Source: Romanomermis culicivorax (taxonomy: Eukaryota > Nematoda > Enoplea > Mermithida > Mermithidae). Taken from it: a stretch of DNA of 64,000 bases. Each line of letters opens with the position of its first letter. Within the stretch, counting starts at the first letter, position 1. Both the position numbers and the translations under genes were made by a program. The notes beneath the pieces were generated by a model, which saw nothing but the letters and a program-made list of their open reading frames with translations, was not told where the DNA came from and ran no database searches. The stretch covers positions 62,001-126,000 of the forward strand of contig CAWUHX010000017.1 in the NCBI GenBank assembly GCA_963922205.1, read 5' to 3'. Positions 1-64,000 of the stretch are shown here, piece after piece.

Positions 1-537
1 ACAAATGTTGTTGTCCAGTCCGCGAAATATTTTTATAATTTGCAAAACATTGCCTTGCCATCATACTTGCACAGCATATAAATTCTGCTGGGGGTCAACC
101 AAGACAGGGGGTGGGATAGAAATTTTTTTCGTTCTTAATAACGAGGAGAAAGGTCTTAAAAAGGTCGTCTAACATCCAAGAAGTATATTCTTCAACCCAT
201 ATTAGCCAGATATGTTAAATTATTTGCTGAGACAGCACTTTTTAAACTGTTAATTTTACTTTTTTGGAATAGAGTATACGTTGTTTAGAAAAATTTTTAA
301 ACTACAGCATCATTTCCATTTTCGTGATAACTTTCTCTTCTCTCTTGCTCATTTTCCTTCGTCATTTTCTCAATCATTGCTGGGGCAGTCAAATCTGTTG
401 GGGGTCAGCGAGAATTTGCTGGGGGTGAGTCAAAGTCTGCTGGGGGTCAAACCCCTAACCCCCTCACGTGCATGTATGCTTGCTGTCTGTATTTTTACTT
501 TTCTACGATCTTCAACCGCAGCAAGTGTCTTTTTCAG
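1..537. repeat. Upstream intron of GATB with GC-rich tandem repeat
   Basis: No exon is visible before the acceptor at 536-537. Four imperfect units of about 20 bp with the core CTGCTGGGGGTCA lie at 374-452, and a fifth copy is at 83-97. The array ends in the inverse-type run AACCCCTAACCCCC (453-466). Open frames over this stretch are repeat-driven. Confidence 0.6.
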
Positions 538-3500
538 GAGGACAATTGCGAGTTGACGCCAATGTGTCTATCAAACAAAGCGAAAAATTTCTCGGCATTA
601 AAACGGAAATAAAAAATTTGAATAGCGTCAAATTCGTTAAAAAGGCGATTGGTAAAAGTTATTACAGTCTTTAAAAACTAACTATCAACGAAGGAGAAAT
701 AATTTTTTAGGGTAGTCAGCTAGTTACGCGTACTCCTCACTAGTCAATGACTAAAAATTAAGTTTCCGGCGTCCAAAACATTGATTGTTATATCGATTGG
801 CTCAGTACAATAAATTTTTCCGTTACATTTCTGTTCAAAAAATCAATTCTGATGACGACGATTAACTTTAAAACGAGAGATGATATAAAAGTGTTTAGTA
901 TTGTGATTATACTGACTACTTTAGAAAAAAATTTTTAGTGTCAACTTATTTGCAGAATATGAATTAGGACGCCATATTGAATGTCTACGATCTGGAATTC
1001 CCATCGTCAATCAAACTATGACTTACGATTACAAAACGGGGTACTCAACTGAATGCCAAATAACGCGCTATTAATTTTTTAAAACAGTGTATTTACATGT
1101 ATGCAGAGAAACGTCACCTATGCGAGATAAAGAAGTGCGGCAAGATTACAGATATATGCCGGAGCCAAACTTACCTCCTTTGCGTCTTTACGAGAAAGAA
1201 ATTAAAGATATGAAGGATCCGTACGTTTGTCTGGAAAAGCTGCGGGCCGACATGCCGCTTTTACGTAGAACTAAGCGAAATGAATGGATTTGTAAACGTA
1301 AAATTCCGATGACTACGGTCTTGGCACTTGAGGTAACTATTCCTAGAATATCGTGGCGACTGACTTCTGTCGAAGTCAACTATATGTTTTCCCTTATTGA
1401 AACATAGGAAATAGAGAGAAACGTCAGAAGTGTGAAATATTTTTACAAATCTGTATTATTACTCATTATAAGTTGACTTAATTAAATATCATAATTTTAT
1501 GCTGAATTAAGTTTACTATAAATGTTGGAAGTTTGTCTTGAGCATTAGCATCCTGACAGTGACTAGCCATTTAAGTGAAAAAACTTTGGGATAGTACTCA
1601 CGCAGATTTAGTACGAAAAGTTTCTATTGGCCGTAAATCATTGACGATGAAGAAACAAGTTTTGGGCCTCTGTATAATTGAATCCATTTCTTTTCAAGAA
1701 AGTGCCAGATAAACTTCGTTTTCTGGATTTGTGCTTTCATTCCTCTCCTACGGTTGATTCCGAATATCTAGCGAATCAAATAATGAGAGCCCCAATGGAT
1801 TTCGGCCAAAAGTAAATTTTAGAATTCCGACCATTTACTGTTTTTTTCGAAATTGTCTCAAAAATATTTCAGGAATCGAATGCTGCCGCAAAATTTCTCT
1901 CACTTTTGTGATTTACTGAAAAATAACTTGATAACATCGGCAACATTTGAGCAAGTAAGTGTCTCCGCTTTCTTATATTTTTTCGCAGCTTTTCCAAACT
2001 ACGCGACTGATACCGAATCTCCATCTGATTTTGCATTTTTACGCTTATTTAAAATTTGCTATTTTTTCAGCTATTGTCGTCGTATAATTTTGCGGATGGA
2101 CAGACTTTACCAGATCAAGTATATAAACGTTTTTTAAAATTTACAATATTGTTTTCTGTTTATAAAACCAGCGCATTTTAAAATCTCTTTCCGTAAACTG
2201 TAAAAATTTTTCCTTTGATTAGCGAAGCTATACTTCGAATTAGTCGTGCTGAATGTCATACAGATCTGATCAATAAGGAAGGATATCTGTTGAACTGTAG
2301 TTTCTCGGCGTACATTAATGAAAACGAAGATATATGTATTTTTTCAGCCGGAAGTTTGTTTCAGAAAAAAATTCTTTTTCGGCGCGAAACGCTAAAAAAA
2401 TCTTCTTTCCACTTGTTTTTGCTAAAAAACCATTTTCTACAAAAAGGAACCTTTTCCAGTTTTTCTTCGTTCCTAAAAGTGATGGGTTCTCAGCGTAGCC
2501 TCTATGATAGCTACAAGGTTTTTCGAATCTCCCATATAGTCGACAATTGTAGAGATTCATGTGGCCATTCGCTTCAATTTCTTAATGTATGAGTATGATG
2601 GCTTTGGAAAGACAGATGCTGATCATCCTTGCACGGTATGAACTTGTTAGAAACAATCGTGTTTTTCCCTAGGTTCCACGTTGTTCCTAATGTGCTTCAT
2701 GATCCTGTAATCGAGCTTTTTTTATTTAATTATTCTCATCTTTGGTAGGATGAGCAAAAGAAGGCATGGTATATTATCAACGATAAAGATCGGCTTGATG
2801 CTTTATGCGATCAAATTTTATCTAGTGAAGCAAAAGCTGTAAGTTTCCTCTTTGAATGGGCTCGTGCGACTGAATACTAAATAATGGCGAAAACATAGGG
2901 TTTTTCGGAATCTTATTCACTCCATGTTCGATCATGTATAATAATGACCTACAGAAAAAAATTGAATCAACAATGAAGTGTTACACATAAATATGTAGGC
3001 AAATTTTCAGATGCGTCGAATTTAATTAAGATAAACAATTGTATTGTTTCAACAAGTAAAATCAGCTTGCCTTGCACGTTATTCTGACATATGTTCCCAG
3101 AAATATTCCAATCTTACAATTAGGGTTGTCCCGGGGTAGACATTTTAGCCGGGGCCGGGGCAGACATATAACATATTAACATATACGTCACTAGTGGTAC
3201 CATACTTCATGTATCACATCGAAAAAATTTTAAGGTGATTCTTTTTCTTTTTATTTCATGTTAGCTATGATACTGCATTGATTGATAGGTTAGATAGGGT
3301 CTGATGCAGACAAAAAAATTAAATTTTTAAGATAATTGTCATTTCTATGTATTAGGGAACTCATTCTTTTCCCGAAGTAACTGCACTGCATACATGAACT
3401 TGTATTGATTCATCTGCAGGGTTTTTTAGCATGGTGCTAATGGAACCAGAGCCTTGCTAATGGGAATTTTTGGATGTTAGCGTGCATGCTAATGACTGGA

Positions 3501-4238
3501 AGAGAGAAACTTTTGAAAAAAGCTCGAGAAGAAAGTTGGAGATATCACAAAATTGTGGCGAAAAATCAAAAATCACCATTTTCCCCAATAACAACTTTGT
3601 CAACATGCTCATTCTCTTTGTCACTTTTGCATAGTGAATGAGTGTGGCTCGAATCTGAATTCGCTTCAGCTCTAACTTCTTGGACACTACTTAGGTAATT
3701 TGAAAACATGTTTTGACATGTATGCTGAATTGTAGGCAAATCAGTAATAATGAATAGCTAATATAATTGTACGTATTCTGAAAAAATCAATTGAAGTTGA
3801 AGTGCAGTTCCGGGTATAATGAAAACTTTTAAACATTTATCCAAATAGAACATGAATTTAGTGATTCCTAAAAGTATTACTATCAAACTAATTACTGAAT
3901 ATTTACTTGTCACAGTCTAAACTTCAATTTTATTATAAATCGAGCTTGTTATACTATCAAAAATACTAATTTTTTGTAGTCTTGCCCCGAACCGGGGCAA
4001 CCCTAGCCCCGGCCCGGGGCCGAGGCAGCTGTGCCGGTGCCGGGGCCGGAGCCTGGGACAACCTTACTTACAATTTGATATATTGTAGTGTTTGTAAACT
4101 ATTCAGATTTCCGATTATAAAAATGGTGTAACGAAGACGATGAAACGATTTGTGCGATTGGCTCAAGTATCCTTAAACGGCAGAGGCTGTTCGATTCAAT
4201 TGGAAGACATTTTTGGACGTAAATTGCAGGAGAAATAA
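538..4238 (+). CDS. GATB: Glutamyl-tRNA(Gln) amidotransferase subunit B, mitochondrial (C-terminal part, 8 exons)
   Basis: GatB is the kinase and tRNA-binding subunit of GatCAB, which converts Glu-tRNA(Gln) to Gln-tRNA(Gln) in mitochondria. Exons read as 538-651, 956-1040, 1107-1332, 1699-1811, 1873-1954, 2071-2118, 2749-2838 and 4107-4238 (TAA); every junction is GT-AG and in phase, giving about 295 residues of the C-terminal half. Exon 1 has the family signature LRVDANVSI followed by [10 protein letters not shown], and exon 3 has [20 protein letters not shown]. Exons 5-8 match the helical C-terminal (YqeY-like) tRNA-binding region, ending ...[13 protein letters not shown]...KLQEK. The N-terminal half lies upstream of the window. 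Exon 4 is poorly conserved and is placed mainly by phase and position. A possible AATAAA (4234-4239) overlaps the stop. The last intron holds a hAT-like element. Identity is seen from motifs; exon 4 is inferred. Confidence 0.9.
3121..4066. mobile_element. hAT-like non-autonomous element in last GATB intron
   Basis: The element is 946 bp. Its ends are TAGGGTTGTCCC and GGGACAACCTTA (11 of 12 complementary). It is flanked by a perfect 8-bp duplication CTTACAAT at 3113-3120 and 4067-4074. Both ends carry CCGGGGC-rich subterminal repeats (3130-3165 and 3975-4055), in sharp contrast to the AT-rich interior. No transposase is seen. The 8-bp duplication points to the hAT superfamily. It sits wholly inside an intron. 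Confidence 0.85.
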
Positions 4239-4239
4239 A
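4234..4239 (+). promoter_or_regulatory. Possible poly(A) signal of GATB overlapping the stop codon
   Basis: AATAAA starts two bases before the TAA stop (4236-4238). If used, the 3' UTR would be very short, in keeping with the 173-bp gap to GEMIN8. No better hexamer was noticed before the next ATG. Confidence 0.4.
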
Positions 4240-4410
4240 TTTTTTCTCGATTTAGTCGTTTTGTCTTCATTGATTGCTATATTTCTGGTTCATATACTTT
4301 GAATGAGAATTGCTTTCACTGCTACGAGCTTAAAATGCTGGAATGATCAGCCTTGAGCATGGAACTTCAATTCATATTGACATTACTTAATCACCTCAGT
4401 TTTTGTTTAG

Positions 4411-4412
4411 AA
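4411..4412 (+). promoter_or_regulatory. Acceptor-like AG directly before the GEMIN8 start codon
   Basis: The run TTTTTGTTTAG ends at 4410, one base before the ATG at 4412, and looks like a 3' splice acceptor. No GATB or GEMIN8 coding exon needs it. It could be the acceptor of a 5'-UTR intron or a spliced-leader trans-splice site. A second AG (CCTCAG) ends at 4399. Function is inferred. Confidence 0.4.
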
Positions 4413-7400
4413 TGGCGACAAATTTTAACGATTTTTGGAAATGTGCAATTTTCAACAGATTTTGGCAAACGTATTACCACACCCAAGCGTGGTCGCAGCA
4501 TTATCTAAATGGTAGCCCGATAAATTATCGCACATTTAGCGAAGCATTTTCTTCTCGATGCACGGAAACAATAGAGTCTGCGAGTGAAAACGGACAAAAC
4601 TCGGGCGTATCGACGAATACTGATTTGAAAGATCTTTTGATTTTGATGCCACCACCGCCGCCTCCACCGTTGCACTGCTGCCCGCATAGGAAGAAAAATA
4701 AAAGAAGGCAGAACAGCAAAAAGCGTCGAAAAAGTAGACAAAACCGAGGAACAATAGGGGACGAAGTAATCGTCATACCAGATATGACTATCGATCCAGG
4801 TTTCGTTGAATTTCTATCACATTCACTCAAACATCGATTAGAAAGTGAGTCTGTATCTAAGACCATTTCATGTCATGAGTAAGAGAATTTACTTGACATA
4901 TTTTCGGTAAATCGAATTTATAGGGAAAATCGATGCATTTTTATAGCTGTCAGCGGGCTTTTCATGCACTGTGCGGAGTTTTTTGGCCGAACAGAAATTC
5001 TAGGTCGAGTGAATCTGTTGAGTGAATCGACGTGCATTTTCTGGCGTTTTAAAAAATCAAAATCAAATTATAACGTAATTTGCGTCTATTCGATCACGGT
5101 CTCGGCCGTTATGTTCGCTTGTCTCTTTGTAACATTGTTGAATGCAACTACTGTGCTTAGCGTATTTCTTGATTTTCAAACTTATTCATTTTTGTGCTCT
5201 GCAAATCACTCTACATGCTTGAAAAGCTTGAAATTTTGAGTACACTCATGGCTCTAAACAGTGAGAAAAGTGTTTTTTGCTCGATGATTCCAAAATAATG
5301 ATCTTACGTAGTGCTTCACACCGGGTACCCTGGTCAATTTGATAAATGAAACTCGGGTCTCAACAGGATATTGTATAAACAAAATATTTATATATTATTA
5401 CTTGTATTTATGTGCAGTTGCAGCCGTTCTATTTCACTTTGGCGTCCGTCCCAACTTGGCGTCCATCCTAACTTGGCATCCGTCCTAACTTGGCGTCCAA
5501 TGCTATATTAGAGGCTAAATATAAAAATCTCAACTTGGCGTCCAGTGTTGAAGGAACATATTCTAATAATCCTAACTTGGCGTCTGTCCTAACTTGGCTT
5601 CCATTCCCAACGTGGCGTCCAACGCATTATAAAATCAAAGTTAAATTTCTTTCGATCTCCGAATTCATATTTATTTGTTCTTTGTCTTTAACTTTACTAC
5701 ATTTTACATAACTACATTATTACATTTCTTTTTCTCCTCTGAGACCCTTTATGCAGGTATCCCCATCTATAATTTGTATACCAACTGTATTAATTCATTT
5801 TAATACATCTTTATTACGACACTAACCAAATACAAAATGAATAAAAGGGAGTAATAGAAAAAATGGAAGGGAAAATAGAAAGAGGAAGAAAAAAAGCGGA
5901 AAAAGAAAAATAACAAAAAAAAAATAAGATACCGTACTGGGGAATAAAGTGGGGCTGCGGCCCTCGCCAACCAAGTTTCATTGGAATAACCTGGGAATTA
6001 AGGAGCCAGACAAGGGTCAAAAAATCAACCATAATTAAGCCAGGAACTTATTTGTTGCATTCCTTTCAGCTATGTAAGCTGCAGTAAACAAACTGACAAA
6101 AATGTACGGAGCTCCGGATCACCTTTATCCATAGCTGCTCTGCCAGAGCAACGGAGCAAAAAAGCAGCTCAGAGCTCTGGGATTATGGAGTTAAGAGCTG
6201 ATTCCTAGTTTGTCGCGAAATTATTTTACACTCGTTGCTTAATCATGAATTATCCATATTTTAGAGAACAACCCAATGGATTAACTGTATTTAAAAACTC
6301 AAATTCAAATGAACATCTTGAAGGGAAGTCTGTTAGATGTTGAGAACGTAGATAATTTAATCAGTTTTCGAAATTCTGGGAACCTACGAGTTTGCATGCA
6401 AAAATGCAATGTTTCTTTTGTGCTTTCCTCATTGGAAAACTGTTTCTATGTATAGAAAAATATGAGTAAAATTTACGCATATTGAATTACTGCTACGACT
6501 GTAATGATATGTGTGTATTACTCGCAAATGCATATTTTTTCAATTATCATTAAAAAGTGAATTTGGGTGAATTTTGATCCAAAGCATATAATACGCCAAG
6601 TTAAGACGGACGCCAAGTTAGGATCGACGCCAAGTTGAGATTTCTATATTTAGCCTCTAATATAGCATTGGGCGCCAAGTTAGGATGGACTACAAGTTTG
6701 GACGGACGCCAAAGTGGGATAGAACGATATAAAATATGCGTTCTGAATAGGGTATAAGAAGAAATAAAAATTGGAGGGATGCATCGTGTATAAAATCGAA
6801 GAGGCATAAAAACTGGCGGTAATGAACGGGTGGTGACAGTAGAACCTGGACCTAGCAGGTTGTCTAGTTAGGAAATTTCGAGTATCCGGGTAAATCCGGG
6901 CACCCTAAAGACCGGATACCCGGGTCCTAAAATTTTCAAAGTGTCAACCATTAATCTTACATCATTAGTCAACCAGTTGTTACATAATTTCTTGTTTAAA
7001 AGACTTCGTTTTCATTTGGGACAGAAAAAATTCATTATTCTTGCAGATAGAAAAAATTCATCATTCCTGCACAGTGCAGGAGCGTGTAGAAAAAAGCATG
7101 AGTATCAGTGTTGACTTCCAAATTTAATTTCACTCTTACGCATCCCATATTATGAAAAACTCGATCCGTTTCACTGAATTTGTTATTGTATTTAGACTGA
7201 ATGATCGAACTTATAGAAATATTCACCGTCTATAGTCCGTTTTTCTTCAAATGCTTCTAAATAATGAAAGTGGAAAGCAAGTACTATTTCATTTTTCACG
7301 GTTTGATGGTGAACAATATATCATATAGGACTGAAAATTTCTGACCATACTTCAACAATTTTCCCAGCGAAAAATTTTACAGTAAGCGCTCTATGTAAAT

Positions 7401-9448
7401 GATTTTAACTGCAGTACTGATTTTTGTCACTTTTCTGTTTGGAAGCATTTTATAAAAAACAGACTATAGGTGATCGTGGGTATCTGCATCTTAATGATCT
7501 GTTTCGCGGCGTAAATGCAACCCGCAGAATGCTTCTTTCCACTGCTTTAACTATTCATTATGATGTAGAAATATTGATAATTTTTCAGGACAAAAGTCTC
7601 GAAACGAATCGGAATCATGGTTACATGTCTTCGATGAGTACATGCCCATTGATAAAAGTGAGACTATGACTGAAAGACAAGATTACACGGACCGATTCTT
7701 TTATCCCTGGGGCTTTATCTTTCTACAGGAAATTTTTCGTGTTTTAATTTCTGATGTGACCGTTTGTTTTTCCAGAAGCCCAATGCTAATCTTTCAGGTT
7801 GACATTAAGTATTCCAAAAACATTTCGACGTGGAAAGATTCAGCGAAACACACAACAGCGATTCTCAAAACAGCGAAACTCAATACAGCGATTCTCAACT
7901 CAGCGAAATCTCAATTCAGCGAAGTCTAAATACAGCGGTTCTCAAAACAGCGAAGTCTCAAAACAGCGAATCTCAATTCAGCGAAGTCTCAATATAGCGA
8001 TTCTCAAAACAGCGAAGTATCAGAACAGATTCTCAAAATAGCAATTTTTCGAAACAGTTATCTTTAGAATGGAAAAATTGAGATTGGGCGGGGTAGACGT
8101 TTTGGCACATGGCCTATTTGATCTTCCTTTTTGATCTGGTGGATGTCGGTTGTCACACATTTTGACACCAATCGCCAGATTTCTGACATGGCTTTATAGC
8201 ATGTGTTTTCACGACATTACAGCTTTTTATTCTTGTTTCTTTATTATTAACATATCCATATGCATGTTTTTTGTTTCTTTTTTCCTTTATCGATTTATTT
8301 ATTTGAATATTCTGATTTTGTGCTACCTTTTGTATAATTTTTTCAGGTTGTGTACTTTTGTTCTATTTTTACCTACTTTTTACTACATTAATTTATTTCT
8401 CATGTCTTTATCATTCGTTTTTTGTTCTGCTTTTACTGCTTAATTATTTTATTCATTTCATCTTATTTGTTTGTTTTGTTCTATTTATTCCATCAATTTG
8501 ATTTTTTTGCAATGCAATTAAGCTGCATACAGAGCGACTTTAATGGAAAATCCTTATGATAATTTTTTGCTTTTATTTTTTCCAACGTTTAAGAAAATGC
8601 TCTTCTCACATAAGTTTTTTCGTAATTTTGGAATGGTCCGTTCGTGCATACCTACCGCAACTGCAGCACAAAAGCACGTCTAATTTAGATGGCTAAATGC
8701 AACTAAAAATAGACTATCTCAACCATCAAAAACGATTTTAATTTGCCTAATTTGCATATTGTGCGCGTTTACTCTAATGCATAGAAATTTTTAGTATTCG
8801 CTGTATTGGGATTCGCTGTTTTGAGAATTGCCGTATTGAGAATCGGTGTATTGAGACTTCGCTGTAATGAAAATCGCTGTATTGAGACTTCGCTGTAATG
8901 AGAATCGCTGTTTTGAGTTTCGCTGTTGTGGGTTTCGCTGTATTAGGGACACACCGGAAAGTGTACTATTTCGTTTAAAATGTTCGCATGTGGTTTGATA
9001 TTCTGATCGAACTACGGCGCGTCAAAATTTATGGGTTTTTACTGTAAACGACCGTATCGATTTGCTTCCTTGACATTTAAAACTTTGACATTCTGAAATT
9101 CACCACCTGTCGATCACAAAAGAATTCAGAATTCTGTCTTTAACGTCTATGCATTTTTCAGTGTTTTCGCTCTTCATTCGCCTATGTAATGTAGTTTTCT
9201 CACTTTTCCGTTCTTTACATTTCGCATCATTTTCAGTCGGTATTAATACGAGGAGTGTCCATTTAATCGACAGTTTAATGGCTCCGACCGGTGATTATGA
9301 GGAAATCCGTAGCGAAAACTTGCGTAAATTGTACGGCGTACATGCAAGAAATATCCTCGATCTCGAATGCAGTATTCAAACCCAGTTCGACGCTTATTTT
9401 GACAAGTATCATCCCCCGTTGTGGCCCAACATGCCGTTGAAACTTTGA
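4412..9448 (+). CDS. GEMIN8: Gemin8, SMN complex subunit (3 exons)
   Basis: Gemin8 bridges SMN to Gemin6/7 in the complex that loads Sm rings on spliceosomal snRNAs. Exons are 4412-4844, 7589-7657 and 9237-9448 (TGA), phases 1 and 1, giving 237 residues (human about 242). The N-terminal block (residues 8-33) has the family pattern FWKCAIFNRFWQTYY..AWSQHY. The C-terminal block has ENLRKLYG..ARNILDLE..IQTQFD...PLWPNMPLKL, the most conserved part of the family. Between them are a Pro7 run (80-86) and a very basic stretch (92-112) that could be a nuclear signal; neither belongs to the family patterns I know. The Met at 4412 gives the conserved N-terminus. Intron 1 holds a foldback-like element and a TA-flanked MITE; intron 2 holds another foldback-like element. 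AATAAA is at 9465-9470. Identity rests on the two end blocks, which are convincing together. Confidence 0.88.
5425..6726. mobile_element. Foldback-like element, arm word ACTTGGCGTCC
   Basis: It lies in GEMIN8 intron 1. The left arm (5425-5630) reiterates ACTTGGCGTCC about seven times. The right arm (6593-6726) carries the complement GGACGCCAAGT. The arms also share inverted single-copy pieces (TATATTAGAGGCTAAATATA at 5505-5524, with its inverse at about 6646-6665). The outermost ends match: CGTTCTAT..CACTTTGG against CCAAAGTG..ATAGAACG. The interior is AT-rich without an ORF. No clear target duplication was found. The architecture resembles Drosophila FB-type elements; the assignment is inferred. 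Confidence 0.75.
7233..7466. mobile_element. TA-flanked MITE, copy A (GEMIN8 intron 1)
   Basis: The 234-bp element has inverted ends TAGTCYGTTTTT and AAAAACAGACTA, extending into AAATGCTTC/GAAGCATTT. It is flanked by TA on both sides (7231-7232, 7467-7468), as in Tc1/mariner-type MITEs. Related copies lie at 9674-9825 (partial), 15601-15845 and 35726-35955 (partial). Confidence 0.75.
7841..8940. mobile_element. Foldback-like element, arm word CAGCGAARTCTCAAAA, copy 1
   Basis: It lies in GEMIN8 intron 2. The left arm (7841-8040) has about eleven imperfect 15-16-bp units such as CAGCGATTCTCAAAA; the right arm (8795-8940) has the inverse TTTTGAGAATCGCTG units. The outermost ends pair: CAGCGAAACACACAACAGCG against CGCTGTTGTGGGTTTCGCTG. 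The T-rich interior gives hydrophobic open frames that I regard as non-coding. The interior is shared with the copy starting at 10209. Confidence 0.8.
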
Positions 9449-9464
9449 AAACAGTCACATTATA

Positions 9465-9470
9465 AATAAA
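9465..9470 (+). promoter_or_regulatory. Poly(A) signal of GEMIN8
   Basis: AATAAA lies 17 bp after the TGA stop at 9446-9448 and is the first hexamer downstream. Confidence 0.6.
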
Positions 9471-9673
9471 AATGTGGAGTATGACTTTTCTTTTTTTATG
9501 TCGTATTTGTATTATAAACTAAGGCATCTTTTGTACATGATTATGTTGAAGACAAATTTTTCGAATCATAGTCGGTCGTGATGTGAATTTTTAAAAATAA
9601 AATTTCTATCGAAATTTTTTCGATCACCCGACATTTGTCATTGCGGCATTAAAAATGGTAAAATCAAAGAACT

Positions 9674-9825
9674 ACAGTCAGTTTTTATAAAATGCTTCCA
9701 AATAGAAAAGTGACACAAATCAGTACTGTCTTCAAAATCGCTTACATAAATCTCTTATCGTAAAATTTTTCACTCGAAAAGTTGTGAAAGATGAGGTCAG
9801 TAAGTTCGCAAATTTCCAGGTAGCC
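9674..9825. mobile_element. TA-flanked MITE, copy B (3'-truncated)
   Basis: It shares the left half of copy C (TTTATAAAATGCTTCCAAAT..GTGACACAAATCAGTACTG) and stops where a GC-rich block begins near 9826. Confidence 0.65.
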
Positions 9826-10195
9826 ACTCTACCACCGATTGCATCGCCTGTTGCGACTGCGGCAGTGCCCGTCACAAAAATCCAGGTCTGGGCGCGTGAC
9901 TTAGATGAGCAATATCAAGTCTACGGGTTCAGAGGAAAATGCACGGTGGCACTTTTTGTGCATCGTCACATTCCCCTCCTAGGGAAGAATGACGCCCTCG
10001 TCACAACATCATTCCCCCTGCTGAGGCAGGCAAGGGCTGGTACGGTCACCATGTAACGGTTCTCGCACACTGGGTGGTAGCTTCTCTACCACCGACTGCA
10101 CAGCCCAGCATCGCCTGTTGCGACTGCAAGTCACAGGCCCAGACCTACCACCCAGTGTGCGAGAACCGTTACAACTCTATAGGTTCTCTGAAAGG
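9826..10195 (+). repeat. GC-rich island with perfect 28-bp inverted repeat
   Basis: This block is far more GC-rich than its surroundings. It contains two partial direct repeats (CTACCACCGAYTGCA and ATCGCCTGTTGCGACTGC). A perfect 28-bp inverted repeat, 10053-10080 against 10145-10172, has a 64-nt loop. A frame open at 9784-10056 reads like protein (VWARDLDEQYQVYGFRGKC), but I cannot assign it. It is probably a fragment of a foreign or mobile sequence. Confidence 0.6.
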
Positions 10196-10817
10196 TTTCA
10201 CCCCTATTCAGCGAAACTCAATACAGCGATTCTCAAAACAGGGTCTATACCATGTGTTTTACGACATTACAGCATTCTATTTGTTTATTATCAACATGAC
10301 CTACGTGCATGTTTTTTGTTTCTTTTTTCCCTTATTGACTTATTCCCTTTTATGTCTTATTTTGAGTCACTTTTTGTTTAAATTTTTCAGGTCATGTACT
10401 TTTGTTTAATCTACCAACTTTTTATTACATTCTTTTACTTTTCGTTTCTTTATTATTTGTTTTTTTCTGCCTTTACTGCTTAATTATTTTATTCATTTGA
10501 TTTTATTTACTTACGTCATTTTGTTTTATTTATTTCATTAATTTTTTTGCAATTAAACTCCATACAAAACAAATTTTAATCGAGGATTCTTATGATAATT
10601 TTTTGTTTTTGTTTTCTTCCAAACGTTTTGCAAAAATGTCTTTCTGACAGATATTTTTTGTGATTTCGTAATGGTCCGTCCGTGCTTACATATACCTTGC
10701 AACTATAGCACAAAAGCATGTGAAACTTAGATGGCGAAATGATGCAACTAAAAATATACTATCTACTAGCCAGAACGATTTTAATACTAGTTTATTAGAA
10801 AATGCCCAGATGGGCAG

Positions 10818-12352
10818 AAAAAAGGATATGCATTCTTGGATAGTTGCTAAACTAGAAAAAGAAGGGGGCCAGATTTTTAAGAACCTAGGTTAAAGTTGGA
10901 AAAAATTCACTTTCGTTATATTGGATTTTCATTCAAAGTATATTTTGCAGCATCATGCATTTTGTTCTTCCCTGGCATCAACTACAGTAACATTTTTCCA
11001 TATGAAAATTATATGCACATGACTCATTGTAAAGAAATGGTAAACCAATAACATTCTAACACCCAACCGAATCAAAACTCCTGCCCCTCACACTTAGCTG
11101 AAGAACAGCGATGGAGGAATATTTCAGTCATTTTCAGAACTATAAACATGAGTATAATCTCAACATCGGGATTGAGTTGCTGATCCTCAGTTGGAGCTAA
11201 TAGCAATGTAGACATCATTTTCTTCCAGTGCACAATCAGTACTTATTTCAGGATTAACTAATACTGAGGTTTAAATTTCGAGTTTTTTTTAAGAATCGCA
11301 GATATTTTTATAATTCGCTTTAGAGATGAGAAAATTATGCGAAAATGTTAGTGCAGAGCTGGAGATAATCTCGACATTGAGCTCGTTATAATCCTGATGA
11401 CATTCAAATCATACCAAACTTGAGGTCAAACCGAGTCACCTTTTTGTTTGAGATTATCTTGAGCTCGAGCGTAGACCCCTTTAGTACAACAGGACCTTGG
11501 TGACAGTCATTGGGCACCGATCTGCAAATGGGAGAACAGGGCAAAGCATACAAAATTCCCCTGATTCAGCCATGCCTATATTAGGGTTGTGCACGCCAAA
11601 TACCGTACCCAGTCCTCCGCCACCAAACTCGCACTCCCACGGCAACAGTACGACTTTTTTGAAAGCAGGACTAGAGCGACAGGGATGGGTGAAATTGCTT
11701 TCCGTCAGCAAAAAGTGTTCTTTTTGCAAGTTTCAGTTTAAATCCAAAAACTGTGAATGATGCTATTTTGTTGAATAGTTAAATAAAAGATAATAAATTT
11801 GCTTATAGCTTGTAATCAGAAGAACTTACGGAGTGAATTCTATACCATATGTTATGCAAAACGAGTGAATTAAACATATCTTGCACAATCGATTTAGTTC
11901 TAAGACTTTGTGCTGTAGCTTTTTTTCCAAGAAAAACTGAGTGGGATTTTATGTGCCACTTTTCCACTGTTGATTCCTTTTTGTTGACACCAAATTCAGT
12001 AAAAAGTTCAACAAAGTTGGAAGCTTACATGTATAAAGGGGGACATGAGGGTACAAACTGCTCCAAGGGCTTTGAAACTAGAAAATTCGTTATGAAAAAA
12101 AATTTTTTGGTCAATTTTTTCGGATTTTTTGTCTAAAAAAGCCAAAAAACAAAAGTTCACCCCTGTACCCTCCCCAAAATTTTGGAGATCCAGATGTTGG
12201 AAAGTGATGCACTCAGCAGAATATACTCTTTCACAGACATGGAACATTTTTTTAGAAAGAATGAAAATCTAATATAACGAAAGTGAATTTTTTCCAACTT
12301 TAACCCAAGTTCTCAAAAATCTAGTCCACTTCTTTTCCTATATGCCTTTTAT
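10818..12352. mobile_element. Element with about 100-bp inverted arms nested in foldback copy 2
   Basis: The arms at about 10818-10935 and 12254-12352 are inverted copies. They share GGTTAAAGTTGGAAAAAATT followed by CACTTTCGTTATATT. No transposase is visible inside, and no clean target duplication was found, so the true ends may lie slightly outside. A GC-rich block from 12630 to 12945 with ATCCGC repeats lies beyond it and may be a separate element. Confidence 0.6.
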
Positions 12353-12629
12353 TTTGCCATGTAATTTTATTGTTATTACTGGTAATTTTTCTTGCTCAAA
12401 TATGTGACCAAATTTTTATGTCTAGTTTAATTTTATGTGATTTCTACTTTTTCCTGTGTTTTAATATTGTAATTTGTATTATTTTAATTTTTCTCGCATT
12501 GTTGTACATTTTTGTTTGTTTTAATATCATTGTACACATTTAGTTACTGGTTGTTGTATATATTTGTTTATTATGTTTTTGTACATATTCAATTTTTTTA
12601 GATAAATTCTAGTGTACATAATGCATACG

Positions 12630-13380
12630 AATCCGCATTGAGACGGGTTTTTCAACCTTGAAATTAATAATTAGGATATCCGCGTATCTGCACTACATAT
12701 CCGCCAAACTAGCAGCCACTTATGACAAAAAATTTGAAAGTTGATGACAGAATATCCGCAATCCGCAAGACATAGACATGCTGATGGTGGATCTTCGCAT
12801 TTTTTGTATCCACCAATTAGACGTCAATATCTGCTCGGAAAAGGCGGGAGCAGTTATGCGGATTCCCCATCGGCCATAAATATCGGCATCCGCCGATTAG
12901 ACCATATCCGCCATCCCCATCCGCACGTGGATTCCGCCGAATAGTGATATTGGCATTATGCTGCAAAAAAATATTTTTTTGAAACCGAATTATATAACAA
13001 AATTGCCAAATTTCGCTTTTTCCGGGACCTTGGACCATCGTATAATTGAATTGACGCGATATTTTAAAAAATGAAAAAACGCATTTGAGATTGCATCTCC
13101 AAGACGCTTAGGCCGAAGTATGGAGCTTGGATATGCCACACTCATTGTGGGGCATGGTGGGACTGGGGACCCTTAAAAAGTGCGTTTTCTGCATATTTAT
13201 TGGGACCTACCGAGCACCACTAGCAGGTAGAGACGAAATGACAACAGACACCCCATACTTTGCCCCTATGCCCGAAATTATGAAAAAAACCCGGATACCG
13301 TTTTGACTCTAGGAGGACGGACATGAAATTTGAGGGCCAAGTATAGTATAGGTTGAAGCAATCACGCCACCTAATGATAC
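12630..13380. repeat. Repeat block with reiterated ATCCGC word
   Basis: ATCCGC, or its variants, recurs at 12632, 12677, 12700, 12756, 12892, 12907 and 12916, with GCGGAT as the inverse at 12857. This is the same style as other subterminal-repeat elements here, but I could not define its ends. The remainder to 13380 shows no gene. Confidence 0.4.
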
Positions 13381-13762
13381 CTTAATTTTCATATTTATTA
13401 TGAAAATGATGCTTGCGTTTACGCTAACGGATAGAACTTTTTATCATTCGCTGTATTGAGATTCGCTCTTTTGAGACTTCGTTGTTTTGAGAATCGCCGT
13501 TTTTAGACTTCGCTATTTTGAGAATCCGCTGTATTGCGACTTCGCTGTAATGAGAATCGCTGTTTTGAGTCTCGTTATTTTGATTTTCGCTGTTGTGTGT
13601 TTCGCTGTAGTGGAGACAAGCCCTCTGAAAACCAGGCTCGGGAGCTGTTTCCTTCTATGTCAGTATTAAGACTAGAGGGCACTGATATAGTGCATCGCCG
13701 AATTTCAGTTAGTATTACGGTTTACATGTTGCTGTAAACTCTTATTTTGCAATTCCCTCCAG

Positions 13763-14783
13763 GCGCGATTATCAAGACATCCAATTATGCTATTGGCTCC
13801 CATCACTGCTGGACCAGCTTCTATCGTGGATTCATCGAGGCAGTTAGGCCTTTGTGGTTTATTGAGGAAGAGCGGCGAACAGTATTTAAATTTATTAGAG
13901 GCGTTGGAGAAAGACGAAGCCGGCGGCGTAGCCTTGAATTTGAGATGTTTAGCCGAACAGTTGCGCCAGATAACGCCTCGCCTGAGAGATCAGGTTAATC
14001 TCATTAGCATCTTTTTAGAGTATTTTTCGAACGATTTCGATTTAAAAAAGTATTTTGATCATTTCCGGCGAAGAATAACTTTTGACTTCTTTCGTATAGA
14101 GTAGAGAAATAACCCAGTTTTTTTAAATGTTCAGTTTTCTGCTGCAGCCAACATTTTCTTATTTTTTTCTGCCCTAAAATTTAATTATACCGTAATAAAA
14201 CTTCTAGGAAAATCAAGTGGTTACCATGCTAAGTTCACTGCGTGATGCAAACAAAGTTATATCCTTACGCGGAACACTGGTGGACAATAATGATTATAAA
14301 GAATTTACCGACGCATTGTCCGATTACCAGAAACAACTAATCGCTTACGATATTCAGCTCGAGTAAGCTTGTTTATCAGAGATACACGGCGAAAATTTTG
14401 CACGTGGATGAAGTGGGAATTTAGGGAAATATTTCCCTCAGAAAGACCACCTCTGACAGGAAAACCTGATTGGCCAATTTTTGTTCTAAACAGATCTGGT
14501 AGGGGTATTTTGAATTTTCAGGTCGTATTTATACTCCCTTATGCACATCTACGCTATTTATGCTAATTTATGACATAACACCGCTCTCTATTTTCAGAGC
14601 TGAAATGAAAAGACAAGAATCGCGGCCTAAGATGAAAGAAGCTGTAAAAACTAATTAAGTTTAAGTTAGCTAATTTTAACTTCTTACATTTATCAGAAAA
14701 TAGATCAACTAAGATCGAAAGTCGTAAAAATGATAAAAACTTCTTGCCGATCGGATGTTAATGAACGTGACAATGATTCAAAA
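13763..14783 (+). CDS. Unknown helical protein, four chained exons (incomplete at both ends)
   Basis: Exons are 13763-13993, 14208-14362, 14598-14643 and 14697-14783, with GT-AG sites and compatible phases (0, 2, 0, 0), giving about 173 residues. Exon 1 starts ARLSRHPIMLLAPITAGP and continues as a leucine-rich helix (GLCGLLRKSGEQYLNLLEAL, then ALNLRCLAEQLRQ). Exon 2 is also helical (VVTMLSSLRDANKVISLRG..YKEFTDALSDYQKQLIAYDI). Exons 3-4 are charged. Codon use is like the confident genes (many TCG, CGN and GCG codons), unlike the surrounding repeats. I do not recognise the family; a scaffold or coiled-coil role would be a guess. No 5' exon was found because the 4 kb upstream is mobile DNA. The intron of 53 bp before exon 4 is short but has good sites. 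Confidence 0.6.
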
Positions 14784-15116
14784 GTAAGCAAATTTAGCTG
14801 TATACCGCAGCGCAACAAAAAGTAATGAAAACCGATTTTTTACTTTACTTAAACAGAGAAGACGCTCGTTTTAACAGAAATTTTATCAAATAGCACAGCT
14901 TCGCGTAATGGTTTTGAACCTGATTCAAACGTTCTTTTTCCCAAAGAATAATCTCCGCAGAAAAATAATAGAAGGATGTAAATGTCGTTTCAAGAATTTC
15001 TCTCGATATAAACCATAAATTTTGACATTCACAAATTTTTTCGACCAATTGACCTCTTACCTCGGCGTCTAGATTCAAAATACGAATGTAGTTTGCAGTG
15101 ATTTAGAGCGTTCAGA

Positions 15117-15416
15117 AGAGTCAATAAAAAGAAAATAAAAGCACTTTCTATTATTCTTTTTTCGAATGATGATCCGACTTTACTGGACGTAAAACAAATT
15201 ACTAAATCGAGATTACCTCATCATCAAGAATCTCGCGAACGACTTTCTACAAGAACAGTGCAAGACGATAAATTGGACGAAGTTGCTCCCGATAAGCAGC
15301 CCGTAGCATCAAATGATGATTCCCCAAAAGTACCGTTCGATTTAAATCTACCAAAGCAAACTACTTTAATAGCATGTGCAAAAGAAAAGCGATCTGACAG
15401 GGGAACACAAGATCCA
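15117..15416 (+). CDS. Candidate further exon of the unknown gene (disordered region)
   Basis: The stretch is open for 100 codons and ends at a good donor (CCA|gtaagt). It encodes a polar, probably disordered stretch: NDDPTLLDVKQITKSRLP, then DEVAPDKQPVASNDD, then LNLPKQTTLIACAKEKR. The acceptor is uncertain. The AG at 15114-15115 gives a phase that does not join exon 4 (end 14783) directly, so an exon may be missing at 14850-15100 or the model is wrong. Coding is inferred from codon use. Confidence 0.45.
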
Positions 15417-15600
15417 GTAAGTTCCGCATCATTTATTTAAAAATTACACCCATGTCCTTGTCTTATCTTCCTTTTAGATTTGCGCTTTCTCCGTTCATTT
15501 ATTTCAAATTTATTTTTGCTTCTTTTCTTTCGCTAGAGTACTAATATTTATTATTTCGTGTTGTTTGACATTTTCAATTGCTTGCTGATTCTTCGAATTA

Positions 15601-15845
15601 TAGTCTGTTTTTTATAAAATGCTTCCAAATAGAAAAGTGACACAAATCAGTACTGTCGTCTAAAACCTTTACGTAGAGATCTTACCATGAAATTTTTCAC
15701 TCGAAAAATTTCTAAAGGTGAGGTTAGTATGCTCACAAATTTTCAGTCCCATACGATGTATTGTTTATCAGAAAATCATGAAAATCTGAAAAACTACTTA
15801 CTCTCCACTTTCATTATTCAGAAGCATTTCTAAAAAAACAGATTA
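15601..15845. mobile_element. TA-flanked MITE, copy C
   Basis: The 245-bp element has ends TAGTCTGTTTTTTATAAAAT and its inverse at AAAACAGATTA, and is flanked by TA (15599-15600 and 15846-15847). It is the most complete match to copy A at 7233-7466. Confidence 0.75.
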
Positions 15846-16167
15846 TAGGTTCCGCACCTGTCTAATTTTTCTGCTGTGATGCCTGTTCGACCGTTATGCT
15901 CTTGCTATTGTTCCACCGTTATATGTTTTGGTTATTTTTCACATTTCTCTTACGTGTTTCCGCAAATCCTTTAGATTTTCCAAGTTCTCCGTTTTACCCG
16001 TTAGAATTCCGTTTTTATTGTATCTCGTCGATTACCATGCTTTCAGGCTTCTTCCTGGTTTCGATTTGCTTACGGTTCAAGGATATTGTGTTGCTTGTTG
16101 TTTCTGTCGGCATGTTTTTGCTCATTTCATATTGTGAACGTCATTTATTCGTCAATTATCACCGCAG

Positions 16168-16301
16168 TGGACGATTGCGAAGCTGCCAATACGTTATGCA
16201 AACGGTTTAATACGTGCTGTTTCAGCATCTGCGGAGCGAATCGCTTGAATATTTTATTGAGTAAACTGATCACGATTAATATTGAAAATAATATCGGCTA
16301 A
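16168..16301 (+). CDS. Candidate 3'-terminal exon, cysteine-rich tail
   Basis: After the acceptor TATCACCGCAG (ends 16167) an open stretch ends at TAA (16299-16301). It reads DDCEAANTLCKRFNTCCFSI followed by CGANRLNILLSKL. It could end the gene at 13763-14783. A pyrimidine-rich hydrophobic frame lies just upstream (15896-16167) and could be coding membrane segments or simply intron. I favour intron for that part. The family is not recognised. Confidence 0.35.
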
Positions 16302-16784
16302 AAATGACGATACTAAAGACTTTCTTAATGCCATAGTTTCAAAATATATCTATTTTTCTATATTCCTTTCATTTTGCAATGATATACAGTGATCCCTTGA
16401 AAGTACGTTCTACGAAAAAAACTAGCAGTCAATAAAAATTTCCTTCATTTATCTGGTTAAATGGCTAAAATTTCTCAAGGGGCATTCAGGTATCGACGCA
16501 GTTCGGTTTAAATTGACACTGAATAAGCATAATGTTCTTTCAATGATTTTGGCCATTTCCGATTCTCATAAAGAAATTTAGCGTTTTTCTACAGCACACA
16601 TGTTTCTTTAGCTAAAAGTTTCGTATCAAATAGAATCTATATTTTAAACTTTCCGCAGCAATCGCGTCTCATTGGAACCGAGTGCTGGGGTATGTGTTTC
16701 TAATGACGTTTTTAACGCGTGTATTAATGTTTATTACATTTATATTTCGAAGAACGATATACTGTATAAATAGGAGAGAGTTTT

Positions 16785-18660
16785 GGATGACGACCGACCA
16801 GTGTTTTTTGTTTGTGCACGCTCGGACATTTGTGCCGATTGGCACAAAGGTCCAAAAAAATTTGTGCCAATGGCTCGAAAAAAATTTTTTCACCCCAAAA
16901 CCATACTGAAAACATTTAAAAAGTTTTATGCCAAAAGTTTGATAAAATTAAGATATTTTTACCACAAAGAATGGCAGACAGTGTTTTTTTTTTGTGCCAA
17001 AACATGGTTTTTGGCACAAAAAAATTTGGAATGGCACAAAAAATTTTGAGCGTTTGTGCCAATTGGCACAAATTTTTTGGCAGGTCCGTCAAACATTAAA
17101 TTTCCTTGATTTTTAGACGTTTTAGGGGCTGAAAATGCAAAAAATTTTCGGCGCTCCGCGCCGAATCAATGAATATAATATTTCCTATTCGTATATTTGA
17201 CCCAAACGGGAACGATTTCTCTTTGAACAGTGTATTAGTATCGTTGCAGCAAACTTTATAGGCTGTCAAGACTGATGAGTGAAAAGAAATTCTGAATATT
17301 CTCTCTTCATTCAGTCAGATTCGGATTTAAAACTGAAATTGTGTGTTTGATTGATGATTCAAATAGAAAAATCGATGTCGTTGATAATGGCACAATGTTT
17401 CGATCGAAAATTAACACGATTTTCGACTTTATTTTCTCTAGTCTTTACATGGTTGTTAAATACACATAACATAGATATTCGTTCGTAGTCGAAAATTGAA
17501 TCAATTTGAACTTCCTGAACAATTCTAGAGCTATGTAAATTGTTTCAGCATTCCATTTCTTTTTGGGATTTCGTGAACTATTTTGTTGCACAGTTTTTTC
17601 TCTTCTCACTGACATGGTTAGCTGAGAAATAGGTTGGGCACAATTTTTACAAAAAATTAATGCATTAAACAATAACTTTTTATCAAACTTTTGGCCTAAA
17701 ACTTTTCCACAGTTTTCAGTATGTCTCTAGTGAAAAAAATTTTTTTGTGCCATTGGCACAAATTTTTTTGGCCTCTTGTGCCAATTGGCACAAATGTCCG
17801 TGCACAAAAAAAAAAAAACGCTGGACAGAGCACTAGCATCGATTTGATTGGTCGAAAAAATCCCATCCCATCATCAATTTCATCTCATTCATCCTTCATT
17901 TCAATTCATTTCAATTTCGTTGAAACTATTTACTGCGTTAATTTGATTGGTCGAAAAAATGTTTCCTGCATCTTAAGTCTTAACCGCAAATTAAATTATT
18001 TTCAATATTTTCCATTTTATAACGCATAGGAATGCATCTCTGGGCAGAAGACACTGTAACCTAATTATAACGGCCGTCAGGCTCCAGGTTGCACTGTGCA
18101 ATTTGACACAGAAAATTTGGTTGTACAGCCCGAAATTTGGTTGCTGTGTGCAAAAAAAACCTGCATTTCGGTTCCCAGTACGACCACTGAATGAACAGAG
18201 GAAGTCAAGAATTGCTATTCATTCATCGGTAATGGACAAGGTCAAGCTATAGCTGCAGTGATACAAATATACCATTCGAAGGTAATTCGCTGTCGTTCGA
18301 GGCAAATCTCGGCGCGCAGCGCCGAAAGAATTTTGCGCTTTCAACCCCTAGGCTAAAATCACTAAAAATCAAGGAAATTTTGCCCTAGATCAGCGAAAAA
18401 ATTTGTGCCAATTGGCACAAAAGCTCAAAATTTTTTATGCCATTCCAAATTCTTTTGTGTCAAAAACCATGTTTTGACACAAAAAAACACTGATGACGAC
18501 GCCATGTTTTTGTTTGCATTGCAACGGTTTTTTTTGTGCATGGACGTTTGTGCCAATATTGGCACAAAGGGCCAAAAAATTGTCAATGGCACAAAAAAAA
18601 TTTTTACCCTAAAAACACACTGAAAATCTTCAAAAAGTTTTAAGCCAAAAGTTTGATAAA
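16785..18660. mobile_element. Interleaved cluster of hAT-like ends with TTTGTGCCAATTGGCACAAA palindromes
   Basis: Two kinds of ends occur. Type 1 (CAGTGTTTTTTG..GTGCACG) starts at 16799, ends inverted at about 17824, and recurs directly at about 18495-18660. Type 2 (CAGTGTTTTTTTTTTGTGCC..ACATGG) starts at 16978 and ends inverted at about 18492. The pairs interlock instead of nesting. The sequence ATGACGAC flanks the first left end (16787-16794) and follows the type-2 right end (18493-18500). The 20-bp palindrome or near copies lie at 16829, 17053, 17776, 18402 and 18547. No transposase is seen. Open frames here are palindrome artefacts. Confidence 0.7.
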
Positions 18661-19155
18661 AATATAGAAACTAATGATACTTTCCTCCGCACCGCACTGA
18701 TTTGCATAAAAATCAGGCCTACCTTAATTTTATCCAACCACGTCAGTGGTATAAGAAAAACTGATCGAAGAAAACGGTTTCGATTCGAAAAGAAATCGAA
18801 TGCTGCAAGAATTCAGATTATTATAGAATTTGTCAGCAAGTTTATAGGTACTTTTCTTTAATTTTCGGCTATGTATTTCCTTCTAGCAACGATGTAAAGA
18901 TTAAATCAGATAATGTCTATAATTCCTTTTTCCTGAATAAACCTAGGTCAAAAGTTGCGTGAACTTTTGGTCCAAGAATTCTGATAACAGTGACCAATGT
19001 CAAATTTTCTCTTTGAATCAACTTTCAGTTCCCAATCGCACTGAATGAGAGAACTTCTATTCATACATCAGTCATTGCCAATCTCAACGTTTGTTGCGAA
19101 TAGAATTCGCCCGCGTTCAAGACAAATAAAAGTAGTTAATAGGACTCATTGACAT
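18661..19155. other. No gene seen
   Basis: AT-rich spacer between the CAGTG cluster and the LINE fragment. Stretches similar to 17220-17340 and 23020-23130 (GATCGAAGAAAACGGTTTCG-like) suggest old repeat DNA. Confidence 0.5.
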
Positions 19156-19202
19156 GTGAATTTATCAATTTTATATCATGGATATAAAATTGATAAATTC
19201 AC
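19156..19202. repeat. Perfect 22-bp hairpin at the 5' edge of the LINE fragment
   Basis: The 22-bp arms 19156-19177 and 19181-19202 are perfectly complementary with a 3-nt loop (ATG). The right arm overlaps the codons of the reverse-transcriptase fragment, so the left arm looks like an inverted copy of the LINE's own sequence made at truncation. Confidence 0.85.
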
Positions 19203-19467
19203 AATGAATTGGATTTGTGACTTCCTTACAAATAGAACTCAATGTGTAAAACTAAGTAATACCATTTCTGCTCCAACTCCAATAATGAGTGGTGTTCCTC
19301 AAGGAAGTGTGTTAGGTCCAACATTGTTCCTGATATTTATAAATGATCTGAGTGATATAATTAAAAGTTATCTCTATCTATTTGCAGATGATGCTAAAAT
19401 ATTTAATGATGCGTGTAATACAGTATTAATCCAGGAAGATTTAAACAGTTTCTATAAATGCTCTGAG

Positions 19468-19667
19468 CAGGGCTTTTTTTTCCGTACCGATCGATCCATA
19501 CCGTACGGAAATCCAGTGAAAAAATTTCCGTACCGCCTAACTTATTTCCGTATGGCGCAAAAATAGTTAAGTTAGTTAAAAAATAGTTCCGTACCGTACG
19601 GAAATTCCTATAAAATTTTTCCGTACCACCTGAAAAAAATCCGTACTGTACGGAAAAAAAACCCCTG
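19468..19667. mobile_element. 200-bp hAT-like MITE inside the LINE RT
   Basis: Ends CAGGGCTTTTTTTTCCGTAC and the inverse of CAGGGGTTTTTTTTCCGTAC, one mismatch in 20. The perfect 8-bp duplication GCTCTGAG is at 19460-19467 and 19668-19675. The subterminal word is CCGTACCGTACGG. Insert plus one duplication is 208 bp (+1 frame), exactly the frame difference between the RT halves on either side. Confidence 0.95.
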
Positions 19668-20270
19668 GCTCTGAGGAATGGCAACCTAGTACGTCATTGC
19701 CTAAATGTGCAGTCTTACATTTTGGGAAAAATAATCCATCAAATCGGTACACAATTAGTGAATGTGATCTTGATGCTGTCACTGAAATGAAGGATCTTGG
19801 TGTTTATGTTGATGAAAAACTCAGTATTGTTCCGCAGTGTGATTACATGATCAAGAAGACTTCTGGGCTATCAAATCTAATTTTTAAATGTTTCAACTCA
19901 AATATAAATGAATTAAAAATCAGGGCATTTAAAACTTATGTTTGCCCAATCCTTGAGAATGGTAGTCCTATTTGGAATCCTTCTCTAATGGGTGAAATAC
20001 AAAGGGTAGAGAAAGTTCGGAGGTGGTTCACAAAATGATTATATGGCTTTAACTCTAGGAACTATCAAGAAAGATTGGAGTCCGCCAGTCTGCATTCTCT
20101 TGAATTTAGGAGAACTATAACTGATTTATGCTATGTTTATTCTATAATCTGTAACAGCATTTTAGACTCAGATAATTTTTTTGTATACAGTAATTTTAAC
20201 TATCGTATTAACAACCCATATAAATTATATAAGACAAAATTTCGTATGCGATTACTTGAAAAAGATTTTT

Positions 20271-20545
20271 GTAATTTGGAAGAGCATCTACAGCGCTGCG
20301 CCCGAAGCTCTTCCAAATGTTTCGGCGTGGCCACTGCCAATTTTGGCGTGGCCACCATCATCTGTAAAAACTCCCATAGTCCTTGTCACTACAGAAAAAT
20401 TCTACCTACTTCAAGAATCGAATCTGGTCCACCAGCCTATGGACTCAATGCATTTACCACTACACAATTTCACCAGAAAGTATAAACACTATATTCCTTC
20501 AAGACCCTTGATACTATTTCACCTAACAACTTCATTTGGAAGAGC
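20271..20545. repeat. Small repeat with TTTGGAAGAGC arms
   Basis: TTTGGAAGAGC occurs at 20275-20285, inverted at 20308-20318 and direct at 20535-20545. It marks a possible short insertion at the 3' edge of the LINE. The segment between has no assignable product. Confidence 0.45.
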
Positions 20546-20599
20546 CTGAGCAGCTGCTGTACCCTAAGGCTATGAGCCTATGGAAAATTTTAAAGGAAA

Positions 20600-22220
20600 A
20601 ATAAATGTATACTCACTAGTCACAGAAATCCATGCTCAAAATTAAAAAACAACTCATTACAATAATTAGGCTGAAGGCTGGGAACTGACTTATAAAATTT
20701 AGCCGATGTCCGCTCAATTGGGTGCAGGGTTGGCGGGCATTGGGTTTTTATGTTGATGAGTTTTTTGGGTTGGAAAATTGGGAATTCCTGGGTTTTTGGC
20801 AGGGTTTTCTTGCAATTTCGTTCCAATTGCGTCAGTTTTAGGCTTTTAAAACCCAATTTTTGTTTCGAAGAGAAAATAGAAAGGTTTGTATGAGTAACGT
20901 GTTCGGCGCGTAGCGCCGAAAATTTTTTGGGGACTTATTCTAGATTGCTGGAAAATGAATCTTTTCAACTTTTAATTCCAAGACTGTAGGTTTAATTTTT
21001 TAGCGAATTCAATGAATTTTCAGTTGACAGACCACAATTCAAAAACTAGAGGAAAGCAACCAATAATTTCCATTCTTTAACCAGCAAGATCTTCTACTTG
21101 GACTCAAAATGTTCTAATCATACAAATGTCAAAATGTTTTTGAAGGTCGCAAAAAATTTTTGGGAAATAACTGAGAAAAATCCTGCTTTCCGTTAAATTC
21201 GCCAAAAAACAACTCAAGATCAAACATTTATCCATGATATGTTGATAATTAAAATTTATAAGTATTAGCTAGGATCACATTTTCTAACCCTGCACTGGAA
21301 TAATACAGAAAATTTATTAAATAATTTAAATCCGGCGTGAAGTGTCAGAAGATTTTCACTATTTTTCATTTTATAACGCATAAAAATGCATCTCCGGAGA
21401 GTAAACCCTATAACCTAATCAAAAGGGCAGTCAGGCTTCAAGTTACACTGTGCAACTTGACAGAAAAAATTTGGTTGCAGAGCCCGAAATTTGGTTGTTG
21501 CGTGCAAAAAAAACTCTGATTTTTGAGGTTTTTAAGTAAAAAATTCATTTTTTCCATTTTGTTCTCAAGAATACAAATTTCTATCTGATTTAACAATGAA
21601 TTGAGAGTTGAGCCAACTGTAGTATATGCAATGCAGTCTCTTCTGACGCTGACATGACAACAGATTTGAGATGAGATTACACAACACAACAAAAAAAATC
21701 AAATGCCTCATGAATTTTCAATTCAGGAAACTTTTAGCCCTATTCGATTTGGTTCGTACGAGGGTTCTGTTGAGTTGGGTTATTCTAGTCTAAAAGCTAA
21801 AGTTTCGTATTTGATAAATTTAACTTGTGTTTGAATTGTTTTTTGGCTGATTCTTTTTTTTTGGCTGAAGTTGATGGTAGCTTATCTGAATATTAGGCGG
21901 ATTTTACTGCTGATTAGCAGTGCTAGTGAGCAATACACAGCATTACTTGTAACGGCTAAAATTTTTATCATACCTATACTACTCACAGTCATCAGCAGCT
22001 AGTGAGGTGACTTAAGCAGCATTAAAATTACGAGGAAGACGGCAGACCTCCTGGAGAGAGAGGCAGCTGGCAACTTTTAGGGTACAAAACTGGGATAAAA
22101 TTAAAGATTTTGACATTTTTCGGGGGCAGCAGGCAGCTAAGTCTAGGGGTGAAATGAGAACCCCCTAACATCCCCATTCAGTGCCCCGAAGTGTGCTGGT
22201 TGAGTGGCCGTAAGCAGTAT
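20600..22220. other. No host gene seen; old repeat DNA
   Basis: AT-rich sequence with one GGCGC core palindrome (20904-20918) and a segment (21330-21510) resembling 17980-18160 (CATTTTATAACGCATARRAATGCATCTC). Nothing coding could be supported. Confidence 0.5.
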
Positions 22221-22222
22221 GA

Positions 22223-22640
22223 ATGTTGAAGGAAGATCAAACTTTCTTCAGCCTGCAAAATGACAATTTACAAAAACTCATCTTGGCAAGTGAAGATAGT
22301 GAAAAAAATACGTTTCATTACAAAATGGTGGATAGTGGTCAAAAATGTGCCATGCAATATTGGTTGACTGAAGGCAAAACATGGCCTTCATTGCAAAAAA
22401 TTGCCTTGAGAGAGAGTACGTTTTTTAAGACTAATATTGATGGGCACAATTTATTTTGTCATGTTATAATCAGGTGTTTTCCTTGGTGGTGTCCACTGCA
22501 TCATCGGAGCGTAATTTTTCAATCTTTGGCTTTGTTCACTCACCAATTTGCTTAATCGATTGCCATCTGCATCAGTCGAAAAACTACTCTTCATAAAATT
22601 CAATGCTAACAATTTTGTCAACGGTGTAGAGGTGGATGAT
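22223..22640 (+). pseudogene. hAT-family transposase C-terminus, broken
   Basis: Reads WLTEGKTWPSLQKIALR, then after an intron-like gap (about 22417-22473) the hAT dimerisation signature SSERNFSIFGFVHS (from about 22501). After a frameshift near 22545 it continues NRLPSASVEKLLFIKFNANN. The SSERNFS..FGF.HS..RNRL pattern is diagnostic of hAT C-terminal dimerisation regions. A GC-rich end with TGCACGGCCCTG (ends 22714) may be its right terminus. The left terminus was not found. It is not functional as read. Confidence 0.75.
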
Positions 22641-23309
22641 TTTATATGTTACGATCAGTAATTATGGGGAGGGGGCGGGCACCCCCCCCCCCGCCACCCT
22701 TGTGCACGGCCCTGATCCTGGATAACGAGTAAAGTCATCAAAGAAATGCAACTAAAATTCAATAATCAGGCAAACAACCGAAAATTTGGATTCTGCAACC
22801 AGCAAGGATTATTAAAATCCGTTTAAAATGCAACAAAATGCGTGTTGTTGACCTCGAATCCCCAAAGAATTTTGCATTATTTGGTAAAAGAGCCCAAGAT
22901 TTTTTTTGCCAGAAATACCGATTTGCCAAAAAACAAACAATGCTTGTAAGCAGCGCTTTTTTGTGCACGGATATTTGTGCCAATGGGCACTTCACTCTAT
23001 TTTTCATCCAATCACGTCAGTGAGATTAGAAAAACTGCGCGAGAAAACAGTTTGCAATTCAAAAAGAAATGAAATACTGCTAGAATTCAAATATCTGGAA
23101 AGAATTGTTCAGAAAGTTTGTGTTTTCCTTCAATTTTGGCTGCAAGTATCTTTCGAACTACGATGTACTGATCAAAAGAAAGGAGCAGAAGAATAAAAAA
23201 GAGACAGAAAAAGAAATAAAATCAAAAAACTGGGACGAAAAGTAAGAATGAAGAAGAACGACAAAAAAATTAATTAGGAAATGAAGCCTGCCGAACTGTA
23301 TATTACATA

Positions 23310-24057
23310 CAGGGTGAGCCAAAAAAAGGCGGGCGGTATTGACCGTCATAGCTTTCAAATGAGTGAAGCCTTTTCAATGCGGTTTCCTGCCGTCGATAGA
23401 CAAAACATCTGACATAAAGACTGCAAAGTTTCAGCCAGATTGCTCGAATATTGACTGACTAGAATCAGAAAGACGATTTTTTTGTAAATAAATATTCAAA
23501 AAATTGACAAAATCAACATGTTTTGCAGCAGAAAAGTACAATATAGGTCCAATCATAAGAACCACAGCTGAAAACTACAAGGGAGCCGTTTCAGTGTGTC
23601 CTACTTTCTGTTCCACCAATAATTTTAATCGTTTTCCTATCTGATCAATGATAGAATTGATTTCGTTTCGATTCTGCTATTTTTTCAGTTCCAAAACAAA
23701 TGTTCTTGATTTTGGCGAAATTTTGCCCATATTGATACAGGAAGTTTAGGATTTTAAATTGAAGGAAATTACGAATCTGGGTAATTTTTAAAGTATTATT
23801 TTGTGTAAACAGCTTTACAAAATTCTTTTCATAGTATGACAACCTTTACTATGATTTCACAACTTTTACTTTTTCAAAAATGACCCTTTTTACGAAATTT
23901 ATGTTTGTACAAAAATAATAAACGCTAGGAGCATAAAGCTTGACCCTTATAATGAAGACAAACAGGAGATTCTAATGCAGCAATCCGCACAAAAAAAGCT
24001 TCATACATTCGAAAGTTATGCAAGTCAGCATTGGTCGCCTTTTTTAGCTCACCCCAT
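23310..24057. mobile_element. Mariner-like non-autonomous element
   Basis: Left end CAGGGTGAGCCAAAAAAAGG; right end is the inverse of TGGGGTGAGCTAAAAAAGG. TA flanks both (23308-23309, 24058-24059). Inverted similarity extends for about 75 bp (CATARCTTTCRAATG then TGAAGC). No transposase frame is visible in the 0.75-kb interior. Confidence 0.75.
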
Positions 24058-24132
24058 TATATCATCAATAATTTGACGCAAAAGAAATATAAATTCACAG
24101 CATTTGATTTTAGAATAATTAAATGTAATAAT

Positions 24133-24245
24133 TAGAGATGCAATGGATCCAAGATTTTTAGTCTTCCGGATCCAGGTAATCAACTTACCTCGATCCAATT
24201 CCGGATCTGGGTAATTGAAAATGAGTTTCACGGATCCGGGTGATC
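24133..24245. repeat. Left-type end with GGATCC words
   Basis: Starts TAGAGATGCAATGGATCC and carries GATCCGGGT/GATCCAGG words. The same style is seen at 26215-26364 (ending GGCCCATCCCTA) and at 54652-55878. I could not confirm that 24133 and 26364 are two ends of one element because the flanking octamers differ. Confidence 0.45.
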
Positions 24246-25259
24246 AGGCCGAGTCGTCGTTGCAACGAAGGTGCAACAATTTGAGAACAAACGCGGTCCG
24301 ACTAGCAACGAGCTCCGAGCGTACAAAAAGAGCTAATGAAATTGAGCCTTTTGTATAAAATTTTATGAAGTGTTTTGTAAATTTGCTGAATAAAAACATT
24401 GTTACCGACCCTTGACATTGGGCTTTACAGTAGGATCGAAAAATCGTGATAGCTCTGCTCGATATACATGTTTGAAAATTAAAAAAAAAAGAGATGTTTG
24501 AAAATCTATCCTTATTTGCTACACTTGAAGCAAGCACAGTTTTCGGATGTTGGTCATCAAATTTAAAGATTTTAATTTTTCAAAAAACAATATATTTATA
24601 CAATAAAACAGTAATATTTTTCACCAAGCTTTCTTTTTTTCGTACATGTGCTTCGTGCGTTGAATCTGAAACAATAGTATATATAAAATATGCAGGATTA
24701 CTGTAGATTGAAGTATAAGGGGACTTCTTATTATGTCATAACATTAGACGAAGCGCCTCTAATACGCCTCTAGTATTCCTCCAGCGCATCTCTAATAAGA
24801 CGCGTGCAAGGCGAGAGAAACCCTCTAATAATCCTCTAATACATCTCTACGCAGCTGTAGCGCACCTCTAATATTCCCTCAATAATGCAACGTTTCCAAC
24901 CTCCACTAAGCTCTAATACACCTGTAGTTTTCCTCCAGTGGATTATTAGTGATGCATTAATTTTGTCCGGTACTGTACAGATCCGGATCCGGGTAGCAAT
25001 AATCTATAATACAGATGCTGTGATTATACAGGCATTTTAATTCATGTGTCTTTAAATGATCCTAACAATTTTCGAAATGTTGTTTGCGATTGGTTATAAT
25101 GAGAATTCATTATTGGATATTATTGGCCTTAAAATCGCATAAAAATGTGAAACACCTTTATTAGAATAACACAATATAACACACAATAATACAGTGGTGA
25201 GCGACGTTTCGGTAGTGTACCTATTTGTACTTTCTTCAAAATCATTCTTGTCATAGTCT

Positions 25260-26010
25260 GATTCTAAACCGTCTAGAAATTCCACCGGCGATATCTCTGT
25301 GATCAGTCAAAGTAAAAAACTATAGACTGCATTTAATTATCTTCATTCTGTTGCGAAGCGCCGGAAAATTTTTTGGGGTTCTATACTCTAGGACGCTGGT
25401 AAATGAATGTTTTCAAGACTTATTCCATGGCTAAGGTTTAATTTTTAAATCCAGAATGATGTTCTGATTTGAGTAATGAGATCATGCTTTCAATCAGCTA
25501 ACCAGCGAGGAAATCGGCTTGAAGCAAACGATGTTTAATAAATTCAGGCGAAACAGCAAGAATGATAAAAAAGTTCCAGCGCAAAGCGCCAAAAATTTCT
25601 ATGGATTTTGATATTACAATGCTGAAAAATGAATTCTGTCAGCAATTATTTCCTGAATAAGCGGTATAATTTGCAGTCAATTAAACCATTTTGCATACGA
25701 GAACAGAATGTAAAAATCATATTGGAAGCACGCAAGTGCAACTCAAAAATCAAACTAGCAACCAAAAATTTAGGTTCTTCAAATTTTGATTTTGGTCAAA
25801 TACCAAGATGAAGATCGTAGATTAAAATAGCAAAAATCATAGACTAAACAATAATGTGAGATATTTTATTTTGTGAAAGAGTCGGCTAGAACAACAGCAT
25901 ACGAACTGCGCTGAAAATCCGTATGTTATGAATATTGACTTCTGCACTCTGCACAAAACGTCCTAAAAACTTTCTGCACGAGCTCCAAAAACTGCTCAGT
26001 GCACAAAAAA
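25260..26010. repeat. Partial copy of the GTGCACGG repeat family
   Basis: The sequence parallels 57110-57680 and 39580-39815: GCGAAGCGCCGG (25353-25364), a shared A+T-rich middle, and the end TGCACTCTGCACAAAACG...GCACGAGCTCCAAAAACTGC. Confidence 0.6.
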
Positions 26011-26364
26011 ATCCTTGTTGAAACTGTTGAAAAACTTGTTTTCGATATTACCAAAAATCAATTTTAAATATTGACTGTTATTATTAAATTAATCAAATAA
26101 ATGTTTGTTACCTTACCTTGTAATGTTACCTTAATGTCCAAATATACTTATAGTCAGAGAGTACACTTCCACTTATAATTAGTATCAGTTATGTCTAAAC
26201 TGCATTTTGAATTATCCGGATCTGGATCCGGCTAGTTGAAATATTTTCTTTCGGATCCGGACCCGGGTAATTGAAAATGCTTCTTCCGCATCCGCGTCGG
26301 GATCCTGAAAATTTTTTACGATCCGGATTGCTATTGTTAAAAAAGTCGATGTGGCCCATCCCTA

Positions 26365-28612
26365 TCAAAAACTGTTTTTTTTCGACCAAAAAATGGACAA
26401 AGCGCCCGTGATCAATGAACTTTTGCCTTCAAACTGATACTAAGGATTATTACGAAGCGAAGCGCTGAAAATTTTTCGCGTTTTTGACGGACTTTATCTC
26501 CAAAAAAAGTCATTTTCGACCAAAAAATTGGTTTTCTCTGTCGATTTCCGACCACCTTAGGAAGGTGGTTGTCACCAACTGAAAATTGATGGAGAGCGTC
26601 TGGTAGACAGGGTCTTGGAGAGAGTTGGTGAAAAATTGATTCAACAACTGCCTCTATGATTGAATATTTTGGGGGACCCCTCTCCTCAACCTCTCATCTA
26701 CAGGTATAGACCGAGTTGGGGGCCCTCATCAGACATTCACGGCAGGGATTTTCTATGGGCTCCTTAGACTTATCATCTACGGGGTGGAGATGGGTGAGCA
26801 AAAAACAGGAGAGGTCCAAAAACGTGTTTTTCATACATATAAAATATGCATAAAAATCATTTTAAAAATGCCTTTAGAAAAATTAAGGATTTGAATTTGA
26901 CACGTTTTTCGAGTCAGGAGGTGTCGAGGGTCTCAGGACCCCTATGTGCATGGTCCTCGTCCAAACCTCCCAATTACGGGTATGATTTACCGCACTGAAT
27001 ATAAGAATCATGTTCACACTATTTTTCGTCCCTTCACTTCAGTGAGATAAAAAATATGTTCCTTCCATTTGAGAATAATTGTTGAGAAGATTAATTTTTC
27101 ATCTTTTTAAATTATATAAAATCAAAATTTTTCAAAAATGTAAAAAGTTTTCGGAAAAGTTGGAAAAATTTTGAGTATGATTCGCATGTGGGAAAAGTCT
27201 TCGAAAAAAATATGAACCAAACACCAAACTCCAAATCGATTTTTTGACGAATAAATTTGAGCTCTTCCGCCAAATAGCTAGAAAAATTTGAGAATTCAAG
27301 ATAGAAAACGTTCATTTTAGGAGGTCAAAACATCAACATTTTCCTGTCAGACATGAGTATAGTCAGGCATTCTTGTTTTTTACAGGAGCCATATTGCAAT
27401 ATGTAACTTGGGAACATTCTGGTTACACGAACAAATTTTCGGTCACACTAAAATTGGGTTAGTTTTTTCCGGAAAATGATAAAAAGCTAGTTTTTTTGTA
27501 TTTCATTCAAATGGCGTCAGTTCTAGACTTTTAAGACTTTATTTCATGGGTTTTGAACAAAACTGTCAAGACTGTATTGTTCGGCGCCTAGCGCCGAATA
27601 AATTCGATTTTAAAGCTTCAAAACTTGAAAAATTCATTTTTTAACTTATTCTCCTATAACTATCGATCGCGCTTGTCTCTGAATTGCCGTTCGAAGTTAA
27701 GTTTGAACACGGAAACTATATATGGGCAGAAATTTTCTCAGAAGCGATATAATATACTTACGTGCAGAGCAGTGCAACTGATTTATTTTATTCTGATTTA
27801 TGATTTTAGACCTTTAGAGCGGTGTTGGATACTTCATTATTGTTATCTTTACTCAGAGAAATAGTACATCTTTCCTGTTCCCAATTTATCCGTCGATAAG
27901 TCTCGTTCAACAATAATATTTTGATGTTTAACAGCTACAACAGAAGCTAGGATGACATTTTTCAGTATTTTCCGTTTTAAAACTCATAAGAAGGAATTTT
28001 CGAACAGAAAACCGTATGTATATAACGTGGAATAATTGCAGTATATGGTCTAGCACACAACATATACAGGCTTGTAGGCAGGGGCGTTGGGGGCCGTGGC
28101 CCCTCGCAATATTTCAAACGTAAAAAAAGGCTTCGGTTTTTTTCTTGAAGAAAATGTCAAGTCAGAAATGCCAATTTTATAGTAAATTAGGTGAAAAAAA
28201 TGTGTGCCCCCCGGAAAAAAATTTCTGGCTACAGGCCTGAACATATACTTAGCAAACGTATTCGAAAACAACGTTAGCTGTAACCCGCTCGCTCAAGCCA
28301 CCCAGAAAATTTTTTTCCTTCTTAACGTTTTACAATGTAAACTAGATTCTGTAAACTAAATTTTCAAATATCGACGGCTGATGAATTGCTCGAAGCGAAA
28401 TTGGTAACTTATGACTAAAGTGGCAGGATGGGTGTCACTAGCGAATGCCCGCGCGGCTTCGCTCGCGCCCTTTGGGCGCTTCGCTTCGCCCCTGAGCCTG
28501 AGAGATAGTGTATGCCTGTCGGAGTATTCTGCAAGTATCCGCTTTAGTTCAATATATTGAGTATAAACGGATAAATAATATAGATTACTCAGAGAAAAAT
28601 TATCATTCCAAT
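26365..28612. other. No host gene seen; repeat remnants
   Basis: Includes a GGCGC core (27582-27596) and a possible TIR element at about 26697-26985 (TACAGGTAT..ATTACGGGTATG). Short open frames are not supported by motifs. Confidence 0.5.
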
Positions 28613-28786
28613 CAGACTACCCCTTAGGGAGGGGTATGAGGTGGTATTACCCCCATATAAAGTCATAAAATTGATCACTGGTTGCCTAATTTTGAGACAA
28701 AATGAAGTGTTCAGTGGACATTTAGCTACACTACGCAAATTTCCAACCTTACCCCTTCCTGAAAAGTCTGACCTTGGGGACCTCCG
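28613..28786. mobile_element. 174-bp hAT-like MITE, CAGACTACCCC family, copy 1
   Basis: Ends CAGACTACCCC and GGACCTCCG, with a perfect 8-bp duplication ATTCCAAT at 28605-28612 and 28787-28794. The interior is the inverse of the copy at 49438-49619 (shared AAATGAAGTGTTCAGTGGAC / GTCCACTAAACACTTCATTT). Confidence 0.9.
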
Positions 28787-28972
28787 ATTCCAATTCAATT
28801 TTCTTGTCTTTCCTGATTTTTCCGCTGGGAATTTTTTTCAAGCATTCCATCCCGTAATGGCGCCCGATAGTTTAATTTTAGCTTTCAAGCCATCTACGAT
28901 AAATTTAGGTATAATACGCAACGTTACTTCCATTCTAGTTCGTAGACGTCACTCAGCAATCTAGCCCATAAC

Positions 28973-29227
28973 CATACCTGTAAGAGGTCCGACCGGTTGG
29001 GAGGGGGGGGGGATGGGGGTCCGAAATTTTTTTTGGGTCGGGTCAAAATAGTCGGAGAAATTTCGAAAATTTTCCCAAAAAAGGTACTTTTTCCCCAATT
29101 TTTCCTAACTTTTCCGAGTTTGGGAGGGGGTTGGGTGTAGGATTGACCAAGTCGGGGATTCCGACATTAAGGTATAGTGTTCAACCATGTTGGAGGAGGC
29201 CCAACGCCCCCCCCAATTACAGGTATG
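28973..29227. mobile_element. 255-bp hAT-like MITE, ends CATACCTGTAA
   Basis: Exact inverted ends CATACCTGTAA and TTACAGGTATG are embedded in G-rich sequence. Flanking octamers CCCATAAC and CGTATAAC match at 6 of 8. The ends resemble the CATACATGTAA family at 32793 and elsewhere. Confidence 0.7.
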
Positions 29228-29783
29228 CGTATAACGTCATCAAAAGAACCTTCAGGCCCTTGATTACACTGCAATTTTACTGTCCGAAATTTGGCTGCTG
29301 TATGCAAAAAAGTTTCACGGCGAAAAAGTCCGTGGGAAAGAAACGGTACTGTACTCCAAATCTGTCTGTTTTGAGGCTAAAATTCAGAAACAGGTAAGAA
29401 ATTTTGGCTGATTCCCAAAATAAGGAATAAAATTTTAGGGTTTCAAGTAAAAAAAGTTGCGTTCTGAAAGGTCAAAATATTGAAACATTTCATCAAGACA
29501 AAGTTTATTTTATTTATCTCAATTTTCAAGATTACACATCACAAAGAGATCGGCCTGTAGTTAGTTGAGACGTGTCTCCCTCCTCAAAGACGAGAATGAC
29601 ATTTGCTTGGTTCCAGAGCGAGAGTAGAGGGCTTATTCAAATATATTTGATGAAGTATATTTGAAGTTTTATCAATGATATTTGGGATAAGACTCTTTTG
29701 AAATCTATCAATTTCAAAGAAACACTTCGTGAACAGTGTTCAGATGAAATGAAAATTTTTTGGGGCAATCGAAATTGAGGCAG

Positions 29784-30729
29784 TCATTTGTACATGTACA
29801 AACGGCTCTTTCTCCATTCAGGGAAGAAAATTTTGGGGATAAGGTACAGAAAATATGCATTTTGGTGCATTTTAAAAGTTCATAATCTCAAAATTATCCG
29901 GCGCTTCGCACCGGTTATAACTTTCATAATCATTATTATGTATTACCTAGCTCAGACGCGGCTTTCAGAATGTCTACCTTCACTTATCATTTAATGTATA
30001 ATAGTTTTCATCATCTCAAACATATTACCTCATGTTTTAAGTGGTAATCTTCAATATTTTATGATATTTAATGAAGATTCACAGTTTTTCCTTCAAACAT
30101 TTTTTGAGAAAGATCAACGTCAAGTCTCTAAACTTTTTGAAGCTATTATTCCTTTCTTAACGTAAAATAAATTCGGAAGTTTTCGGAAATTTCTACTCTT
30201 CCACTCATATATTTTCGGCCAAGTTCATGAGAGTTAACGAATAAATTACTGGTTTTAAAATTTTTCAAATAATAAATAATAAAATTCTAAAAATTACGAC
30301 TGTTGAACACAAAATTCCAATCTAATTCTGGAAGTAAATGTTAGGAAAATTGATTTTCCACCGTCGCCGAATGTCAATACACAAGAAATTTTTCCGGCTC
30401 GGGGTTTTCACTTGTCATCATAGAGAGCTTTACCATAGATTTATCATCTAATGCAAATTCATTATGCTATTGGATAGTTTTCTAGAAAATTTGTACCACA
30501 ATACTTGTAAATTAGACTTGAAACTCGAAAATTTCAATTTTTTGCTCAATTTTAATGAATTTTCTTTGTAGTCGTAAATTAAATTTGAAAATTACACTGA
30601 TTCGGTTATTAGTCTTTTTTGACGTAGAGGAACACAGGCTACTTATTTATACTTATTTTTGCTATGTAAAAATGAAATATTGGCTCCCGTTTGTACATGT
30701 GCAAATGGGTCATGTACAAAAAAACGCTG
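29784..30729. mobile_element. Element with TTTGTACATGTACAAA word and CAGCGTTTTTTTGTAC right end
   Basis: The right end (inverse of CAGCGTTTTTTTGTACATG) is at 30729. The left side has CAGTCATTTGTACATGTAC at 29781-29799 and seems to lack the T-run. The word TTTGTACATGTACAAA (29787-29802) pairs with GTTTGTACATGTGCAAA (30689-30705). It contains the module GCATTTTGGTGCATTTT..CCGGCGCTTCGCACCGG (29865-29914). No target duplication was found. Confidence 0.6.
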
Positions 30730-32155
30730 TTCGTAAATAAACTTATGTGTAAAATTTAAAGGATGTTTCGAGAAAGGCTTTTGTAACTTTTATACCTGGC
30801 GTAATTGTATGTTCGGCTTGACAACATGTTACGGCTTCAGATTTTGAGACAATCAACTTATGGTATAGTCGACTAAGTTTTCGTTATGCTGCTTTTGCTT
30901 ATCGAGCTTTTCTGCTCATCCATCCACGTACGCGTATGTGCACACATCTAACCTTTCCAACTTTCCTACCCCCTCTCCTTTCGTCGGTTCAGAGAGACTA
31001 AAACTATATGTATTCGGAAAGAATCTTGTCGTTACTAAAAAATCTCCACTCCATTCCTGCCAATGGCCGTCTCTTTCAGGTGTGTGCGCATACAGACACA
31101 GAAACGTATTTATCGAACCGCTGCATTACATTCTGACAAGGCGGAGATGATGGGGTGCGCTGCATTATCAAAACGTAGCTTTATATATGCTTTCACTTTC
31201 TCTGCGGTTTTTAATGAGCTTCCGCTTCCAGCGTACAACTCATGTAACGGGGATTCAGGCCTTTTTAGGCGTGTTTTAGGCATTTTCTCCATCTACCCCG
31301 GATTGTTATTATTCCCGTACATTCGCTAGAGATAATGTCATCGATTCTTTTTGCCTTGCTGCGTTCGCCTATGGATAGGTATGGGTTTATTTTATACATC
31401 TACTGTCGGAAAGAATAATACCCTCAAGAAAAATTTTCTACACTGTTCTCTGATAATGATGGGTGTTGTAGTGTATATCTTGTGTCCGTAGACGTTTTTC
31501 ACATACCACGATGTTCATTGCACGTTTTTCCGAATTATATCTTCATCTTATTGGATCCGGCCTCATTCTTGATTCCCGACTACCATCATCATCGTATCTC
31601 AAATATAATTCATTCTAATATCAGCAACGTGCGTGTGTGTGAATGTTTTTATCAATCTAATATTCATTCTTCTCCTTTTGCTCTCTTTTTTGCTCGTGAT
31701 CGATTGCAATATCTAAACCTAAGATTTAACTCGAGCACGGTTTTAACTTCTTAACCTGTAGTTTAGCTACACTTGACGCATGGTTTATTTTTTTAGCACG
31801 AGTCCTATTAGCAGTCGTGCCAATAAAAAATATATTTCTTTGTTGGTCTTAAACTAATGTGTGAGTTTGTCGATTCTAATAATCTGCTTTTATTGTATTA
31901 TCGATTCATGAAATCATGCTTGATGTTGGTACTTTCAGAAAAAATTTGAACGAAAAGGAAAGAATTTAGGATGAATTTTTTTATTTTGTCGAAGTTATGG
32001 AATAAATTTAGAAAATGACGATTTTTGATATTTTATCACAATTTGTCGACGTCTTTGATCTGATTTTCTTACCGAACTTTTCTTAAAAATTTTGCACTTC
32101 CAGTCATTAGCGCGGTGCAAGAAAAGAAAAATGTATTATCCTATATATATTTCTC
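30730..32155. other. No supported gene; pyrimidine-rich spacer
   Basis: The region 30920-31760 is less AT-rich and CT-rich (CTTTCCTACCCCCTCTCC at 30959-30976), with frames open up to 88 codons but no protein motifs. It could hold an untranslated exon or promoter of a downstream gene, which I cannot show. Confidence 0.3.
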
Positions 32156-32792
32156 TTGACGGGTAGTGTTCGTTACCGCGACACGCCCGTTACCGCTGCC
32201 TTTTTGTTCGATTCATAACCGCGACAGGCCCATAACCGATACCAAAAAAATTTCGTGTTCATAAAAGGAATCAATACATAAAAATTGAAAATTGAGGTGA
32301 GTGCTTGCAGGATGATTTTTTGACTCGTGTCTTGTGCACATGACGGAAAATACTTCAATAAAGTATGAAACCTTAGTGCCACGGAAAACTGAATATGTAA
32401 TTAGATACACACAGGAAGCACGATAAAGCAACGCTATCACACATCAAGATTTTGAAAAAATTGAAGTCCTCAAATTCAGCTTGAAAGCAATTTTTTTCTA
32501 GGTGGATACAGAAACCCTCTTTCGCTTCATCTGATACAGCATGTCTTGATCTATGAGAGGAAGCAGTTTCATCCATTTGGGGATGAATCCCATCAAGTTA
32601 ATTCTTTCCAAAGTTGCCGATTTATTATTGTCCGTTGAGGGGCCTTTAGACATGGTGTCAAACATCGAACTCCTACTCCACAAATATTTCACGCAAGATG
32701 CTAATATTTCACAGGTGTTCATTTGAGACATGGGGGATCCTTCATACAAAATTTTAGCTAAATCTGGGAGGGTCGTGCAGGAACCCCTTGAT

Positions 32793-33189
32793 CATACATG
32801 TAATTGGGGGGAAGTGCTATGGGAACCCCCCCCCCGGGATTTTCCAATCCTATGGCTAGCCATATGGTAGCCCTAGGGACCCCCATAGTTTTAGCCGAAA
32901 AAATACTGAAAAATGTCATTTTTTCCATGAAAAGTGTCAATTTTTGAACAAAAAATGGTCAAAAACGTCAATTTTCTCGACACTTCGCGCCATAAGTACA
33001 TATTTTATCATTTTTTAGACAAAAATTACTACTTTTTAAACCGTTTTTCGAACATTTTTCATGGAAAAAATCGAATTTTTTTCCTTCAAGGACCCCTCCC
33101 CCCAAAATTTTGGGAATTACTGACCCCCGGCCCCAAAAAAGTGCTCCAACCCCCCCCCCCCCAGACCTCGGAGCTCCGTTACATGTATG
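32793..33189. mobile_element. hAT-like MITE, CATACATGTAA family, copy 1
   Basis: The 397-bp element has inverted ends CATACATGTAA and TTACATGTATG and a perfect 8-bp duplication CCCTTGAT at 32785-32792 and 33190-33197. C-runs and GGGACCCC words lie near both ends, and GCGCC sits in the middle. Confidence 0.95.
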
Positions 33190-33451
33190 CCCTTGATCAC
33201 TTGACATGGAATGACCCTTCACAAATACCGGGTCACTATGGACAACGGGGATGTAACGTAGTTTTTGAGCAAGAAAAACTTTGCCACTTCTATAACTTTT
33301 TGCTCAATACCCTGTTTTATCACAGTCTACCCTTCAAAAATCTTACATTATTTACTAATTTATTTTTCCATTGTCCCTTCCTCTGCTTATTTTTACACAA
33401 TATGTGAGCATGTCAAAATCAAAAATGTAGTGGTAATAATCCTGTCGCGGT

Positions 33452-35063
33452 TAGTGATGGACCGATGCATCGGCATCGGCCGATTGTTGCGTTTTTCTGC
33501 CATCGGCCATCGGCCGATGTTTTGACAAATAATCGGCCGATGGCCGATTGTTTGGCAACTTTTTGTTACAATGAATGCATATGCTTATGCTTAAAAACGG
33601 ATTCTTCACATATATATTTTACAGTTACTTTAGTGAATACATAATTTTTTTGTGGAAATGGTTGTTTTAATGTCTGGCATATTTGCCCTGTATTGCCATT
33701 GATGAACTAAATAACAAGAATTTGACACGCTATGAATGGGATATTTTAGCTACGGCAGTAAGAACATACGAACATACTTTAATACATGTATAATCTATCA
33801 ACACCTTAGATAATTATGTTTTGGCAGCTTGTAAATTTGTTAAAATCTTGTGCAGAAACTGTAAAAATCTATGAATCTAATATTTCAGAAGAAATAGCTG
33901 AAGAAAAGTAAGCTAGATTTTGTGCCTAAATTTTTTTGAAAAACATAAATTAAGGAATCTTAGATTAGGAATTTTATGCCACTCAATCCATATTTCAACT
34001 TTCATGGATTGGGTTCATTAAAGGAGGAATTGTCGGGAAAAATGAATCAATATTTTTATAGAAATGATAATCGAGCCCACTTTAAACTCATTGAAGACAA
34101 TAGACTTCATGCTTTGGCATCTTTACTAGTTCCTTGATTTAAAAAGGATGGATTGAAATTTGAAATATAACACATATTGATCATACAAATCAAAATTAAA
34201 TAATTTAGGCTTTCTGTGATCCTCAAGCAGAAGACAAAGCTGAACTAGCTTTGGTTAGAATGATTGTCGATCAAAAACAACAAAATCAACGCTTTTCTGA
34301 AAATATGGTTCAAAAATTTGAATGAATCTTCAATCTCATTCTCCAAACTTTCTCAGTAAGCCACAATTAATACTAATGTAAATAATTCAAGCATTTACGC
34401 AAAACTGACCAATTTCAGGCACTATTTGGCCATTGCAAGTTCATCTGAAGATGAGCTGTAGCCCAAAAAATATGCAATGTCAGCATTTGAGCAAGCAAAA
34501 GACATTGTTTTGGAATAGATTACTAGAATAATGGAAGAAAAATGCTGCAACAAAACCAGAATTAGCTAATGTGAGTCACAATAGTATGCAGTTGAAAATA
34601 TATTTCATTATGGAAAAAATTTCTTTAGCTTGCCATGAAATTTTTATCAGCTCCAATTGGGTCAGTAGCTAGTGTATGATCATTTTAAAAAGCAAAAGAT
34701 GCTAGAAGTGGAAAAAGATCCCGCTTATTGCTGAGATTGGATTCAATAGTGCAAACTGGAAAAACAAGCTGAAGTTGAAGAAGCTTCTAGTGAACTCAGT
34801 AATCAAAGTGAAGGTAGTACAACAGATGCCTTTGTTGATGACAAATTGGATGAATGAAATGTTGTTAATTATTGAATGTTGGAAATATCAGTAGAACTTG
34901 GTGAATAATTCATAATAATTTTAAATTTATTACAGTGTAGCAACTTCAGGTTGCATTTTGTACATGTTACAGCCGATGCATCGGCAATCGGCCATCGGCC
35001 GATGCGTCGGCCGATGCATCGGCATCGGCCGATGGCAAATTTTTGGCCATCGGTCCATCACTA
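33452..35063. mobile_element. hAT element with degraded transposase
   Basis: The 1612-bp element has ends TAGTGATGGACCGATG and CATCGGTCCATCACTA (perfect over 16) and a perfect duplication GTCGCGGT at 33444-33451 and 35064-35071. Both ends reiterate CATCGGCCGATG. Inside on the + strand are hAT transposase remnants: HALASLL.P.FKKDGF (about 34108-34155, with a stop), AFCDPQAEDKAELALVRMI (about 34209-34265) and LAMKFLSAPIGSVAS (about 34628-34672) followed by stop-broken KAKDARSGKRSRLL. Several stops show it is inactive. Confidence 0.92.
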
Positions 35064-35071
35064 GTCGCGGT

Positions 35072-37116
35072 ATATACTGTATATAACATGTCCTATGATC
35101 AAGAATATATTCCGGTCGCTGTAATGAACCCAGTATCGGTTATGAGCCTATCGTCGTAACGATCCCCAATCATATTTGATTAGCATTTATAGTTTTGCTT
35201 TTTAACACTGGAAATCATATGAAACTCCTACCACCGTAGCCAGTCTTTTCACGAACAAATAATGGCAAACATCGGTTGCGAACAATGGACATAGAAAGCA
35301 TACAGGAGTTCAGACTTAGTCTACTACCTCACCTTCCAGATTTAAGTTTTCCATTACCTTAAAACCGAGCTCGAGTTTCAAAAAATACCATTTTTCATTG
35401 CAACAGAAACTGACGAGTTCGCGTTCAGCTCGATGGTCGTGGTTCATCGCGCGAAACCTAAGCTAAATTTACTGTTGATATTGCAACCGGCCCTTGGACG
35501 TTAACATTTTTTCCAAAGTATATCATCGTGGTATGTGTGTGCTTTTGAATTTGTATAGCACTGCTTTCTAACGCTTATCAGCAAAAAAGTTAATATTGGG
35601 TGTCTTACCACTACTACAATTGGAGCCAAATCTGGTTTTACATTGCCGGGAAGAAGTTAATCTTTATTTCGTTCGGGCTGTTGTACAGAAAATTGAAAAA
35701 TGACCTTGTCATTTAACATAGTCTGTTTTCCTTGAACGCTTGTACATAATATTACTGGAAAGCAAGTACTATTTCATGTTTTTACAATTTTTTGCTTATG
35801 TCAAATAGGACTGAAAATTTTTAAGCACACACAACTAGCCTTTAAGTTTTTTTGAGTAAATATTCTACAGTAAAAGCTTCGTACAGTAAAAGTAAAAGCT
35901 TCAAAATCATTGTAAACGATTTGACGACAATATTGATTTTTGCCATTTTTAAATTTTTAAAGTTTTCTCTTTTTTCCGTGATACCGATTTGAAATGTTTT
36001 CCCTACGCTGTTTTCATTTCTCTTACATTGCTTCTCGAGTAGTCCTGCTCAAATTGAACACGATTGTTTTAGCAATATGTAGGAAAAACTCATGAAAATT
36101 TATCATAGTTTTATGCGAGCTCAGATTGCTGCATCTGTAATGACATAATGAAGTGATGAGTTGAGAACGGTCAGTCTCTCATTCGTAGAACTGATGGATA
36201 TGAAACGAGGAAATATCAGTTTTTATTCCACTACATTATGCGTAACGTGTGAGGGCAAGTTAAGAAGAACTTTAATGAAAAAAGGATGTGTAATTCCATT
36301 CAAAATTTGATGTATTTGGATCAAGTCCCATTTTTCTACGTGTAATTTAATCATTGATCCTCAAGTATTGCTTTTTGATCAAGATTCTGTTAAAATTGGG
36401 CTGTCAAAATGTCTTGAGGTTCAACTTTGCAACAGAAAATTAGTGCTGTCTTTTTGCTGATGTTGATATTCAAAAGCTAGTGCACATTGCCGTGAAAGAG
36501 TGAAGAATAAAAAAATCATTTTCGCTGTTTTGGTACACACGACAGTGACCATGATGAAGTGATTAAAATTTCACGTGAAATGATAAAAGGCACGAACAAC
36601 AAATATACATTTCAAAGACGTTAAATTCGGAATTGTATCGGCCGTATGATGAGGTCGATTTGTCGTTCTCGGGCACTGCTTTAAAAGACCGTGATGAGGA
36701 ATTTTCAAATTCATAAGTGTCAGCTGACCAATGTACAATGCCCGAATAGCGACGTCATAATTCTCGAATCAGAGATATTTCCATTTTTGATATTTTTCTG
36801 AACTTTCCAGAATGAAAAATAGAGTCTGCTGATCGTGTCGGGGCTAGATTTGCTTTTTTGTCATAGTTTGATGGGCCACTAATCTGTCGAAATTTAACCT
36901 CGAAAAAAATAGAAAAATTATCGGGAAAAATTTTGATCTCTAATGTCAGAAAAATTTTGATCTCTAATGTCTATTTAAGACGTCATCTCAAGAAATTTCT
37001 GATCTAGAAATGACTATTTTCGATCAAAAATTGGATATTTTCAGTCATTTCTTTCGGGCAGGAATGTTATCAACAATAAGATTAACGAAGTCTGACAGAG
37101 TGTAGCTGGTTTTTAG
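35072..37116. other. No host gene seen; includes partial TA-MITE
   Basis: Positions 35726-35955 match one half of the TA-MITE family (TAGTCTGTTTTCC..TGGAAAGCAAGTACTATTTC). The remainder has no supported coding sequence. Confidence 0.5.
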
Positions 37117-39815
37117 TGCATTGCGTGGTGTGCACGGTGCACAAATTGGGTCAAAACATACATGTAATTAGGGGGAAGTGCTAGGGGAACCACCGCCCAG
37201 AAATCGTCGATCATATGGCTAGCCATTGGGCGACCCCCTCTCCAGGATTTTCCAATCCTATGGCTAGCCATATGGTAGCCGTAGGGACCCCCATACTTTT
37301 GGTCGGGAAAATACTGAAAATGTCTTGTCGAAAACGTCAATTTTCTCGGCGCCTCGCGCCATGAATAGATCTTTTTCTGTCTTTTTAGAAAAAGATTACT
37401 ATTTTTTAACTATTTTTCGAACTTTTTCCGTGAAAAAATCGATTTTTTTCCTTCGGAGACCTCTCCCCCCAAAAAAAATTTGCGAATTACTAACCTCCGG
37501 CCTGAAAAAAGTGGCCCGATGCCCCCAGACCTCGGAGCCCTATTACATGTATGGGTCAAAAAGTTAATGCACTGTGAGAAAAAAATCTGGACATTCCTTT
37601 GGGAATTCATTTGATGCTGTTTCACAAGTACATGGCTGTCGCCGACATTTGAATGCGAGGCTGCGAGACTGTAAATTGTACTAACATATGCTGCTTTAAA
37701 ATAATTTCACATTTCTCTGCGACATCTGAAAATATATCAAAGATTCAGCCCTAATATGAATACCAACAATGAGTACATGTAACAACGCAAACAATGATAA
37801 AGATGTGTCAGAAGCAGGGATTTTTAGGTCAATTTGGAGCCATCGATTCTAAAAGTTCTGATTGGCTCCTAAAAATTTAGGGACACAAGCCAAATTGGCT
37901 TGTAAAAATGAGAGCCTAACCATCCTTTCTGATTAAGTTATAGGGCTTCTTGTGCGGTGATGCATTTTTATGCATTTTGAAATGAAAAATACGGAAAATT
38001 TTCCGGCGCTAGGCGCCGGATTTTAATTCATTCATGATAATGGATATCATTTCTGTTGTGCGGTTAGAATATGTCATCCTAGCTTATGCTTATGGCTTTC
38101 AGAAACCAGCATGTTATGGATGAATGTTTGACCTCGTGTTGTTTTTTCCACGTATTTGACAAAAATCAAGATGTTTTTACAAAATCGTTTTGCGGCGCTT
38201 TAGAATTTTTGGCTTTGGTGAACATAACTTTTTTCATTTGGAAAATGATTAAAATATCATGAGAATGGGAAAATAGCAGAGATTCTTGCTATCTGAAGAA
38301 GCCATTGAGATTCATTGTTGCTGACCTAATTTTGGAATTTTAGTTTGCCCCACTGAAAACATATTGAATTCACTGAAAAAATAGACCTTCATGCTGGAAA
38401 AAGATATTAAAGGTATTCATTTTCCAATGCTATGGAATATCATAATCTAAAATTTTCTTTCAGTGGTTAGCGCCTGAGGTATTCAAGTCCGAAGTAAAAT
38501 ACCTGTCGCGCTTTTTTATGTTATAGCTCGTCTGAAAACAATCACTTTTGATGAATAATTGTGATTGCTAAATTACTGGCTCCGGATATATAAGATCCAA
38601 AATGGAGGTAAAATGTTTGACCTTTTCCGCTAACGAAATGGTGAAAAGATCGGTCATCGGCAGTTGCAGTAGAATGTGCTGAAAGAATGCATTTTCCGAC
38701 ATTTTAGAGGCCTCGAAATAAAAATTGTTCAGCGCTAGGCACCGATCAAGTTACTCTAGTCAGACTTTTGATTTCTCACCTAAAACTCAAGAAATTCAAC
38801 TTTAAAAGTCACGAACTTACGCGAAGTGAATGAAATGCATGGGAAGTAACTTTTAATCATTTTTCTGATGAAACTAAGCGAATTTATCAATTTTAGAGTG
38901 AGCAACTAAAAATTAATCTGTGCAACCAAATTTTTCCCCAAGTTACAGATCAACCTGGCTTGTGCGGATAATCCCTGATGATTGATTTGAATAATGACTG
39001 ATCTAATTTGTGAGCCTTATTATTCTGTGTGTGATTAAGAATGTATCCAAAATGATTGATCTGTTATGTGGGCTTCTACCGTGATTTTGAAGAGTGTTTT
39101 TGACTAAATTTGTTGGAAAAAAAACATTTTTTTTACCACCACATTTATTTACAAACTTTTTAGTTTTGGCTTGTTGAAATTCCTGTTGGGCTGTAAAATT
39201 TTGACCATAGGAGCCAAATGGCCTATCGAGAAAAAATAAAAAACCTTGGTCAGAAGAAAGACTAGTGTTATCATCCTTGACTGCTAAAAACCCCGAAAAA
39301 ACCCGAACTTTTCGGATCACAAAATATGTATAGAATATTAACAAAAAACCATTTTATTAAATGCAAATGATGTTAAAACACTATTTTTTCGTACTGATTT
39401 TTTTGCGGTTAGACGAAAGAGGTCAAATTTTTTTCGCCATTTTCGCTGAAAAATACTCACACATGCCTTATTTATACTTTTTTGAGCTAATTGGAACATC
39501 TTTATGCCTGTGCAGCCGCTAATTTACCAAAAATGAAGACAAACAAAATTTTCGAGTTTAAGATCGCATCAATAATCACGCGAAGCGCCGAAAATTTCTA
39601 TGAATTTTGATATTAGAGGAAAATGTATTTTGCCTTGATAAACGGTCTAATTTTGCAGTCAATTAAATCGTCTTCCATACAAGAACAAAATGTAAAAATC
39701 ATATTGAAAGTATGCAACTTGAAAACCTGCATGATATGAAAATCGACTTTTGCACCGTGCACAAAGCGCACTACAAATTTGTGCACGAGCTGCAAAAACT
39801 GCTCTCGGTGCACAA
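37117..39815. mobile_element. Long member of the GTGCACGG repeat family
   Basis: The left part (GTGGTGTGCACGGTGCACAAA from 37127) parallels 56431 onward; the right part (TTTTGCACCGTGCACAAAGC..TGTGCACGAGCTGC, to about 39815) parallels 57600-57680. It shares unique interior with the 56.5-57.7 kb copy (TACCAACRATGAGTACATGT). A 397-bp MITE is inserted at 37157. Core palindrome CCGGCGCTAGGCGCCGG at 38003-38019. No transposase was recognised. Ends are approximate. Confidence 0.6.
37157..37553. mobile_element. hAT-like MITE, CATACATGTAA family, copy 2
   Basis: The 397-bp element has ends CATACATGTAA and TTACATGTATG and a perfect duplication GGTCAAAA at 37149-37156 and 37554-37561. The related repeat at 56431-56500 has the same surroundings with a single GGTCAAAA (56461-56468) and no insert, so it serves as an empty site. 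Confidence 0.97.
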
Positions 39816-40776
39816 AAAGCCTGTATTGTAGCTGTCCGAAGATTTTTAAGCGTCTTTAGGCTTTGAAATCGTAGCTATTCTAGATTCGTAAAAACATTTA
39901 TAATGACATGCAAGGAATACCTCGTGTCTAATGAAAGAATGAATCACTTTTTTATACAAACAGGCTTTTTTAGTCAATTTTAAAGGCCTGGGCCCCCAAA
40001 TATTTGGAAATGGCTCCTAAAACTTCAGGTAAGAGCTATTTCAGCTCTTAAATTTAGCCTTATTTGTTTATATTTTAGTGAATTATAGTCATTTTCATTC
40101 AATTTTAGTTTTAAAGTAAGTGTTTTACAGGCTTCGGCGCTACGCGCCGAATCGCATTTTATAATTTTTCGGATTATTTTAGTCTATCCACCGTTTTTCT
40201 ACAAATCAAACTTTTTGGGGGAAAAAATTTTTCGACCAAGAGAAAAAATGAGGGGGTTCGACAAGGAAAAGATCAGTTTTAGTGCATTTAAGAGGTCGAA
40301 ATCTCAATTTTTTCATTTTTTTGTAACTATAATTTTAAATAAGGAGCCAGTTCGAATTCATAATCATAATAGAGGTGATTTTCATAAATTTCATGTTTAA
40401 TTTGAATTCGTTCCATCAACTTATCCTTAAATTGATTTTTCAGCATTTTAGTGTCAGAATGAAAAAAAAATTCGTTGCTTAGCGCCGGAAAAATTTAAGA
40501 AATAACAGAAGAATAAGAACAGAAGCTGCATTTTCAAGACCCTACACTTTTGTGCCAGAAGGACATGAACTAGAGTGCTATGTTGGAAGAAGGTTTGTTG
40601 AAAAATAAACGAAAATTGTGTTTTTTGCATTAAAAAAATTTTCTTTGCACAAAGATTTCTTGGCCGATCATTGTATGCATGTATAGAAAGAAGTCTGTAA
40701 CCGAAAAACGCTGGTTGAAAATAAAATTTTGAACCGTAATTTTTTTCAACACCTATCAACTGATTCGATATCCATA
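39816..40776. other. No host gene seen
   Basis: Contains the module AGTGCATTTAAGAGGTCGAAATCTC (as pieces at 40280-40306), a core palindrome CGGCGCTACGCGCCG (40135-40149) and a half core at 40481-40490. The longest open frame is on the minus strand over T-run and palindrome repeats and is judged spurious. Confidence 0.5.
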
Positions 40777-41016
40777 CAGTGTTTTTTTTTTTGCACTGTG
40801 CAAAAATTTTTCCGTTCGTGCAAAACTTTTTTTTCAGGTTTTTTGCACCGTGCAAGAAAATATCTATCAATTGTGGAAAAAAATTTGGTGTTTTCATATA
40901 GAAAAGATTCATTTTGGTGCATTTTAGTAGACCCAAATTTCAAAATTTTTCGGCGTGCAAAACTTTTTTGGTGATTTTTTTGCACCGTGCAAAGGAGCTC
41001 GTGCAAAAAAACACTG
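40777..41016. mobile_element. 240-bp hAT-like MITE, CAGTGTTTTTTT end with TTGCACCGTGCAA word
   Basis: Ends CAGTGTTTTTTTTTTTTGCA and GTGCAAAAAAACACTG. Flanking octamers TATCCATA (40769-40776) and TATTCATA (41017-41024) match at 7 of 8. Palindromic words TTGCACTGTGCAA and TTGCACCGTGCAA recur at 40791, 40839 and 40979. It carries the module CATTTTGGTGCATTTTAGTA (40911-40930) followed by a half GGCGTGC core. Confidence 0.85.
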
Positions 41017-41024
41017 TATTCATA

Positions 41025-43430
41025 TAATCTAATTATATACGTTCCACAGTGTGTTACAAGCCCAGTTTTAGATATTCTTCAATTAAAAATTTTTGGCTCC
41101 CAAAATTTCAATTTGGCTCCTAAAAATTATGGCTTAGGAGTATTTGGCTCCTGGTTTTCAAACCAAAAAAGCCTGTATACAAAGTATAAAAAAAAGTTTT
41201 TTCAAAGCACTGTTTTTTCAGCGGCACACCGCTAATGGCAGGTAGATTCCATTAGCGCAAATAAATTTTATTAGTGCGCAGTAATTTCTTTTTTTAAGAC
41301 TAGCCGTCAAGTTATTAGTTATTGTATTAAACATTATTGAGAATGTGTTATTGTAAACTTATTTTAAACCAAGACAACACTCCTTTATTTTAAGATATTA
41401 TGAGCACCTTTTTTTCTCAAATGGGGTCTTTTGAGGAAAATTTGGAAATGAGGAAAATTTTGGATATGGTTTTCATTGTGGAAAAATTTTTTGGGAATGC
41501 AAAGCCGAAAAGATGCATTTTGGTGAACTTTAAAAGGTCAAAATCTCAAAATTTTCCGGCGCGGTCATGGGTGCAATAATCATTATTTTCTATCAGGCAC
41601 GACCGTTAGCATATCTGCTTCCACTTACTAATTAATGCTCAACAGTTTCTATCAATCATATTAGCTCGTCTCATTTTCTAATCGTTAACCGTCAGTATTT
41701 CGCCGAAAATAGAGATTTTTCATCAATTATCTCAATTTTTCTCTGGGGCTTGGAATTTTTCAAACCTTTGCAACATAAACTTTTGCGTTTATTGAATCGT
41801 TCTAGACTGTGGTTTTAAAACTTCTGTTCACGAATGTTAATTGCACAGATTTATTTTCCAACATTTTAGAATATAAAAACTCGAAATTTTTTCCGGCGCT
41901 GCTATATCCCTCCCTATGGGGCAGTCTGGGGTCCGCTATGAAAAAGCCATCGGCCATCGGTTTTTTCTTGTAAGCTATCGGCTGATGGTCGAAAAACCAG
42001 TTCCGTCTTTTAATAAAGAATCCAGCTTCTCATTTGAATGTATTTTTAAATCAGTACAACTCGTGGATCTTACAACACCGAAAATTAAGCAGGTTATCAC
42101 GTTTTTTTCCGTACAGATCAATCGATTTAACGCACTGTGCAGTGCGTTAAATCGAGCGAACAACGCATAGAACGATAGCGAAGCGTAAATTATTAGGAAA
42201 GTCATCAAATGTGAATGTTTTTCAAGCTAAACAACACCCTTCAAAATTATTTAGCAAAAAAGACTTGTCACTAATTAACAACAAATGTACTCAAAATTTC
42301 AAGTATTCCAAGTGATTTTAACAACGTAAAAATGGTCAAGATGGAGAAATGAGAATCAAAAAGCATATGAAGCACATTCAGCAATTTAACCGTGAGACAA
42401 CGAACTTTACGGGTGCAACTACCATCCAAAAGGCATAAATTGAGTTATTATTATTAAACAGGCACGTAGCGCCAGAAAAGTTTGGGTTTTTGATTTTTTA
42501 AAATTGGAAAATTCATCTTTTTGTCGATTCCGACGGTTGAAGAAACCCAAATCTAAAATTAACGTTTTGTGCGAAAAATACCCAAAATTTTATCCGCGCT
42601 TTTGGCTACTTGAAAATCGATTCATTTTGCTATCGATAGAGACTTTATGGAAATCTGGGTCACAAAATGTAGTAGATTAGGTTTATTCGTCCATACTTAT
42701 TTTTGAAAATTCACTATGGTATCATCATCAGCCTGCATATCCCTCCTAGCGGTTGTACTTTTAGGAGCTTTTGGAAGTAACCATTATCTTTTTTTGGATA
42801 CTTTATGTCTTGTATTCTCAGACATAAGCGCCCACTTGTACAAAATTATGTAACTTTCCAACTATAACAAGGGTAAAACACTATTGTAAATGGTTTTCTT
42901 CCAGCTATGCATAGTAATCATTGTATAATGTTATTTGTTAATATTACTACCAACTAATGAATACCAATTTAAAAAATAGTTATGTATTATGACTCCCTAT
43001 CCTATAGTAGTTATTAGCACTGAAATGCGATAAACACGGCCTTACAAATCTAGAACTCGCTAGCAAAACTTGATGGTCTAATGTAGCTACCATCGCCGCC
43101 TAGAAATTTCACTTTCGGCGTATCTCTAACCGAAGTCCTGGCTCTTGTTTTCGACACAAACCAAACAAATCTTGGCATAAAAATTTTAATTTAACTCTCT
43201 CCTAAACCGGTTTTGTCGTCTTTTAACATTGGAAAGTTGTCCAAACATTTTTTCGCGATTTTCTACGTGTTTATCTGTCGTCTTGTCGAAACTTTTTTGC
43301 ATCATCATTCTTTGCTTAAACGATTTTTTTCCTCTCGAACATTGTCCACTATTGTCTATCACCGTGTTTCTTCAAAATTGTCGCGTGATTAATTTTCCTC
43401 CGAGGTTTTTGCGGGCTTTGATATATTGGT
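41025..43430. other. No host gene seen; repeat remnants and one strong hairpin
   Basis: Holds the module GATGCATTTTGGTGAACTTT followed by CAAAATTTTCCGGCGC (41513-41561), further half cores at 41893 and 42470, and the hairpin at 42123-42154. Short frames lack motifs. Confidence 0.5.
42123..42154. repeat. Perfect 14-bp hairpin, loop GTGC
   Basis: Arms CGATTTAACGCACT and AGTGCGTTAAATCG are exactly complementary around a 4-nt loop. It is isolated; no T-run suggests a terminator. Confidence 0.85.
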
Positions 43431-43436
43431 CTTAAT

Positions 43437-43602
43437 CAACCACGGGGCGTAGAGGTATATTTCCTGGAAATGTGAGGTCAGCAGCTTCTTCAATATCCAA
43501 GACATCTTGATCATTTGTTTGATCGGTATGTACCGTTTCATCTGCGTGTAGAATGTAAAAGACATACAAATTTTCATTATTCAAATTGGTTCTGTTAGGT
43601 GG
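43437..43602 (-). CDS. Candidate exon on the minus strand, unknown
   Basis: On the minus strand, an acceptor-like CCACCTAACAG precedes an open stretch reading TNLNNENLYVFYILHADETV, an acidic run (DQDVLDIEEAADL), then TFPGNIPLRPVVD and a stop. The composition is protein-like and unlike the surrounding hydrophobic junk frames. The spacing vaguely recalls a GAF domain, but I cannot assign it, and no partner exon was found. Confidence 0.25.
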
Positions 43603-43682
43603 AAGCAATGAAGAATACCTGTTACTACAATTTGACTAGAATTTTTTTCTGTTGTTTAATCCGATCATCCGCGTCATTCTAG

Positions 43683-43806
43683 CTTACGTTATGGGAAAAA
43701 TCGGGACTTTGATGAGGTACAACAATTTAGTTTGAATCTGCTACCACTAAGCTGTCTTATATCAGAGACTCCGGACGAGAAAAATATCGATCCTAATCTC
43801 TTACAG
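43683..43806 (+). CDS. Candidate internal exon, unknown
   Basis: Lies between an AG (43681-43682) and a GT (43807). It reads LRYGKNRDFDEVQQFSLNLL then PLSCLISETPDEKNIDPNLLQ, open and protein-like. The donor GTGCAT is weak. It might be an upstream exon of the PDE2-like gene or of another gene; nothing proves it. Confidence 0.3.
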
Positions 43807-43899
43807 GTGCATCTGGTGGTGGCTGGAAAATGGCCTTGTTGGTTGTGGTAGTAATATAGTAACTAGTGATTTACTGTATCATTTGTAGACAGGAAAAAA

Positions 43900-46800
43900 T
43901 ATCACAGAAATGCCTCTCCTATGTGCTTATGTCTCTTCCTCCAAGCGAGAAATCAATTCTTTTGTCACCACCATGGTCTCTTGGGTTCTTTCTTCTATAC
44001 GCATTTTCGCGCTGTAAACGTTTTAGGGGTTTTCTCGTTCTCTTACGAGGGAAGGTCTTCAGGTGTAAATTCCAAATATTTACATGTTATAGTCATTCGA
44101 TAGCCTATAGGCATGCGAGCAGTGTTACACTGTTTTTTGTCCATGAACAGTGTTTACACTAAACTTTGCTTAAATATGGTCTCCAGTGGTAGGTTCACCT
44201 ATACCCTATATCAGCAATGGGGAAATATTAAAAGATTCTGAGACATTCATTATACAGATAATTGTAGGCACTGCAACATTTCTAATCTCTAATATGTAGG
44301 TACCTTATGAAATACCTTTGATGAAGTTTAAAATCTCACAGATCGAAAATAGGGCGAAATCAGACTGTTTTCCTGTGAGAAACTATTCTTTTGTCAGCGA
44401 GCATTATCGAATGTGTTTTTCCACTTGTCCATATCTGTTATAGCTCCTGAGATCATGTAATAGGTCAACTTTCGATTGTTTAACACATTTATGCAAATCT
44501 TAGTAGGTGGCATATGGGCAAAAATGGTCAGTACCAAATTACTCAGGTTACTGCGGACTATCGAATGCACTATAACACTTATGATTTCAAAATTTACACT
44601 TGGAGATCCTTTCTCGAATCGGAACTTTGTTCCTACGTAAACGAATGTATTGCTAATTTTTAGAGTGAGCCGAGCTGTATACCTATGCATAATTTGATTT
44701 TGCTACGCTTGTTCAAGAAACTAGGTTTAGCATCAAATTTGAATAAATGGCGTAAAAGATTATTCGTATCGTTTCATAGTCGAAATGAATATTCTTTCGT
44801 TATTCAATTGCTCCTTTAAGAGCTACCTTTTTGTCAATTTTTTGAGAATTTCTGCATTATGTCCCAGTATGTGCAATATTCTGCGAAGTCGTTCCAATGT
44901 GAGTGAAGCTCTACTGTGTTGTATTCATTTCCTATCCATGGTTGGCCAAATGCTGAAGTTAGTTACGTGGCATGGTCAGCCACGTGGCACAGTCGGCCAC
45001 ATTGCACGGTCGGCCATTTGATTAATTTACTTCTAGCTTCGTGCTTTGCGTTCATGAACTTGAGTTATGCATTAAACAACACAATGAAGATTCAATTATG
45101 CAGTTTTTGGACGCCCATCGACAGCTGCCTGATTTGTCATCTTGTTAGTCCCTAATGATTAATTTTCTTTTCGTATTTGTTTCTAAAATGAAGGCTGGTT
45201 CGACCTACTCCCCCATTACCTCTCTTTCTACGCGGGTAGTGTTTCAGAAGTCTGAAGCTAATTTGAATATTATTAATGCATCCATCCATAGGCTTTTTAA
45301 GTTCATAAATTCTAGTAGTGAACGTGGTCGCCAACGCTTTCAGGCCGTTCTCTGATTCTGCTCTATTTATACAAAAACCAAATCTTCATGCAGATTGCAG
45401 ATAATTTCTAGAAGTCAGTCGTTTTTTTTTGTTTGACTTAATGTTGATCGGAAAATTTCACCGCGCGCAAATTTGAATATTGTTTTAATTTTAAGAAAAT
45501 TGGTGTAACTTCTCAATATTTCTTACTAATCAATGATTTACAAATCGGTTCAAAGTTTTGTTTTCGAAATTTCGCTCTTTCGCTATGTATTTGATTGAGA
45601 GTTCGGCGAATTCAAAGATTTTTTATGGTTCTGGCTTTTTGTCGAGCTTTGCTACGCCGGCCCCACTATAAATGCCATTGGAAGGCAATTTGGCAGATTT
45701 TTTAGGTGAGCGTTTGTGTAGAGGTTCAAGATGACTGAAGTGAATGGTAGTCAACCTTACTGCTAAATCTGAAGTGAATCGTTCTATTTTATATGCATCC
45801 CGACTGGCGAGAGATCGAATTTTTGGCCTAAAACAATCATTTTCCCTGTAAACAACTTGGCTACTTCGGTCTGTAAATCGGTCATAGTAGAATCAGCTTC
45901 CGTTACGCATTTTTTTCTTCATGATAGTTGATATTTCACATAAAAGTTCGAAAAATTTACCTCTTGACAAGTTTCTAGACTTTATGCACTTCATCATATC
46001 CTCCAAACTTGATTTCTTTAGAATCCTAATCTTCTTCAGAATTTTCTACCAAGGCCAATTTCGATTTAATCATCATACAAAAGTATGCAAACAATTGGGT
46101 AAGTGTGGATTCAGTCTGTTGGATTGCGAAATTTTCTCGTTTTTTTTGTCCCTGATTCTTATCATGAAGATCCGTCTGCCGCAGACTAGTTTACTTCATG
46201 TTCGATGCACGCAACTTTTTGCGCGGAGATCGTGGGTACATTTAGATCCGGAATTCGTCATCAATCCCCTCATCTTTCATATCAAAAATTAACTGGTCAA
46301 CTTCGAAGGTTGTCATCGCATATGATCCGGCTGTAATATGATGGCAGGATCCGAGCCAAACTGTGCTGACTTACATACAAAATTCTAAAAATAGATTTTC
46401 ATTGTCTTACGCAAACGCATATATTATCCAGCACGGAATTTCAAGGACTCTTACAAAGTGTGGACGCATTTTTTCCCGAAACGAGTAGAAGCGGGTTGAT
46501 CAACCCTCAGTTGAAAAGAATATGTTTTCGCCTGAGCAACAGTTTTGTGATCATTTTTCATCCTAACCGTAGTCTTGCTTGCTCCAGGAAATTATTTTTT
46601 TGGAGTTTTCATCGATAACCCCGGTCTGTTCTTATAGTTGAAAAGAGAATTTTATTGCGAAGAAACTGCGTTCCTCATTTACGAAAAGGAGAGGCGACGA
46701 TTCGTTTGTCAAGTGAGTTTCATATTAAAGTTTTTTTCGTATGGACTCACGTGGCTAAAGAATTGACAGTATAGTTGAATTTCCCGCGTGATTTATGGAA

Positions 46801-47090
46801 TAGAGCAGGAATTTTAGATACATGTCCAAAATAATGCAAGAATAAGTTTTCCAATCGGCTGTTCGATGAAATAGCTAATTTTCGATCGGTTCGTTGAAAT
46901 TTCAAATGTTTGACTTATGCCATAGCTTGCTGACAGAATAAGATACGAAATGCTGTTTCATTATACTTCTAAACACATTTATGTTGCAGGCAGATCGACT
47001 TCTTACAAACATCTTCATAGGTGTGCATACTAACGTTTTATTAAATTTTTTCTCAAAAAATGATTGCGGGTCGTTTCGGCGAAAGGCCCA
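43900..47090. other. No supported gene
   Basis: Contains a single copy of the CGGCCAC word array (44966-45017). An open stretch 45188-45355 (+) starts MKAGSTYSPITSLSTR and ends with a stop. A minus frame at 44394-44690 is open for 98 codons. Neither shows a recognisable motif; both are left unassigned. Confidence 0.4.
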
Positions 47091-47099
47091 TTGAATGGG

Positions 47100-49260
47100 A
47101 GTTAAAAGCGAAGCCGGTTTAAAAGCGCAGCCTGTTTCAAAAGCGCAGCCGAAAATTTCAAAAGCGCAGCCGAGAATTTCAAAAGCGCAACAAGTGTTTC
47201 AAAAGCCAAGCCGAAAATTTCAAACGCACAAGTGTATGGCAGCTTTTTTTGTTTTCTGTTCGGTCTGAACTTACTAGTTCATGACACAGGGTGTCTTGAA
47301 AATGGCTTGTTAACGTCATAAATATAAACGGTTGTGAAATTCTGTCATTTAGTTTCTTTTGTACATCTCTATAATGGACGGGGTTTTGATTATAAAGATG
47401 TCCCGAGACCGCTTTTCTAAATGATACTTTTCCAATACTTTTTTACATGCCTTAAACACATTTTTTGCATAGAATGTTGCAAAATTTTGTAAAAACTCAA
47501 GGTTTATCGTTAAACGGAAAAGAAAGAGCAGAGAGATGGTGAAATGAAACAGAAATAAGGCTAGATCGAAAGAATATAATTGAACAGAAAACATGTTGAA
47601 AGCAATAAAAAAAGAAAATTCATAGTTTTGACCCCATGAGAGTAAATTCAACACAGAAAACTGGTTAGGCTTATTACTGTAATAAACGAGAAAAAAAATT
47701 CGTTTATTAGCGGTAAACAGAACAGCTGAAAGTTCCATCCCATTACCTCATTAAATGACCAAAATTTATCGAGCAACACTCAGGTATCAAACACAGTTCT
47801 ATAGAAATCAAAGGTGAATAAGAAGTGTGGTCTTTCTATGATTTTTGCGTGAAATTTGGAATTTGGCGTTTACTACATTACAAAGCTTTACACGCCGCGA
47901 AAATTGTGTGTCAAATTGGACCTACATTATTGGTTTCTCCCTATGTCTGTCATTTCAAAGTAAATGGACAATAATCTACCTATACTCCATTCAATTTGAA
48001 ATGATCGAACCGGCGAGATCCAGCCAAAATTTTATTCAAAACTATAGAAGGCTCGTTGGCTTTATTCAATAAAATTTTCCTTTATGATACAGAGTTCTTG
48101 ATGATCACCCTTTTCAATCATTTCAAGGTTATTGAAATTAATTTCTCGATCTCTAGTAAAGCTGTGATTGCCGAAACTCCGACAGCTGCGTCAATCATTT
48201 CAAAATGTATGGATTTTAGTCATTTTCAGGTGTTTCACAGAATTTAATATAAATATACCTATAGTATACTTTCACAGAATTTAATTGAATTAATTTTCAA
48301 AACTTCAGTTCGAAAAGGCAGAGTTTAATTTGCATAAGGTTAAACATGTATCTATTTTTAAAATCGCGATAGAGATTGTGTAGCGGATGGCCGACTGTGC
48401 CGTTTGGCTGACCGTACTGGTTAGTTGACCGTTCCGGGTCGTCGACTATACCGGCTGGCCGACTGTACCGGGTGACCAAAATGTGACTATCCGATTTTTT
48501 TTTGCCTTTCATGATTCTTTGATTTATTATAAAAGCCTGAATTAATCCCATTGACTTTTTCCAATGTTTTGTAGCAAAAAACTGTATGAATAAAATACAT
48601 CAGAACTTGGTAAACTGGGCTTTTTTCGCGTTCTAGCTTAGCGCAATGGTTGCATTCATAATACACGGTTTGCGAACTATCAAATCTACGTTCAGCTTCA
48701 TTCTTTTTGAAAAGCCATGGTTGGTCTTACTTATTAGCATATTCGTGTGTTGCTCTTGCATATTTTGATGATATCTTGGGCATTGGAACCAACCTATATT
48801 CAACATTTTACCAACAGTGCAAAACATTTTATAGAAGATTCGACTTGCAAACTATTTCAAATTGAATTCAGCCACAGTCGGCCACCCGGTACGGTCGGTT
48901 ATGTGTTACAGACAGCCACTCGGTACAGTCGGCCAGCCGATACGTACGGCAACACGGTACAGTCAGCCACCCGGTCTACAACGGTGATCGCCCAAATTTT
49001 TTTTTTCTAATTTAATGAGATGCGTTCATTTTTGTTTGATGTTCTAAGCTGTTATATATTTACGAGTATCATTGAACACGCTATTTCGTCAAGTCAATGA
49101 AATTGAATATTTTTTGTGAAGCATATAGCATATGAAAATTTATAACTGGCTGCGCAAAGCATTTTTTCACCATTGGCTGCGGTTTTAAATGTTTTAGCGC
49201 TAGGGTAGCCAGCACTGCTGGTCTTTTGAACTTTCTGCATGTGCTACGCTTTTAAAACTC
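47100..49260. mobile_element. Foldback-like element, arm word AAAAGCGCAGCCGAAAATTTC
   Basis: The left arm (47105-47230) has about six units of 19-22 bp containing AAAAGCGCAGCC. The right arm (49145-49260) has inverse-type units GGCTGCGCAAAG, GGCTGCGGTTTT and GCTACGCTTTT. The foldback element at 48385-48980 lies inside it. Ends are approximate; the right arm is more decayed. Confidence 0.55.
48385..48980. mobile_element. Foldback-like element, arm word GTACAGTCGGCCACCCG
   Basis: The left arm 48385-48478 reads GGCCGACTGTGCCG, GGCTGACCGTACTGG, GGCCGACTGTACCGGG. The right arm 48870-48978 reads the inverse: CCACAGTCGGCCACCCGG, CGGTACAGTCGGCCAGCCG, CGGTACAGTCAGCCACCCGG. The AT-rich centre is about 390 bp. 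Confidence 0.75.
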
Positions 49261-49269
49261 TTGCTGTGC

Positions 49270-50165
49270 CTCCGATACCTACCCGGCCTATTGCCGCTAA
49301 AGGCCCACTATTTCGAAAGGCTCGTTACCGCCAAAATTGTACATGTTATACTGTCGTCGTATGTTTATACGTAGGAGGCTCATTGCCGCGAACGGCTCAG
49401 TATGTTATATTGTTGTAATATGTTTATACATAGAGGACAGAGGTCCCCAAGGTCAGATTTTTCAGGTAGGAGTAAAGTTGAAAATTCGCGGTGGTTGTGT
49501 AGCTAAATGTCCACTAAACACTTCATTTTGCCTCAAAATTGGGCACCCAGTCGCCAATTTTTAGGACTTTGGGTTGGGGCATTACCCCCCTCATAGCCCC
49601 CCCCCTATAGGGTTGTCTGATAGAGGAGTTCATTGCCGCCAAAACTTTATATTATTTTATTGCAGTATATCTTTTATGCCAATTCATTAGGGCACAAAAA
49701 CAAAGCAAGTTTTTATTTCTCTTCAACGACCATAAGCGAAACATTTTTTCCTAGCGCCTAAATTTAATCAGCAACAATTACAGGCGATTTTTTTCCAACC
49801 AGATGTCCTATGTAACGCAAATATTGGTGACTTAAATCCCTGAGGATTCATCAATTCAGCATTGAAGGCCGGGTAATTCCGTAAATGATATGTGGCGTCC
49901 AAAAACCTATCTTTTTTTACTTTTGAAAGCTCACTTTATCGGTCCTTCTTCTCAGACTTCACGTAAGATAAGCATTCCCGATCACCCACGCAGTGTAAGA
50001 ACTTCATTGTGATAATGTATAAATAATCTGTGCAAGACTAATCTTTAATTTATCATTTTAGTTCTCTTTTTTATTTTAATTAAATATCTTTGAAAGAAGA
50101 ATCAACGTGTTGCATGCGTGTAAAATTTTTGCCCTATTGAGCCTTTCGCTGCCATGAGTCTGCCC
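49270..50165. mobile_element. Foldback-like element, arm word CTCATTGCCGCGAACGG
   Basis: Left arm words are CTATTGCCGCTAAAGG (49289), CTCGTTACCGCC (49320), CTCATTGCCGCGAACGGCTC (49379) and TTCATTGCCGCC (49629). The right arm has GAGCCTTTCGCTGCCATGAG (50139-50158). A 182-bp MITE (49438-49619) is inserted in the left arm. Ends are approximate. Confidence 0.5.
49438..49619. mobile_element. 182-bp hAT-like MITE, CAGAGG/CAGACA family, copy 2
   Basis: Ends CAGAGGTCCCC and GGGTTGTCTG, with a perfect duplication ATAGAGGA at 49430-49437 and 49620-49627. Same family as 28613-28786 in opposite orientation. Confidence 0.92.
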
Positions 50166-50284
50166 TTTGAAGTATGGGGCCATCGTATGACCGTGCATAC
50201 TGAGTGGTCAATTTTGAAGTCAACTTTTTGTTTAAACGAAGATTTCATGACAAATGCATATAATATTGTTATTTTCGAATTCAG

Positions 50285-50326
50285 ATTTGCGGTTCTCGTG
50301 ATTTGGGACCAGCTTATATAGACGCA
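50285..50326 (+). CDS. Candidate small exon, possibly 5' part of the PDE2-like gene
   Basis: Flanked by an AG (50283-50284) and a good donor gtaagt. In frame 0 it reads ICGSRDLGPAYIDA (42 nt, phase 0 to 0). Very short; assignment is inferred from position and phase compatibility with 50763-50831. Confidence 0.3.
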
Positions 50327-50762
50327 GTAAGTTTCTTTACGTCTTTTCAGTGGCATTTTTTGATGGTTTCTATGACATAAGTCAGTCGCAAATTTTGATG
50401 CTGCTATGGTTTGGATAATTGTTTAGACAACCTGCCAGCCTCGCACTAATGGTATGGCATACATTTGACAGCTCTCATGATGACACGTCGCACAGGCTTT
50501 TAAACAAATGTTTACTTTCTCTATGCTGCTATTTCAAAATTAGGGTTCATTATACCATTAGCGGCGTGAATCCAAAGAATGCAAAATATAACTAGATTCC
50601 GATTTTTGCTGATTCAGCAGATCGTTATTTAGTAAACACGGATTACTTATTGACTGACACCTTTGCATTGTGACAAATTATTGGCTATTCAACTTCAAAA
50701 AAGCCGTTCTAGGACTTGTTCAAGGATAGATAATGTGACACTTTTCGGGCTTTTCATTTCAG

Positions 50763-50831
50763 GGTCCGTCGAGCAGTTGGTATTCGTCATTCGACGACAA
50801 AAATTCTTTGGAATTCAAAGAATTACCGGTG
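50763..50831 (+). CDS. Candidate exon, possibly 5' part of the PDE2-like gene
   Basis: Lies between acceptor CTTTTCATTTCAG and donor gtaagt. The frame reads GPSSSWYSSFDDKNSLEFKE and three more residues (69 nt, phase 0 to 0). Codon use (TCG, GAC) fits the confident exons. It is polar and could be the N-terminal linker upstream of GAF-A. No family match is claimed. Confidence 0.4.
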
Positions 50832-51192
50832 GTAAGTTTGTATAATGTTTTATTTGTTTATTCTCGGGTTTGCGCAATGCGCACCGTCATCAACGTTATT
50901 TATTTTTAAACGACGGCAATCAGGTTTTAAAACTTATTGTGCAGTGTTTTTAATTGTTCGTTGTTGAATTTTCATCTTGGCAGCGTCACATGGGCATATT
51001 TTTTAAAAACTTTCCGGGTAATTCATATATATTTGTTATAAGTTGTTGCATAAACTTTTATTCATTTTAATTTTGTATTCAAATTTGGCCGTGTGGCCAC
51101 GTAAAACAGTGTTTAGATGTCACCGACCACGCCTAGTCTATTATTTATATAATTATTTACGAGATTCCGTATGTATAATTTGTCGTTCTTTC

Positions 51193-51599
51193 CGTACATG
51201 TAATTGGGGGGAGAAGTGCTATGGGAACCCAGAAATCGTCGCCCATATGGCAAGCCATTGGGCGACCCCCCCCCCCGGATTTTCCAATCCTATGACTAGC
51301 CATATGGTAGCCCTAGGGACTCCCATAGTTTTAGTCGGAAAAATACTGAAAAATGTCAATTTTTGAATAAAAAAAGGTCAAAAACGTCAATTTTCTCGGC
51401 GCTTCGCGCCATAAGTACGTATTTTATCATTTTTTAGACGAAAATTACTACTTTTTGAACCGTTTTTCGGACATTTTTCATGAAAAATCGAATTTTTTCC
51501 TTCAGGGACCCCTCCCCCCAAAATTTTGGGAATTACTGACCCCCGGCCAGAAAAAAGTGCTCCAACCCCCCCAGATCACGGAGCTCCGTTACATGCATG
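51193..51599. mobile_element. hAT-like MITE, CATACATGTAA family, copy 3
   Basis: The 407-bp element has ends CGTACATGTAA and TTACATGCATG and a perfect duplication GTTCTTTC at 51185-51192 and 51600-51607. Core GGCGCTTCGCGCC at 51398-51410. Confidence 0.95.
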
Positions 51600-52338
51600 G
51601 TTCTTTCTACAGATACATGTTAGAACTATAGATTCAAAACTTCCCACTTTTATCAAACACCTACTTCGAAGAATGTTGTATTTTCGAATAAGAAGTTGCT
51701 ACAGATGTCATTGAAATTTATTAATTTCATATCCATTGATACCCTGGTATTTTTTAATATTTCGATACTTTAATTAATATAGTTTGCTCACCTTTCAGAA
51801 AATCTCATCTTGTATGCTAACGAGATCGAAAAATCATTAATTCATTGTTTTCATAGAATAATGTGAATGAGTCTTCCATTCAGCGGAGCTTGGAGGTCTA
51901 AGGTAATAAATTACCCAAAATGGGGCAAAAAATTTGAATTTTTGCCTCGAAAATAGCGAAATGGTTTAAAAAGTAGTTATATTCCAAAACATATTTTTTC
52001 TTTTCTTTCTCAAACAGAATCTACAATTAAGTAAGTGATGAAAGTGAAAAAGATGGTGCAAATTAATTTAATTAAAGTAAATAAGAGAGTAATTCAAATA
52101 GATGTCCTAGTGGGAAATACGTATGTGGAGTACTGGATTACTGCCTCATGGAGATAATTATGAGCTTAGATTTCCCGCTAAAGTGGCCAGGAAATTTGCT
52201 CGTGCCCGATCGATAACTTGCCAGTGAGTAGTAAAACAAGTAATAGTGTTTGTTCCAATGCCAAAATCAGCTCAATTGATGCTCTTGGCGGCAAATTCAA
52301 GACTGATCATCAAACTTTTACTTTGAATATGCATTTTA

Positions 52339-52644
52339 TTGTGCATCAGTTTATTCGTTCAGGATATGCCCCTGGATTGCTTATTTAGCTTTGCAGTTTT
52401 TCCAGGCTGTAGAGATAGTAGGATCACCTCTGCCGAGGCTGATATCAACCGCTTCCAGACAGTGATCGACATTGATGCTCGGGCATCCCTACAAAAAATC
52501 CACGTGATTTTGTTGTCCAAGAGTCACATGATTAAAACATCTTGGGGATCGAAATATCATACGGTCGATCCCACAATTATCTGTATGCTTTCAGGCTTAA
52601 AAAAGCCTTTTCTACTGAAGTCTTTAATCCGAAAATTGCATTGA
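52339..52644 (+). other. Open reading frame of unknown nature
   Basis: Open for 101 codons ending with a stop. After an acceptor-like TTTTTCCAG (52405) it reads CRDSRITSAEADINRFQTVI, DIDARASLQKIHVILLSKSH. It is less AT-rich than its surroundings. The preceding 200 bp hold further protein-like but stop-broken text (ELRFPAKVARKFARARS). It could be a mobile-element remnant or an exon; I do not recognise it. Confidence 0.3.
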
Positions 52645-53144
52645 ATTCATCCTAAACTTTTCGGCCATGTGTAGTTGTTAAGATTGGGGATTAAATGTTT
52701 GAAAGTATTACCTAATTACACTATTTAAATGTGGGACTTCTCTGTTTTTTTCGCCTGCTATTGCTTTCCTGCCTCAATCAGAATTAAAGAACGCATCTCA
52801 GAAAAAACAAGAAAATTTCTGCTTGCGGACAATCTGTAGTTTCAATAATAGTTCACATTTCCAAACTTCACTTCGTTTGTAAGTACGCTTTGTTTTTGGA
52901 AACGCTCGGCCGTCACTTGGTATTTAGAATCTGCCGGCATACCTAAACTAGGCAGGTTCCCACAAATATTCATGCAAACTTTCAATAAGTTTTCTGATTG
53001 TAGTGTAAAAAACTACTTTGCGTCTTAGAAATATTTTTGTTCACATGTATGATTTAGAAACACAAATTGTCAGAAAATGCAACGGAGTTTTATCGTTTAT
53101 TTCTATCGCCTCATTCTCGACACCGACCTTCAAATTTTTTCCAG

Positions 53145-56100
53145 ATTCTAGCGACAAATATATCGACGATTTTCAATCCGATCGATGTTACAATTCGTCC
53201 GATATCATTGTATGCTTTACGTTGTCCGACAGTCATTTCTAGAAATATGAGTAATAATAGTGAGTCGTCGAGTAGTTCGAATTTGAATTTATTGGCCATA
53301 TGTTGCATCGCCCATTCGGAACCAAGGTAAAACTTATAGATGTTGAAAATTCATAACATTCCTAGATTCATAAACATCTTGATTTTCTCAGTTTTCATGT
53401 AAATCTACCCATTTCTTATACTGTGTCTGTGAGCTAGTTTAACCTGATAATACCGACTCAATCAAAGTTAGCTGGGATCTCTCGAATTGAAAAGATACTT
53501 TTGAGGCTCTTAATCGTGCAAATGAAAAATCAGAACTCATAGAAATTGATTTGACGAGTGCCATAATTACTCGTTTCGTTTCAGGAAGTGAACTACGATA
53601 AAAAGTTATTTTGAGAAGTTCGAGCATACAGCTCCAATAGTTGCAGGTATAAGAAAAAATACATTTTTAAAACATTGGTTAGAAAAATCATTGCAAACAT
53701 TTCAAACCGTTTGTAGACGTTTTATTACAACTCAACAATACTCAAATATGCTACCAGTATAATTTAAACTTTTGTCAAAAGTAGGATTTCGCCCAATCTT
53801 GGTAAAAGAGAACATTTCTCCGTGATTACAGCCAAGTAATAAAATTCGGAAAAGCTAGTCTATTATGTGGATTCACATACAGTATAAATTGCGTATTTCA
53901 TGTTATTTTTTGGACGTAAGTACTGATACGATAAATATTTATTTAATTGTGGTTGACGACAATCCAGTCAGTCAGTTGTTAAGTGCAGAAACGTTCCACT
54001 TGTCGTCGTACTATAACGCAACGCCTGTCGCATTGCGTCACAATCTGCTCTTAAATTTAACCTAGCTGAAACACTTGCATCAGTCACTGTCTCGTTTCTA
54101 GAGTAAACTTTGTTCTGCTTTTAGCATTTTCAAACTACCAGACTGACAGATATATTTATATCCATTCGTTTGCTTGTTTTGCCTGCCCGTAGTTCCCAGC
54201 TACGCCTATTAGCTCAGCCTAAATTTTTTTCAATTCAAGATATTTTCTATACATCTATATTTAGTCTTTCCAAACTAATGGCTTGATTATCGAAAAATAT
54301 TTGCTTTGTTGCATGTGATAGAACGAGAAAATTAACTTTTTTCATAATTGCATCAGAAGCCTTAGCTCAGCAGCGCACATATGGGATATTTCCCTTCTGC
54401 ATTATGTCTAATTATTATATCTAATTGCCTCTGTAGGTCGTTGATATGTTGTCGTTCGAAAGATACTATCAGACAAGTCAGCGGTGGTTCTTTGGATAAC
54501 TTTTTGCGTACAATGTCGTCCATATTGTCCATTTCGATGTCGATGGACAAGCAAAAAATATTAACGAGGCAGAACGAATGTTTGCTGACAACGGCTCAGG
54601 TCGTTTTCTCGAATTTAGGTTAGAACTTTTAGCCAGAGTTTTTCTTTCCAATAGAGATAGGTCAGATCTATTTTTTTGACCGCATAGGATCCGAATCCAA
54701 ACATTTGGTCCATTACATCTGAATCCAAAAAACTGCTATCGTCGATTCCTGATCTGAAATGACAGACGTGACTGGATCCGGATTCTACGTATAGATTATG
54801 TATGTGCAGTGCATCAGTAATAATCATTGTATGTACGTTTGATTACTTGAAAACCGGTTGCAGGAATTGGTATTTTATTTGAATATTATTTCGCAAAAAT
54901 TTGGTTCTAAGGCCCTAATTATAGGAAGTCGTTACACGTTAAATTTTCATGTGGCCGTTGGCTCTCAATGATTCTTGAATTGAAATAATCATTCACTATT
55001 TTTGCTGCTTAAGAAGGTAATACAGATTGAAATATTCAGATATCAACCTTGAAAAAACTTGTTCCAGTCCAGCACTATCGCCCCTCTCTCCAGCATGTTT
55101 GATGAAAAAAGTTTTTGGTTGGGCTCGTCGGATTTTGAAAAGCAAAAAAATTTGTTCATCTGTTAGAATCAGATATGGACAACAAGTTCGAAAATCCCAA
55201 AACAATGCAGTAATTGAGCAAGAAAATTACATTGATATCTAAGAAATACCTCAACAGAGACTATACGATTGCAACTTTTATTGATATACGATACAAAGAC
55301 AAATTTTCCGAAAAAGTTAGAACGATATTGAATTTTGTGGTGTAATTGAAAAATTTACTGAACAACATCAACAACCCGTGCAAAGTCATCACTACAACAC
55401 CAGATAAAAGTAGAAAATTGAAAATGAATATGAAATCGGCTAATTTATTGACTTTATACCGATCAGCAGTGATGAAGAAGAAGATCAAAAGTAACAGAAG
55501 ATTCGAACTTTGTGAACGCACAGTCTATCGATTTAATTTGTTTTTAATAGGAAAGGTTACAGAAAATCAAACTATGTATGGAGAAATTTGAGCCTGATGT
55601 CCCCATCCAAACCTTTCATTACTGAAGCTGTTGAAATTTAAGATTTCACCACAGATCGTTTGAAGAGTTATATAGTTCAAAAATACAATTCAACTAGCAA
55701 TAATAACAACTGAAGCAACATGAGGTCCCATTGTGACAGATCTCATGCCTCGACAACATTGGATCCGGATGCGAAAAATTTTTATTTATTAGATCTGGAT
55801 CCAGAAAACTGCATCCGTCGGACCCGGAAACTGAAAATGGGCCGGATTTTACGGATTCGGATATTCGACCCATCCATACTTTCCAAGTCCAGTTAATAGC
55901 TAGAAACGGATTGAAGTTCGAAAATCTTGAAATATTCTGGTTCTTATTTTTTTACGGAATCAAAAAAGGTAGATCATTGTTTGCATAAAATAAAATCGAC
56001 TTCGTCACAAAATACTACCATTCTTCCAAGTTCATCAAATATTGAAGAAAACTTCGTCATCTTACCATTTACTCGGTCGGAATTGATTTTCGAAGCGATA

Positions 56101-59100
56101 GAAAATACTTATATCATCAAGTTTTATTCATCTCCATACCTATTGAGTAGGTTACCTATTGAAAAAAATTCAGATCTTTGTGGGATGAATCTGCTGATTT
56201 AGTTGTGACAATAAATAAAAACTAGTCGAAAAAATGTTGCAAAAACTTTAAAACGTACAATACTTGTCAAAATTGGTTGTTTTTGATAAACTCTTCGGTA
56301 TTTCTGGAAAGGCTTCATGTAAATCAATCTGTTCCAAAATTGAATATGTTGATGATGTAAGCCGATCAATTTTATTTCAATTTAATGCTTAGCCGTTGAT
56401 ATCTTCACGATCTGCAGAAAGGGTTTATCTGCACTGCGTGGTATGCACGGTACACAAATGAGGTCAAAAAGTTTGTGCACTGTGAGAACAAAATCTTCAC
56501 TTCCATAGCATGAAATTATTTGATGCTACACTGCTACATCACTATCGCCGACATTTGAGTCAGAGACTGCGGGACTAGAAACTGCTACCGTCTGCAGCTT
56601 TAAAATAACTGAGCAGATTTCTCTGAGACATCTGAAAATATATACCAAATAGCTTCAACATCAATACCAACGATGAGTACATGTGTAACAACGCAAACAA
56701 TAATAGACATATGGTTGATCGGCCAGTGTTGCCAATCGTTGACCGCAAAAAAACCGATTTCGGAAAAAGCCCGAACTTGCCAGAACACAAAATACGTATG
56801 GAATACTAACAAAAAAAACATTTTATTTAAATTAAAATAAATACTGTTTTTCGTGCAAATTTTCTTTTCATGTGGCGAAAGCGGTCAAAATTTTTTTCAC
56901 CATTTCCGCCAAATTATTTTTTTTTCGTTGAAAAATACCCACACATGATTTACTTACGCTTTTTTGAGTTTATTGAAACACCATCATGTTTCTACAATCG
57001 CTGGTTTACCAAAAATTAAGACGGACAAAATTTTCGAGTTTCAAGTCAGATAATGATAACAATATATTCAAATCAATAATAGAAAAGCAACCAAAAACTG
57101 GAGCAAAAATCCTAAGTTTCCTAGAAATTCGACTGGCAATATATCTGTGATCAGCCGAAGCAAAAAACCATGAACTGTATTTGAAATATTGTGCCTTTCC
57201 GGCGCGAAGCGCTGGAAAAATATTTGGAGTTCCGTACTCTACGACGATGATAAATGAATGTTTCCTAGATTTATTCCATGAAATTTTTCGGTCTACCATG
57301 AACCTCAGACTTGAGAAATGAGATGATGTTTCCAATCAGCTGACCTGCTAGAAGATCAGCTTAGAGTCAATGATGTTTAATAGTAAATTTCGGCGAAACA
57401 CCAAGAAGGATTAAAAAGGTTCTGCGATTTCTATGGATTTCGATATTAGAACGCTGAAAAAGGAATTTTGTCGGCATCTATTTACTAAATAAGCAGTCCG
57501 ATTTTGCAGCCAATTAAAATATTTTCCATACGAGAATAAAATGTAAAAATCATATTGAAAGCATGCAACTTGAAAACCCTAATTATATGAGAATCGACTT
57601 CTGCACCGTGCACAAAACGCCGGAAAAGATTTGTGCACGAGCTTCAAAAAGTGTGCTCATTGAACAAAAAAACTCTGTCTGCAGTTCTGCATTCCACGTT
57701 TTTAAACTCGACTTTTTTTACAGAGGATATGTCTATTCTGGCGATGAATATTATCAAAGAAGCCAAGCGTCTTGTGCAATGCGAAATGTAAGAAACGTTA
57801 ATTACGGAAATCTTCATATAAAAAATTTCAAAACCTCATTTTAGTTGCGTGCTTTTCGTCATTGATAAAGAAAATACCGAAATGATTGCTTACGCGGTCG
57901 AAAATGAAGTTCTCGACTTGCCGGACGTTGTCAATGAAACTCGTCTACCTCAAAACAAGGGTATTATAGGAGCGGTTGCTAATTCAGGTTTGTGGTCGAT
58001 ATGAAATATCGTAGGAATCATTTTTTCATTTGTATGTCACACGTCTCATGTGAAATTTTCACTTTGAAAGTTGAAGAAATCTATTTTCGAACGCATGCTT
58101 CCCCAGCGTTTTCTTTCAAAACATATTGACAGTTGTTTTGAAAATCCAGTATTTGAGCGGGAAATGAGAAAGTTTTGCCCACAAAATTTATATTCTGCAA
58201 CGATTTTTCCGTCCGTTTTTGTTCGACGGTGCATGTTCTTCATTTTTTGAAATCCAGATAGAGAATTTCGTCCGGATTCAGATGGAAAAGTTTGTCCACA
58301 TCCACATAATGAATCTCATAACTTGAAAAATTTATTTCTAAAATTTTCATCAATCTAAGTCGATAGCTATGGTCGTATTTTTGCTTCATTTAGGTCGAAA
58401 CTCGTAAAACTAAAAACAAAAACTTTTATCTGAAATCCGTTTTTTTACTATGCCTAGTTCTAAAATGCGATCGCTCTATATATACAAAAAAGTTGTAATC
58501 TCTTGCGCAGATTATTGGAAATCTTTATCAATGTCGGTTTCTCTGTTTTCTAGGGTAACGATTTTGGTTTTCTGTATCATTCTGTACAATTCTTTTTATG
58601 CAGCTAACTTAGTTTGTCTTGCGAATCCGATGGATAATCCGAATTACGACAAAACTGTTGATAATCTTATGAATAAGAAACTAAGGTAAACACGGTTTGA
58701 TTCGTCTCTTATTATTTTGTCGCATTATCGCCCTATTTTTAGGAATGTGTTGTGCGTTCCAATCAGGGATAAAAGTGGTGAGTGTAGATTTTCGCATGTT
58801 TCTAAAAGTAAAAAATTGGCCCGTTTCTGCCGTGTTGATTTCGTGGAAACATGAAATTTCGAAATAAGATTTATGTTTTTTGATTTATCTATACGTGTGA
58901 TAGTGGAAAGGGGAAAACCCCTCATAAATTTTGCTTTCCCCCATTCATCCCCCAAATGACTGAAATTTCCAACCTCTACTGTCTATAAAAGCACGTGTAT
59001 GTGTATAATTCGGTATTTTCAGGAACGATTGGTGTGGCTCAGTTTTGCAACAAGTTAGAATTCGGTCGTTTTCACGAACGAGATGAACAAGCAGCGATTT

Positions 59101-62100
59101 CATTTTGCGTCTATTGCTCTACTAGTATATCTCACGTAAGCTTGCTCTCCAAATTGCATAAAGTAGATCGTTTTTGTCCAATTACGGGTTGACAGCAGTT
59201 TTCTCTTCTCCATTTCTTCCAGTGCCTTCTTTATCGGCGGCTGCAAGAAGCGCATCGTCGAAGCAATATGGCCAGCGAGCTTATGTTGTACCATACGCAG
59301 AAAGTATGACGTTATGTATAGATGAAACCTAATATCAATTCTGAGCTGTTTGTTGTGAAACACTTTTCGGTTTACTGTGATAGTTTAGGCTCTATAGCAC
59401 AAAGTCTTCTACGGGTTCTGAGCCAAGGAATATTTTTGAAACTTTTATCGGAAAGAACCGTTTTTAAATCCGTGCAGAACCTGGTTTTACGAACTCTGAA
59501 TAATTAATTTTATGCCTATACAAGTTTTTTGTTTCTCTTCAGATTGCCGAAGAAGATGTGCTCCGATTGAGTCTCTGTAATATACCTCGCCCTTCAGCCC
59601 TTAGCGAAGAATTTTGTAAATTTTCATTTATTCCCCGGTCCATACCAATACACGATACCATAGTCGTAAGTTGGAAAGGTTCAGCATCTCAAGACTGTAG
59701 ATTAAACACTATACATATAATTAGGAGGAAATGCTATAGGAACCCCCTGAAATATTCGGCTATATGACTAGCCCAGCCACCCCCTCCCCAGAATTTCCAA
59801 TCCTATGGCTAGCCAGATGGTAGCCATGAGGACACGGATACTTGTATTTTTTGTCAACGTGCCATGAATATAAATTTTTTCACAGTTTTTCCGAAAAAAT
59901 TATTATTTTGGAACCATTTTCCGGACTTTTTGATGAAAAAACCAAATTTTTTTCCTTCAGAGACCCCTTCCCCTGAAATTTTGGGAATCAGTCATTGCGG
60001 CCCCAAAAAAGTCGCCCGACCACCCGCTCTCCCAGACCTCAGATTCTCGTTACATGTACGGACTAAACTGATATTTAAAGCAATTGTGACTTGCTTCTCG
60101 AATGATTGAAATATTCGGTTAAAAGTATATATCTAGTAATTGGGAGGACTTCCTCTAAAGTCGTCCGTCATATGGTGACTCTGCCCCAATGTTTGCCAAT
60201 CATATGGCTGCAGTGAGCTAGCCATAGTAACCCCATGTACATTCGGTCGAAAAAACGGAGAATAGTCATTTTTGAACTAAAAACGGTCAAAAATGTTGTT
60301 TTTTATGGATTTTTAGACGAAAATTACCACTTTTTCAATCGTTTCAAAAAAAATTGATTCTTTTCAATGACTCCTGCTAAAATTTTGGACAATTGATGAC
60401 TCCACCTACAAAGAAATCGCTTTACCCCACCCCAAACTTTCAAGGTCCGTTACTAGGGATAGGACGGAGCTCCGGCCCATATATCTAGTATATCATTTCA
60501 TTTTTCTGACCAAGAACGTTAAAAACTGTAGGAATCTTTCTACAGAAAATGAAACATTTCCAAAAGGTGCAATCTATCGTTTCCTGGTCACTTACTGTCA
60601 TTTTTCCATTTTCTGATTAACTTCTTGAATAGTCTTTTTCTATTAATTCAAATGTTTATTTCCATAGGCTTGTATGTCGATGTTCGATGATCTCGGTTTT
60701 ATTCAAAAGTATCGTATAAAAAGAAAAACTTTATCGAGGTTTGTGTGCAGCTGTTATGTAAATTATTCTGTATTACCCTAAATCAAAATTTGTCTATAGG
60801 TTTCTTTTACTAGTCGAAAAGGGCTACAGAGACGTTCCCTATCACAATTGGAGTCACGCATTCGCTGTCGCGCATTTTTGCTATTTGTTACTGAAATTAT
60901 TACCATTGAATAAGTATTTGACGTAAGTTTAGTATACTTCTTGCTTTTTTATACACTCGAAAAGCTTTTTCTCATTCGACTTGATTGATCAAAAAACCAA
61001 TGTATTGTTCGTTCACCTAAATAATAGAGACATTCTGAACCATACCAAGGAAAGTATGGGAGCTGGTTAGTCCGTGCGATCAGTTATTTATTCTTGTAAT
61101 TCAGTGCAATCATATGCATGGAATTTTTGTAGTCGAAAATGTTCAAATTTCACATTCATTGCCTTTTATTTCAGGGATTTGGAACGCCTTTCCTTATTTG
61201 TCGCATGCCTTTGCCATGATATAGATCACAGAGGAACGACAAATTCATTCCAAGTGCAATCAGTGAGTATATATTTTCCCGTGCTGTAACGATCATCAAA
61301 ATTTGATTTTTGATTGAAGTATAGTACGTTCCTTGCTAATAAAATGTTGCTTTTCTAAATTATGTTCGAATCTATGTAATCCGTAGATTTTCTCTTATTG
61401 TTTTTAGAAAACAATGCTTGCTCAACTCTACAGCTCTGAAGGATCGGTTCTCGAAGTACTTTTCATTTGACAACAATATGATTGCCTCAACATTAATTTT
61501 TTTACCCTCATAGCGACATCATTTCGCGCAAACTATGTGTATTTTGAATATTGAAAATTGTAATATATTCGATGCTTTGACAGCTCAGGTTAGAATTTAT
61601 TACATTAGTTGTTTTTATAGGTTGGAGTGTGTAGGATATTTAGGACGATGACAATTTCAGTCAAATGAGGAAGTCCACTTGATATTCAGGATCAATACTT
61701 TCCAATGTCTACGTTCTTGGCGTCTATTTTCACATAATTTTTGCATTTTTCGGTCAGTAGGTTACAAGTTCTATTCGGTGTTTTCTGCACGGCGCCTTTT
61801 GCAGCTTTCAAAAAAAAGTTCAGAAAAATATTAAGGATATTTTCTTCCATAACGGTCAATAATAGCATCAACCATGGTAAAAGCTAACTGTATAGTCTTT
61901 AAGTACAACCCAAAATCATATTGTCGTGCTAACGACGATATTATTATTTTGTTCTCATTGAACTCTCAAGAAATTGTATGAAACTCTTCAAAAAAGTTTA
62001 ATACGAGAATGTTGCGCAAAAATATGTGAATTTTGAAATGAATGTCATAATGTTTTTATAATCAGGATATCATAAAGATTACTAGATGAAAAATTGAAAG

Positions 62101-63617
62101 TTCACAAACACTCGAGGAATTTATTGAAAAGATTCTAAGACTGAAAATTTTTCAGTTAAAATTTTTGGCGTTTTTAGATTTATCAAAACTAAATTTTTAC
62201 CTTCAATAGTTGAGGTCGTATCTTTTCACGCTACTGCTGCCCGCTCTATTCCATGTTGTTCGACCTGTTTAAAAAATCAACAAATCATAACTTTTCAGAT
62301 AAAAAGCCAGCCCAATATGAAAATTTTTCAGTTTTCATCATCTTCATTTTTAAATGATGATATGAAAAGATACTGCTTTGCTCATCAAACTTTTGGTGAC
62401 TTCTTCATGAAATATATGTTTTGCTAAGATTCTCCAGTCATTTGACTTTTGTAGGAATATCAAAGAGTATTGGACAATATGCGGGATGTCATACTAGCCA
62501 CCGATATCGCTCAACATTTACGATTACGTAAGGGAATGGAGCAAATCGCCGCCGATGGTTATAAATTCGAAAGTAAAAACGATCATTATTTAATATCGTG
62601 TTTAATGATAACGGCCTGCGATTTATCCGATCAGACGAAAAAGTGGTCAGCTAGTAAACACATTGCGGTAAAAATAGGGCTTGATTTTGTACAATGTGCA
62701 ATTCACTTATGTATCATGCCTTTCCAGGGTCAAATTTACGCGGAATTTTTTTCCCAAGGTGACTTAGAACGGGCGATGGGCAATACGCCCAATTTAATGA
62801 TGGACCGTGAACGAGCTTGTATACCTAAATTGCAAATCGATTTTTTGGATACGATCGCTTTACCATGCTATAAGTGAGTCTGTACCCGCACAATCCTTGT
62901 AAAATTCGAACATCTATTGTCTTACCCCCCTATAAGCTATAGGTATGTCCCGATGCCACCTTTTTCCCGGCGCGAGTGCCTGAGTTATTTCGCACGTTTT
63001 CTAGATCGGTTGTCATTTTTCAAATAAGTTGTTTGGATATTGAAGCAAAAAGGTTTTTTGAATATATTGAAATACTCCCAGATTGATTGATTGGTTCGCG
63101 CATCAGTTAGTTGGTTCCCTTATTAGTTGATTGACTCAAAATTTTATCGATTCCCTCTTCCTCTCTCTGACTATACTCTTCTTTTAGGTATCTACCTTAC
63201 ATTTCTCAATCTTAAAAATTATTTTTACAAAATGTTGATTTTCCTGAGCCACCGGCTGCCGCCAACGTAGCTATCAGACCCCAAAACGTATAGCTACCCG
63301 GTAGCTCAGATTGTTCGGCATTGCGCGGGCATGCGCCAAACTTTAAATCATGATAATTGATTTCAAATTGTCAATTTTTCAGGCTTTTGTCCAAATTATT
63401 CGCCGATAGTCAAACCGTTTACGCTACAATTTATCACAGCCGACGATGTTGGGTTATGTTGCACAAAATTTTACGTCAAACGCATAGTAGCCACAGCAAA
63501 TGTAACCTGGACGTTTTGCACGATAAAGATTTGGAAGACGAGGTGCTCCGGGTCGTTGGCCCGGTTGAAATTTTATCTCCAGACGAAGTTATTTTAACGG
63601 AAAAAGAAATTTGCTAA
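53145..63617 (+). CDS. PDE2A: PDE2-like cyclic-nucleotide phosphodiesterase (17 exons, 5' end missing)
   Basis: Hydrolyses cGMP and cAMP; PDE2 is stimulated by cGMP binding to its GAF-B domain. Exons: 53145-53326, 54437-54618, 57724-57787, 57845-57987, 58604-58685, 58743-58777, 59023-59135, 59223-59303, 59543-59665, 60668-60738, 60800-60922, 61175-61262, 61408-61455, 61514-61588, 62455-62667, 62728-62873, 63383-63617; all GT-AG and in phase, 667 residues. Exon 1 is the distal GAF-A ([13 protein letters not shown]). The linker has [19 protein letters not shown] runs from [12 protein letters not shown] to [15 protein letters not shown], the NK..F..DE pattern of cyclic-nucleotide GAFs. The catalytic domain has YHNWSHAF (proton donor and metal His), CHDIDHRG (metal His/Asp), CDLSDQTK (metal Asp), GDLERAMG and LQIDF (purine-binding Gln and Phe clamp). 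The link [20 protein letters not shown] is typical of PDE2 rather than PDE5/11. Exon 1 may start earlier (frame open from 53067). The exon 1 to 2 join rests on phase. Confidence 0.9.
54652..55878. mobile_element. hAT element with degraded transposase in a PDE2-like intron
   Basis: The 1227-bp element has ends TAGAGATAGGTC and GACCCATCCATA and a perfect duplication CTTTCCAA at 54644-54651 and 55879-55886. GGATCC/GGATCCGAATCC words lie near both ends. Inside (+) [15 protein letters not shown] (55264-55308) matches the hAT motif around the second catalytic Asp (usual form LDPRYK). Other frames are broken by stops. Confidence 0.9.
56431..57680. mobile_element. GTGCACGG repeat family member in the same PDE2-like intron
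   Basis: The left part (CTGCACTGCGTGGTATGCAC) parallels 37117 onward and the right part (CTGCACCGTGCACAAAACGC, TGTGCACGAGCTTC) parallels 39735-39815 and 25960-26010. It has the core CCGGCGCGAAGCGCTGG (57199-57215) and no insertion at its GGTCAAAA (56461-56468). Ends are approximate. Confidence 0.6.
59708..60060. mobile_element. hAT-like MITE, CATACATGTAA family, copy 4 (older)
   Basis: About 350 bp in the PDE2-like intron 59666-60667. Ends TATACATATAA and TTACATGTACG. Flanking octamers GATTAAAC and GACTAAAC match at 7 of 8, allowing two extra bases at the left end. More diverged than copies 1-3. A still more decayed relative lies at about 60125-60470. Confidence 0.75.
60125..60470. repeat. 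Decayed relative of the CATACATGTAA MITE
   Basis: Shares order of landmarks with copies 1-4 (TAATTGGGAGGA, CATATGGCTG, GGTCCGTTACTAGG) but has lost clear ends. It follows copy 4 within 70 bp. Confidence 0.5.
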
Positions 63618-64000
63618 ATCTATTTCTTGATTTTGTTACCCTCAAAGTCTATTTGAATTGTCCCGCTATCGCGCTAGGGAATTTCAAGGGTTGAGAAGGA
63701 AAAAGTAGAAATATGGAGTTCTGCGAAAAGTGTGCAATTTATTCTCCGGAAACTCCTCAGAATTGTTGCTTTCCATGGAAGGATACTGCGCAGTTAGCCT
63801 TTTCGTTTTTCTACATTTCGGGACGCTTAATCTATTTTGTATGTTTATCGTTGTTGCAAAGCGACAGCTGGACTGCCGCCTGAAAATCGTGTAATTAACT
63901 TCTGTTTGTCTTTGTTTATAATTGTATATTCAGCCTACATTTTCTCGTTTATTTGAAAATGTATTGACCCAACAGTTTTTAGCTGGTGTATTGTTATAGT
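63618..64000 (+). other. Sequence downstream of the PDE2-like stop codon
   Basis: Presumed 3' UTR and spacer. No AATAAA was noticed before 63700 and no further gene is visible. The window ends here. Confidence 0.4.

Follow-up and report, generated by a model that had tools for sequence, protein, structure and literature searches.

MITEs are commonly more numerous than the transposons on which their mobility depends, and those of the hAT type generally present CANNG termini, 8-bp target duplications and derivation by internal deletion. Neither the exchange of ends around a conserved body nor the in-step drift of subterminal words is a defining trait of hAT MITEs in general. Exchange of ends is already known from Galileo, a P-element-like transposon whose TIRs are long and internally repetitive and whose duplications span 7 bp. 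In Drosophila mojavensis, copies of Galileo were described with both TIRs of one subfamily and the inner part of another, and exchange of end sequences, there between subfamilies of one transposon, is proposed as an origin of new subfamilies (PMC3573991). In Hermes, cooperative binding by two BED domains to the quasi-palindrome spanning bases 11-27 of the left end requires an AT-rich stretch (PMC10368747). The Herves transposase binds the subterminal motif C(G/A)ATTCAT at both ends, the left and right ends being unlike (PMC3143072). A search of the open-licence literature on MITE and hAT end exchange and subterminal words, in which Galileo, Herves, Hermes and Tgf2 were met, returned no description of one hAT body with its subterminal words exchanged.

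The DNA considered here, termed the window, is a stretch of 64,000 nt from Romanomermis culicivorax (assembly GCA_963922205.1, contig CAWUHX010000017.1, positions 62,001-126,000 of the forward strand). The following features, numbered from the first base of the window, were assigned:

16799..18492, minus strand: outer W1 (GTGCC) hAT element, with an A-type left end and a B-type right end, paired as in L039 and L038.
16979..17823, plus strand: inner W1 element nested in 16799..18492, with a B-type left end and an A-type right end.
17053..17072, no strand: the word TTTGTGCCAATTGGCACAAA (W1, GTGCC), also at 16829-16848 (one mismatch), 17744-17762, 17776-17793, 18402-18421 and 18547-18568.
18521..18842, plus strand: third A-type W1 end fragment.
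19468..19667, no strand: E2, the CCGTACnGTACGG (CCGTAC) element, with a perfect 8-bp target duplication, GCTCTGAG, and 10 word matches.
21299..21518, minus strand: GTTGCAC-word end with a CAGAG-T-run terminus at 21518, joined to body type 2.
21520..22660, plus strand: hAT transposase relic, with its dimerisation part at 22277-22631.
22951..23118, plus strand: A-type W1 end fragment.
29734..30729, plus strand: E3, the GTAC element, with target duplication TTCGTGAA/TTCGTAAA and words at 29787-29802 and near 30690.
29804..30561, plus strand: shared body of E3.
29804..29835, plus strand: decayed inner CCCC word (TTTCTCCATTCAGGGAA) in E3, interpreted as what is left of an earlier end.
37815..39248, plus strand: E5, the GGAGCC / AAGCCAAATTGGCTT element, with a perfect target duplication, GTCAGAAG, and body type 2.
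40777..41016, plus strand: E4, the TTTGCACnGTGCAAA element (GCAC), with target duplication TATCCATA/TATTCATA, 7/8 matching.
40875..40955, plus strand: shared body start inside E4.
41408..41741, plus strand: CCTC-word end (TCTCA and TGAGGAAA), fused to a diverged E3/E4-type shared body start.

An initial annotation of this DNA had described different palindromes lying just inside CAGNG-T-run termini, and the words it listed were indeed found. A letter search located exact copies of TTTGTGCCAATTGGCACAAA at 17053 and 18402, as had been claimed; of the two other sites given for this word, that at 17776 retains just the inner 18 bases and that at 16829 carries one mismatch (CCGATT), while the related palindromes at 17744-17762 and 18547-18568 are additional to that description. 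TTGCACnGTGCAA lies at 40791, 40843 and 40980, as well as at 18089, inside another element, CCGTACnGTACGG at 19589 and within 19640-19654, and TTTGTACATGTACAAA at 29787. Genome-wide, TTTGTGCCAATTGGCACAAA has 2426 exact sites as compared to 0 for the reversed control, and two further words gave 850 and 1196 matches, versus 1 and 0 for the patterns read backwards. Because reversed patterns gave 0-1 matches against 850-2426, the abundance of the words in the genome is beyond chance, these counts covering three words. The T-run, presented earlier as the constant border, forms in part the palindrome's outer arm instead of standing apart as a border, and it has been lost from the left end of E3 (CAGTGTTCAG). 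The palindromic words are real, and their location in hAT-type MITEs, with CANNG termini and 8-bp target duplications, was confirmed.

Short TIRs of the CANNG type were seen as CAGTG, CACTG, CAGGG and CAGCG ends, with deviations at a single tip in some old copies (outer right end of L009, CAGGT; left end of L041, CAGTT; right end of L039, CAGTT; left end of C263, TAGTG). Perfect 8-bp duplications flank the window elements at 19468-19667 and 37815-39248, both the nested and the outer element of L009, the L038 element at 796-1803, and L041 and L043-L046, with 7/8 matches at the window elements starting at 29734 and 40777 and at L033, L039, L042 and L047. The stretches L048, L049 and C193, each missing one end (the right one for L048 and L049), lay outside this scoring, and a target duplication sought for the composite at C263 was not found. 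The target sites of hAT elements are biased toward the consensus nTnnnnAn, and both positions fit in 9 of 16 duplications, as judged by eye with no control. De novo scanning for a terminus, TIR and 8-bp duplication found 8 elements, compared to a null mean of 2.6 and a largest null of 8 (3 elements versus a mean of 0.27 and a largest of 1 at a stricter TIR cut), and a second scan found 5 where six nulls gave 0-2. Without the TIR filter, 35 were found, a total not above the nulls (49, 37 and 37). Such results were retained only where subterminal words were shared or other evidence backed them, as for E5, detected in a scan not clearly above null, where the same words are present at both ends. 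E4 presents MITE traits, being non-coding and 240 bp long, with at least 42 aligned stretches genome-wide and near full-length copies that are 86-94% identical (query excluded) when the best 40 of 1558 candidates were scored. E2 is flanked on either side by an open frame of a non-LTR retroelement.

At the outer W1 element, ATGACGAC is repeated at 16787-16794 and 18493-18500, with an extra CGAC repeat on the left (16795-16798); comparison of the flanks of the inner W1 element, ATGGCAGA and GACAGAGC, revealed no matching duplication. Positions 303-798 and 1828-2191 of L038 align to window positions 16979-17465 and 17475-17814, respectively. Pairing of the ends at 16799 and 16979 as A with A and B with B was ruled out by L038 and L039, in which unlike A and B ends belong to one family. 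Nested insertions are common, as at window 16799-18492, at L009 5255-5736 and at L038 796-1803, the last within a W1 element.

That words group with distinct elements, as had been anticipated, was borne out: one word predominates at each end, and the left and right ends of an element match. This purity is partly by construction, given that the word list came from those same elements, and several elements carry stray matches to another word (the left end of L009 has one GTAC and one CCCC match). Over 13 scanned ends, a palindrome was positioned at 11-30 in three, at 24-43 in four, at 31-48 in one and only at 58-94 in three, with none in two. Such short words near the tips, combining a palindrome with AT-rich DNA, resemble the Hermes arrangement and would fit the predicted binding, although unlike the AAGT/AAGC motif of Hermes, the words here vary by family and are often perfect palindromes of 13-22 bp. 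A short subterminal motif at both of two unlike ends likewise recalls Herves, with binding here being predicted; in contrast, the Herves motif is non-palindromic, and the available sections of that report describe no word replacement (PMC3143072). Further hAT families with subterminal words of their own (GGATCCGGATCC, GGATATCC, GGAACCG and TAGGTTTTT) were noted in the genome.

Examination of the DNA between the ends revealed one body of ~720 bp within three end groups, namely, GTACATGTAC (GTAC), TTTCCCC (CCCC) and CTGCAC/GCAC. The body segments of four elements (window E3, L009, L038 and L033) align in all six pairs (z 13.4-22.5), and the body start of the E4 family aligns with the other bodies at z 9.4-12.0. 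In the four-element comparison, the outer ends of the same-word pair, E3 and L009, gave z 13.5 and 16.2, and outer ends with different words gave z -1.2 to 3.0, except on the right side of L038/L033 (z 20.0), L033 having retained its old CCCC end with 80 bp added outside it (the old terminus ends at 3110, the element at 3190). In a second comparison of the three groups, between-group end alignments gave z -0.1 to 3.3. For both comparisons, segment borders were set with the alignment already in view, and most ends entered without their first 12-14 bases. We consider it probable, at roughly 70%, that these are related non-autonomous hAT elements whose outer ends, each with its CANNG terminus, its T-run and arrayed copies of one self-complementary word, were repeatedly replaced around conserved bodies.

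The earlier interpretation that the terminus was kept as the word was swapped is supported in part, with terminus and body being kept while words change in the GTAC, CCCC and CTGCAC/GCAC ends on one body, but not in E1 (GTGCC) or E2 (CCGTAC), neither of which contains the ~720-bp body. E1 shares a short hairpin module and has an end scaffold alignable with CCCC (z 7.5), a value that ruled out the notion that all ends with different words are unalignable; E2 presented no match to the other elements beyond the terminus. Were each word to mark an unrelated hAT family, with the likeness reduced to generic CANNG termini and low-complexity T-runs, then E2 versus the rest, and the presence of several hAT families with their own words in this genome, would be accommodated, but a ~720-bp body common to different words contradicts this for the GTAC, CCCC and CTGCAC/GCAC ends, making the explanation extremely improbable.

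The outer ends of GTAC and CCCC gave z -1.2 to 0.3, not above shuffles on either side. Several other between-group pairs exceed most shuffles (GTAC-E3/GCAC, z 3.2; CCCC/CTGCAC, z 3.3; the shuffle ignores A/T runs), and thus distant common descent of ends from different groups is possible. Within groups, ends align (CCCC/CCTC, z 8.8; GCAC/CTGCAC, z 7.9 on the left and 7.2 on the right) and differ by letter changes repeated across word copies on an alignable scaffold. GCAC and CTGCAC, 76-78% identical over the ends alone and 69-71% with the body start included, accordingly count as one group, their treatment as two independent ends having been ruled out by the alignment. These within-group values, the alignment of the E1 end with CCCC, the weakly positive values of the remaining end pairs and the similar palindrome-to-tip distances on several ends could all be accounted for by a single ancestral element in which words changed in step along each line and ends were never replaced. 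Such drift alone is nonetheless unlikely, in view of the GTAC and CCCC values and of complete old termini within new ends in two cases, i.e., GTAC inside GCAC and CCCC inside CTGCAC. The words appear to change in two ways, by replacement of the outer end or by in-step letter changes in place.

An inner CCCC-like relic also persists in GTAC ends. Among the left flanks of 12 sampled bodies, all drawn from the best 40 of 6289 candidate places in a genome search with the body of E3 and hence favouring the subfamily of the window, 11 were of the GTAC type and one of the GCAC type; the relic was present in 10 of the 11 GTAC-type flanks, with L051 being without it. Since L055 and L060, both among these 11, have identical flanking DNA, they represent the same insertion seen twice. 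The abundance of the body, together with the recurrence of its short hairpin part in many contexts, might suggest a body that was itself mobile or repeated and entered several unrelated hAT MITEs. Inspection of the body boundaries by eye, however, revealed neither termini nor duplications of its own, by which the body as a separate inserted element was rejected, and because CCCC-type end relics adjoin the body in GTAC elements and in L033, an older end set was already attached to it; independent capture is accordingly judged quite improbable.

The composites at C263 and C193 each contain a pair of bodies and right ends of two generations, and hence new ends would for the most part have come from one element nesting in, or fusing with, another. 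Nesting is the putative source of these composites and recombination a possible one, as the inner GTAC element has no left end in either and no duplication was matched for that inner element or for the C263 composite. Mosaics could also arise by misassembly of repeats or by chance overlaps between insertions that never transposed together, as the frequent nested insertions and the twice-met insertion of L055 and L060 might suggest. Yet, the GCAC left end with the body start was found in 9 of 9 sampled E4 relatives at separate places, with perfect duplications in five (L041 and L043-L046) and 7/8 matches in two (L042 and L047), alongside the genome-wide stretches cited above, and duplications flank window E3, L009, L038 and L033. 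Such an artefact is contradicted for the GCAC and GTAC types and is very improbable overall, with the full-body CCCC (L038) and CTGCAC (L033) versions being known from one locus each, apart from a partial CCCC copy in L002; the left end and body start lie at 1580-1803 (minus strand) in L038 and at 2092-2320 in L033.

Replacement of ends around a conserved body recalls Galileo, in that the same inner region is found under ends from another group. Unlike in Galileo, the ends here are of the hAT type, weakly or not alignable between groups, and layered, with old termini inside. Because 8-bp duplications and a hAT transposase relic were found, rather than the 7-bp duplications of the P superfamily, the process works like the Galileo exchange but is not Galileo. 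In mechanistic terms, the words are predicted to be binding sites for the BED domain of a transposase, such that a new outer end would bring the body under another transposase. At close to even odds, non-autonomous hAT elements may thereby change masters, a body being driven by successive transposases and receiving a new word-bearing outer end each time, yielding ordered layers with the youngest outside. Between changes, words would drift one letter at a time and in step across every copy within an end, since every site of one end must follow the same protein. Through end swaps, a parasite may thus be mobilized by different enzymes in succession, which bears on how a MITE line survives once its transposase dies. 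One body under several end groups, with old termini inside new ones, offers a readable order of events, by which the time of a transposase switch could be estimated and the switch itself put to the test; the in-step word changes would offer natural pairs for studying change in BED-domain specificity.

Each word may, as first proposed, have its own transposase. No transposase was seen in the GTAC, GCAC, CCCC, CTGCAC and CCGTAC elements examined, and in the 13 of 150 scored hAT matches inspected for the transposase of the T-run families, readable ends present other termini and words. Candidates for a hAT dimerisation region number 1837. The relic at 22277 in the window was ruled out by orientation as partner of the end at 22951. 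Of three sampled stretches with two GTGCC words 1.7-2.9 kb apart, one, the source of L039, contained a relic. This GTGCC element holds a degraded transposase with a hAT dimerisation domain, 54% identical to L034 over 50 aa, and its relic-bearing stretch shares ~77% DNA identity with the window relic at 21520..22660.

The window corresponds to C17:62001-126000, and its DNA is eukaryotic and animal-like, with two features recognized:
62455-62877, PDE2-like exon
19153-19566, reverse transcriptase fragment

The palindromic words that the initial annotation placed just inside a shared terminus were present in the window, with small corrections, and sit in elements with CANNG termini, mostly flanked by 8-bp target site duplications. 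When the genome (359 Mb, 595 contigs) was searched, TTTGTGCCAATTGGCACAAA was found at 2426 sites, TTTGTACATGTACAAA at 850 sites and TTTGCACnGTGCAAA at 1196 sites, as compared to 0, 1 and 0 sites, respectively, for the same patterns read backwards.

A scan of the window and 24 genome loci revealed that one word dominates each word-dense stretch near hAT termini, and that looser word clusters away from such termini are mixed. The labelled word was the most frequent in nearly all of the 36 ends or whole elements tabulated, and both ends carried the matching word in each of the 12 elements for which both were tabulated, a purity that is in part by construction, because the word list came from these same elements. 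Exceptions comprised stray single or double matches of another word in several tabulated entries, as well as the left end of comparison locus L009 (one GTAC and one CCCC match), L002 (one CCCC match and one other) and the left end of L030 (its own word once and one other).

Four elements were next aligned, namely, the window GTAC element at 29734-30729 (E3), L009 4294-5833 (GTAC, after removal of a nested element), L038 796-1803 (words TTTCCCC/GGGGAAA, perfect duplication GTTAAAAA) and L033 2092-3190 (CTGCAC), the duplications being perfect in two and matching at 7/8 positions in the other two. All four share a body of ~720 bp, with ends that differ by word. The L038 interior is 78% identical to that of E3 and L033 2196-3103 is 81.5% identical to L038, the L038 and L033 versions of the body each coming from a single locus. 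Relative to a shuffle control, body segments gave z values of 13.4-22.5 in all six pairs. For outer ends, the sole same-word pair gave z values of 13.5 and 16.2 and the different-word pairs values of -1.2 to 3.0, except for the right sides of L038 and L033 (z 20.0). This exception is informative, corresponding to an old CCCC end retained within the newer end of L033. There, the CCCC-type end is kept down to its terminal CAGTG at 3110, beyond which an extra 80 bp with CTGCAC words extends to the present terminus at 3190 (duplication GTTTTGAG/GTTTTGGG). The body start of relatives of the window GCAC element at 40777-41016 (E4) aligned to the other bodies with z values of 9.4-12.0.

Layering was also seen in the window and L009 elements, whose GTAC ends carry a decayed inner CCCC word that adjoins the body. 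Left flanks were examined in 12 body copies drawn from the best 40 of 6289 candidates, a sample that leans toward close relatives of the window copies. A GTAC-type left end was found in 11 of the 12, several with a word mismatch or decayed tip, and 10 of these 11 contained an inner CCCC-like relic, L051 being without it; L055 and L060 count as one insertion, because they have their flanking DNA in common. The twelfth copy, on contig C263, has a GCAC-type left end. In this copy and in a second composite on contig C193, the GCAC left end is followed by part of a first body (E3 coordinates 111/112-385) and then by a second body (from E3 125/129). After these come a right end of GTAC type, a short spacer and a GCAC right end. 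The GTAC-type right end is complete to ATGTACAAAAAAACCCTG in C263 and shorter and altered in C193, the left tip of which lies outside the stretch examined. No duplication was found at the C263 composite. Two bodies and right ends of two generations are thus present in one composite, and the route to new ends that this best supports is nesting or fusion with subsequent internal deletion; recombination, either within the body or at common A/T runs, is a possible alternative means of exchange.

The shorter L041 and L042 elements retain GTACAAAAAAACCCTG or a similar sequence inside the GCAC end, and its absence from the 240-bp E4 is read as a further deletion. E4 represents a real family. A genome search listed 42 stretches, 40 of 1558 candidates having been scored, and a GCAC left end with the body start was present in 9 of 9 relatives examined. 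Duplications were perfect in L041 and L043-L046 and matched at 7/8 positions in L042 and L047, while the L048 and L049 stretches stop short of the right end. The modular organization proposed in the initial annotation was thus largely right as to anatomy. The closest precedent found is Galileo of Drosophila mojavensis, in which the ends of one subfamily surround the interior of another (PMC3573991). To this, the hAT MITEs described here add an exchange among ends with weak or no alignment to one another, older termini layered within newer ends, and in-step letter changes of self-complementary words.

Ends were also compared across words, with segment borders set after the alignments were viewed and the first 12-14 bases omitted in most cases. 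The two GTAC ends gave a z value of 15.8, CTGCAC and GCAC ends values of 7.9 (left) and 7.2 (right), and the CCCC left end values of 8.8 with CCTC and 7.5 with the GTGCC end of window element E1. Between the three groups on the common body (GTAC, CCCC and CTGCAC/GCAC), z values were -0.1 to 3.3, reaching 4.3 for the remaining pairs once CCTC and GTGCC were added. Several of these low values lie above nearly all shuffles, which could stem from the shuffle control breaking A/T runs; a remote common ancestry of the ends is also possible. By eye, the scaffold of the L038 CCCC end could be aligned with CCTC ends (L032, window 41408), with word letters altered in most copies. The L033 CTGCAC ends are 76-78% identical to E4-family GCAC ends over the ends alone, and the two words (TTTGCACnGTGCAAA, TCTGCACnGTGCAGA) differ by one letter per arm. 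A second body type, common to GGAGCC ends (window 37815, L037) and GTTGCAC ends (window 21518, L003, L004), seems by eye to carry the same in-place word change as CCCC/CCTC and CTGCAC/GCAC ends.

Among 13 ends scanned, a palindrome lay at positions 11-30 in three, 24-43 in four, 31-48 in one and only at 58-94 in three, with none in the left end of E2 (CCGTAC, window 19468-19667) or the right end of E3. At the Hermes left end, two BED domains are described as cooperatively binding a quasi-palindrome at bases 11-27, together with an AT-rich stretch (PMC10368747). Because the T-run and palindrome resemble this arrangement, the words are most simply considered putative transposase-binding sites, in which case an element gaining a new outer end would come under another enzyme. 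In-place drift would be expected if all word copies at an end had to keep matching a single protein as it changes.

Transposase-bearing hAT elements were sought with PF05699 (150 matches scored of 1837 candidates, 13 of these examined in detail). Ends were readable, some by eye, in L025, L026/L027, L028/L029, L030, L033, L034, L035 and L036, and not in L031, L032 and L037. The readable elements have termini other than those of the T-run elements, and duplications that are perfect in L025, L026, L029, L030, L034, L035 and L036 and 7/8 in L033. Their own words include GGATCCGGATCC arrays (L026 646-3730, L033 590-2074), GGATATCC (L028, L029), GGAACCG (L030) and TAGGTTTTTT (L034). L001 1602-2864 (CAGGGTTGGCA, TGGGTTTTT) and L034 506-1841 (CA[AG]GGCTGG, TAGGTTTTT) encode related transposases (59% over 97 columns) and have like termini and unlike words, a parallel to the word change among elements that bear a transposase. 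Within the T-run group, L039 285-2837 (duplication ATCAGAAT/ACCAGAAT) has a GTGCC end on the left and an A-type end on the right, and contains a transposase relic; the relic-bearing stretch is 77% identical to window 21520-22660. No transposase was found in the GTAC, GCAC, CCCC, CTGCAC or CCGTAC elements examined.

Other features were also observed. Transposase-bearing elements with the GGATCCGGATCC word also occur in L027 and L037, and those of L026 and L033 carry it at both ends with two different termini (TAGGGATGGGCC, TAGAGATGAA). The hAT element at L025 354-4249 has an 864-aa open frame and a perfect duplication, AACCTCTT. Window 55175-55502 shares 70% DNA identity with the part of L026 that bears the transposase (2817-3163), and is probably a second relic. 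A small hAT element at L009 5255-5736 (TSD CCTAAACG, word CTTTGTACnnGTACAAAG) is nested ~100 bp from the end of the GTAC element. At window 16787-16799 (ATGACGAC-CGAC-CAGTG) and L038 292-303 (CTTTGATG-ATG-CAGTG), the element is immediately preceded by a second copy of the final 3-4 bases of its target duplication. W1 (GTGCC) elements lie head to tail at L004 583-604 and L040 486-506, B end to A end at ~7-8 bp, as if insertion favoured existing duplications. The hairpin CGGCGCnnnGCGCCG (at most one arm mismatch), with a variable 3-base loop and often preceded by AAAATTTT, appears in many different elements (window 17149, 20904, 27582, 29899, 38004, 40135 and others; L001-L018), at 21 copies in ~276 kb, 5 of them in the chosen stretches, which total 200 kb. 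Finally, related 15/31-bp tandem arrays (ATTCGCTGTATTGAG) are found in both orientations at window 7841-8057, 8796-8944 and 13446-13612.

What the first reader, a model, noticed from the sequence alone, without database searches (positions are those of the whole stretch)
16799..41016. Interchangeable palindromic words just inside a shared CAGNG-T-run terminus
Several short elements start with CAG(T/C/G)G or similar plus a run of T, and immediately inside carry a different palindrome: TTTGTGCCAATTGGCACAAA (16829, 17053, 17776, 18402), TTGCACCGTGCAA (40839, 40979), CCGTACCGTACGG (19588-19602) and TTTGTACATGTACAAA (29787). The T-run or A-run border is constant while the word changes completely. 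In hAT elements, subterminal repeats are transposase-binding sites. The pattern suggests parallel MITE lines that kept the terminus and swapped the binding word, as if each answers to a different transposase.
Basis: partly seen in the sequence, partly recalled or inferred. Interest (0 to 1): 0.72.

Follow-up and report, generated by a model that had tools for sequence, protein, structure and literature searches.

The report
Same transposon ends, swapped recognition words
Many short jumping DNA elements in this genome keep the same kind of tip and nearly the same spacing of repeated short words while the word itself differs between families, and four of these words sit upstream of genes or gene remnants for predicted transposases, each of which likely recognises its own word.

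Summary
CA(G/C)NG-T-run tips carry not one palindrome but a set of half-words at near-fixed spacing. The two ends differ: one ("B") has sites at p, +14, +22', +46; the other ("A") at p, +8', +28', +52, +60'. Eleven words fill this frame in whole or part (CCGTAC, CCGCAC, TTGCAC, CTGCAC, CCCC, CCAC, GTGCC, TTAGC...). Elements have 8-bp target duplications, and bodies beside different words are homologous (CCCC against CCAC: 81% over 956 bp). A deletion derivative with word CCGTAC led to a transposase family (zf-C17orf113-like finger plus DUF4371, both weak Pfam matches; Hermes is the top fold match of a poor model). Of 10 upstream regions fetched among 44 relatives, 8 show an A end: CCGCAC (3), TTGTAC-type (4), TTGCAC (1). 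The finger helix differs between CCG and TTG words at three of the four positions where Hermes contacts bases. Best reading: one hAT lineage with fixed geometry split into word-specific lines, MITEs following each. Binding is untested; GTGCC, CCCC, CTGCAC and TTAGC have no transposase assigned. New variant of a known kind.

The parts
16799..18492 (+). GTGCC-word element: B-type end at 16799 (half-word, then palindrome at 16829-16848), A-type end at 18492 reading left; 8-bp duplication ATGACGAC at 16787-16794 and 18493-18500, with 4 extra bases CGAC between the left copy and CAGTG
16979..17823 (+). nested pair of GTGCC-word ends inside the former: A end at 16979 (half-words at 15>,34<,54<,77>,86<) and B end at 17823 reading left; no target duplication found
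19468..19667 (-). CCGTAC-word MITE, 200 bp, inside a non-LTR reverse-transcriptase-like reading frame (recognised by eye); 8-bp duplication GCTCTGAG on both sides; B end at 19468, A end at 19667; 18 places at 100% over the 93-bp A end including this one, among 40 scored
40777..41016 (+). TTGCAC-word MITE, 240 bp; A end at 40777 (14>,22<,42<,66>,74<), B end at 41016 (10>,24>,32<,56>); duplication TATCCATA/TATTCATA (one mismatch); keeps a CCAC-family body just inside its A end
29787..29802 (.). palindrome TTTGTACATGTACAAA without an adjacent CAGNG-T tip
30640..30729 (-). B-like end CAGCGTTTTTTTGTACATG..TTTGCACATGTACAAACGG, the nearest tip with a TTGTAC-type word
3417..3500 (+). A-type end with word TTAGC (9>,19<,39<,60>,71<)
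21430..21518 (-). A-type end with word TTGCAC lacking the +8 site
22951..23010 (+). B-type tip with word GTGCC (CAGCGCTTTTTTGTGCACGGATATTTGTGCCAATGGGCAC)
37815..37905 (+). tip CAGGGATTTTT with palindromes of the GGAGCC family; its spacing was not tested
57590..57677 (-). A-type end with word GTGCAC, partly decayed

Best explanation
These are short transposons, likely non-autonomous hATs, whose tips and half-word spacing are nearly constant while the word differs between families, and the word is likely the docking site of the zinc finger of one particular transposase. SHOWN: 8-bp target duplications; two different end types per element; nearly the same half-word spacing for different words; shared bodies; four words upstream of separate but related transposase genes or remnants. 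INFERRED: the tip is read by the catalytic domain and the constant spacing fits an oligomeric ring like that of Hermes, so only the finger helix and its sites are free to change, and they change together; each shift founds a new transposase line with its own MITEs, which the other lines probably mobilise poorly. Words appear to change in two ways: in step at most sites of one body (CCCC to CCAC), and by a new end on an old body (a TTGCAC end on a CCAC body).
For: Target duplications: 10 pairs with at most 1 mismatch among 497 tip pairs, one of them an artefact inside a palindrome, against 0.7 expected per offset; 19 of 20 fetched CCGTAC copies exact, the other off by one base. Consensus nTnnnnAn in that family (T at 2: 12 of 21, p 0.02; A at 7: 15 of 21, p 1.5e-4), the preference stated for Hermes (PMC10368747, passage). 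Spacing: B end p,+14,+22',+46 (within one base) for CCCC, CCGCA, CCGTAC, CTGCA, TTGCA; CCAC fits the first three; A end p,+8',+28',+52,+60' (within one base) for TTGCA, CTGCA, CCGTAC, and the same shifted by 11 for GTGCC and, in part, CCTC and CCCC; a word-blind detector finds tips in 5 of 7, 7 of 12 and 4 of 5 hits, against means of 0, 0 and 0.125 tip-bearing hits for 40 altered spacings each. Shared bodies. Linkage: an 875-bp CCGTAC element, duplication CTCACTAG, with a finger reading frame; 45 related places, itself included, of 79 candidates; upstream DNA fetched for 10 of the other 44, A ends in 8. Protein: zf-C17orf113 E 8.5e-5 over 61 of 63 positions and DUF4371 E 2.3e-4, both under Pfam's cut-off; the best 11 fold matches of a 97% identical relative are Hermes chains (low-confidence model, TM-scores 0.17-0.27, two with E under 0.001). 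Helix: WRTSNLTDH for CCGCAC (2 proteins; CCGTAC reads WRTSN, then is cut off), WQVDFFKYH for TTGCAC, WRIDAFNYH for TTGTAC. CGGBP-like hAT proteins bind diverse motifs, and the four hAT-encoded motifs match their own subterminal regions (PMC8097297, part 1 of 3 read).
Against: No binding or mobility data. Eight target duplications from other words, orientation not standardised, do not show nTnnnnAn (T at 2: 4 of 8; A at 7: 2 of 8). Two of the 10 fetched upstream regions show no own A end within 440 bp (C207, C147). 34 of the 45 related places were not looked at. Every transposase copy read is broken or incomplete (C10 internal deletion, C96 and C8 a stop, C59 a frame change, C7 open for 351 codons then broken); the C-terminal hAT domain was not seen in this line. 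The spacing was read from the same sample that the detector scanned; of the transposase-linked ends, C7 (all five sites) and C96 (four of five) are new sequences that fit, C94 keeps two exact sites, and TTGTAC-type ends fit only in part (+28, +50, +60). A B end was seen in only one transposase-bearing element (C10). The helix comparison rests on five proteins and two word classes; at the -7 position C7's Q is not shared by three near relatives, which have R.
Confidence: 0.74

Rival explanations
1. The word families are simply old, independently diverged hAT families; the shared spacing and T-run reflect a general hAT requirement, with no swapping on a common element.
For: TAGNG-tipped hATs in the same genome also pair a constant tip with different palindromes near base 16, by eye, so fixed geometry may be wider than this lineage; A ends of different words are only 53-73% alike.
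Against: Bodies are homologous across words: in an 81% identical 956-bp body the B end has CCAC in place of CCCC at three of four half-words, with the matching change in an A end of another copy, and a TTGCAC end sits on a CCAC body; fingers are 35-49% identical in the nine next-best matches, i.e. paralogues of one line.
Confidence: 0.15
2. The words are binding sites for host zinc-finger or other proteins (silencers or promoters) and MITEs are sorted by host regulation, not by transposase.
For: Palindromic words near tips would also suit host dimeric factors; no binding data exist here.
Against: Half-words sit at near-fixed distances from one another, just inside the tip at both ends, even in a 107-bp element that is little more than two ends (L020:4439-4545); the finger of the linked transposases differs with the word.
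Confidence: 0.06
3. The class belongs to P elements (8-bp duplications, THAP finger), as P-derived MITEs in Anopheles (PMC1562414, passages).
For: 8-bp duplications and MITEs made of two ends plus foreign filler are also known for P elements.
Against: The linked proteins have a C-x2-C-x25-H-x5/6-H finger with a weak zf-C17orf113 match, a weak DUF4371 match and Hermes as top fold match. The P-element family search did not complete.
Confidence: 0.03
4. The palindromes act as DNA or RNA hairpins, so that only self-complementarity matters and the letters drift freely.
For: The families compared have a palindrome in at least one end.
Against: Single half-words without a partner (B end p and +46; A end +28) keep the same letters as the palindromes of the same element, which a hairpin role does not need.
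Confidence: 0.02

Closest known systems
Hermes (hAT, housefly) transposon ends and BED finger (PMC10368747, passages read)
   Same: Palindromic pair of subterminal half-sites just inside the tip plus a further single site; dissimilar left and right ends; exact phasing matters; 8-bp duplications nTnnnnAn; residues just before the first zinc His read the site
   Different: Here the finger is zf-C17orf113-like with C-x2-C-x25-H-x5/6-H, tips carry a T-run, half-words have 4-6 or more letters, and eleven alternatives fill the frame in whole or part in one genome
CGGBP-like hAT proteins and domesticates (PMC8097297, part 1 of 3 read)
   Same: hAT N-terminal fingers with diverse specificities whose motifs match the subterminal regions of their own element
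   Different: The part read concerns proteins tested on arrays across species; it does not describe constant tip and spacing with swapped words or MITE families per word
P-MITEs of Anopheles gambiae (PMC1562414, passages read)
   Same: MITE families that keep about 100 bp of each end of an autonomous subfamily and change the interior
   Different: There each MITE keeps the ends of its subfamily; here related bodies carry ends with different words
DUF4371 protein of Romanomermis culicivorax (P0123)
   Same: 44% identity to the TTGCAC-linked transposase; finger plus DUF4371 in its precomputed domains
   Different: Its transposon ends were not seen; finger helix WRSTYMNDH differs again

Membership tests
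hAT superfamily | 8-bp target-site duplication | tested here: met
   19 of 20 CCGTAC copies exact; 7 pairs with other words, exact or with one mismatch; ATGACGAC for the GTGCC element, 4 bases off the left tip
hAT superfamily | target preference nTnnnnAn | tested here: inconclusive
   met in the CCGTAC family (T2 12 of 21, A7 15 of 21), not in 8 duplications of other words (4 of 8, 2 of 8)
hAT superfamily | short inverted tips CA(G/C)NG (recalled as typical) | tested here: met
hAT superfamily | transposase with RNase-H-like hAT catalytic domain | tested here: inconclusive
   DUF4371 E 2.3e-4, under Pfam's cut-off; two relatives carry a precomputed DUF4371 assignment; Hermes is the best fold match of a low-confidence model of a relative
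hAT superfamily | C-terminal dimerisation domain PF05699 in the same gene | not tested
   the C7 gene was read only to 514 codons; in 40 PF05699 neighbourhoods fetched, no T-run end was recognised as the gene's own, though for some no end could be set
hAT superfamily | N-terminal zinc finger | tested here: met
   zf-C17orf113 61 of 63 positions, E 8.5e-5 but under the curated cut-off; C107, C110, H136, H143 invariant in four relatives
MITE of hAT | short, non-coding, ends shared with an autonomous relative | tested here: met
   CCGTAC MITE A end 98% identical to that of the transposase-derived element at C10; TTGCAC MITE A end 74% identical to that upstream of the C7 transposase; no intact autonomous copy was seen
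P element | THAP finger and P transposase | not tested
   PF12017 search did not complete; Pfam scan of the 351-aa protein listed no THAP match

The most novel reading that the evidence does not exclude
The genome holds a natural lock-and-key series: one hAT lineage in which geometry and catalysis are frozen and the docking word plus a few helix positions are exchanged as a unit, so that transposon 'species' arise by changing the word in concert at every site, probably to shake off the MITEs that use the old word; the eleven or more words and their linked fingers would give a readable finger-to-word code.
Probability: 0.4. Interest if true: 0.85.

Novelty: new variant of a known kind. Interest (0 to 1): 0.74.

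Why it matters
How a transposase and its many binding sites change specificity together is hard to study, because every site must change at once. Here one genome holds about eleven outcomes on one frame, with sequence links to transposases for four of them. That makes the code of zf-C17orf113/BED-type fingers, the escape of autonomous elements from their own MITEs, and the isolation of transposon lines within one genome directly testable. No paper describing constant spacing with interchangeable words was seen in seven library searches (listings, with three papers opened in part), which is not proof that none exists.

Tried and rejected
Treated the palindromes as chance or low-complexity: rejected. 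Looked for the transposase among PF05699 hits: 150 scored of 1837 candidates, 40 downstream stretches fetched. Families covering 21 of the 40 end in TAGNG-type tips; others end differently (one, L051/L053/L055, reads CAGGAATTTTTTTCGGGGG), and for some no end could be set. T-run ends with words there belonged to MITEs inserted nearby where both ends were seen (L029, L034, L054); others (L028, L047, L063) were seen at one end only. A TTAGC-like end 720 bp from the domain in L044 was first taken for an autonomous end; the gene's own end is a TAGGGATG tip. Compared listed CCGTAC end places with PF05699 places by eye: none within 10 kb, both lists being capped. Searched window and loci for the finger: only the source locus clear; a homologue search with the 114-aa piece found nothing. 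A reverse-transcriptase query did not name the organism. Rfam scan of the window: 0 matches. The word-blind genome survey with a degenerate palindrome and family searches PF12017 (46), PF02892 (73, 82, 89, 92, 94, 96), PF25431 (108, 117) and PF14291 (126, 130) did not complete, so there is no genome-wide count per word beyond.
Full report
What was checked. The window is G000:C17:62001-126000 of a 359-Mb, 595-contig assembly. The words are present with small errors of place or letter: two of the four cited copies of TTTGTGCCAATTGGCACAAA are exact, one differs by a base, one is two letters shorter; CCGTACCGTACGG is at 19589, TTGCACCGTGCAA at 40843 and 40980; the palindrome at 29787 has no tip beside it. 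Palindromes are in excess (105 against 44-68 in five shuffles), and the longest word has 2426 exact places genome-wide with none for the reversed control.

The anatomy is richer than a palindrome. In 200 kb of arbitrarily chosen stretches plus the window, 82 CA(G/C)NG-T5+ tips were found, 30 with a palindrome within 110 nt. Aligning by the first half-word shows two kinds of end. The B end has the half-word right after the T-run at p, again at p+14, reversed at p+22, and at p+46; this holds within one base for CCCC, CCGCA, CCGTAC, CTGCA and TTGCA, and CCAC fits the first three sites. The A end has p, reversed p+8, reversed p+28, p+52, reversed p+60, within one base, for TTGCA, CTGCA and CCGTAC; TTAGC is close (+10, +30, +51, +62); GTGCC keeps nearly the same inner spacing but stands 11 bases further from its first half-word (+19, +39, +62, +71), about one helical turn, and CCTC and CCCC fit that in part; GTGCAC and TTGTAC ends fit in part. 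That makes eleven words in the frame, whole or part; a twelfth, GGAGCC, was not tested for spacing. The inner part of the A end is the reverse of the B end's palindrome plus third site, so this module lies in the same orientation at both ends of an element while the tips are inverted; the 107-bp element L020:4439-4545 shares a single copy. A detector that knows only the spacing and no word finds tips in 5 of 7 (B), 7 of 12 (A) and 4 of 5 (shifted A) hits, against means of 0, 0 and 0.125 tip-bearing hits for 40 altered spacings each. The spacing was read from the same sample, so this shows specificity, not independent discovery.

They are mobile elements, most likely of hAT type. Of 497 tip pairs, 10 have 8-bp duplications with at most one mismatch, one of them an artefact inside a palindrome, against 0.7 per control offset. 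The CCGTAC element at 19468-19667 interrupts a non-LTR reverse-transcriptase-like frame with GCTCTGAG on both sides. That family is young: 70 A-tip places, 65 exact, 18 places at 100% over the 93-bp end among 40 scored of 186 candidates. Of 20 copies fetched, 19 have an exact 8-bp duplication, with the Hermes preference nTnnnnAn; 8 duplications from other words do not show that preference. The GTGCC element spans 16799-18492 with ATGACGAC on both sides, four extra bases standing between the left copy and the tip.

Each element keeps to one word. Besides those 20 copies, 14 elements had recognisable duplications; 13 carry one word at both ends, one of these decayed at one end (L018:6427-7569), and one (L013:2746-4012) is a mosaic with a piece of another family inside. 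This count was made by eye.

Bodies are shared across words. A CCCC element (L011:24-1021) and a CCAC element (L014:951-1907) are 81% identical over 956 bp; in the B end three of four half-words read CCAC in place of CCCC, and an A end of another CCAC copy (L047) shows the matching change (the A end of L014 itself is decayed, and only one B end and two A ends of the CCAC kind were in hand). The TTGCAC element of the window is 88% identical over 82 bp to the CCAC body just inside its A end and still holds TGTGGAAAAAAATTTGG, a relic of the CCAC end; this looks like a new end on an old body. GGAGCC and TTGCAC-type elements share 71% over 323 bp, CCTC and TTAGC 67% over 437 bp.

Finding the transposase. 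PF05699 gave 150 scored places of 1837 candidates. Of the 40 neighbourhoods fetched, families covering 21 end in TAGNG-type tips followed by a palindrome centred near base 16 that also differs by family (GGTTAACC, GAGTACTC, GGTACC, GATATC; by eye). This is the same rule in a second hAT group, with transposases attached. For the T-run group the link came from an 875-bp CCGTAC element (L091, duplication CTCACTAG) whose interior holds a 114-codon piece with a zinc finger. Related pieces lie at 45 places, itself included, of 79 candidates. Upstream DNA was fetched for 10 of the other 44; 8 have an A end, where the tip was in hand about 210-300 bp before the start codon: CCGCAC at C96, C94 and C59 (tip of C59 cut by the fetch edge), TTGTAC-type at C8, C313, C136 and C169, TTGCAC at C7; C207 and C147 have none within 440 bp, though C207 has a piece of a TTGCAC-type element nearby. 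The C7 end (11>,19<,39<,63>,71<) fits the A spacing at all five sites and C96 at four; C94 keeps two exact sites and the TTGTAC-type ends fit in part. The TTGCAC MITE of the window is 74% identical to the C7 end, about the same as its likeness to the CTGCAC end (72%), so it is the word and spacing rather than overall identity that ties it to C7.

The protein. The C7 gene is open for 351 codons and then broken. It matches zf-C17orf113 (E 8.5e-5, 61 of 63 positions) and DUF4371 (E 2.3e-4), both under Pfam's cut-off. Four relatives were found; one is named from Romanomermis culicivorax (44%), another, unnamed, is 97% identical, which hints at a mermithid nematode; the organism was not established. 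A low-confidence model of the 97% relative (mean pLDDT 54.5) has Hermes chains as its first 11 fold matches, with low TM-scores. In Hermes, Q64, S66, N67 and R70, just before the zinc ligand H71, read the half-site (PMC10368747, passages). Counted back from the corresponding His, the CCGCAC fingers read R, S, N, D (C96 and C59; C10 with CCGTAC reads R, S, N before it is cut off), the TTGCAC finger Q, D, F, Y, and the TTGTAC finger R, D, A, Y. Three close relatives of the TTGCAC protein have R at the first of these, so that position does not mark the class.

Mechanism. The most economical account is a Hermes-like assembly: tip in the catalytic site, fingers on a palindromic pair plus single sites at fixed phase (shown for Hermes in PMC10368747; inferred here). 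The frame is held by the oligomer; the word and the finger helix can change if they change together. Linkage of four words to four related transposase sets is shown; exclusive recognition is inferred. Why words change is open; escape from MITEs that use the old word is one idea without a test here.

Limits. Genome-wide counts by word are missing because most searches did not complete; 34 of 45 finger places were not read; GTGCC, CCCC, CTGCAC and TTAGC have no transposase; all statements on binding are inference.

Noticed in passing
L025-L064 (downstream of hAT PF05699 domains): TAGNG-tipped hATs with attached transposases also keep the tip and swap a palindrome centred near base 16 (CCGGTTAACCGG, CGAGTACTCG, CGGGTACCCG, CGGATATCCG).
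   Followed up: partly
G000:C3:1226612-1227010: Two CCGTAC MITEs stand head to tail about 207 bp apart, as if sharing or abutting a target site.
   Followed up: no
window 40890-40960, L011:120-190, L014:1010-1060, L095: A body motif close to GAAAAGATGCATTTTGGTGCATTTTA recurs in elements with different words; its core is also found upstream of a CCGCAC-linked transposase remnant.
   Followed up: partly
G000:C10:1419420-1419699 and other places: A sister CCGTAC subfamily has B tips with CCGGTCGATCC instead of CCGATCGATCC; the one copy read has a different A end.
   Followed up: no
window 62455-62877: Reading frame resembling a cyclic-nucleotide phosphodiesterase catalytic domain (recognised from memory), so the window likely holds part of an animal gene.
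   Followed up: no
window 33462-33549 and 34972-35032: Two clusters of ATCGGCCGAT-type palindromes, apparently unrelated to the T-run tips.
   Followed up: no
window 19155-19203: A 49-bp inverted repeat (23-bp arms) at the start of the non-LTR-like fragment.
   Followed up: no
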